Of a DNA stretch of 28,482 nucleotides, positions 1-28,482 are shown piece after piece. The notes under the pieces are model-generated. The model searched no databases. It was not told the DNA's origin and saw only the letters and a program-made list of their open reading frames with translations. The number at the start of each line of letters is the position of its first letter. Within the stretch, counting starts at the first letter, position 1. Origin of the DNA: a virus; the IMG/VR virus record IMGVR_UViG_3300009537_000131, positions 1-28,482 of that record; one strand, written 5' to 3'. Both the position numbers and the translations under genes were made by a program.

Positions 1-150
1 GTCATCGCACGCCTCCCAGCAGCGCGCAGAGGCGTAACTCAAGTACGCGGCTGATATCGGCCCAGGCAGCCCCGGCATTGGCGGCGGCCCTGGCGGCGGT
101 CCAGGCGGCGTCACAGGCGGCGGCCCAGGCGGCGGTCCTGGCGGCGTCAC
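1..150 (-). CDS. Pro/Gly-rich protein, N-terminal fragment
   Basis: The reading frame is open from a GTG at 150-148 to the left edge, so only the first 50 codons are visible. It starts with two copies of the 12-residue unit VTPPGPPPGPPP, followed by MPGLPGP and a more ordinary stretch containing CWEACDD. The two copies are identical in protein but differ at three synonymous third positions, which argues for selection on the protein. The GTG overlaps the TGA of the upstream 19-codon ORF (GTGA), so translation would be coupled. I do not recognise the family. Collagen-like or Pro-rich segments occur in phage tail and surface proteins, but the body of this protein is outside the window. The start is uncertain because the frame stays open upstream to a TGA near 190. 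Confidence 0.45.
   Translation of the reverse strand, partial: MTPPGPPPGPPPVTPPGPPPGPPPMPGLPGPISAAYLSYASARCWEACDD
79..150 (-). repeat. 36-bp tandem repeat, two copies
   Basis: Positions 115-150 and 79-114 are imperfect copies of a 36-bp unit, differing at three synonymous positions. Read on the minus strand each encodes VTPPGPPPGPPP. Confidence 0.8.
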
Positions 151-206
151 GTGTTCGCGTGAAGACGCGCCCAGTCCGCTTCGCTTCTGTCAGGTCGCTC
201 TGTCAT
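147..206 (-). CDS. 19-residue overlapping ORF (leader peptide candidate)
   Basis: An ATG at 206-204 overlaps the stop of the winged-helix gene (ATGA). The frame encodes MTERPDRSEADWARLHANT and stops at 147-149, where its TGA overlaps the GTG of the Pro/Gly-rich ORF. A GGAGGAGG sequence lies immediately upstream, inside the end of the preceding gene. The chain ATGA then GTGA looks like translational coupling, so the peptide may be a short coupling or leader ORF. It is too short for homology reasoning and could be accidental. Confidence 0.35.
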   Translation of the reverse strand: MTERPDRSEADWARLHANT

Positions 207-691
207 GCCTCCTCCAGTTTGCACTCTGTAGTACAGGTGTCAATGTGCTCGACTAGCGAAAGTACACGGTCCACGAGTTGTTGGGCCTGTTCAGGACTCA
301 ATCCTTCGATGTGGAAGGCTACTTGTAGTCCCCATTGGGGATCCTCGATCGGTTGATAGTCAGGGCTAGCTTCAACCTGAAGGACTGAGTAGTGGAAGCG
401 GCCGTTCTCAACGACCCGTTCGAGGTAGACCCTATTCAACTCCTTCGCCTTCTCCTCAAGGGTCTCCCACCGCTGCTGTGCCACAACGCCATCGGGATTG
501 AGCATGTATTTTCGGCCGGGTCGTTGAATGAGCACTTGACGTTCCACTAGATGCTGAACCCGCTTACGAATTGTGGCTTTCGACCAGTGTGAACCGGGGG
601 TAGGGTGACCCACTACAAGCTGTAGCTCGGCGATCGTCGCTTCGCTGTTTGTCTGAAGATACTCAACGATCTGTTTTTCTTCTCTCCACAT
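203..691 (-). CDS. Winged-helix/MarR-like DNA-binding protein, putative regulator
   Basis: A protein of about 162 residues. Its first ~70 residues read as a winged helix: a first helix with IVEYLQTNSEATIAEL, a recognition-helix region with SKATIRKRVQHLVERQ, then a wing with VLIQRPGRKYMLNP. The C-terminal half is unrecognised, is rich in acidic residues and ends with TCTTECKLEEA. I chose the ATG at 691 because AGAAG lies about 5 nt upstream. A TTG at 718 in the same frame would give 171 residues and would overlap the TGA of the preceding gene. It is the only obvious transcription-regulator candidate in the minus-strand operon and could bind the palindromic elements in the nearby promoters, but that link is inference. 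Confidence 0.7.
   Translation of the reverse strand: MWREEKQIVEYLQTNSEATIAELQLVVGHPTPGSHWSKATIRKRVQHLVERQVLIQRPGRKYMLNPDGVVAQQRWETLEEKAKELNRVYLERVVENGRFHYSVLQVEASPDYQPIEDPQWGLQVAFHIEGLSPEQAQQLVDRVLSLVEHIDTCTTECKLEEA
216..243 (-). promoter_or_regulatory. Putative minus-strand promoter inside the end of the winged-helix gene
   Basis: On the minus strand TTGACA (243-238), a 16-nt spacer and CAAACT (221-216) are followed by GGAGGAGG and the ATG at 206. The spacer holds the palindrome TGTACTACA (227-235). The arrangement matches the promoter at 10880-10908, including the CTGTACTACA spacer element. It would transcribe the two small ORFs to the left. Confidence is limited because the element is within coding sequence. 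Confidence 0.45.
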
Positions 692-718
692 CACTTTCTT
701 CTCATGTACAGGTGTCAA
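231..718. repeat. 13-bp direct repeats flanking the winged-helix gene
   Basis: GTACAGGTGTCAA occurs exactly at 231-243 and again at 706-718, so the pair brackets nearly the whole winged-helix gene. Both copies contain TGTCAA, which is TTGACA on the minus strand. They could be duplicated operator/promoter elements or traces of a gene-sized insertion. Confidence 0.7.
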
Positions 719-1041
719 CCCTGCGGGACGAGCCTTACCTGGCTCAGGAGGAAGGTCTTGACCATCCCTCCCCTGTTGGGTTCTTCGTTGGCCACCGGCT
801 CCTCCGTCATCTCGACGGAGATCCAGACGTGGCTGTCCTCCACCCAGGCCGCCACGATCTTCCCGGGCAGCGGGGTGCCTGATGTTGTCTTCGGGATCCG
901 GGAGAGGAAATTCCCGGGGTCGCTTTGGAACTTGGTGAAGTCGAAGTCCTCCACCCAGGCTTTCGCCCAGACGTGCTCCAGCCCCGGGGCCGCCGTCACG
1001 CTGCGGTCGAGGAGGTTCGTTGCGATCTTGGCCTTGCTCAT
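715..1041 (-). CDS. Conserved-looking hypothetical protein, 108 aa
   Basis: Starts at the ATG at 1041, which overlaps the stop of the upstream ATPase/peptidase gene (ATGA at 1041-1038). The frame is also open upstream, but that part only shadows the larger gene. The protein begins MSKAKIATNLLDRSVTAA and contains a GTPLPGKIVAAWVED segment followed by HVWISVEMTEEP, which looks like a small beta-rich fold. No signal peptide or membrane segment is visible. I do not recognise a family. The tight overlap with the ATPase/peptidase gene suggests coupled expression. Confidence 0.7.
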   Translation of the reverse strand: MSKAKIATNLLDRSVTAAPGLEHVWAKAWVEDFDFTKFQSDPGNFLSRIPKTTSGTPLPGKIVAAWVEDSHVWISVEMTEEPVANEEPNRGGMVKTFLLSQVRLVPQG

Positions 1042-2516
1042 TTGGTCACCTTGAACAGCTTGGGGTTGTCGAGCGCCAGGCGCGCGAGCTTCGCTCCGAG
1101 CCGGCAGCACGCCTTGTGGAAGCCAGACGACAGATGGTCGTCCGAGTAGTGGTGCGCGAACTCGTGGATGAGCAGCTCGTTGGCCTCCTGGTGGTCGCCA
1201 TCGACGATGCGCTTGAACCACTTGTGTCCGAGCGCGTTGAGGTTCAGGTGCAGTTCCTCACCGAACAGCGTCCCGTCGCACCAAGCCGCCGCGAACTGGA
1301 AGCGCGGCACCTTGACGATCTTGACACCCGGCACGAAGCCCATCAGCGCTTCCGCGATGTTGCGGATGTAGCCGATGGCCTGGCGCTGGTCCGCAGTCCA
1401 CTCACTCTCGGGGACCGACGGGGCGACCTTACCACCGCTGCCGTAAGCCTTGGGGCTTGGGGTGACCTGACCCGCGGGCAACGCGGCCTTGGCCTCCCTG
1501 ATGTTCTCCCAGGTTCCCTTGGAGTGCGCCGACCCGTAGATGACGGCGTAGCCCTTGGACACCGCGATCTTGGTCCCCTCGGGGTCGCTCGGATCGTAGA
1601 TGACCCGCTTCTCCCCGTACTGGAGATCGAGCGCTTTCGTTGTGGCCTGCTCAGTGCATCGCTTGTCGTCGAGCGCCTCGGATGCCCAGGGCTGAGTCGC
1701 GTCCTGCTTGTCCAGCCACTCGTGCATCTCGTTCATGACCAGGACGCGCAGCGTTCGCAAGTAGCCCGCGGTGACCCCGTCGCGCTGCATGTTGAGCGGG
1801 ACCTTCTGGCCCACGTCGACCGACCACTTCTCTCCGCCCTCCAGCTTGCAGACGGGGATCCCCATCTCGTAGATCCAGGGCTCGGGCTCCTCGTGGAGGT
1901 CGACTCTGGTCTTGCGGCTGGTGCGGATCAGGTTGCCCTCGTCGTCCGCGGTTCGCGTGGGCAGCGTCGTCTCGAAGCTGTGGATGGGCTCGTGACGCAC
2001 GAGCCGTCTGCCGTTGAGCGTCACGGTGATGCCCTCGGGGGGAATCACCTGCTCCATCGCCTGCTGGACCTCGTCCAGCTCGGCTCTGGTCATGCGGACC
2101 TCGGCGTCGAAGACCGTGCCCGCCTCTCGGCAGTGCGCTGCGCCTCTGCTCTCCTTGCGGCCGTGGGGACCGAAGTCGACCAGGCCCTTGGTCGTGTGGA
2201 CTGAGGCGCGGTTGCACAACGCGAGGACGAGCTTCTCGCCCAGGTTCCACAGGCCGCGCTGGGTCGGGTTGCCCTTCTTGTAGCTCTCGGCGAACAGCGT
2301 GTAGGCGTGTTCCAAGTTGCGAAAGCCCTCGGGGCTGTCGTCCTCGACCGTCAGACGCACCACGGGCCGGTTGGCCAGAGGCATCAGCTCGATCTGCACC
2401 TTGGTGACTCCCTGCTCGTCGATGGCGTTCTGGAGCAGCTCGAACAAGATCCACGACTTGCCCTTCTTCTCGATGAGCTTGGCGAGCCCGTGCTTGTCTA
2501 CTTTGAACCAATCCAT
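1038..2516 (-). CDS. GHKL-type ATPase fused to HExxH metallopeptidase-like domain
   Basis: A 492-residue protein with two recognisable ends. The N-terminal ~110 residues resemble a Bergerat (HSP90/MutL/histidine-kinase-type) ATP site. The N-box is ELLQNAIDE with E26 and N30, a G1-like segment VEDDSPEGF lies around residues 57-65, and a glycine-rich RGLWNLGEKLVLAL is near residue 90. The C-terminal end has NELLIHEFAHHYSDDH with H451-E452-x-x-H455, the zinc-binding signature of many metallopeptidases, followed by HLSSGFHKACCRLG, which may supply a third ligand. The middle ~300 residues are unrecognised. GHKL ATPases couple ATP binding to dimer closure. Joining one to a peptidase-like end is unusual and suggests an ATP-gated protease or a chaperone with a metal site, but activity is not shown. 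The stop of the upstream 76-residue gene abuts this start. Confidence 0.8.
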   Translation of the reverse strand: MDWFKVDKHGLAKLIEKKGKSWILFELLQNAIDEQGVTKVQIELMPLANRPVVRLTVEDDSPEGFRNLEHAYTLFAESYKKGNPTQRGLWNLGEKLVLALCNRASVHTTKGLVDFGPHGRKESRGAAHCREAGTVFDAEVRMTRAELDEVQQAMEQVIPPEGITVTLNGRRLVRHEPIHSFETTLPTRTADDEGNLIRTSRKTRVDLHEEPEPWIYEMGIPVCKLEGGEKWSVDVGQKVPLNMQRDGVTAGYLRTLRVLVMNEMHEWLDKQDATQPWASEALDDKRCTEQATTKALDLQYGEKRVIYDPSDPEGTKIAVSKGYAVIYGSAHSKGTWENIREAKAALPAGQVTPSPKAYGSGGKVAPSVPESEWTADQRQAIGYIRNIAEALMGFVPGVKIVKVPRFQFAAAWCDGTLFGEELHLNLNALGHKWFKRIVDGDHQEANELLIHEFAHHYSDDHLSSGFHKACCRLGAKLARLALDNPKLFKVTK

Positions 2517-2747
2517 CTAGCCCCTCACCATCTCTTGGTCGATGACCAGAAGTACGTGGCCCAGTTGCTCCTCGGTACAGACGGTGACCATCTTGGAATC
2601 GAAGGTCACGATGAGACCGCCCGGGCAAGAGGTCACGGTAGCTCGGTGGCCTCGCCACTCGATGAGACCGTCACCACTCGCGAGGATGTCAGCTCCCTGA
2701 CTGATGGCCCACTTGACGGGGCCTCTCAGCTTTTCACAGGTAACCAT
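2517..2747 (-). CDS. Small hypothetical protein, 76 aa
   Basis: The ATG at 2747 is preceded by AGGAGAG at a normal distance. The longer upstream frame has no such signal and crosses the GC hairpin at 2758-2780, so I reject it. The protein starts MVTCEKLRGPVKWAISQGAD and has a beta-rich middle (GLIEWRGHRATVTSC, GGLIVTFDSKMVTVC). It ends directly against the start of the ATPase/peptidase gene. Three cysteines are present but no clear zinc motif. Function unknown. Confidence 0.7.
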   Translation of the reverse strand: MVTCEKLRGPVKWAISQGADILASGDGLIEWRGHRATVTSCPGGLIVTFDSKMVTVCTEEQLGHVLLVIDQEMVRG

Positions 2748-2757
2748 CGGCTCTCCT

Positions 2758-2780
2758 GCCCGGGGGACGAGCCCCCGGGC
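2758..2780. terminator. Perfect GC hairpin between two minus-strand genes
   Basis: GCCCGGGGG (2758-2766) and CCCCCGGGC (2772-2780) form a nine-pair all-GC stem with the five-base loop ACGAG. On the minus strand it sits between the stop of the DUF932-type gene and the ribosome binding site of the next gene. No T-run follows in that direction, so it may attenuate or protect the messenger rather than terminate fully. Confidence 0.55.
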
Positions 2781-2783
2781 TCT

Positions 2784-2807
2784 GTGCTTCTTTACGTGCT
2801 TCTTTAC
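2784..2807. repeat. 12-bp perfect tandem repeat at a gene end
   Basis: GTGCTTCTTTAC occurs twice without a gap (2784-2795 and 2796-2807). The TAA of the DUF932-type gene (2806-2804) is in the right-hand copy, and the left copy repeats it. Next to the GC hairpin, it looks like a small slippage duplication. Confidence 0.8.
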
Positions 2808-3526
2808 GCCGCCTGGGCCATGAAGAAGCTGTGGGCGACTGCGTGGCGGTCCAACGTGCGCGCCGGGGCGCCCTTCTTCAGGCCCTCGGTCACGCAGTTG
2901 TAGAGCGACCACAGGTTGCGCTCCGAGAACTCCTCGTGGCGCGGCTTCTGCCAGTCGCCGTAGGCCACCGTGGCCTGGGTCGGCGTCAGAACGCCCTCAC
3001 CCTGGGCGACGCCCAACAGCGCGTAGCCCCGGCGCTCGTGGCAAGGGATCGCCTTGAGCAGCGCTACGTCCTTCTCCATCTTGGCGTGGTGGCCCAGGGC
3101 TGCCGCGACCTGCTCGGTGACGAGCCGGCGGAAGTCGGTCCAGACGTTGAGCGTGTTCTTGCGGACGACCTTGAAGGCGTCTCCGTCGAAGCAGAGGTTG
3201 TCGCAGACGAAGACCTGGCCGCCGACGGCCACGCCGAGCGCCAGGCTCTTGTTGTAGGACTGCCGGAGGCCGATGCTGAGGCCGCTTTCCTGCGAGTCCG
3301 TCTTGAGGGTCAACAGGGCGAACATCTGGTCACCCTTGGCGTTGAGGCCGTAGCCCTCGGACTCGACCTCCAGCCCGAGCTGCCGCTTGACCTCGCTCTG
3401 CAAGAAGTCGATCGCCTGACCGTAGGCGACAGGATGCCAGGTCTTGGTCGCGTCCGGCACGGGAACAGCGTCGACCATCGAGCGGGTCACCTGCTCGGAG
3501 CCGCAGTGAAGCATGAGGCCGTTCAT
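2804..3526 (-). CDS. DUF932-family phage/plasmid protein
   Basis: A 240-residue protein whose middle and end match the pattern of the DUF932 family common in phages and plasmids. It has SYNKSLALGVAVGGQVFVC then DNLCFDGD near residues 90-115, and late in the protein NLWSLYNCVTEGLKK. The biochemical role of this family is not established; it is often found beside early replication and regulatory genes. Start: the ATG at 3526 has GGAGGG at good spacing. It is the first gene of the minus-strand operon, with a promoter at 3568-3596, giving a leader of about 35 nt. Its end carries the 12-bp tandem repeat. Confidence 0.8.
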   Translation of the reverse strand: MNGLMLHCGSEQVTRSMVDAVPVPDATKTWHPVAYGQAIDFLQSEVKRQLGLEVESEGYGLNAKGDQMFALLTLKTDSQESGLSIGLRQSYNKSLALGVAVGGQVFVCDNLCFDGDAFKVVRKNTLNVWTDFRRLVTEQVAAALGHHAKMEKDVALLKAIPCHERRGYALLGVAQGEGVLTPTQATVAYGDWQKPRHEEFSERNLWSLYNCVTEGLKKGAPARTLDRHAVAHSFFMAQAA

Positions 3527-3567
3527 TTTCGTTTCCCTCCAGGTTGGTGGTTTGCCATCTCATCTAC

Positions 3568-3596
3568 AGCTTGATCGGTGTAGCTCGGATTGTCAA
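3568..3596 (-). promoter_or_regulatory. Minus-strand promoter of the left operon with palindromic operator
   Basis: On the minus strand TTGACA (3596-3591), a 17-nt spacer and CAAGCT (3573-3568) match the promoter at 10880-10908 base for base at 20 of 29 positions, without gaps. The -35 box lies inside the perfect 13-bp palindrome GGATTGTCAATCC (3587-3599), a likely operator. It would drive the DUF932-type gene and those downstream. Confidence 0.65.
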
Positions 3597-3620
3597 TCCT
3601 CCTGGAGCACTTTTTTAGCA

Positions 3621-3660
3621 TTGACTAGGTGATTTACATGCGTCATACCACTAAGGTATG
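3621..3660 (+). promoter_or_regulatory. Plus-strand promoter P1 with inverted repeat over the -10
   Basis: TTGACT (3621-3626), a 17-nt spacer and CATACC (3644-3649) form a promoter of the class seen on the minus strand. CATACC also starts an inverted repeat, CATACC-ACTAA-GGTATG (3644-3660), so a repressor could cover the -10. The expected start of transcription falls next to the ATG at 3658. Confidence 0.5.
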
Positions 3661-3695
3661 GTAACGAAACCAAAAATGAACTTCGGCCGTCGATC

Positions 3696-3719
3696 CAATT
3701 GTCAAGTGGCACAATTGTC
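3696..3719. repeat. Direct repeat CAATTGTC, operator candidate
   Basis: CAATTGTC occurs at 3696-3703 and 3712-3719. Each copy contains the palindrome CAATTG, and the copies are 16 bp apart, directly upstream of the -35 at 3722. The position suits a regulator binding site. Confidence 0.45.
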
Positions 3720-3721
3720 TA

Positions 3722-3750
3722 TTGACAGACTGCTACTAGTCGATCACGAT
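3722..3750 (+). promoter_or_regulatory. Plus-strand promoter P2, leaderless start
   Basis: TTGACA (3722-3727), a 17-nt spacer and CACGAT (3745-3750) are followed six bases later by GTG at 3757. Transcription would begin at or beside that GTG, giving a leaderless messenger for the histidine phosphatase. Confidence 0.5.
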
Positions 3751-3756
3751 TTAAGG

Positions 3757-4227
3757 GTGAGAAGATTTGTTTTCATGCGACACGGCGACTACGACAAGGC
3801 GGGGCTGAGCCTTCCTGAACGCAAGGTCCAGTCGCTGACAGAGCTAGGAGCTGTCCAGGCACTGGAGATGGCCGAGTGGCTGTCGGCTCAAGGCGTCGAG
3901 CCTGATGAGATCGTGACGACAGAGGCGGAGCGAACCAAGGAGACGGCAGACTGGCTGCGGATGGCCCTAGATAATAACGTCGCGGTGCGCGCGGTCAGCG
4001 GGGGCTTTGCCCTGGGCAAGTCAGGGCTCGACGAGAAGCTGAAAGCCTGGGGCTGCTCCGGAGAGACCGTGTGCTTCGTCGGACACTGCAAGCAACAGGA
4101 ATACTGCCAGGCTGCGCTCGGCGGACCAAGACTGAAGCGGTCCGACCGGGCGGTGCTCGTCTACGAGCAGGAGGCCGACGGGACGTGGGTCTACTTGGAC
4201 GGCCTCGTGGCGGAGGAGACGCTGTGA
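3757..4227 (+). CDS. Histidine phosphatase superfamily protein (SixA/phosphoglycerate-mutase-like)
   Basis: About 156 residues from the GTG at 3757. The signature RHG is in VRRFVFMRHGDYDKAG near the N-terminus, after the expected first beta strand. The second catalytic histidine is in VCFVGHCKQQ, and TTEAERTKETADWL matches the usual SxxxRxxxTA region with changes. The small size is like SixA-type phosphohistidine phosphatases, so the substrate may be a phosphoprotein or a small phosphorylated metabolite. An ATG at 3658 in the same frame would add 33 residues with no phosphatase character; both starts lie where a leaderless transcript from their own promoter would begin. The stop overlaps the next gene's GTG (GTGA). 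Confidence 0.82.
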   Translation: MRRFVFMRHGDYDKAGLSLPERKVQSLTELGAVQALEMAEWLSAQGVEPDEIVTTEAERTKETADWLRMALDNNVAVRAVSGGFALGKSGLDEKLKAWGCSGETVCFVGHCKQQEYCQAALGGPRLKRSDRAVLVYEQEADGTWVYLDGLVAEETL

Positions 4228-4481
4228 AACAGTACGGTGAAGCAGGTCGAGCGGGTTGCGTGCAGCTCCGAAAGTGTAGGGCTAGCGGAACGACGATCGG
4301 CGTCTACCACGCGCAGCAAGCCGACCTCTGTTCTGAGGGAGGTCCGTGGGCCGCGATCTGTGATGAGCACTCGACCGTCATGAACTTCGACACGTTGGCA
4401 CTGGCGCGGATGCACGCGACGTGGCCCTCGTGGTGCGAGGAGTGCCAGGATGCACTCGGCCATCGGAGAGGTGATACATGA
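4224..4481 (+). CDS. Small Cys/His-rich protein, zinc-binding candidate
   Basis: An 85-residue protein starting at GTG 4224, overlapping the previous stop, with GGAGGAG six bases upstream. It contains CVQLRKC in the first third, then ICDEHSTVMNF and ARMHATWPSWCEECQ at the end. The paired Cys and His residues suggest a treble-clef or ribbon-type zinc fold. I believe similar short proteins occur in phages and actinobacteria without a known role. The last four bases overlap the next start (ATGA). Confidence 0.7.
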   Translation: MKQYGEAGRAGCVQLRKCRASGTTIGVYHAQQADLCSEGGPWAAICDEHSTVMNFDTLALARMHATWPSWCEECQDALGHRRGDT

Positions 4482-4885
4482 GCGAGTATAGCTGGTACCT
4501 GCCCAAGATGTGGGTCGGCATTGTGGATGACCGGGAAGACAAGTATGGCGGTCCGCTGATCGGCGTCGTAATCCGCTCGGCGCGCGTTCGAGCGCTCGGC
4601 CACTTCTGCCATTGCCAGGTCAGCCTCAACGGACGCAGGGTCTGGGCCTCCGGCGCTGAAGATCGTATCTTCCCCTTCCACTCTGTCAACCTGACGGAGA
4701 TTGGAGGCACACCACCCAAGGACATGAAGACCACGGGTCTGGGATGGGCAACGGACGGCAATCGCTACTGCTTCCGCTACGGTGACCGCATCGTTGAGGT
4801 TGGCAGGGCTGCTACGGCCGGCTACGACGAGGGTCTGGTCGATGTCGACCCAACGCTCTGGAAGGCGGAGTGGAAGTCGGCTTAG
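4478..4885 (+). CDS. Hypothetical protein, 135 aa
   Basis: Starts at an ATG overlapping the previous stop, with GGAGAGG upstream at good spacing. The protein begins MSEYSWYLPKMWVGIVDDRE and is rich in aromatic residues and short beta segments (YGGPLIGVVIRSARV, NRYCFRYGDRIVEV). No domain is recognised and no membrane segment is visible. Its TAG stop is also the first three bases of the TAGTGT box of the next gene. Confidence 0.7.
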   Translation: MSEYSWYLPKMWVGIVDDREDKYGGPLIGVVIRSARVRALGHFCHCQVSLNGRRVWASGAEDRIFPFHSVNLTEIGGTPPKDMKTTGLGWATDGNRYCFRYGDRIVEVGRAATAGYDEGLVDVDPTLWKAEWKSA

Positions 4886-4888
4886 TGT
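4883..4888 (+). promoter_or_regulatory. Late-type -10 box TAGTGT, leaderless
   Basis: TAGTGT ends six bases before the ATG at 4895 (spacer AGGGGC). The TAG is also the stop of the preceding gene. See the finding on leaderless late promoters. Confidence 0.5.
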
Positions 4889-4894
4889 AGGGGC

Positions 4895-5635
4895 ATGAAG
4901 CTCCGGATCAAGAACGGCCGGGCGATGATTCGCGCTGAGAAGACTGCCGATGATGTGGTCAAACGCATCGAGGGCATCTTGCGCCAGGTCAAGGGCGTGG
5001 TCTATCGCGTCAAGGCCGAGCGCTTGAAACGGAAGCTCTCGATCTACGTCAAGCTCGCTTTGAAGACCCAGGGCTTTGACTCGACCTGGTACGTGGGGAG
5101 CTGGAGCACGCCCGATGCGAAGGAGTTCTCTCGTACCAACAAGATGTACGACCATCTCCCTGACGCGATCCGCAGCACGCTGTTCAACCTGTTCACGATC
5201 CTGCCGAACGTGATCAAGGGCTTACCTGTGTACGCGATCCGCATCGAGGTGTGGGACAACGCTGGCAAGCCCGTACACGTCTCGATCGTCAACAAGAACT
5301 ACCAGGTCAGCGGGACCGCGCTGCGCCGGGGCTACGAAGAGACGCCGCCCGACGTGAGCCAGCACAACCCCTACCACGGCTACGGCGAGAACCCCACGAT
5401 GGACTCGCCCGAGCTGATGGCGCCGCCTCCCGGGATGTATGAGGACCAGCAGCACGGAAGCATGACCTTGGTCAAGAAGCTCGGAAAGCTCGTGCTCGTC
5501 GTGGACGCTGACCAGCACTACATCGTGATCCACCCCAAGGACAAGGATTGGTGGGACGGTCCCCAGAAGGATCTCGGTGCCATCGGCCGAGAGAAGGCCC
5601 TTCGTGCCTTCGACAAGTTCAGGAGCCCTCGATGA
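4895..5635 (+). CDS. Hypothetical protein with LRIKNGRA N-terminal tag
   Basis: A 246-residue protein starting MKLRIKNGRAMIRAEK. Its first ten residues closely match those of the otherwise unrelated protein at 8462 (MRLRIRNGRAVM). After the tag, residues 17-60 look helical and basic, the middle is mixed alpha/beta (GLPVYAIRIEVWDNAGKPV), and there is a Pro/His-rich stretch with HNPYHGYGENPTMDSPE. The C-terminus has KLGKLVLVVDADQHYIVIHP. No catalytic motif is clear. With the tag and its place among tagged genes, I infer a virion-associated or capsid-internal protein. The next gene overlaps by ATGA. Confidence 0.72.
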   Translation: MKLRIKNGRAMIRAEKTADDVVKRIEGILRQVKGVVYRVKAERLKRKLSIYVKLALKTQGFDSTWYVGSWSTPDAKEFSRTNKMYDHLPDAIRSTLFNLFTILPNVIKGLPVYAIRIEVWDNAGKPVHVSIVNKNYQVSGTALRRGYEETPPDVSQHNPYHGYGENPTMDSPELMAPPPGMYEDQQHGSMTLVKKLGKLVLVVDADQHYIVIHPKDKDWWDGPQKDLGAIGREKALRAFDKFRSPR

Positions 5636-5892
5636 AGATCCCGCACAAGGACCTCCAGAGTGGTCGGACTCGCAAGGCCGCCCGAGATCTCTCACCGGCC
5701 CAGAAGGGCATCGTGCGCGTGATCGAGACGCGCCTCGACCTTCTCGAAAAGCACCTCCAGCAAGCGAGAGCAGCTCTGGACAAGTGGAAGCAGGGTGAGA
5801 GGTTCACGCCCCAGCTCGACAACGTCAAGAGCTACCTCAAGGCGGTGTTCTCCGGGGGCAAGGCTCTCCTCGCCATCGTGGACAAGCTCTAG
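5632..5892 (+). CDS. Small basic helical protein, 86 aa
   Basis: Starts at the ATG at 5632, overlapping the previous stop (ATGA). The protein begins MKIPHKDLQSGRTRKAARD and then forms one long predicted helix with heptad-like spacing (VIETRLDLLEKHLQQARAAL), suggesting a coiled coil. It ends KALLAIVDKL. Lysine and arginine are abundant, so nucleic-acid or capsid-interior binding is possible. Function unknown. Confidence 0.68.
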   Translation: MKIPHKDLQSGRTRKAARDLSPAQKGIVRVIETRLDLLEKHLQQARAALDKWKQGERFTPQLDNVKSYLKAVFSGGKALLAIVDKL

Positions 5893-5895
5893 CCT
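5890..5895 (+). promoter_or_regulatory. Late-type -10 box TAGCCT, leaderless
   Basis: TAGCCT ends five bases before the ATG at 5901 (spacer GCGTC). The TAG is also the stop of the preceding gene, and no ribosome binding site is visible. Confidence 0.4.
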
Positions 5896-5900
5896 GCGTC

Positions 5901-7214
5901 ATGCGACTCTCGGACTTTTCCAGACTTCGCCACGCACGGGCCGCAACCCCACAAGATGTGAAGAAGTGGCAGTCCGACCTGCGGCGCATGACCAAAATCT
6001 ACAGGAGCATCGACCCCAGTCCCTGGGAGTATGGCTACGGCCCCGAGCCTCAGACCGAGGAGGCCCAGAAGAAGGAGCTGGCCAAGTTCGAGGAGGCCCG
6101 CAAGCTGTTCGTCGCGTTCCGCAAGAACTTCGAGAAGTGGTACCGCTACCAGGTCCTCCCCAAGAGCACACCAGAGGAAGCCACCTGGCTCCAGAAAGAA
6201 GCGTTCGAGAAGGCGTGGGCTGCCGAGAGTGCGCTGGGCAGCCTGTTCCCAGATCGTTGGGATTTTCGCACCAAAAAGCACTTGCCCTCGCCTTGGGCTC
6301 TCAAAGCGGAGCGCGAGAGAAACATCAAGCGCTACCAGGTCAAGATGAACGAGGCGCTCAAGGCGATCGAGGAGTTCCTCCAGTCCGACCGATCACAGAA
6401 GGGCGTGCGCCCGGAGCTGGAACAGATACAGATCGAGGGCTTCCCCGTCATCCTTCGGGGCTGGAACGTCCTCGACAGTTCCGACGCGAAGAAGTCGATC
6501 GGCATCATCCGCGACGGTCTGAATCTCTACAAAGAGAACGCATCAAAGCGCCTGCCGCTACTGCTCAAGTACAAGCTCCCGTTTCACGCGGCGTGGGAGT
6601 GCCACGCTGACCAGGCAGCGACCTACAACCGAGCAGGCAACGGCCGGATCAAGCTGTGCATGAGCTGGCCCACGGCTGGACGGACAGACATCAAGCGCAT
6701 GGCCCACGTCATCGCTCACGAGATGGGCCACCACATCTGGCAGAAGGTTCTCAGCGGAAAGGCTCAGAAGTTCTGGGAAGCCGCTATCGACGCCGACTGG
6801 GCTCCGCTTGATCTTCGCAAGCTCCTCCGAATCTGGCCAGAGGACGTGAAGTTCTCCAGCTCGCTGGCTAGCAGGCTCGCGGAGAAAGACCCGACATTGT
6901 CTCTCCAGATCGAGGTGGCCAACTCTCCCTACGGCGGCAAGGGAACGAGCTTCTCTACTCGCGAAGATGCCGAGCACTTGGTTGAGCAGGGCAAGACTGT
7001 TCTCTCCCTCAAGAATCCCATCACGGAGTACGCCACCAAGAACAACGAGGAGGCGTTCTGCGAAGCGGTAGGGAGTTTGGTGGGGTACGGCCCTCGGACG
7101 CTACACCCTCTGACACGGCGCTGGCTCCAGACGATTCTACCTGGGATGCGTCTAGGCTCGACGCGCATCAGCGAGATGCTTCGGTCTAGCTTGACAATTT
7201 CACCAATCCGGTGA
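5901..7214 (+). CDS. HExxH zinc metallopeptidase-like protein, 437 aa
   Basis: Starts MRLSDFSRLRHARAA, one of the tagged N-termini in this window. Residues ~15-170 are helical and charged. The zinc signature is VIAHEMGHHIWQ with H273-E274-x-x-H277. A downstream acidic segment, ITEYATKNNEEAFCEAVG (about 374-391), is where the third ligand and neighbouring glutamates of gluzincin-type peptidases usually lie. This is a second, unrelated HExxH protein besides the ATPase fusion at 1038-2516. The tag suggests that it is carried in the capsid and perhaps ejected, but it could also act during assembly or lysis. The substrate is unknown. Confidence 0.8.
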   Translation: MRLSDFSRLRHARAATPQDVKKWQSDLRRMTKIYRSIDPSPWEYGYGPEPQTEEAQKKELAKFEEARKLFVAFRKNFEKWYRYQVLPKSTPEEATWLQKEAFEKAWAAESALGSLFPDRWDFRTKKHLPSPWALKAERERNIKRYQVKMNEALKAIEEFLQSDRSQKGVRPELEQIQIEGFPVILRGWNVLDSSDAKKSIGIIRDGLNLYKENASKRLPLLLKYKLPFHAAWECHADQAATYNRAGNGRIKLCMSWPTAGRTDIKRMAHVIAHEMGHHIWQKVLSGKAQKFWEAAIDADWAPLDLRKLLRIWPEDVKFSSSLASRLAEKDPTLSLQIEVANSPYGGKGTSFSTREDAEHLVEQGKTVLSLKNPITEYATKNNEEAFCEAVGSLVGYGPRTLHPLTRRWLQTILPGMRLGSTRISEMLRSSLTISPIR

Positions 7215-7220
7215 TATCCA
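7191..7220 (+). promoter_or_regulatory. Possible promoter before the kinase gene
   Basis: TTGACA at 7191-7196 is followed after 17-18 bases by ATATCC/TATCCA (7214-7220). The -10 is weak. It lies at the end of the peptidase gene, about 65 bases before the kinase start, which has its own ribosome binding site. Confidence 0.35.
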
Positions 7221-7282
7221 GACCCCTCTGATTTTTCTTCCGTGCGGTTCCAACCAGCGTAAAGAATAGGGGAGAGGTGCGC

Positions 7283-8239
7283 ATGTTCGTCGTTCTTGAG
7301 GGCATAGATGGGTCGGGGACTACCAGCGTTTCCCGTAAGGTTGTCGAGGCTTTGGGCCAGAGGCGGGTACCTGTCGTCTGGACGCGCGAACCATCTGACG
7401 GTCCGATGGGCAGGCTCATGCGCCAGATGCTCTCCGGCAAGATGGAGATCGACAGGCGCGCCGCGCTGGGGCTATTCGTATCCGACCGCTGGTGGCACAT
7501 CCAGAACGTCGTCCAACCCTCCCTCGCCCAAGGAAAGGTCGTCGTGTGCGACCGCTACGCCTACTCCACCTGGGTCTACCAGCAGGACACGTGGTCCACC
7601 CGGCTGCTCAAGGAGATCATGGCGGATCTGCCGGCGCCCCAGGAGGTGGGCGGGCGGCTGGGCTTCGCGGTGCTCAAAGAGCCCGTCGAAGGCAACCCCT
7701 ATCTGGAGCCGTTCTACCAGGACCAGAAGCGCTGGGCGTGGGCGATGCAAGTAGAGCTGCTTGCGCAGCGGTATGCTCTCCAGCAGCACGCCGCCACGAT
7801 CGCTGTGGGGGCCGGCGAGTGGAACGGAGCCATTCTCGACCGATCGATCTCGGGGGACCGCGTCTTCTGCAAGATGCACAGAGACGCCGGAAACATCAGC
7901 GACCTGGAGTGGCAGACCTACGAGAAGTTCTACAACATCATGTGCATGACGCTGCTGCCCCCCACGCTGATTGTCTACCTGGACTGCACGCCGGAGACAG
8001 CGCTAGAGCGCATCCATCGCCGCGACCGCGCGGCCGAGCGCGGAGGGCTCGACCTCGACTACCTCGTGCGGCTCCAGGCCGGCTACAACGACTTGTGGCG
8101 CGAGGCGGAGCACGGGCTGATGCCTTGGGGGCACGCGGTCAAGGTCATCACCCTGCTCTGGGATCCGATCCGCGACACACCCGACTGGGACAGGCACGCC
8201 GCCAAGATCAAGGATATCTGTGAGAGGCGCCTTGGGTGA
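7283..8239 (+). CDS. Thymidylate kinase-like / deoxynucleoside kinase chimera
   Basis: 318 residues from the ATG at 7283, which has GGGGAGAGG upstream at better spacing than the GTG at 7277. Residues 1-~115 read as the first half of a thymidylate kinase: P-loop EGIDGSGTTS (6-15), TREP (34-37) and VVVCDRYAYSTWVYQQ (86-101). From about residue 128 it reads as a deoxynucleoside kinase of the dCK/dGK/dAK family without its own P-loop: KEPVEGNPYLEPFYQDQKRW (132-151), ILDRSISGDRVF (184-195) and a C-terminal LDCTPETALERIHRRDRA. It probably phosphorylates deoxynucleosides or dNMPs to raise dNTP supply. Single-domain members are ~205-220 residues, so this length fits a join of 1.5 domains. Its stop overlaps the next GTG. 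Confidence 0.85.
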   Translation: MFVVLEGIDGSGTTSVSRKVVEALGQRRVPVVWTREPSDGPMGRLMRQMLSGKMEIDRRAALGLFVSDRWWHIQNVVQPSLAQGKVVVCDRYAYSTWVYQQDTWSTRLLKEIMADLPAPQEVGGRLGFAVLKEPVEGNPYLEPFYQDQKRWAWAMQVELLAQRYALQQHAATIAVGAGEWNGAILDRSISGDRVFCKMHRDAGNISDLEWQTYEKFYNIMCMTLLPPTLIVYLDCTPETALERIHRRDRAAERGGLDLDYLVRLQAGYNDLWREAEHGLMPWGHAVKVITLLWDPIRDTPDWDRHAAKIKDICERRLG

Positions 8240-8544
8240 AGTTCGATCCACACCGACCACTCCTACCTCAACTTGCTGAGGTCTTTGACCCCAAGCGACA
8301 CGGCACCACTGTGCCTGCCATCCTCGAAGAGATGGCCCGTCGACTCGATGCGCTGGACGGCGTCAAGTTCAACATCGCCCGTCGATTCACGCTGGTAGAC
8401 GCTGCCCTGGAGGAAGCCGGTCTCCGGCCAAGCTACAAGCCGCCGGGGTTAGCATCTGGGCATGAGGCTTCGGATCCGGAACGGCCGCGCGGTGATGGGC
8501 AAGCAGACTCCCCCGGGGAAGGTCAAGGTCCGCCGCAAGGATAA
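8236..8544 (+). CDS. Small hypothetical protein overlapping the next gene
   Basis: GTG at 8236 overlaps the kinase stop (GTGA). The first ~75 residues look coding (FDPHRPLLPQLAEVFDPKR, ARRLDALDGVKFNIARRF, one helix-rich unit). The last 27 codons run through the start of the gene at 8462 in another frame and are Pro/Gly/Asp-rich, like shadow sequence. The TAGCAT box of the next gene lies inside this ORF. The protein may be real with an over-long tail. Function unknown. Confidence 0.5.
   Translation: MKFDPHRPLLPQLAEVFDPKRHGTTVPAILEEMARRLDALDGVKFNIARRFTLVDAALEEAGLRPSYKPPGLASGHEASDPERPRGDGQADSPGEGQGPPQG
8450..8455 (+). promoter_or_regulatory. Late-type -10 box TAGCAT, leaderless
   Basis: GGGGTTAGCAT ends six bases before the ATG at 8462 (spacer CTGGGC). 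Here TAG is not a stop codon of the overlapping ORF, so the box cannot be explained as a stop. Confidence 0.55.
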
Positions 8545-9253
8545 CGGAAAGGTGACCTTCGTCTCCCCTGAGACGTTGGAAAGTCATCCGGACCGCTACG
8601 ACACCGCGCGCTCCCGCCGCGAAGAGAAGCAGAACCGCAAGGATCTGGCCCGCCAGGAGCGTGAGAAGCGCAACCTGGAGTATCAGAAACAGAAGGCTGA
8701 GCAGCCCGAACCGACTCGCACCGAGAAGGGACGGCAAGACGCCTTGCACAAGAAGAAGATCGAGCGTGAGGAGAAGAAGCAGAAGCTCCGCAGCCGGGTG
8801 AAGCAGCGCATCAAGAAGAAGAAGCAGAAGGCTCGGCAAGAGCAGAAGGACCGACGCAAGCAGCTCCAGGATAAGGCCAAGCAGATCCAAGAGCAGCGTG
8901 ACCGCACGAACCAGTGGTCCAAGATCAAGGACGACCATCCGGAGCTGAGCCCCAAGGAGCAAGAGGATCGGCAGAAGACGTTCATGGAGACTGGAGTCGA
9001 TTCTGGTGGCCGCTCTACCAAAGCCATCCGCTGGTGGTTCAAGAACTACGGTGGGGGATCCCAGGAAGAGGGCTCCCAACCGAAGCGCCTCGACAAGAAG
9101 TCGATCCAGGATCACTTCAAGTACGGACCCAAGCCCAACAAGAAGGGCGAGTGCTCTGGGGGCTTGAAGGCGATCCCCATCCGAAGTTCGGGAGGATCTC
9201 CCTTCACCATTTGCGTGGACCCGAATGTCTACGACCTCAAGAAGGGGAAGTGA
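8462..9253 (+). CDS. Highly charged coiled-coil protein with LRIRNGRA tag
   Basis: 263 residues. After the tag MRLRIRNGRAVMGKQ comes a short basic segment, then residues ~50-165 are almost entirely Lys, Arg, Glu and Gln (for example EEKKQKLRSRVKQRIKKKKQ), a long single helix or coiled coil. The last ~80 residues are more ordinary, with TKAIRWWFKNYGGGS and IRSSGGSPFTICVDPN. The strong positive charge would suit DNA binding inside the head. Shared N-terminal residues with the protein at 4895 suggest a common targeting tag. Overlaps the next ORF by GTGA. Confidence 0.75.
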   Translation: MRLRIRNGRAVMGKQTPPGKVKVRRKDNGKVTFVSPETLESHPDRYDTARSRREEKQNRKDLARQEREKRNLEYQKQKAEQPEPTRTEKGRQDALHKKKIEREEKKQKLRSRVKQRIKKKKQKARQEQKDRRKQLQDKAKQIQEQRDRTNQWSKIKDDHPELSPKEQEDRQKTFMETGVDSGGRSTKAIRWWFKNYGGGSQEEGSQPKRLDKKSIQDHFKYGPKPNKKGECSGGLKAIPIRSSGGSPFTICVDPNVYDLKKGK

Positions 9254-9324
9254 AGTACCCCGAGGTCGTCTTATTCGCGGGGCTCGGTATTCTCCTGGCT
9301 CTGCTCTGGTGGCTGACACGATGA
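9250..9324 (+). CDS. 24-residue single-span membrane peptide
   Basis: GTG at 9250 overlaps the previous stop (GTGA), and the TGA at 9322-9324 overlaps the next ATG (ATGA). AAGGGGAA precedes the start. The peptide is VKYPEVVLFAGLGILLALLW followed by WLTR: one hydrophobic span with a charged residue near each end. The double overlap makes it fill exactly the space between two genes, which supports translation. Very small membrane peptides in phages can act in lysis or in modifying host membrane proteins; no specific role can be given. Confidence 0.6.
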   Translation: MKYPEVVLFAGLGILLALLWWLTR

Positions 9325-9584
9325 AGCTGAGCGAGATCATCAGGAAGGCGGGCAAGACCCGGACGCTGCTGTTCGCTCAGCCCAGCGCACAGACAGCTCG
9401 GGTGCTGGGAGCCCTAGGAGCTTCATTCAACAATGAGGCGGGAGGCTACGTGTTGGAGGTCAACCTGCCTCCACAGGAGTCTGGGTCAGCCCGCATCTTT
9501 CATCTAGCGGAGCCCACCGAGCGCGTGTCGTGGATCTCCGTTCGCAAGTCCAAGGGCCTCTATCAGATCGACGCCTTCGGCTAA
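9321..9584 (+). CDS. Small protein with MKLSEIIRKA tag, 87 aa
   Basis: ATG at 9321 overlaps the stop of the membrane peptide. It starts MKLSEIIRKAGKTRTLLFA, the clearest form of the recurring N-terminal peptide. The remainder is a small mixed fold (ARVLGALGASFNNEAGGYVL, ERVSWISVRKSKGLYQID). No known domain. The tag suggests a virion-internal protein. Confidence 0.72.
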   Translation: MKLSEIIRKAGKTRTLLFAQPSAQTARVLGALGASFNNEAGGYVLEVNLPPQESGSARIFHLAEPTERVSWISVRKSKGLYQIDAFG

Positions 9585-9598
9585 GAGAGGAACGTGCC

Positions 9599-10687
9599 AT
9601 GCGACTCGGTGAGTTCTACGAGCTTCAGCTTCGCTACGCGATGTCGGACATGGAGGCTAAGGAGACCCTCGGCTTCAAGCCGGGCGAGAACCCGACCCCC
9701 GACGCGGTGAACCGTGCGTACAAGAAGAGGGCGTTCGAGAACCACCCTGACCGTGGTGGTGACCCGACGATGATGGTCAAGGTCAACGTCGCCCGCGACA
9801 TCCTCCTTGGGAAGCAGAAGGCGGACCGGCCGCGGACCACGAGCCCGAGCTACACGAGCCGGCCGACCTACCGAACTGAGACCAAGCCACCTCCCGAGCC
9901 GATCAAGGTGTCCTTCGATGAAGCTGCTCGGTCTGCCAGCGTTCCGCTGACCGGGGTCGAGTGGAAGTTCAAGACCGACAGCGGATACGGCCGCGTCAGC
10001 AATGGCACGCGATCAGGCTTCGTGGCCTACGGGGTCACCAGCGACCAGCATGTGTTCGTAGCTGTCGAGCACTACGCCGACCGCGGAAACATGTTCACCC
10101 CGCTCGACATCGACAAGTACGAGATGTGGGTCAAGAAGGTCCCCATCGGTCAGGACCTGGCGAACGTCGCGCCCAAGGTCATCCGAGACCTGTGGGGCCA
10201 CTTCGACCGCGGCATCAAGAAATACAACGCCAAGGTCCAAGTCTTCGACAAGAAGATGACCTTCGCCGACGTGAACCGTCACTACGGCGGCCGTTCGGTC
10301 TCGTTCAAGAACGCGATGGGTCTGCTGGGTGAGAAGACGCCCGACGCCTGGAAGGGCAAGATCACTGTCGTGCTGGAGCTGGGCGAAGAGGTCAACATAC
10401 CTACCAACAAGTACGCCTACAAGCCCTGCCGGCCACACCTCGTCATCAACGGGAAGGTCTTCAAGCTAAGCGACCAGTCAGCCGCTCTGGCTGACAAGAT
10501 CAACCTCTACCAACTGATGTGGGGCAAGAAAGGCTACTGGTACTGCGGCTCCAGCAAGAAGGACATCACCAAGATGCGGGACAAGAAGAAGTGGCTGGGG
10601 TTCTGGCGGGACATCTGCAAGAAGGCCAACGAGCCCAAGGAGCTGATCGACGCGCTCGAAGCAGCTATGGGTGGGGAGAAGCGTTAG
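9599..10687 (+). CDS. J-domain (DnaJ-like) protein
   Basis: 362 residues from the ATG at 9599, preceded by AGAGAGGAA at usable spacing. Residues ~17-73 form a J domain: AKETLGFKPGENPTP, the helix AVNRAYKKRAFENHPDRGGD with the HPD tripeptide at 49-51, then VNVARDILLG. J domains stimulate Hsp70 ATPase. A Pro/Thr/Ser-rich linker (about 75-105) leads to a large unrecognised C-terminal region with GKITVVLELGEEVNIPT and LWGHFDRGIKKYNAKV. There is no Gly/Phe or CxxCxGxG zinc region, so it is a class C-like J protein. It could recruit the host DnaK to virion proteins, or if ejected, to host targets. The start MRLGEFYELQ is a variant of the shared tag. Confidence 0.82.
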   Translation: MRLGEFYELQLRYAMSDMEAKETLGFKPGENPTPDAVNRAYKKRAFENHPDRGGDPTMMVKVNVARDILLGKQKADRPRTTSPSYTSRPTYRTETKPPPEPIKVSFDEAARSASVPLTGVEWKFKTDSGYGRVSNGTRSGFVAYGVTSDQHVFVAVEHYADRGNMFTPLDIDKYEMWVKKVPIGQDLANVAPKVIRDLWGHFDRGIKKYNAKVQVFDKKMTFADVNRHYGGRSVSFKNAMGLLGEKTPDAWKGKITVVLELGEEVNIPTNKYAYKPCRPHLVINGKVFKLSDQSAALADKINLYQLMWGKKGYWYCGSSKKDITKMRDKKKWLGFWRDICKKANEPKELIDALEAAMGGEKR

Positions 10688-10855
10688 TCAGGCCGCCTTC
10701 TCCATCGAAGCCACCCAGGCGTCGAACTCGTCCTGGGCCATCTCGGACAGATCACCTTCCATCTCGCGAACTTCGCGGAGAGCGGCGTCGCGCTCCTCCA
10801 CGTCGAACAGCTCGCCTGGAAGGTCCACGCTCGGGGTCAGTCGGCTGTCTTCCAT
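10688..10855 (-). CDS. Small acidic protein on the opposite strand, 55 aa
   Basis: ATG at 10855 with GGAGG seven bases upstream and a near-consensus promoter at 10880-10908. The protein begins MEDSRLTPSVDLPGELFDVE and is rich in Asp/Glu with a helical end (DEFDAWVASMEKAA). Its stop touches the stop of the J-domain gene on the other strand, so the two converge. Small acidic phage proteins with an independent early-type promoter often bind host factors, but nothing here fixes a target. It looks like a moron gene within the plus-strand block. Confidence 0.7.
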   Translation of the reverse strand: MEDSRLTPSVDLPGELFDVEERDAALREVREMEGDLSEMAQDEFDAWVASMEKAA

Positions 10856-10879
10856 ATCTTGCCTCCGTGCCACTCTTTA

Positions 10880-10908
10880 AGTATGCTCTATGTAGTACAG
10901 AATGTCAA
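10880..10908 (-). promoter_or_regulatory. Strong minus-strand promoter with palindromic spacer
   Basis: On the minus strand TTGACA (10908-10903), a 17-nt spacer and CATACT (10885-10880). The spacer contains TGTACTACA, an odd-length palindrome (10891-10899). The same spacer element occurs at 227-235 and in diverged form at 3580-3588. Confidence 0.75.
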
Positions 10909-10945
10909 GCACGGTCAGAGAGAAAGCCCGCAGAAAGTCCCGGGT

Positions 10946-10951
10946 TAGTTT
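10946..10951 (+). promoter_or_regulatory. Late-type -10 box TAGTTT, leaderless
   Basis: CGGGTTAGTTT in intergenic DNA ends five bases before the ATG at 10957 (spacer GGAGC). It is not part of any stop codon, since the upstream gene is on the other strand. Confidence 0.6.
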
Positions 10952-10956
10952 GGAGC

Positions 10957-11646
10957 ATGGCCGATGATTCTCGGATGCTGCCTCGTGTTGGTGTCGTCTT
11001 CGATCTGGACGGTACGCTCATCGACTCGACGCACGAGTTCGTCCCCGATGACTTGACCGAACTGCTGAAGGACGAGCCGCTAGAGCCGACCTATTCTGAA
11101 GCGAAGGTCTGGGAGACCAAGACGATGACGGTCGACGTGGTGTACCTCACCGCGCGAGACGCCATGCTCTGGCCTGTCTCCAAGATCTGGCTGTCGAGTC
11201 ACAAGCTGTTCGGCAAGCTGATCTGCCGGCCGCCGAGCGTTCCTCCGGAGGACATCCCGATCTGGAAGGCCGAGACCGTGCTCCAGCTCGCCTGCCAGCA
11301 CGGGTGGCAACACGTGACCGTCTACGAGAACGACCCGACGAACCTGGCCGCGATCCAGGCTGTGCTCCCCCCAATGACGGTGAGCCCCACCCTGGTCAAA
11401 GCGGACGGCGACAAGACGGTCCCCGAGTCCACGGTGACAGGTCTGCCTGAGCAGGACATCATCAACCTCAAGATCCTTATGGGCCGGCTGGCCCCCGACG
11501 ATCCCTCGTGGAAGTCCTTGCTGCTGCGCAAGTGGCCGAGCCGGTCGGCCCTCCTAGACGCAGCTCTCGACTACATCCCCGGCAAGTTCAAACGTCGCAT
11601 GTTCCGCCAGCTCGTGGACGAGATCTGGATGGGACATCGGGCATAG
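10957..11646 (+). CDS. HAD-superfamily phosphatase
   Basis: 229 residues. Motif I is VVFDLDGTLIDS with D16 and D18. Motif II is in VVYLTARDA. A lysine candidate for motif III is in IPIWKAETVLQL. Motif IV is TVYENDPTNL with the acidic pair around residue 127. The cap is small, and the pattern YLTAR...K...ENDP resembles phage polynucleotide-phosphatase or nucleotidase-type HAD proteins, so a nucleotide or a 3'-phosphorylated end is the likely substrate (inference). The last ~60 residues are a separate helical basic region (SWKSLLLRKWPSRSALLD). No N-terminal tag. TAG stop is shared with the next promoter box. Confidence 0.82.
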   Translation: MADDSRMLPRVGVVFDLDGTLIDSTHEFVPDDLTELLKDEPLEPTYSEAKVWETKTMTVDVVYLTARDAMLWPVSKIWLSSHKLFGKLICRPPSVPPEDIPIWKAETVLQLACQHGWQHVTVYENDPTNLAAIQAVLPPMTVSPTLVKADGDKTVPESTVTGLPEQDIINLKILMGRLAPDDPSWKSLLLRKWPSRSALLDAALDYIPGKFKRRMFRQLVDEIWMGHRA

Positions 11647-11649
11647 GAT
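11644..11649 (+). promoter_or_regulatory. Late-type -10 box TAGGAT, leaderless
   Basis: TAGGAT ends five bases before the ATG at 11655 (spacer AGGCC). Its TAG is the stop codon of the HAD gene. Confidence 0.5.
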
Positions 11650-11654
11650 AGGCC

Positions 11655-13247
11655 ATGAAAACCTCCGCCTCCCGTAGAGCCAAGACCAACGTCAACCACA
11701 TCGAGCAGGCCCGTGCCGAGGTCACCTTCAACGGCAAGAAGGCGATCATGACGCTCGACTGGGAGAAGCCCTCTCGCTTCTACATCCACGTCAGGGGCGG
11801 AGGCATCAACAAGGTCATCGACGAGGAGCACGATCCACGTGCCATTCTGCTGTCGTGGACGAAGGCGATGAAGAAGTACCAGGGCAATCTGGTCGACCGC
11901 TCGGTCAGCCAGAAAGATCTCGCTCAGCGGCAGCGACAGCTCGCGTCGAGCTTCACGCTGCGGTTCGCGAGCCGGTTCTTTGCACCCGAGCTCCTCCGAG
12001 CGATCTACCTCGCCAACGTCGCGCAGGTCCGTCGGGAGTCCTTCTGGAAGGCCGTGGCCGAGGCCGACTACAAGTCGTTCATCGCCAAGAAGTCCAAGGA
12101 GTGGGGGGTGTCCAACCCCATGGAGCTGAACGACGAGCAGAAGCGCAAGTTCTTCGAGGAGGTCGACAAGGGGTGGAAGTCGAAGGACGAGTCCAGTGGC
12201 GCAGCCGGTGACACCGCCTACCAGGCGTACATGCGCAAGATGCTCAAGAAGTGGGGCGTGCAGAGCCCAGCCGATCTGAACGACGAGCAGAAGCGCAAGT
12301 TCTTCGAGGAGGTCGACAAGGGGTGGAAGTCGAAGGACGAGAAGGGGGCCGAAGTCGAAGCCGGAGGGGGCGAACACGAGAAGGATCTGGCCAAGGTCCA
12401 CCAGCAGTTCGCCAAGGACGTGGCCTCCCAGATCCACGCCATCAAGCCTGGGACTCCCACGGGCAGCTACTGGAACTCCGGCCTGCTGCTGAATGTCGGC
12501 CCGCTGTTCGGCGAGCGCCACGTGGCGCTTCCCTTCACGGTCGGCGCGCAGTGGTCGCCAAAGAACCAGTACGAGTTCTACGTCAACATCCAGACCTCAA
12601 TGGGCTCCCGAGAGACCGAGGCCAAGTGGAAGCCCTACTTCGAGGCGCTGGCCTCCCTAATCCCCCAGGCGCTCAAGTCTGCGCTGTCGCGATACGGCAA
12701 GGTCTCCGTCAACAAGGTCGGAGGCCAAGGCTGGCCCGGTGTCTGGGTGCAGATCGGGGACGACAAGATCCAGGAGGCTCTCCAGGGTCTGCCGAAGCTC
12801 GCCCGACCGCTCGGCAGCGCGATCGACAAGACCCTCAAGAGCATCAAGCCGCCCAAGCAAGCATCGGTGCGAACCGCTGCCCTGTCTCTGGGCAAGAAGG
12901 ACATGCTCGTCTTGCGGTCATTCGCTGACCAGAAACCCGCCAACGGCCCAAAGCTCACCACGGACGGTACTCGTCTGGACGGCAACTGGATGGGCGGTAC
13001 GGGTATCGCTAAGTGGAAGGGGGGCAAGGTCCATCTCAACGACCTCGGCAGCCGCGCTGCGCAGCAAGTCCAGCTCGCTCTCAAGAAGTACGTGGCCAAG
13101 AATCGCTTCGCCTCCGTGCGTTCGGCACAGACCCCAGATCAGGAACGGGCGCTGGCAGACCTGGGATGGAGCGAGCGAGACATCGACCACATGTCCGGCC
13201 GCCAGATCGAGATCATCCTGAAACGCAAGACGCGAAAACGGCGGTAG
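11655..13247 (+). CDS. Large structural-type protein with duplicated motif, 530 aa
   Basis: Starts MKTSASRRAKTNVNHIEQAR. Residues ~20-60 are beta-rich. Residues ~150-230 hold two copies of a ~35-residue unit containing WGV.SP..LNDEQKRKFFEE then VDKGWKSKDE; the second half of each is identical at DNA level. This FFEEVDKGWKSKDE type of unit occurs, to my knowledge, in head or virion-associated proteins of large phages. After an acidic linker the C-terminal half is mixed alpha/beta. ASVRTAA and ASVRSAQ appear late, and the end is a helical unit with LGWSERDIDHMSGRQIEIIL and a basic tail. I infer a virion or capsid-internal protein; the exact role is unknown. Confidence 0.72.
   Translation: MKTSASRRAKTNVNHIEQARAEVTFNGKKAIMTLDWEKPSRFYIHVRGGGINKVIDEEHDPRAILLSWTKAMKKYQGNLVDRSVSQKDLAQRQRQLASSFTLRFASRFFAPELLRAIYLANVAQVRRESFWKAVAEADYKSFIAKKSKEWGVSNPMELNDEQKRKFFEEVDKGWKSKDESSGAAGDTAYQAYMRKMLKKWGVQSPADLNDEQKRKFFEEVDKGWKSKDEKGAEVEAGGGEHEKDLAKVHQQFAKDVASQIHAIKPGTPTGSYWNSGLLLNVGPLFGERHVALPFTVGAQWSPKNQYEFYVNIQTSMGSRETEAKWKPYFEALASLIPQALKSALSRYGKVSVNKVGGQGWPGVWVQIGDDKIQEALQGLPKLARPLGSAIDKTLKSIKPPKQASVRTAALSLGKKDMLVLRSFADQKPANGPKLTTDGTRLDGNWMGGTGIAKWKGGKVHLNDLGSRAAQQVQLALKKYVAKNRFASVRSAQTPDQERALADLGWSERDIDHMSGRQIEIILKRKTRKRR
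12126..12341 (+). repeat. 66-bp perfect direct repeat in coding sequence
   Basis: Positions 12126-12191 and 12276-12341 are identical over 66 bases and are 150 bases apart, which keeps the frame. Each encodes LNDEQKRKFFEEVDKGWKSK plus DE. The lack of even synonymous differences implies a recent duplication or gene conversion. Confidence 0.9.
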
Positions 13248-13250
13248 CCG

Positions 13251-13871
13251 ATGAAGAACGCGATCGAGATGCTCCGTGCTGTGGGCGCTTGGGAACGGGA
13301 CGTTCAGAACCGTCCTCGTCATCGAGCCTTGCCCCATAGCCGCATGAGCATCGCTGAGCGGGCCAAGAGCGTCACGCTCGTCACCTTCGCAGTGGTCGAG
13401 GACTTCGACGACCTGAACCGGCCGCACGCCTATATCACCGCGACAACCATCAATCCTCCGCCGGCTGGCAGCGGGAAAGCGCACAAGACGGAGGCCCGAC
13501 TCTACAACCCATTCGGTAAGTCGTCGCCCACGTGGGTGAGCTGCGACTGCGGAAATTTCCGCTACACGTGGGAAGAATTCCTCGTGCCGCACCACTCCTC
13601 GTCGAAGCGCTACGTGAACGGGCCGAACAAGGGGGTTCGGAATCCCGCCAAGATCCCCGCGCTCTGCAAGCACCTCGTCAAGCTGCTGACCTACGCGACG
13701 CGCTCGGCCAAGGTCCGCAAGGTGTTGTTCCAGGCGCCCAGCCTCCGTGAGCTGGGGCTGAAAAAGAGCATCATGAAGCAGCGTGGGATCCCCCAGACGA
13801 TGGGCAAGCGGCCTCGTCCGGTTGTCGAACGTCCTACGAACCTCCGATTCAAAGGACGACCGAGGAAATGA
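13251..13871 (+). CDS. SWIM-type zinc finger protein
   Basis: 206 residues from the ATG at 13251, three bases after the previous stop; an internal ATG at 13344 is an alternative. The core reads WVSCDCGNFRYTWEEF followed by ALCKHLVKLL, giving C98-x-C100...C139-x-H141, the CxC-Xn-CxH ligand pattern of SWIM domains, which bind DNA or protein partners. The first ~95 residues contain a beta segment (VTLVTFAVVEDFDD) and a mention of LYNPFG before the finger. The C-terminus is strongly basic (KRPRPVVERPTNLRFKGRPR). It could be a DNA-binding structural or packaging factor. Overlaps the next gene by ATGA. Confidence 0.75.
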   Translation: MKNAIEMLRAVGAWERDVQNRPRHRALPHSRMSIAERAKSVTLVTFAVVEDFDDLNRPHAYITATTINPPPAGSGKAHKTEARLYNPFGKSSPTWVSCDCGNFRYTWEEFLVPHHSSSKRYVNGPNKGVRNPAKIPALCKHLVKLLTYATRSAKVRKVLFQAPSLRELGLKKSIMKQRGIPQTMGKRPRPVVERPTNLRFKGRPRK

Positions 13872-15352
13872 GACTCTCTCGATTGGTAGGAGCCAATTGT
13901 TGTGATCAACCCGTCTCTCCCTTCGAAGGGAGCGGTCGCCATGGTATGGGGCGCTCCTGCGACTACTGCCCGTCCGAAGCGATCAACTACGCATGGGACC
14001 GCTACGTCTGCTCACTGCACCAGGAGGCTGCGAAGCGGGACTACGACGAGGCCGAATCGCGTGGAGGCTCGCAGCCCAAGATCGCCGCGGGTCCTGCCGA
14101 GACACTCCAGCGAAACTTCGAGAAGCAATATGGGAATGCCGAGGGAGAGGACGAACAGGAGTACGAAGAGGACGACGGTGAGCTGGACGCCAACATCCCC
14201 GACATCGACGTGGACGAGAAGAATCGCCAGGTCGCTGAGATCGGTGCTGGGATCGTCGAGGCCATCATCCGCAAGGAGAACGGCAAATACTGCGTGCGCA
14301 GCCCGAACAATCCCAAGTGGAACGGCGGCTGCTACGACAGCAAGGGAGCGGCCGAGAAGCGCCTGAAGCAGGTCGAGTTCTTCAAGCACAAGGGCGGGAC
14401 CTTCATGTGGGAAGGCAGCCTCTACGCAGCCGACACAGCAGGGGTCTGGCAGTACAACGTTCGAAAGGCTGCGTGGTTGCCTTACCATCTGTGGTCTGTG
14501 GAGGCAGATGTCACAGGCATCCACCGCAGCCGCACTCGCTCCGATCACCCGAAACGATCGTCTGGCATCCTGTTCATCTGCCAGGGTCGCGTGCTTCTCG
14601 TGCGTAGGGCTCACGACGAGAAGCACCCGAACGTCTGGTCGATCCCCGGAGGGCATCTCAAGCTCGCGCGGGACGGGATGCCGAGAGATCCGTGGGGCAA
14701 CGCGCTGCGCGAGGTCCGAGAGGAGATGGGGAGCCTGCCTCCTGGAACCGGCCGCGCCACCAAGAAGCACAGGGCGATCACGAAGAGGGGCAAGACCTAC
14801 GTGACGTACATCGTCGAGCTTCCCCCGGGCGCGATGAAGTGGCGTCCCCAGCTCAATCCGGAGCACGCGGCCTATCGCTGGTGCAACCCGAAGCAGGTCA
14901 AGGCCCTCAAGCTGCATCCCAACCTGCGAAACGTTCTCAAGAACAGCCAGGTCTGGGAGGGCAAGTTCTACACGACTGTCAACATCGTGATGGAGCGCGA
15001 CGCTTCCATCGGCGACGTGATCAAAGAGCAGACGGACCAGGTCAACCTCGTCAACGCAGCGGCCAAAGAGGTCTTCGGCTCGCTCGCGAAGGACATGCGG
15101 TTCGTCCGCATGGAGCTGACGACCGTGATGCACGGACCACCCGGATACGTCCCGGTAGCTGGAGTGGACGGCGTGATGCGCAACGGCAGCGACGAGCTGT
15201 ACTTTACGCTGAGCGTCTCTCCCCGTAACGGAAAGTACCGGGTGCTGCTCACCACCAAGAAGGTCGGCTACAAGGTCGCGGCCACCTTCCGCACGTCGGC
15301 GGGTATCCCCAAGTGGGTGATCAAGAAGCTGAACTCCCTGGATCTCGGATGA
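13868..15352 (+). CDS. Multidomain Nudix hydrolase protein
   Basis: 494 residues, starting MRLSRLVGANCCDQ, a weak form of the shared tag. An N-terminal Cys cluster, CDYCPSEAINYAWDRYVCSLH, looks like a zinc ribbon. An acidic linker follows (EGEDEQEYEEDDGELD). A short module reads GKYCVRSPNNPKWNGGCYDS then LKQVEFFKHK, which I recall from other phage structural proteins. Next is a Nudix fold: ILFICQGRVLLVRRA, then WSIPGGHLKL and LREVREEMGS. The REVREEMG part of the Nudix box is intact, but the segment between GG and it is longer than usual and lacks the standard first Glu. The C-terminal ~170 residues are unrecognised. It may hydrolyse a nucleoside diphosphate derivative; substrate unknown. Confidence 0.8.
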   Translation: MRLSRLVGANCCDQPVSPFEGSGRHGMGRSCDYCPSEAINYAWDRYVCSLHQEAAKRDYDEAESRGGSQPKIAAGPAETLQRNFEKQYGNAEGEDEQEYEEDDGELDANIPDIDVDEKNRQVAEIGAGIVEAIIRKENGKYCVRSPNNPKWNGGCYDSKGAAEKRLKQVEFFKHKGGTFMWEGSLYAADTAGVWQYNVRKAAWLPYHLWSVEADVTGIHRSRTRSDHPKRSSGILFICQGRVLLVRRAHDEKHPNVWSIPGGHLKLARDGMPRDPWGNALREVREEMGSLPPGTGRATKKHRAITKRGKTYVTYIVELPPGAMKWRPQLNPEHAAYRWCNPKQVKALKLHPNLRNVLKNSQVWEGKFYTTVNIVMERDASIGDVIKEQTDQVNLVNAAAKEVFGSLAKDMRFVRMELTTVMHGPPGYVPVAGVDGVMRNGSDELYFTLSVSPRNGKYRVLLTTKKVGYKVAATFRTSAGIPKWVIKKLNSLDLG

Positions 15353-15768
15353 ACATCCCAGATACCCCCTACCTGTACGAGGCTACGGTCGACCACGTGA
15401 TCGATGGCGACAGCGTGTGGCTCCGCCTCACGAAGTCCGTCATGATCGACTTCGGCTTCAAGCAGATCGACAACATCATCCGGGAGACAACCCAGAACTT
15501 CCGCCTACTCGGTATCAACGCTGCGGAGACCCGCGCGCCTACGAAGGCGGCAGGTCTGGTAGCCAAAGCGGAGCTGGAGCGCCTGCTGAGCTTGGGGCCT
15601 CTCCAAGCGGTGACCACCAAGGCAGGCAAGTACGGCCGCTACCTGGTAGACCTCTACGTGACGGTCGGCGACCAGATCCTCTACGTCAACTCTGAGATGC
15701 TCAAGTGCGAGTTCGTGGTCCCTTATGGGGATCCCATTCCTGTGACCTGGCACGACAGCCCGGCCTGA
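15349..15768 (+). CDS. Staphylococcal-nuclease-fold (SNase) protein
   Basis: 139 residues with ATG overlapping the previous stop (ATGA). The pattern matches the thermonuclease OB fold: VDHVIDGDSVWLRLT with D19 and D21, FRLLGINAAETRAP with an active-site-type arginine at 52 and glutamate at 60, GLVAKAELERLL, then KAGKYGRYLVDLYV with a second arginine, and VNSEML. An insertion of ~20 residues sits between the first strands. No signal peptide is seen, so it would act in the cytoplasm or in the virion. A calcium-dependent nuclease role for degrading host DNA or processing is plausible. Confidence 0.82.
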   Translation: MNIPDTPYLYEATVDHVIDGDSVWLRLTKSVMIDFGFKQIDNIIRETTQNFRLLGINAAETRAPTKAAGLVAKAELERLLSLGPLQAVTTKAGKYGRYLVDLYVTVGDQILYVNSEMLKCEFVVPYGDPIPVTWHDSPA

Positions 15769-15777
15769 TTTCTGGTC

Positions 15778-15783
15778 TAGTGT
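15778..15783 (+). promoter_or_regulatory. Late-type -10 box TAGTGT, near-leaderless
   Basis: GGTCTAGTGT lies in the short gap after the SNase stop and ends eight bases before the ATG at 15792 (spacer AGGGTGAC). The TAG is not a stop codon of the upstream gene. Confidence 0.5.
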
Positions 15784-15791
15784 AGGGTGAC

Positions 15792-16016
15792 ATGAAACTG
15801 TCAGAGCTGATGCGTTCGGCCGCGACAACGGATCCGGAGGAGGCCCGCCAGGTCATCGCCGAGTTCCAGGAGTATGTCGAGCGCAACCAGTTCGGCTTCA
15901 GCAAGATAGGGGGGACGCCCCTCCAGCGCGAGATTGGGAACCTGCTACGTCGGTTGGCAACGGTCTCTGAGATGCTGGAGCTGGTCGAAGAGACTGGCGA
16001 ACCCCTGGAGACTTAG
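15792..16016 (+). CDS. Small protein with MKLSELMRSA tag, 74 aa
   Basis: Starts MKLSELMRSAATTDPEEAR and is otherwise a single helix-rich unit (VIAEFQEYVERNQFGFSK, LLRRLATVSEMLELVEE). No known domain. The tag and its location just before the terminase region suggest a virion-associated protein. The TAG stop is followed by GGAG, which is the ribosome binding site of the next gene. Confidence 0.72.
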   Translation: MKLSELMRSAATTDPEEARQVIAEFQEYVERNQFGFSKIGGTPLQREIGNLLRRLATVSEMLELVEETGEPLET

Positions 16017-16026
16017 GAGATCGGAC

Positions 16027-16506
16027 ATGCCGGACAAAGAACAAGCAACGAAGCTGCTGGGCTTCAGGGACGACGACGGCAAGCTCGTGTGCCCGGCAGA
16101 TGTCGTGGACTCGTCGAAGTCCTACACGTGTCATCTGGGCGCCGAAGACGGTTCGTACACACCGTCCGAGAGCGACCTCCAGGCCGTAGGCGATCTGCTC
16201 AAGGCCATCGGGCTGAGCGGATCGGTCACCGCCGAGAAGGGCAAGGGAGGCACCGTCTTCAAGAACAAGGCGGGTGTCGTGATCTGCCGCATGGTCGAAG
16301 GCTCGGCTGCCAAGAAGGCTCCTCCGCCCTCTCCGCCCCCTCCGCCTCCCGAAGCAGAACCCGCGCCAGAGCCAGAACCAGCTCCAGAGCCCAAGGTCGA
16401 AGAGGCCATCTCCGAGGTTCCCACGCAGCCCGAGGGGGCAAAGGCCCGCGACAGCGCTTCGGCCAAGAAGACCTCCACGCGAAAGAAGAAGCCGCGAAGG
16501 AAGTAG
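16027..16506 (+). CDS. Protein with Pro-rich linker and basic tail, 159 aa
   Basis: ATG at 16027 with TAGGAG about 6 bases upstream. The first ~95 residues are a compact domain (TKLLGFRDDDGKLVCPADVV, AVGDLLKAIGLSGSVTAEKG). It is followed by a run of Pro/Glu/Ala (PPPSPPPPPPEAEPAPEPEP) and a Lys/Arg-rich tail (TSTRKKKPRRK). The place directly before the large terminase is where a small terminase often lies, but I see no helix-turn-helix, so that is only a possibility. The basic tail could bind DNA. Confidence 0.7.
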   Translation: MPDKEQATKLLGFRDDDGKLVCPADVVDSSKSYTCHLGAEDGSYTPSESDLQAVGDLLKAIGLSGSVTAEKGKGGTVFKNKAGVVICRMVEGSAAKKAPPPSPPPPPPEAEPAPEPEPAPEPKVEEAISEVPTQPEGAKARDSASAKKTSTRKKKPRRK

Positions 16507-18594
16507 GTGTCAGACGATAATACCGACCGTCGCCCTCCTGACCAACGACGGCGGAAGAAGAAGAAGCGGCGGGAGGTCAGCCGCTCGGACAAGCAGCCTC
16601 AGAGCAAGGATCTCTTCGATCCAACCGAGCTTCTGGAGGCCGCGATTGCCCAGGGCCTCGAAGCTGGCTACGCCGAGGTCGACGACAGAGATATACCCAG
16701 GGCAAACAACGTCGTCGAGTGGCTCACAAGCCCTGATTTTCTCAACATAAAACCGTTCGCGAAGCAGGTCGAGGACGCCATCCATGTCTTCACAGCGGCC
16801 TGCTACTTCTGTAGTGACACGGACTACCTACTCGACATCCCGGTCGACGAGAAGCTGGCCAACATCCTCGACCGGGCCACCCTCATGCAGCGCGGACGGT
16901 GCCCAAAATGCAAGCGCCGCGCTGTTGAGATGCGCTACGAGTGGTGCCTCGACCCAGGCAACGATGGCCTTGGTATCCTCAAACCGGATCCACCCAACGA
17001 CATCTGCTGTCTTGAGGGACAGCGGTCGGGCAAGAGCACCAAGACCGCGATGTACGCGACCTGGGTGCTACATCGCTTCCTCAACCTGGGAAATCCCACC
17101 AAGTTCTTCGGTCTCCTGGAAGCCGTCGGCGCGTTGCACGGGACCTTCGTCTCAGTCACAGCCAAGCAGGCGTGGGAGAACCTTTGGCAGCCCTTCAGCG
17201 ACCTCATCGACTCTGCCCCGTGGTTCAAGACCTACCACAAGTGGCTCGATGACCAGGGAGAGGAGCTGGGAATCTCCCTCTGGCACAAGCCCGACACGTA
17301 CCTCTGGTACGGCCACAAGCGTCTGGCTCTCAGCTTCGCTCCGGCCGACCAGCGGACGTTGCGCGGGCGCACGCGGTTCATCTCTGCGGTAGACGAGCTG
17401 GGCTGGTTCGGGGCTTCGAAGGACCGCTCAGGGACCTCTCGCGTTCGCGCGGATGGTGATGGAACGGTCCGTGCGCTAGACCGATCCCTCGCGACGATCC
17501 GGAACTCGGCATCGAAACGCCGCAAGAATCGAGGCCAGAACTGCCCTGACGGCTACCAGTTCACGATCTCCAGCCCCTCCGCGGCGACAGATCCGATGAT
17601 GCGGCGCTACAAGCGATCGAACCGCAGCCCTCGGCGGTACTCCGTCCTCCGGGCGACGTGGGAGAGCAACCCCATGTTCACGGAAGAGACGCTGCGCGAG
17701 CAAGAGGGCGATGTCACCGAGCGTGACTTCCTGTGCGACTTCGCCTGCAATCCTCCGTACTCCGACGATCCCTGGTGGGAGAGCGAGTCTGCCCTCCTCG
17801 ATCTCTGCTCCAAGAAGGACGTGCGCCTGTGGAGTGGCACCGCGGAGATGCTGAAGGACAAGGCAGGCGGGCGGTTCCGCTACCTGTACTACAAGTTCAG
17901 CGCGCTGTCCTCAGACATGACGCTTCCTCGCTGCCTGTCTTTCGACAACGGGGAGAAGAACAACAGCTTCGCCTGGGCCGTCTCGCGGTTTGACAAACAG
18001 AACGACACAGTGCTGGTTGAAGAAGCGGGAGAGGTTGCGCCAGGGGACAACGAGCGCATTCACCACGGGCTGATGTGGGAACACGTCATAGAGCCCTTGG
18101 TCAAGCGCTTCCGGTTCCTGCATGTGGTCTGGGACCGTTGGGAAAGTACCCGCTATGTCGCTGACCTACGGACCAAGTACGGTATCCGAGCCGAGCAGTA
18201 CAGCCCTGGGATGAAGGACGGCAAGAACCTGCGCTCGGACATGAAGAACTCCAAGATCCTGCTGCCGATGCCCGAGTGTCCCATCGACAAGCTCCCGATC
18301 GAGAACCCGGTGGAGCTGGCGCGCACTCCCCGTGCTCACCTACTGCTCCAAGTCCTGACCTCCCGAGACGGCAACGGTCTCCCCCTCAAGCCCCAAGGTG
18401 GCAACGACGACATCCTCCGCGCTGTGCTCCTGGGCCGCGTATTCATCCGGGACAACGAGAACGACTACGGTCGCTACCGATATTCTGGCAGTGGACGGTG
18501 CGTGGGCATCGGTGTGGGTGGAGCTGTCGGGCGCGGACAGGGCCTTGTTTTTGGTCACGGCGGCCGGCCGCTAGGGGTCGGACCTCGATACTGA
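16507..18594 (+). CDS. Terminase large subunit
   Basis: 695 residues from GTG 16507, immediately after the previous TAG. The ATPase has Walker A EGQRSGKST with K176 and Walker B FISAVDELGW with D296-E297. The RNase-H-type nuclease is indicated by acidic residues in LSFDNGEKNN (D480), VVWDRWES (D543) and GGNDDILRA (D634/D635). An N-terminal ~140-residue extension contains a four-Cys element (CYFC and CPKCKRR). This protein cuts concatemers and drives DNA into the prohead through the portal. The last ~30 residues are Gly-rich (RCVGIGVGGAVGRGQG), atypical for the family. The portal gene follows after one small gene. Confidence 0.92.
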   Translation: MSDDNTDRRPPDQRRRKKKKRREVSRSDKQPQSKDLFDPTELLEAAIAQGLEAGYAEVDDRDIPRANNVVEWLTSPDFLNIKPFAKQVEDAIHVFTAACYFCSDTDYLLDIPVDEKLANILDRATLMQRGRCPKCKRRAVEMRYEWCLDPGNDGLGILKPDPPNDICCLEGQRSGKSTKTAMYATWVLHRFLNLGNPTKFFGLLEAVGALHGTFVSVTAKQAWENLWQPFSDLIDSAPWFKTYHKWLDDQGEELGISLWHKPDTYLWYGHKRLALSFAPADQRTLRGRTRFISAVDELGWFGASKDRSGTSRVRADGDGTVRALDRSLATIRNSASKRRKNRGQNCPDGYQFTISSPSAATDPMMRRYKRSNRSPRRYSVLRATWESNPMFTEETLREQEGDVTERDFLCDFACNPPYSDDPWWESESALLDLCSKKDVRLWSGTAEMLKDKAGGRFRYLYYKFSALSSDMTLPRCLSFDNGEKNNSFAWAVSRFDKQNDTVLVEEAGEVAPGDNERIHHGLMWEHVIEPLVKRFRFLHVVWDRWESTRYVADLRTKYGIRAEQYSPGMKDGKNLRSDMKNSKILLPMPECPIDKLPIENPVELARTPRAHLLLQVLTSRDGNGLPLKPQGGNDDILRAVLLGRVFIRDNENDYGRYRYSGSGRCVGIGVGGAVGRGQGLVFGHGGRPLGVGPRY

Positions 18595-18603
18595 TTTCGG
18601 GAT

Positions 18604-18609
18604 TAGCAT
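18604..18609 (+). promoter_or_regulatory. Late-type -10 box TAGCAT, with leader
   Basis: GGGATTAGCAT lies in the gap after the terminase. The next ATG is 24 bases further on and has AGGAGTGA, so this copy serves a leadered gene. Confidence 0.5.
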
Positions 18610-18633
18610 TTGGCCAGATAGGAGTGATCCATC

Positions 18634-18975
18634 ATGGCCAGGATCCCGACCCTCCACCAGTGGGTGGACAGCTACTTCCAAGGGCAGCACGTTCATCCGG
18701 AGGTCCGGAAGGAAGTGCGCACCGCTCTGCGTATCGCGGGCTTCTCCGCAGGAGTTTCCGTCAAGCGCGAGAGTCTGGCGATCAAGATCGCGCACCGCGT
18801 CGTTCACAACGATGCGATGTCGGTTCAGGCCGAAGCGAGAGTCGCCGCCGTCGTCAGTGCGGACAGCGCGTGCCCCCGCTGTGGGTCCGCGATGGTCGAC
18901 GCGAAGCTGGCGACCGGCACGCAGTCCCGCTACTGCTCGAACCCCAAGTGCCGGGTCTGCGCCTACGTCGAGTAG
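18634..18975 (+). CDS. Zinc-ribbon protein, 113 aa
   Basis: ATG at 18634 with AGGAGTGA seven bases upstream. Residues 1-70 are helical (ARIPTLHQWVDSYFQGQ, TALRIAGFSAGVSVKRESLA). The C-terminus has CPRCGSAMVDAK then YCSNPKCRVC, a CxxC...CxxxxCxxC ribbon. It sits between terminase and portal, a common place for small packaging or head proteins. Exact role unknown. Confidence 0.75.
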   Translation: MARIPTLHQWVDSYFQGQHVHPEVRKEVRTALRIAGFSAGVSVKRESLAIKIAHRVVHNDAMSVQAEARVAAVVSADSACPRCGSAMVDAKLATGTQSRYCSNPKCRVCAYVE

Positions 18976-18988
18976 GCGAAGGTGACTT

Positions 18989-21013
18989 TTGTTCACGATC
19001 ACTCGTAAGCGGCTCGGAGGTCCCGGCCTCCGAACTGCCAGCAACGGCAGCGCGACGGCGAATGCCTCTCCTCACTTGAGGCAGGCGGCGGGCGACTTCC
19101 CGATCCCTGTTGGCCCTTCCGGCTCTAATCAGCAGTACACGCAGCTCAGCCCAGTCACCGAGAGGCTAGAGCGCGGTACGGTCGCCCACGACTGGATCCC
19201 ACGAGACACCCGCACGATGAACCGCGTTGTGCGGCTCATCTACCTCACGGATCCCGTAGCCGGACCAGCCATCGACTTCTACCGTGAGGTTCCGTTCGGA
19301 CCCGTGGTGCTTGGGGGGATCAAGGACGAGAAGCTCCTCCAGTTCTACACGGACGCGCTCGACGCTATCAAGCTCCAGCGGCATCTTCCGTTTCTCGCGG
19401 GGGACATCCTGGTCGAGGGTCGGTTGATCACACACCTCCTGCTCAACGAGTCGAAAGGCTACTGGCAGGAGATGATCGTCCACGACTCCGACTATGTGCT
19501 GGTCGAGCCCTCTCCCATCGTCGGGGAGGAACCCACGATCGACCTGATGGTCCCTCCCTCCTATCAGCGGTGGGCCACCAGTGCCGACCCGCGTGTTATC
19601 GCTCAACGCAAGCGACTCGATCCCAAACTCGTCACGATGATGGCAGCCGGAGCCACGATTCCGCTCTCCCCAGAGAACACCATCTTCGTGCCTCGTCGCT
19701 CCAGTGCGCATGACGTGATGGGCACCTCGCTGTTGATGCGGATCCTCCCTGTCATCGCAGTCGAGTGGGCCTATCTGCAATCTGAGGTCACAGGTCTGCG
19801 CCGCCGGGCTGCCCCGTGGACGATCGCCAAGGTCGGCATCGAGGACAAGTGGGAGGCGACACCCGAAGAGATGATGGCGATCCAGGACATGATGGTCGCT
19901 GCCGAGGAGGATCCTGTAGGCGCGAAGCTCGTCTTCCGCAACGGCGTGGAGATCGAATCGACCTCTGCCCATCACACCGAGCTGGCGAAGTGGATCGAGC
20001 AGTGGGGTGTGTTCAAAGAGGCGAAGCTTCAGGGCCTCGGGATGAACGAAGCCTTCGCCACAGGAGAGGCGTCCTGGTCGTACTTGGAGTCGATGTTGTC
20101 GCTCGGCATGGAGCGCATCCGCAACTTCCGTCAGTTCATCGCAGTCGAGGTTGTGCGCGAAGGACTGCTGGCACCGCTCGCCAAGATGCACGGCTTCTAC
20201 AAGCGGTCGCAGGCAGAGCTGGCCCACCGCATTCGTGTGTCTCCCAACACCGACGACAACCTCCTCGTTCCCACCTGCGAGTGGAGCCGTTCGCTGCAAC
20301 CGACAGCAGACCGCGACTACCTCGACATCTTGGAGATGCTCGAAAGCAAGGGGCTTCCGATCCCACTGCGCAAGTGGGCGCAGGCTGGCGGATACGACCT
20401 CGAAGAAGCGTTGGGAGGTACGAAGGGCGACATCGATCTTCGCAAGCGGCTCGCGGCCTACAAGAAGCAGATCGAAGCGATCGACGGGCCACAAGAAGAC
20501 GAAGATGGCGGCGGCAGTCGCTACAGCAGCGCGATCATCACCGAAGCGGTGGCTGAGCTTCCGGTCTGGGATCAGATGGGCGAGTTTCTCACGCTGCGCC
20601 GCGGGGAGGTCTCGCGGATGGCGGACTACATGGAGTCGCTCCACGTCAACGGCCGCAAGCCCGGAGTGCGTGACTGGAGCCGCATTGAAGCGCGCATGAA
20701 GGACGACGGCATCTCCTACACGAAGATCCGATCGTTTCGCTATCTCGTTACCCGAGCCGGGTTCATCGACGCGCCGCTCCCCAACAAGACTGTCGTCAAG
20801 GTGCGCGACGAGATCCTGCGCAAGCTCAACGGCCGCACCCCTGATCGCCACGCGATGCGAGAAATCTACTGGCTCAATCACGAGCTGGACAAACGCGAGA
20901 TCGAGGATCCACGCGAGGTCGTCAGTCGCGCCGTCCCCAACGTGAGCGCCGCTCCTTGGGTTCGTCCAGCAGGACCACGCCTGCTCACTGGGGAGGGCTT
21001 CGAGGAGGGTTAG
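18989..21013 (+). CDS. Portal protein
   Basis: 674 residues. Start chosen as TTG 18989 with AAGGTGA about 4 bases upstream; no in-frame ATG is better placed. The N-terminus is a flexible Gly/Ala/Ser-rich stretch. The core has LIYLTDPVAGPAIDFYREVP, a pattern usual near the start of portal cores, then a long mixed body with MGTSLLMRILPVIAVEWAY and a helix-rich end. Position between the terminase and prohead protease supports the call. The portal forms the twelve-subunit ring at one vertex through which DNA is packaged and to which the tail attaches. The end (about 490-640) has extra helical domains not typical of the core. Confidence 0.85.
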   Translation: MFTITRKRLGGPGLRTASNGSATANASPHLRQAAGDFPIPVGPSGSNQQYTQLSPVTERLERGTVAHDWIPRDTRTMNRVVRLIYLTDPVAGPAIDFYREVPFGPVVLGGIKDEKLLQFYTDALDAIKLQRHLPFLAGDILVEGRLITHLLLNESKGYWQEMIVHDSDYVLVEPSPIVGEEPTIDLMVPPSYQRWATSADPRVIAQRKRLDPKLVTMMAAGATIPLSPENTIFVPRRSSAHDVMGTSLLMRILPVIAVEWAYLQSEVTGLRRRAAPWTIAKVGIEDKWEATPEEMMAIQDMMVAAEEDPVGAKLVFRNGVEIESTSAHHTELAKWIEQWGVFKEAKLQGLGMNEAFATGEASWSYLESMLSLGMERIRNFRQFIAVEVVREGLLAPLAKMHGFYKRSQAELAHRIRVSPNTDDNLLVPTCEWSRSLQPTADRDYLDILEMLESKGLPIPLRKWAQAGGYDLEEALGGTKGDIDLRKRLAAYKKQIEAIDGPQEDEDGGGSRYSSAIITEAVAELPVWDQMGEFLTLRRGEVSRMADYMESLHVNGRKPGVRDWSRIEARMKDDGISYTKIRSFRYLVTRAGFIDAPLPNKTVVKVRDEILRKLNGRTPDRHAMREIYWLNHELDKREIEDPREVVSRAVPNVSAAPWVRPAGPRLLTGEGFEEG

Positions 21014-21016
21014 GCT
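21011..21016 (+). promoter_or_regulatory. Late-type -10 box TAGGCT, leaderless
   Basis: GGGTTAGGCT ends five bases before the ATG at 21022 (spacer ACAGC). TAG is the stop codon of the portal gene. Confidence 0.5.
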
Positions 21017-21021
21017 ACAGC

Positions 21022-23253
21022 ATGAAACGCTCACCTTCTGTCCATACGAGGTCCCGAACGCTGCCCCGACACGTGGCAACCACGCGCGTGAAGACGACGG
21101 AGTGGCGTCGGTCGGAGGAGGGCGGTCTGATCGTCCCCGCTGGGTATGCAGGCATCAGCCAAGGTAGTGGGCAGGCCAACGTGGTCCCCGCGCTGCGAAC
21201 CTGGGAGGGCTATCGGCTGGAGGTCGATCGCAACCAGACCGGGCGGTCCGTTCTCGTCACGGCCGGAACGTTGCCTCAGCCTGTGCTCGACATCTCCTGG
21301 CTCAAGGCAGCGGCCGAGGTCTACGACCTCAGCCCGGACCCGAAGGACTACGTCTTCACCGAAGTCCCCGCCAACAACGCCGACCTTCCCAACAGGAACA
21401 TGGACGCTTTCCCCTACAGCGAGCTGGTCAAATATCGACCGATCCTGGGGATGATGGCGTACCAGAGCTACCGCGGGAAGCTCTGCTCTGCGAACCACGA
21501 CAACAAAGACCCGCTCAAGGCCAAGGGGCTGAACTTCGACGCTCAGATGGTCCAGATCAAGGGCCACTGGCACACGAAGGTCATCTCGGGCTGGTGCCTC
21601 ACTGGCGACACGATGGTGCAGACCGACAAGGGCCTCGTGTCTCTCGTCGAGTTTCAGCAGGCAGGCGTGTCTCAGGTGCTGACGCAGAAAGGCTGGCGCC
21701 CTGTTCTACACTGGTTCGACCGAGGCTTTCGACCTGTTACGCGCATCACGCTCAACGGTGGCGCCTCTTTGACAGGGACCAAAGACCACGAGATCAAGGT
21801 TCTGAACGAAGACCTGTCCATCGGGTTCCAGTCGATGGGGACTCTGACGCCTTCGGATGTCGTGCTTGTCAAGAAGGGCGAGACAGTCGCAACAGAGTGC
21901 ATTCTGCCTCCAGCACCCGAACCAGACCCGAACGACAAGCGTGGGCTGCCTAAGTCCATCACAGCACCCTCGAAGATGACACCTGAGCTAGCTCGCATTC
22001 TGGGCTATCTCGTCGCTGAGGGTACCTGCAACGAAAAGTACACGCTCAAGTTCACCAACACGGACGACGCGCTGATTCATGAGTTCAAGCGTTGCTGGTT
22101 GACGTGCTTCGGTGAAGCACTGGAGGAAAAACCAGATGACCGTGGACACGTCGATCTCGTAGCTTGCTCAATTCTGGAGCGACAATGGTTCGACCAGATC
22201 GGACTTGGTTACGAGACATCAAAGACCAAAAAAGTTCCCTGGAGCATCTTTAGGGCGTCCCGTCAACACCAACTAGAGTTTCTAGCTGCGTACTGGGAGG
22301 GAGACGGCAGCATCTCCAGCGCAGGGGCGCTGAGGTTCTACTCCTACTCACCGAGGCTACGAGAGGGCATTCATCAGCTTCTATTAGGTCTCGGCTACTA
22401 CGGGAAGATCCGATCAACGTCTGTCGAATTGGACGTGGAGAGAAGCTGCCAGCTCGTCAAGCATTTTCGGGTGACATCTTCGTGGCGGCAATCCCAACTT
22501 GATCTGCTCAAGAATACGGCGGGCAGTCGTGTAGGAGAGAGAATCCCCTACGTTTTGGACGTGTTACGGTCGTTCAAGGAAGGTCGTCGTGTAACCGAAG
22601 AGTCTATGGCAGCTCGCGCAGAGCGCGAGGGAGTGCCCCTGCGCACGCTCTACAATCAAGGAGAGCGAAGCGGAAAAACCCGCTGGGATAAAGAATCCTA
22701 CCGTGCTGACGACGGATCGCTTGTGCCTGGACCCTTCAAGTTGCCAAAGGGAACAAGGCAGACAACGATATCTCGCGAGGAGCTGCGCGAGGCTGCGCTC
22801 TTTGTGCAGAAACTCTCCCCGTCTCTAGCCGAGTCTCTTTTCGAGATAGCACAAGGGGATCTAGTTTTCAGCCAGGTGACGGCGGTCGAAGATGCAGGCG
22901 AGCGTTGGGTCTTCGACATCGAAGTCGAGGGTGAGCCTGAGTTCTGGGCCAATGGATTCATTGCCCACAACTGCCGTCAGAAGGACGCTCGGCTCGCCAA
23001 TCGCATCCTGGCGAACAAGGATGCCGGCTACTCGATGGCGTGCCTCATCGGCGGCGCAGCCTGTTCGGTCTGCGGCTACTTCTCGCAAGGCACGGTCACG
23101 TGCCGTCACATCAACGGTGGTGTCGGCAAGGGCACCGTCATGCCCACCGGCGAGCTGGTATACGACCTGTGTCGCGACCTCAACTTCTGGGAGCTGGCGC
23201 ACGTCGAGGACCGCGCTGACATCGACGCGATCAAAGACTGGGCGCAGGGCTGA
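21022..23253 (+). CDS. Prohead protease (capsid maturation), intein-containing
   Basis: The precursor has 743 residues from the ATG at 21022; removal of the intein (residues 192-650) leaves a 284-residue protein. The extein resembles prohead proteases of large phages. It has NNADLPNRNMDAFPYSEL, then the His region CSANHDNKDPLKAKG with H159, then GYSMACLIGGAACSVCG with Ser at residue 671 of the precursor (212 after splicing), and TVTCRHINGG. His and Ser fit the serine protease catalytic pair. It should cleave scaffold and internal head proteins during capsid maturation. The intein falls between the two catalytic regions, so the enzyme should be inactive until spliced. It begins MKRSPSVHTRSRT and lacks an ordinary ribosome binding site. 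Confidence 0.85.
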   Translation: MKRSPSVHTRSRTLPRHVATTRVKTTEWRRSEEGGLIVPAGYAGISQGSGQANVVPALRTWEGYRLEVDRNQTGRSVLVTAGTLPQPVLDISWLKAAAEVYDLSPDPKDYVFTEVPANNADLPNRNMDAFPYSELVKYRPILGMMAYQSYRGKLCSANHDNKDPLKAKGLNFDAQMVQIKGHWHTKVISGWCLTGDTMVQTDKGLVSLVEFQQAGVSQVLTQKGWRPVLHWFDRGFRPVTRITLNGGASLTGTKDHEIKVLNEDLSIGFQSMGTLTPSDVVLVKKGETVATECILPPAPEPDPNDKRGLPKSITAPSKMTPELARILGYLVAEGTCNEKYTLKFTNTDDALIHEFKRCWLTCFGEALEEKPDDRGHVDLVACSILERQWFDQIGLGYETSKTKKVPWSIFRASRQHQLEFLAAYWEGDGSISSAGALRFYSYSPRLREGIHQLLLGLGYYGKIRSTSVELDVERSCQLVKHFRVTSSWRQSQLDLLKNTAGSRVGERIPYVLDVLRSFKEGRRVTEESMAARAEREGVPLRTLYNQGERSGKTRWDKESYRADDGSLVPGPFKLPKGTRQTTISREELREAALFVQKLSPSLAESLFEIAQGDLVFSQVTAVEDAGERWVFDIEVEGEPEFWANGFIAHNCRQKDARLANRILANKDAGYSMACLIGGAACSVCGYFSQGTVTCRHINGGVGKGTVMPTGELVYDLCRDLNFWELAHVEDRADIDAIKDWAQG
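21595..22971 (+). mobile_element. Intein with LAGLIDADG homing endonuclease
   Basis: 459 in-frame residues inside the prohead protease. The N-terminal splice block is CLTGDTMVQTDKGLVSL with Cys1, and block B has LTGTKDHEIKVL with the TxxH motif. The two endonuclease helices are LARILGYLVAEGTCN and LEFLAAYWEGDGSISS, both with the acidic residue in place. The C-terminal block is RWVFDIEVEGEPEFWANG followed by FIAHN, and the next residue is Cys. The splice set Cys1, penultimate His, terminal Asn, +1 Cys is complete, so splicing is expected. Parts of the endonuclease region (around 22440-22560) look lower in GC than the flanks, which would suit later acquisition. Confidence 0.93.
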
Positions 23254-23486
23254 TGCGTCTCAGCGAGATCATCCGTGCGGGTCGGTATGTGGTGGCCAAG
23301 AGCAACCCGGCCAAGCCCGCATTCAAGCACATGGAGAAGGCTGTCGAACAACTCGGGATCGTCAACAAACTGATCCACGACATGCGAGAGCCTGAGATGG
23401 AACACCTACGGGGCCGGATCAGTCAGGTCGCTCGCGACCTTACCAAAATCATGGTTCCGCTATCCCAACGAGCGAGGCAGCCGTGA
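23253..23486 (+). CDS. Small protein with MRLSEIIRAG tag, 77 aa
   Basis: ATG shares one base with the protease stop (TGATG). Starts MRLSEIIRAGRYVVAKSNPA and continues as a helical basic unit (MEKAVEQLGIVNKLIHDMRE, LRGRISQVARDLTKIM). No known domain. Position directly after the protease and the tag suggest a capsid-internal substrate. The stop overlaps the next GTG. Confidence 0.75.
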   Translation: MRLSEIIRAGRYVVAKSNPAKPAFKHMEKAVEQLGIVNKLIHDMREPEMEHLRGRISQVARDLTKIMVPLSQRARQP

Positions 23487-24157
23487 AAATCAGTGAGTTC
23501 ATCTGTCAGGCTGCCAAGGATCCGAACGAGATGTTCGCGCTCGGGTTCAAGGCAGGCAAGAAAGCTCTGGGTTCCGGGTCGGTCTACGACTTCGAGAAAG
23601 AACGAGAGTACGTCAAGAGCCTCAAGACCTCGTTCGCCCAGGCGCTGAGCCGGCAACCCGCGAAGACGAACAAGGCGTTCAAGGACGGCTTCACGGCCGG
23701 ATTCTTCGACGAGATAGAACGTCGGTTCCACCCTCCCGAGATGCAGAGGCACCTGAGCGACATCCAGGAGAAATGGCGCTCTCAGTTGAAAGGGCTCAGC
23801 CGTGCTTCCTCTGTACGGGCCAAGAGCAACGCAGCCAAGCGATCCGGGTCTCGTCGGGTGAGGACCGCGCAACATCGAGACCCTGAGAAGGTCGCGACAG
23901 CTCTCCAGAAGGGGGCCAAGGGCCTCTACAACGCGCGGGGCACCGGAGGCTTCCGCGACGCCTGGAGCTGGCTCGGAGAGATGCTCAACGACGCGACCGG
24001 GTTCTCCGGCAGCGGCTTCTACCACGACAAGAAGCTCACCGAGCTGAAGGACCGGCTCTACAAGCTCGACTTCGAGATGGGTCAGGCCGCGTCCAGCATG
24101 GAGGCCGCTGCTCTCCAGATCAAGAAGCAGCACAAGGCGAACCAGGCGAAGAAGTAA
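23483..24157 (+). CDS. Tagged structural-type protein, 224 aa
   Basis: GTG at 23483 overlaps the previous stop (GTGA). The N-terminus MKISEFICQAAKDPNEMFA is another version of the tag. Residues ~20-90 repeat the idea GFKAGKKAL and GFTAGFFDEI, helical and charged. A basic hinge, SRASSVRAKSNAAKRSGSRR, separates a C-terminal helical part with TALQKGAKGLYNARGTGGF. Lys-rich end. No known domain. I infer a capsid-internal or scaffold-related protein that may be cut at the hinge. Confidence 0.73.
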   Translation: MKISEFICQAAKDPNEMFALGFKAGKKALGSGSVYDFEKEREYVKSLKTSFAQALSRQPAKTNKAFKDGFTAGFFDEIERRFHPPEMQRHLSDIQEKWRSQLKGLSRASSVRAKSNAAKRSGSRRVRTAQHRDPEKVATALQKGAKGLYNARGTGGFRDAWSWLGEMLNDATGFSGSGFYHDKKLTELKDRLYKLDFEMGQAASSMEAAALQIKKQHKANQAKK

Positions 24158-24176
24158 GCGCGCTCGCACTCGGGGT

Positions 24177-24182
24177 TAGGAT
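24177..24182 (+). promoter_or_regulatory. Late-type -10 box TAGGAT, leaderless
   Basis: GGGGTTAGGAT in intergenic DNA ends five bases before the ATG at 24188 (spacer CCACC). The upstream gene has already ended with TAA, so this TAG is not a stop. Confidence 0.6.
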
Positions 24183-24187
24183 CCACC

Positions 24188-24664
24188 ATGAAACTCGGCC
24201 GCATCGTTCGGGCAGCGTTTGTGGAGCGGCACGTGGTACGAGAGGCCGCGGGCGCGGCGGACTGGATCTCGCCCAAGCACAAGCAGAAGAAGCCGAAGAC
24301 GGGAGACCCACACCCGAAAGGTGGGGTCTACACGTACCGGACGACCGTTCAGGGCGTCCGGGAAGCTCTCGCGTTTCTGCTCAACGACGACGTGCGTATC
24401 GGCCGAGTGATCAAGATCGGCTGCCGCGACCCCGGGCAGACGTGGCTCGTCGAGGTGTCCAAGCCAGGTGCCAACTCGCTGACGAAGAAGAAGCCCGACG
24501 ATCCCGAGGACAGCACGTACATCTATGACCCGAACCAGGGGGTCCCCAGTGCGATCCTTGTATATCACCTGGGCGATCAGCTCACCTGGACGGGAGACGT
24601 GTACGACAGCTTCGAGGCGGCCATCGTCGAGCACTCAGGTGGCATCAAGGCGGTGGCACCATGA
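24188..24664 (+). CDS. Tagged hypothetical protein, 158 aa
   Basis: Starts MKLGRIVRAAFVERHVV, no ribosome binding site, with the TAGGAT box placed for a leaderless start. A basic stretch (KHKQKKPKTGDPHPKGG) is followed by a small alpha/beta domain (TTVQGVREALAFLLNDDVRI, QTWLVEVSKPG, SAILVYHLGDQLTW). No catalytic motif. Likely virion-associated by its tag and neighbours. Overlaps the next gene by ATGA. Confidence 0.73.
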   Translation: MKLGRIVRAAFVERHVVREAAGAADWISPKHKQKKPKTGDPHPKGGVYTYRTTVQGVREALAFLLNDDVRIGRVIKIGCRDPGQTWLVEVSKPGANSLTKKKPDDPEDSTYIYDPNQGVPSAILVYHLGDQLTWTGDVYDSFEAAIVEHSGGIKAVAP

Positions 24665-24897
24665 AGGTCTCCGACATTGTCAAGGGAACCGATGGGAGTA
24701 GACGTATTGTCAAGATTCGTCACCTCCGGAGGTCCCGGAAGCAAGCCGATCTGGTGGCAACCATCGCCGCTGCGGCGGAGGAGCTGAGGGGTTTGTCAAG
24801 GGGTGTCCGAGTCAGCGAAGACGCCGAAAAGGACATGGCCCTAAATGACGTTTTGAGCGCAGTAGACCGGCTTAAATCGGTCTTCTCGCGTGGGTAG
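24661..24897 (+). CDS. Tagged small basic protein, 78 aa
   Basis: ATG overlaps the previous stop. Starts MKVSDIVKGTDGSRRIVKIR, a variant of the tag, then a basic helix (HLRRSRKQADLVATIAAAAE) and an acidic end of the chain (EDAEKDMALNDVLSAVDRL). No known domain. Last gene before a transcription boundary with a hairpin. Confidence 0.7.
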   Translation: MKVSDIVKGTDGSRRIVKIRHLRRSRKQADLVATIAAAAEELRGLSRGVRVSEDAEKDMALNDVLSAVDRLKSVFSRG

Positions 24898-24903
24898 AGA
24901 TAC

Positions 24904-24941
24904 TGAGGTTCGGCTGCGAAGCAGCAGCGCCTTCAACCTCA
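24904..24941 (+). terminator. Branched hairpin, possible terminator or RNA element
   Basis: TGAGGTT (24904-24910) pairs with AACCTCA (24935-24941), enclosing a second stem GCTGC-GAA-GCAGC (24913-24925). A weak T-rich stretch follows (TTGGTCTTATC). It lies between the tagged genes and the scaffold-like gene and may end or process the upstream transcript. Confidence 0.5.
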
Positions 24942-24974
24942 ATTGGTCTTATCAGAGAGCGCGTCAAGTTCTGG

Positions 24975-24983
24975 GTTAGTAAT
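24975..24983 (+). promoter_or_regulatory. Late-type promoter box GTTAGTAAT, with leader
   Basis: CTGGGTTAGTAAT precedes the scaffold-like gene by about 65 bases. The hexamer fits TAGNNT less well because the final T is one base late, but the GGGTTAG context is the same. The gene has GGAGG at its start. Confidence 0.4.
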
Positions 24984-25046
24984 TAGGGGAAATCCGCTGG
25001 CGCGACTATCGGTGCGTTCCAGCGCATCGTTGATTTGGAGGCAATC

Positions 25047-26486
25047 GTGACTGCTTTGCAAAAGCTGCTGAGACAAGCCGAGGGCGCGACCAGGCCCGCC
25101 GACGCGGATGAGGAGATCGTCGATTCCCTCAAGGCGCTGTCGGACGATACCGAGGAGGTCTCCGCCTTCCTGCACAACCTCGTCGACATCGACAAACAGC
25201 GCGCGGCCCAGTACCTCGTGCAGTGTCGGACCTTCCTGCCCGAGCTGTTCGGATCGCTCAAGCAGGCGATGGAGCCGATGCCCCCCGAGATGGGCGCCGA
25301 CGACGAAGAGGACGAGCCGTTCGACGACGACGAGGATCAGGGTCTGCCCCCGGACCTCGGCGACGAGAACGAGGAGGAAGAAGGCGGGATGCCCCCGGAG
25401 ATGGGTGGCGACGAGCCGATGCCTCCCGAGATGGGTGGCGAAGAGGAGCCCGAGATGCCCGGCGAAGAGGAGCCGGAGATCCCGGGCGAAGAGGAGCCCG
25501 AGATGGGCGCCGACGAGCCGATGCCCCCCGAGATGGGCGCCGACGACGATGCGGCCGAGGACTCCGCGATGCCTCCCGAGATGGGCGGCGACGAGGATCC
25601 CGAGGACGAGGAGCCGGGCGAGGACGAGGTCGCCGTCGAGCCCGTCGTGGACCAGGACGAGCTGGACTCCGAGGAAGCCAACGCGGACGACCTCGACATG
25701 GTCCTGTTCCAGTCCGCCGCGTCCAAGGGTCCGCACTGGTCGGTCTTCTACCGGGGACGCCCACTGTGCGCGATCAGGCTGGCCGACCAGGACAACGCCG
25801 AGGAGATCGCCGAGATCTTCACCTCCGAGGAGTACCCGCAGCACGTCAAGGACGCCTGTGCCTCTCCGATCGGCATCCGCGAGACGCTCGCCAGCCTCAA
25901 CGCCCACTGGTACATGGGCGTGATCAGCACCGGCACCGTCGCCGCCGAGGCCCGCGAGTCCGCGGCCCGCGAGCTGGAGGACGAGTTCGCTGGCCGCCTG
26001 GCGTCGCTCAAGGAGGACCTGCTCAACACGGTCAACCTCGCGATCGTCGCCAGCAACAAGGGCGCCAAGGGTCTGTTCGTCGAGAACAAGCTCAAGGCCG
26101 CCTGCGTCCAGGTTCTGCGCGATGCCGGGGTGGCCAACCCCGCGGGCGCGCTCAACGAGGTCTGGGCCGAGGCTGCCCAGGACTACATGCAGGACATCCT
26201 CAAGGTCGCCGAGAAGTGGCTGGGCTACAGCGCCGAGGCCATGCAGGAGGTGACCGCGGAGATCGTCGGGACCGAGGTCGAGGTGGACCTGCCCGAGGTC
26301 GAGGACGAGACCCCGGCCGCCATCCAGGCCGCCGCGCGCCGTCAGGCAAGCACCGGGATCACCAGTGTGCCCATTCGCACCCGTCAGCCGTTCGTTCACG
26401 GGAGCGAGGACGACTACAAGCAGGTCCAGAACCAGCGCGTCGCCTCGACGCTGTCGCGCCGCATGGGCCGTAGTCGGCTGGGCTAA
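25047..26486 (+). CDS. Acidic scaffold-like head assembly protein
   Basis: 479 residues from GTG 25047, chosen because GGAGG lies five bases upstream; a TTG at 25035 overlaps that site and is rejected. Residues ~1-75 are helical. Residues ~78-200 are low-complexity acid repeats built on MPPEMGG/GADDE and EEEPEMPGEEEP, then a mixed domain from LFQSAASKGPHWSVFYRG, then long helices (ARELEDEFAGRLASLKEDLL). The C-terminus has ITSVPIRTRQPFVHG and a basic tail. Acidic, helical and placed between prohead protease and major capsid, it matches the position and composition of scaffold or core proteins cleaved by the protease. Confidence 0.72.
   Translation: MTALQKLLRQAEGATRPADADEEIVDSLKALSDDTEEVSAFLHNLVDIDKQRAAQYLVQCRTFLPELFGSLKQAMEPMPPEMGADDEEDEPFDDDEDQGLPPDLGDENEEEEGGMPPEMGGDEPMPPEMGGEEEPEMPGEEEPEIPGEEEPEMGADEPMPPEMGADDDAAEDSAMPPEMGGDEDPEDEEPGEDEVAVEPVVDQDELDSEEANADDLDMVLFQSAASKGPHWSVFYRGRPLCAIRLADQDNAEEIAEIFTSEEYPQHVKDACASPIGIRETLASLNAHWYMGVISTGTVAAEARESAARELEDEFAGRLASLKEDLLNTVNLAIVASNKGAKGLFVENKLKAACVQVLRDAGVANPAGALNEVWAEAAQDYMQDILKVAEKWLGYSAEAMQEVTAEIVGTEVEVDLPEVEDETPAAIQAAARRQASTGITSVPIRTRQPFVHGSEDDYKQVQNQRVASTLSRRMGRSRLG
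25270..25625 (+). repeat. Degenerate acidic coding repeats
   Basis: Units encoding (P)MPPEMG(G/A)D and EEEPE(M/I)PG recur at least nine times, made of GC-rich codons such as GATGCCCCCCGAGATGGGC. They probably change copy number by slippage. Confidence 0.75.
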
Positions 26487-26499
26487 CGCCCGATCAGCG

Positions 26500-26529
26500 C
26501 CTGGGTACTTGAGAACCAGGTTCTAGTCT
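26500..26529 (+). promoter_or_regulatory. Hairpin plus late-type promoter GTTCTAGTCTTA
   Basis: CCTGG (26500-26504) and CCAGG (26516-26520) form a weak stem, followed directly by GTTCTAGTCTTAAT with TAGTCT at 26524-26529. The same GTTCTAGTCTTA occurs before the major capsid gene. A leader of about 40 bases leads to a ribosome binding site. Confidence 0.6.
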
Positions 26530-26575
26530 TAATCGGATTCAGGGACACATACCCGACGAAAAAGAGGAAAGAGAA

Positions 26576-27355
26576 ATGCCGATTCCCCCAATCCATCCAG
26601 GCGCGTTGACCCAGCACAAGATCGATCGCTCGCGCTCCTACTGGGCCAAGCTCATCGAGCGTCCTCTCGCGGACGCCAACAGCTACACCCAGGAAGGCGA
26701 CTGCATGGTCCAGCTCGCGCAGGCGGGTGACAACCAGATCGTCTTCGACCGCAGCGCAGGCGTGGCCAACGAGCAGTTCGTCGGCTGCGCGATCAGCGAC
26801 TACCGCCGGATCACCGACTTCGTCGATGTCGAGACCACGACGGTCCCGAGCGTCGCCGCCTACACCTTCCAGCTCAAGCACACGGCGCCGACCGCCGGCT
26901 CGTTCTTCCTGCAAGACGCCGCCGGTACGGTCATGACCGACGTGAGCCCCGGCGCTCCCGGCGCGGTCAACGAGTACAGCGTCTCGGCCGGCGGGCTGGT
27001 GACCTTCCACGCGGCCAAGGCCGGGGTGGTCATCTCGATCATCCGCTACACCTACACGCCGAACGTGCAGGAGCTGAACAGCATGTTCTACCAGCGTCCG
27101 CTGGTGGCGCAGGGGCAGACCCGGCTCGCGCAGGTGCCGGTCGCCGTCGGCGACTGCGAGATGTACACGACGGCCTACGACACGAGCGACACCTACGCCA
27201 TCGGGGCGCGGGTGTACACGGGCGCCAACGGCAAGTTCACCACGACCAACACAGCCGTCATGGTCGCGGGCGTCGTGGTCAGCCTACCGGCGGTCAACGA
27301 CGTGTTCCTGGGCGTGCAGTACACGACGCGCGTCCCGGGCGCGATGACGTTCTAG
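26576..27355 (+). CDS. Head decoration-like/structural protein, 259 aa
   Basis: ATG at 26576 with AGAGGAAAG a few bases upstream. The protein begins MPIPPIHPGALTQHKIDRSR and is beta-rich, with many Thr, Val, Ala and Gly (for example GSFFLQDAAGTVMTDVSPG, GGLVTFHAAKAGVVISIIRY). The second half has TAYDTSDTYAIGARVYTG and ends VPGAMTF. Composition and position between scaffold and major capsid match capsid decoration (cement) or other head surface proteins, but no family signature is certain. A strong leadered promoter suits a protein made in many copies. Confidence 0.65.
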   Translation: MPIPPIHPGALTQHKIDRSRSYWAKLIERPLADANSYTQEGDCMVQLAQAGDNQIVFDRSAGVANEQFVGCAISDYRRITDFVDVETTTVPSVAAYTFQLKHTAPTAGSFFLQDAAGTVMTDVSPGAPGAVNEYSVSAGGLVTFHAAKAGVVISIIRYTYTPNVQELNSMFYQRPLVAQGQTRLAQVPVAVGDCEMYTTAYDTSDTYAIGARVYTGANGKFTTTNTAVMVAGVVVSLPAVNDVFLGVQYTTRVPGAMTF

Positions 27356-27380
27356 TTCTGCTGATGGTGCGAGGCGCTGA

Positions 27381-27869
27381 GTGGGACTTCTGGTTGACCG
27401 GCTGGCCATCGTCCAGCACGAGCTGCTCCAACTTCAGGGGCGTCTCGTTGCCCAGGGCGACACAGCCGGAGCAGTCATGCAGCAGGTCCTCATCGATCGG
27501 CTGCAAGAGGTATTGCTCAGCGTCGATGGCACCGCGGTAGATCGACACTGGGAGGCGACGGAGGCGGCGGTAGAGGCCGCGGGCAAGCTGAGATTCCCGA
27601 AGTCGCGTGGTGGCAAGGGGATCAAGAAGAAGGGCAGGCGAAAGCCTGGCCGGCTGGTTTGGATCTGCTGCGGGGAGCCCCAAAGGAATGTAGGTCGCAA
27701 GGGGCGGCCCATTTGGACAGCAGCCTGCCAGTGGAGGAAGGGCGACGTGAGGGGCCAGACGATGCGTCTGGTTGGCACTGGGTCATCGAAGCCCAGTGCC
27801 GTAGTGCTGAAGGGCCGGAAGATGAAGAAGTGCAACATGGCCCAAGAACCGGAGAACCAACGCCGCTGA
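27381..27869 (+). CDS. Small basic hypothetical protein, 162 aa
   Basis: GTG at 27381 with GAGG upstream. The first ~70 residues are helical (GLLVDRLAIVQHELLQLQGR, AVMQQVLIDRLQEVLLSVDG). A basic segment (GGKGIKKKGRRKPGRL) leads to a Cys-containing end with VWICCGEPQRNVGRKGRPIW. No known domain. Inserted between the decoration-like and capsid genes. The start is uncertain, since an ATG at 27364 is in another frame. Confidence 0.6.
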   Translation: MGLLVDRLAIVQHELLQLQGRLVAQGDTAGAVMQQVLIDRLQEVLLSVDGTAVDRHWEATEAAVEAAGKLRFPKSRGGKGIKKKGRRKPGRLVWICCGEPQRNVGRKGRPIWTAACQWRKGDVRGQTMRLVGTGSSKPSAVVLKGRKMKKCNMAQEPENQRR

Positions 27870-27878
27870 CGGGCTGCG

Positions 27879-27887
27879 TTCTAGTCT
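27879..27887 (+). promoter_or_regulatory. Late-type promoter GTTCTAGTCTTA before the capsid gene
   Basis: GTTCTAGTCTTATT with TAGTCT at 27882-27887 matches the element before the decoration-like gene over 12 bases. A leader of about 40 bases and GAGGAG precede the ATG. Confidence 0.6.
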
Positions 27888-27934
27888 TATTGAACCCTGA
27901 GAGGCGATCTCAACATCGTTGAGGAGACAGGCAC

Positions 27935-28482
27935 ATGAGACCGCGACTGATTCACGCCCGCAGCAAGGCGGGTCTCGCCGAGGCCGGAGTCAAAGGCGCA
28001 CGCATGACCCACGGCGGAAACCTGGACCGTTCCGATAGCCCGCTGGTCGGCGCCAACGGCGAGCTGAACGCCGGCAGCAAGAAGGAGCTGCTGGAACGCA
28101 TCGCAGGCTTGGTCGAGCTGGTCGGCCAGGGCGAGGTGGTTTCGGCCACCACCGTCGAGGCGGACGCGCAGTACGTTCAGGACTGCGACCGCATCGTCAC
28201 CGCCGCCCTGGAGGACCGGACGCACGAGGCCGGCGGAGGCATGTTCGTCATGGGCGAGACGCTCGGCGACGCCGTGTGGGAGACCACCGGCCGTCTGGGC
28301 TTCACGTCCAAGTTCCTCCTGCGGCACGACGTTCCCCGTGGGCAGGAAGGGCGCATCCGCGTCCGCCAGAAGAACGTCGTCTCCTGGATCATCACCCGGG
28401 AGAGCTTCATCCCCCGGTCGATCGTCCGGCAGAACTGGGTGTACCCGGAGGTCGTGACCATCGCGACCTACACGACCATCGA
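27935..28482 (+). CDS. Major capsid protein, N-terminal part (runs off the window)
   Basis: ATG at 27935 with GAGGAG about 8 bases upstream, open to the right edge (182 codons). It begins MRPRLIHARSKAGLAEAGVK, a basic N-terminal segment that could be removed by the prohead protease. Later parts read GETLGDAVWETTGRLGFTSK and RGQEGRIRVRQKNVVSW then IVRQNWVYPEVVTI, a pattern I associate with HK97-fold major capsid proteins of large phages. Position after protease, scaffold and decoration-like genes supports this. The fold core lies beyond the window, so the assignment is from the start only. Confidence 0.7.
   Translation, partial: MRPRLIHARSKAGLAEAGVKGARMTHGGNLDRSDSPLVGANGELNAGSKKELLERIAGLVELVGQGEVVSATTVEADAQYVQDCDRIVTAALEDRTHEAGGGMFVMGETLGDAVWETTGRLGFTSKFLLRHDVPRGQEGRIRVRQKNVVSWIITRESFIPRSIVRQNWVYPEVVTIATYTTI

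Follow-up and report, generated by a model that had tools for sequence, protein, structure and literature searches.

The closest models for the gene-start box described here are the promoters of the phiEco32 factor gp36 and the leaderless TANNNT genes of bacteria. The gp36 protein lacks region 4 and uses a single element, with starts 6–8 bp downstream (PMC8948821). Bacterial leaderless genes are marked by a TANNNT some 10 bp ahead of the start and make up more than 20% of all genes in Actinobacteria and Deinococcus-Thermus (PMC3160421); in D. radiodurans, an isolated -10 adjoining the ORF functions as a promoter (PMC12340547). For Cluster O mycobacteriophages, SigA promoters have been predicted whose leaderless mRNAs would have their +1 on the start codon (PMC4351075), cluster K mycobacteriophages carry a short conserved start-associated sequence (SAS) directly before many gene starts (PMC3203893), and the PaBG/Lupandier jumbo phages encode their own sigma-70-family protein (PMC7412058). 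Our box, which in its full form reads GGNNTAGNNT, resembles the phiEco32 middle and late promoters in being one conserved element without a -35 (PMC8948821), at genes that are probably late, as judged from the structural gene cluster. It differs from them in that the phiEco32 element is tAATGTAtA and its factor is proven, whereas ours is predicted; moreover, the phiEco32 paper describes no leaderless mRNA (PMC8948821). The Cluster O promoters share the predicted leaderless start, but they have host-type -35 and -10 elements and are few per genome (PMC4351075).

The window (the whole stretch of viral DNA analysed, 28,482 nucleotides) was compared with its only two close relatives found, the IMG/VR contigs L003 and L019, whose portal proteins are 70–80% identical. 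Two structural genes were used for classification and searching:

16507..18594, + strand, large terminase subunit, the basis for assigning the phage to the PaBG group
18989..21013, + strand, portal protein, the query that found the relatives

The capsid query yielded no further relative. Identity to the PaBG group was about 30% for the terminase, 27–30% for the portal and 32–34% for the capsid protein. These homologies point to membership of the PaBG group, whose jumbo criterion is a genome above 200 kb, the phage being known here from a 28 kb fragment. As regards the host, no relative was found in two scans of genome contigs and no host marker in Pfam scans of the relatives. A DNA scan with CCAGGTTCTAGTCTTA returned only the known relative and low-GC chance matches, and a scan with GGGTTAGNNTN{4,5}CATGAARCT returned one match in each of three unrelated contigs of 60–63% GC, two of them near-identical.

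A previous sequence-only reading of the window had proposed that nine genes share TAGNNT a few bases before ATG, as a phage-specific leaderless late promoter. The box was present at every coordinate listed in that reading, and the short-gap arrangement was found at eight genes rather than nine, with boxes at 4883, 5890, 8450, 10946, 11644, 15778, 21011 and 24177 and spacings, in that order, of 6, 5, 6, 5, 5, 8, 5 and 5 nt. In four of them (4883, 5890, 11644 and 21011) the TAG doubles as the stop of the upstream gene, as had been stated. The short-gap boxes are the following:

4879..4888, + strand, class L box GGCTTAGTGT, gap 6 to ATG 4895 (gene 4895-5635); its TAG is the stop of 4478-4885; second-best held-out matrix match
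5886..5895, + strand, weak class L box GCTCTAGCCT, gap 5 to ATG 5901 (gene 5901-7214); weakest fit, outside the top held-out matrix matches
8446..8455, + strand, class L box GGGTTAGCAT, gap 6 to ATG 8462 (gene 8462-9253); L019 has the orthologous box GGTTTAGCTT at 1134
10942..10951, + strand, class L box GGGTTAGTTT, gap 5 to ATG 10957 (gene 10957-11646, HAD/LNS2-like); best held-out matrix match; orthologues have a box at 3780 in L019 and a leadered box at 6851 in L003
11640..11649, + strand, class L box GGCATAGGAT, gap 5 to ATG 11655 (gene 11655-13247); orthologous box at 4484 in L019
15774..15783, + strand, class L box GGTCTAGTGT, gap 8 to ATG 15792 (gene 15792-16016); both orthologues boxed, at 8299 in L019 (gap 9) and at 9182 in L003 (gap 5 to GTG)
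21007..21016, + strand, class L box GGGTTAGGCT, gap 5 to ATG 21022 (gene 21022-23253, in the protease position by gene order and containing an intein); orthologous box at 14719 in L019, absent at L003
24173..24182, + strand, class L box GGGTTAGGAT, gap 5 to ATG 24188 (gene 24188-24664); L003 has a box at the same operon position (15614), where another small gene follows it

The leadered copies at 18604, 26524 and 27882 proved to be conserved at orthologous genes, and the weaker variant that had been noted at 24977 is also real and conserved:

18600..18609, + strand, leadered class L box GGATTAGCAT, before 18634-18975, a small cysteine-rich protein between terminase and portal; kept in L003 (12017) and L019 (12312)
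24973..24983, + strand, variant leadered box GGGTTAGTAAT, before 25047-26486, an acidic protein in the scaffold position; the L003 orthologue has GGGTTAGTTAT
26520..26529, + strand, leadered box GTTCTAGTCT, before 26576-27355; CCAGGTTCTAGTCTTAA is identical in L003
27878..27887, + strand, leadered box GTTCTAGTCT, before the major capsid gene, 27935 to the window end

Enrichment of the box at gene starts, which the earlier reading had put forward for testing, was clear. In the window, TAGNNT with a gap of 5–6 nt occurred seven times on the + strand and once on the - strand; dinucleotide shuffling gave a mean of 0.64, and none of 300 shuffles reached 7. At other gap ranges TAGNNT stayed at background level in the window. 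Across the three contigs, the only ones that exist and with some orthologous sites not independent, 16 boxes were observed 5–6 nt before ATG against 2.0 expected, and TAGNNT ranked first among 256 box types at this gap. The proposed weight-matrix check gave the same picture: a held-out matrix trained on the two relatives placed eight of the listed boxes, all at gene starts, as the top 8 of about 57,000 window positions, and its top 13 window matches were all on the + strand. The boxes recur at orthologous genes in 2–3 contigs. Enrichment, motif, position and conservation are all seen in the sequence itself, and the box is not due to chance.

The conserved signal is larger than first described. 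The bases upstream had been noted as often GGGT; they are better described as GG at -4/-3 relative to TAG, since in the logo G was present at -4 in 27/27 sites and at -3 in 17/18 short-gap sites, neither position having been used for selection. The leadered boxes 26524 and 27882 have the G at -4 and lack that at -3. The sixth base of the box was T in 14 of 18 sites when this base was not selected for, and, with the TGN-TAC class set aside, the third was G at 14 of 16 short-gap sites. In most short-gap sites the start codon stands 5–6 nt from the box, which fits a -10 element (TANNNT about 6–7 bases before the start site). These data support a -10-like geometry with the predicted start site at the ATG. 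The lack of a -35 was borne out, the closest TTGACA mismatch counts at the boxes being equal to those at random sites, and the classical sigma-70 -35 at 16–18 bp was not found. Neither was the classical extended -10 (TG at -15/-14) in any site of the GG..TAG class; TG was found in a separate TAC class. This second class precedes early-type genes in one relative as TTGACR-17-TGCTACWGT-6-ATG, that is, a classical sigma-70 promoter. The sites thus fall into two separate classes, GG..TAG..T (11 sites) and TG.TAC..T (4 sites), supporting the view that the TAGNNT box differs from the sigma-70-type class within this phage family. The original interpretation is therefore partly supported, namely as regards a non-chance box, its -10-like geometry and its distinctness from the sigma-70-type class.

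The claim that most short-gap genes have no normal ribosome binding site stood as a group tendency. Shine-Dalgarno pairing was weaker in these genes (median -4.1 vs -6.3 kcal/mol, p=0.018), although some sites keep partial purine stretches before the start; 10946 has GGAG and 15778 has AGGGTGA close to the ATG. The leadered genes have a strong Shine-Dalgarno. A C directly precedes the start in 17/18 short-gap genes, in comparison with 27/84 called genes without the box, as expected of a pyrimidine(-1)/purine(+1) transcription start. We infer that the transcripts of the short-gap genes begin on the ATG and that these genes undergo leaderless translation.

In our judgement GGNNTAGNNT is probably the core of a single-element sigma-type late promoter giving leaderless mRNA in a PaBG-related jumbo phage lineage. 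The signal would be the entire core: a sigma-type factor would take TAGNNT as the -10 (T-12, A-11, T-7) together with GG at -16/-15, with no -35, and transcription would start 6–7 bases beyond the box. At most late genes this base would be the A of the ATG, so the mRNA would be leaderless and would be translated by recognition of its 5' start codon, while the capsid-region genes would use the same box followed by a leader with a strong Shine-Dalgarno. Such specificity would be unlike that of the classical -35/TGN/-10 promoters at the early-type genes of the relative.

The reader of the box is best taken to be something other than the ordinary housekeeping holoenzyme, and the likeliest candidate, by analogy, is a phage sigma without region 4, as encoded by the PaBG-group sisters, which would work with the host core polymerase. 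The sister-phage sigma has a region 2 but no detectable region 4 and ends before region 4.2; in four large sister records region 4 was not found over the cut-off, and the C-terminal half of the AlphaFold model of the sister-phage sigma is poor (pLDDT ~30–45). The search for a sigma-like gene suggested earlier detected region 2 of a sigma in neither the window nor the two relatives. The PaBG/Lupandier phages, related to the window by terminase, portal and capsid, differ from it in their roughly 30% identity and, in PaBG, in a possible single element TAATTTACT instead. The leaderless TAG box was not seen in the PaBG-group sister phages with sigma genes, so a shared sigma would need to have changed specificity. 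It is a tentative proposal, somewhat short of even chances, that the late programme depends on the lineage's own region-4-less sigma and on a new extended element, GG at -16/-15 together with TAGNNT, that many late genes are leaderless and that the head genes are given a strong leader behind the same promoter, a single promoter code thereby also setting the translation mode. Each component has been described on its own; what seems to be new is their combination. If this is true, the placement of the promoter would by itself couple a phage late regulon to leaderless translation, and a clean natural system would be available for comparing leaderless and leadered translation from one promoter. 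It would also indicate a host in which leaderless translation is strong, and would show how a sigma can gain specificity when it makes no -35 contacts. The GGNNTAGNNT signature could be applied genome-wide, both to locate the missing sigma and for binning further fragments of the lineage.

A less probable explanation, though one with a real share of the likelihood, is that these are ordinary -10 elements for the housekeeping sigma (sigma A/HrdB type) of a host such as an actinobacterium or deinococcus, in which TANNNT directly ahead of the ATG gives leaderless mRNA; nothing phage-specific would then read them, or only a phage co-activator would help. TAGNNT is compatible with the TANNNT usual in high-GC hosts, and this reading draws on the TANNNT leaderless genes (PMC3160421), the isolated -10 (PMC12340547) and the SigA leaderless promoters predicted for the Cluster O phages (PMC4351075). 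Those bacterial genes share with ours the -10 geometry with the ATG at the predicted start site; they have no Shine-Dalgarno, which in our short-gap genes is weaker as a group (Zheng 2011 PMC3160421; Zhong 2025 PMC12340547). However, the three middle positions of TANNNT carry little information in high-GC hosts (PMC3160421), whereas our class has the third-base G and the GG at -16/-15; it is also limited to the + strand structural region, and the relative has the classical class, with its -35 and TGN, as a separate set. The reader may still be a host sigma A that uses an unusual extended -10 or acts with a phage co-factor.

It is very unlikely that the box, instead of being a promoter, serves translation or binds a protein as a start-associated sequence of the cluster K kind. 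It does stand directly before start codons, and the SAS, GGGATAGGAGCCC, shares GG..TAG with it (PMC3203893). The same box, however, lies about 30–65 nt upstream of the leadered starts, a position that rules out a role as ribosome site, and the SAS is a 13-bp sequence ending in GGAGCCC, with a Shine-Dalgarno-like core and without the T at position 6 of our box. A search with the SAS at up to 2 mismatches matched no box and gave one match elsewhere (G001 17525) in 77 kb. Least credible of all is a by-product of tight gene packing, in which upstream TAG stops happen to fall 11–12 nt ahead of the following start codon. Roughly half of the short-gap boxes also serve as stops, but the other half do not, GG at -4/-3 occurs in 7/9 box TAG stops versus 3/35 other TAG stops (p=1e-4), T at position 6 is not general to TAG stops and the leadered copies are conserved. 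The shuffles, the 255 other box types and the other TAG stops rule out both chance and a stop-codon by-product.

One further candidate, of uncertain status, was noted on the same strand:

7183..7192, + strand, possible leadered box GGTCTAGCTT, held-out matrix score 9.7

The thymidylate/deoxynucleoside kinase gene 7283-8239 follows it at a distance of 91 nt.

The sequence-only reading had proposed that TAGNNT, set shortly before the ATG, is a phage-specific leaderless late promoter, and all the boxes it listed were confirmed in the window. Eight of them lie 5–8 nt before the ATG of a long frame (short-gap boxes). At 5–6 nt before an ATG, the window contains seven boxes on the plus strand and one on the minus strand; comparison with shuffled sequence, a check which that reading had called for, gave a mean of 0.64 after dinucleotide shuffling, and none of 300 shuffles reached 7. 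At gaps of 0–4, 9–12 and 13–16 nt TAGNNT was at background level in the window.

The window (28.5 kb, 62% GC) is a genome fragment of a virus whose large terminase (16507-18594) shares ~30% identity with the terminases of PaBG and related jumbo phages (190–270 kb), and its portal and capsid are distant kin of PaBG-group proteins. The genome of this lineage is expected to exceed 200 kb, of which the window and its relatives would be a minor part. IMG/VR scans yielded only two close relatives, contig 3300037461_000242 (G001, made up of L010 and L003; 33.5 kb; terminase 71% and portal 70% identical) and contig 3300017963_001073 (G002, the same as L019; 14.8 kb; portal 81% identical); two scans covering 85,000 genomes of bacteria and archaea yielded no relative. 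When the window and both relatives were pooled, TAGNNT-5/6-ATG occurred 16 times against 2.0 expected, and TAGNNT was the most enriched among the 256 boxes of the form XYZNNW.

Alignment of 18 short-gap and 9 leadered boxes revealed that the signal extends beyond what had been reported, its core being GGNNTAGNNT. G was present at -4 (counted upstream from TAG) in all 27 sites, although it was not a selection criterion and the sequence is 31% G; G was present at -3 in 17 of the 18 short-gap sites, and the sixth base was T in 14 of 18 TAG sites picked irrespective of that base. A position matrix, likewise called for earlier, was trained on the two relatives; its 8 best matches among ~57,000 window positions were gene-start boxes (10946, 4883, 24177, 8450, 21011, 11644, 15778 and 18604), a test that is not fully independent because the training set includes some orthologues of sites in the window. 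The best 13 matches all lay on the plus strand and included 24977, 26524 and 27882, and box 5890 was weak. Boxes were kept at orthologous genes across two or three contigs; L003 lacks the box at the orthologue of gene 21022, and its box matching 24177 stands before a different small gene.

Read as a -10 element (T-12 to T-7), TAGNNT would have +1 on the A of the ATG when the gap is 6; at a gap of 5 the start would still lie within normal start-site variation. Bacterial start sites usually prefer a pyrimidine at -1 and a purine at +1; C directly precedes the start codon in 17 of 18 genes with a box versus 27 of 84 called genes that lack one. Judged from these positions, the box looks like a promoter starting transcription on the ATG. 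The claim that most short-gap genes lack a normal ribosome binding site held in part: as a group their median Shine-Dalgarno pairing was weaker (-4.1 kcal/mol) than that of genes without the box (-6.3; p=0.018) or leadered genes (-6.8; p=0.002); random sites gave -3.0. In the leadered genes the same box stands ~30–65 nt upstream of the start, which argues against a translational role.

A second class was found at early-type genes of G001, where TTGACR-17-TGC-TAC(T/A)GT is followed by the start codon 6 nt on in four of five examples. These near-identical sequences lie at:
L010, 6902 and 13100: TTGACR-17-TGCTACWGT
L003, 282, 1275 and 2914: TTGACR-17-TGCTACWGT
They read as complete classical promoters with full sigma-70 consensus, and by position would also be leaderless. 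TTGAC(A/G)-16/18-TANNNT occurred 10 times in G001, against ~0.2 expected over both strands. When short-gap TANNNT-ATG sites were limited to frames of 60 codons or more, 11 were GG..TAG and 4 TG.TAC. The TAG class, as the earlier reading had noted, showed no -35 above chance level, and it has GG at -16/-15 from the predicted transcription start where TG would stand at -15/-14. In G001 it is confined to the right of 16.8 kb, the structural half, and the genes served suggest that it is late. This two-class division is the best evidence that the TAG class is read by something other than an unmodified housekeeping holoenzyme.

The main rival is a host with many leaderless genes whose sigma A reads the boxes. 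TANNNT adjoining the ORF is indeed frequent in both Actinobacteria and Deinococcus-Thermus (PMC3160421, PMC12340547), but its middle positions are uninformative there, whereas the boxes of this lineage have G as third base and an added GG. It may also be that a phage co-factor helps a host sigma to read them. By position the nearest look-alike is the SAS of cluster K mycobacteriophages, whose consensus the window boxes fail. About half of the short-gap boxes also serve as the preceding gene's stop, and a stop-codon accident was rejected since GG at -4/-3 marks 7 of 9 TAG stops at boxes versus 3 of 35 elsewhere (p = 1e-4). Phage late promoters with a single element are already known, as are leaderless -10 promoters; in the literature searched, no phage-specific class joining the two, with GG replacing TGN, was found.

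As for a dedicated reader of the TAG class, PaBG-group phages carry their own sigma-70-family protein (PMC7412058):
L037-L046 (sister records), ~10001-11014 in L037: PaBG-group sigma
Eight members were aligned and three scanned with Pfam. Region 2 alone was detected, by Pfam and against solved structures; the proteins end too early for region 4.2 to fit, and a region-4 model found nothing over the cut-off in four large sister records. A sigma of this kind would be unable to recognise a -35. The proteins close with a short stretch that resembles the start of region 4.1. As working model serves phiEco32 gp36, which lacks region 4 and uses a one-element promoter with the start 6–8 bp downstream (PMC8948821). 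In PaBG a repeated sequence without a -35 lies ~30–115 nt before several genes; counted as the 8-mer TAATTTAC it has 9 sites, where shuffled words average 0.84:
PaBG (L055-L067), e.g. 64914, 114294 and 204374: TAATTTACT
This is possibly the one-element promoter of the PaBG sigma. Because no sigma region 2 is encoded in the window or the two relatives' fragments, and GGNNTAGNNT was not found before gene starts in PaBG, a phage sigma for the window's lineage is one that we infer by analogy.

Ahead of leftward genes, the window also holds repeated TTGACA with GTAC closely after (TTGACACCTGTACTACAG and similar), possibly an operator or early promoter motif:
221-244, 703-720 and 10891-10910, minus strand: TTGACA/GTAC repeats
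The early region of G001 encodes a Ro60-like TROVE plus vWA protein (L010 672-2297). Thymidylate kinase and deoxynucleoside kinase form a single fused protein in the window (7283-8239) and two adjoining genes in L003 (4128-4727 and 4727-5440). The window gene after the portal (21022-23253) holds an intein with a LAGLIDADG domain, and the L019 terminase frame (9053-12301) is enlarged to 1082 aa and appears to hold an insert; L003 has neither. Between terminase and portal, 18634-18975 encodes a small conserved protein; it has no Pfam match, its cysteines form a C-terminal CxxC...CxxxxC pattern, and the gene has a leadered box to itself. Many otherwise unrelated window proteins, with or without a TAG box, share a similar short N-terminus (MKLSEIIRKA, MKLSELMRSAA, MRLSEIIRAG, MKLGRIVRAAF, MKLRIRNGRA), which resembles a capsid-targeting or protease-processed tag:
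4895, 5901, 8462, 9321, 9599, 13868, 15792, 23253, 23483, 24188 and 24661: starts of proteins with the similar N-terminus
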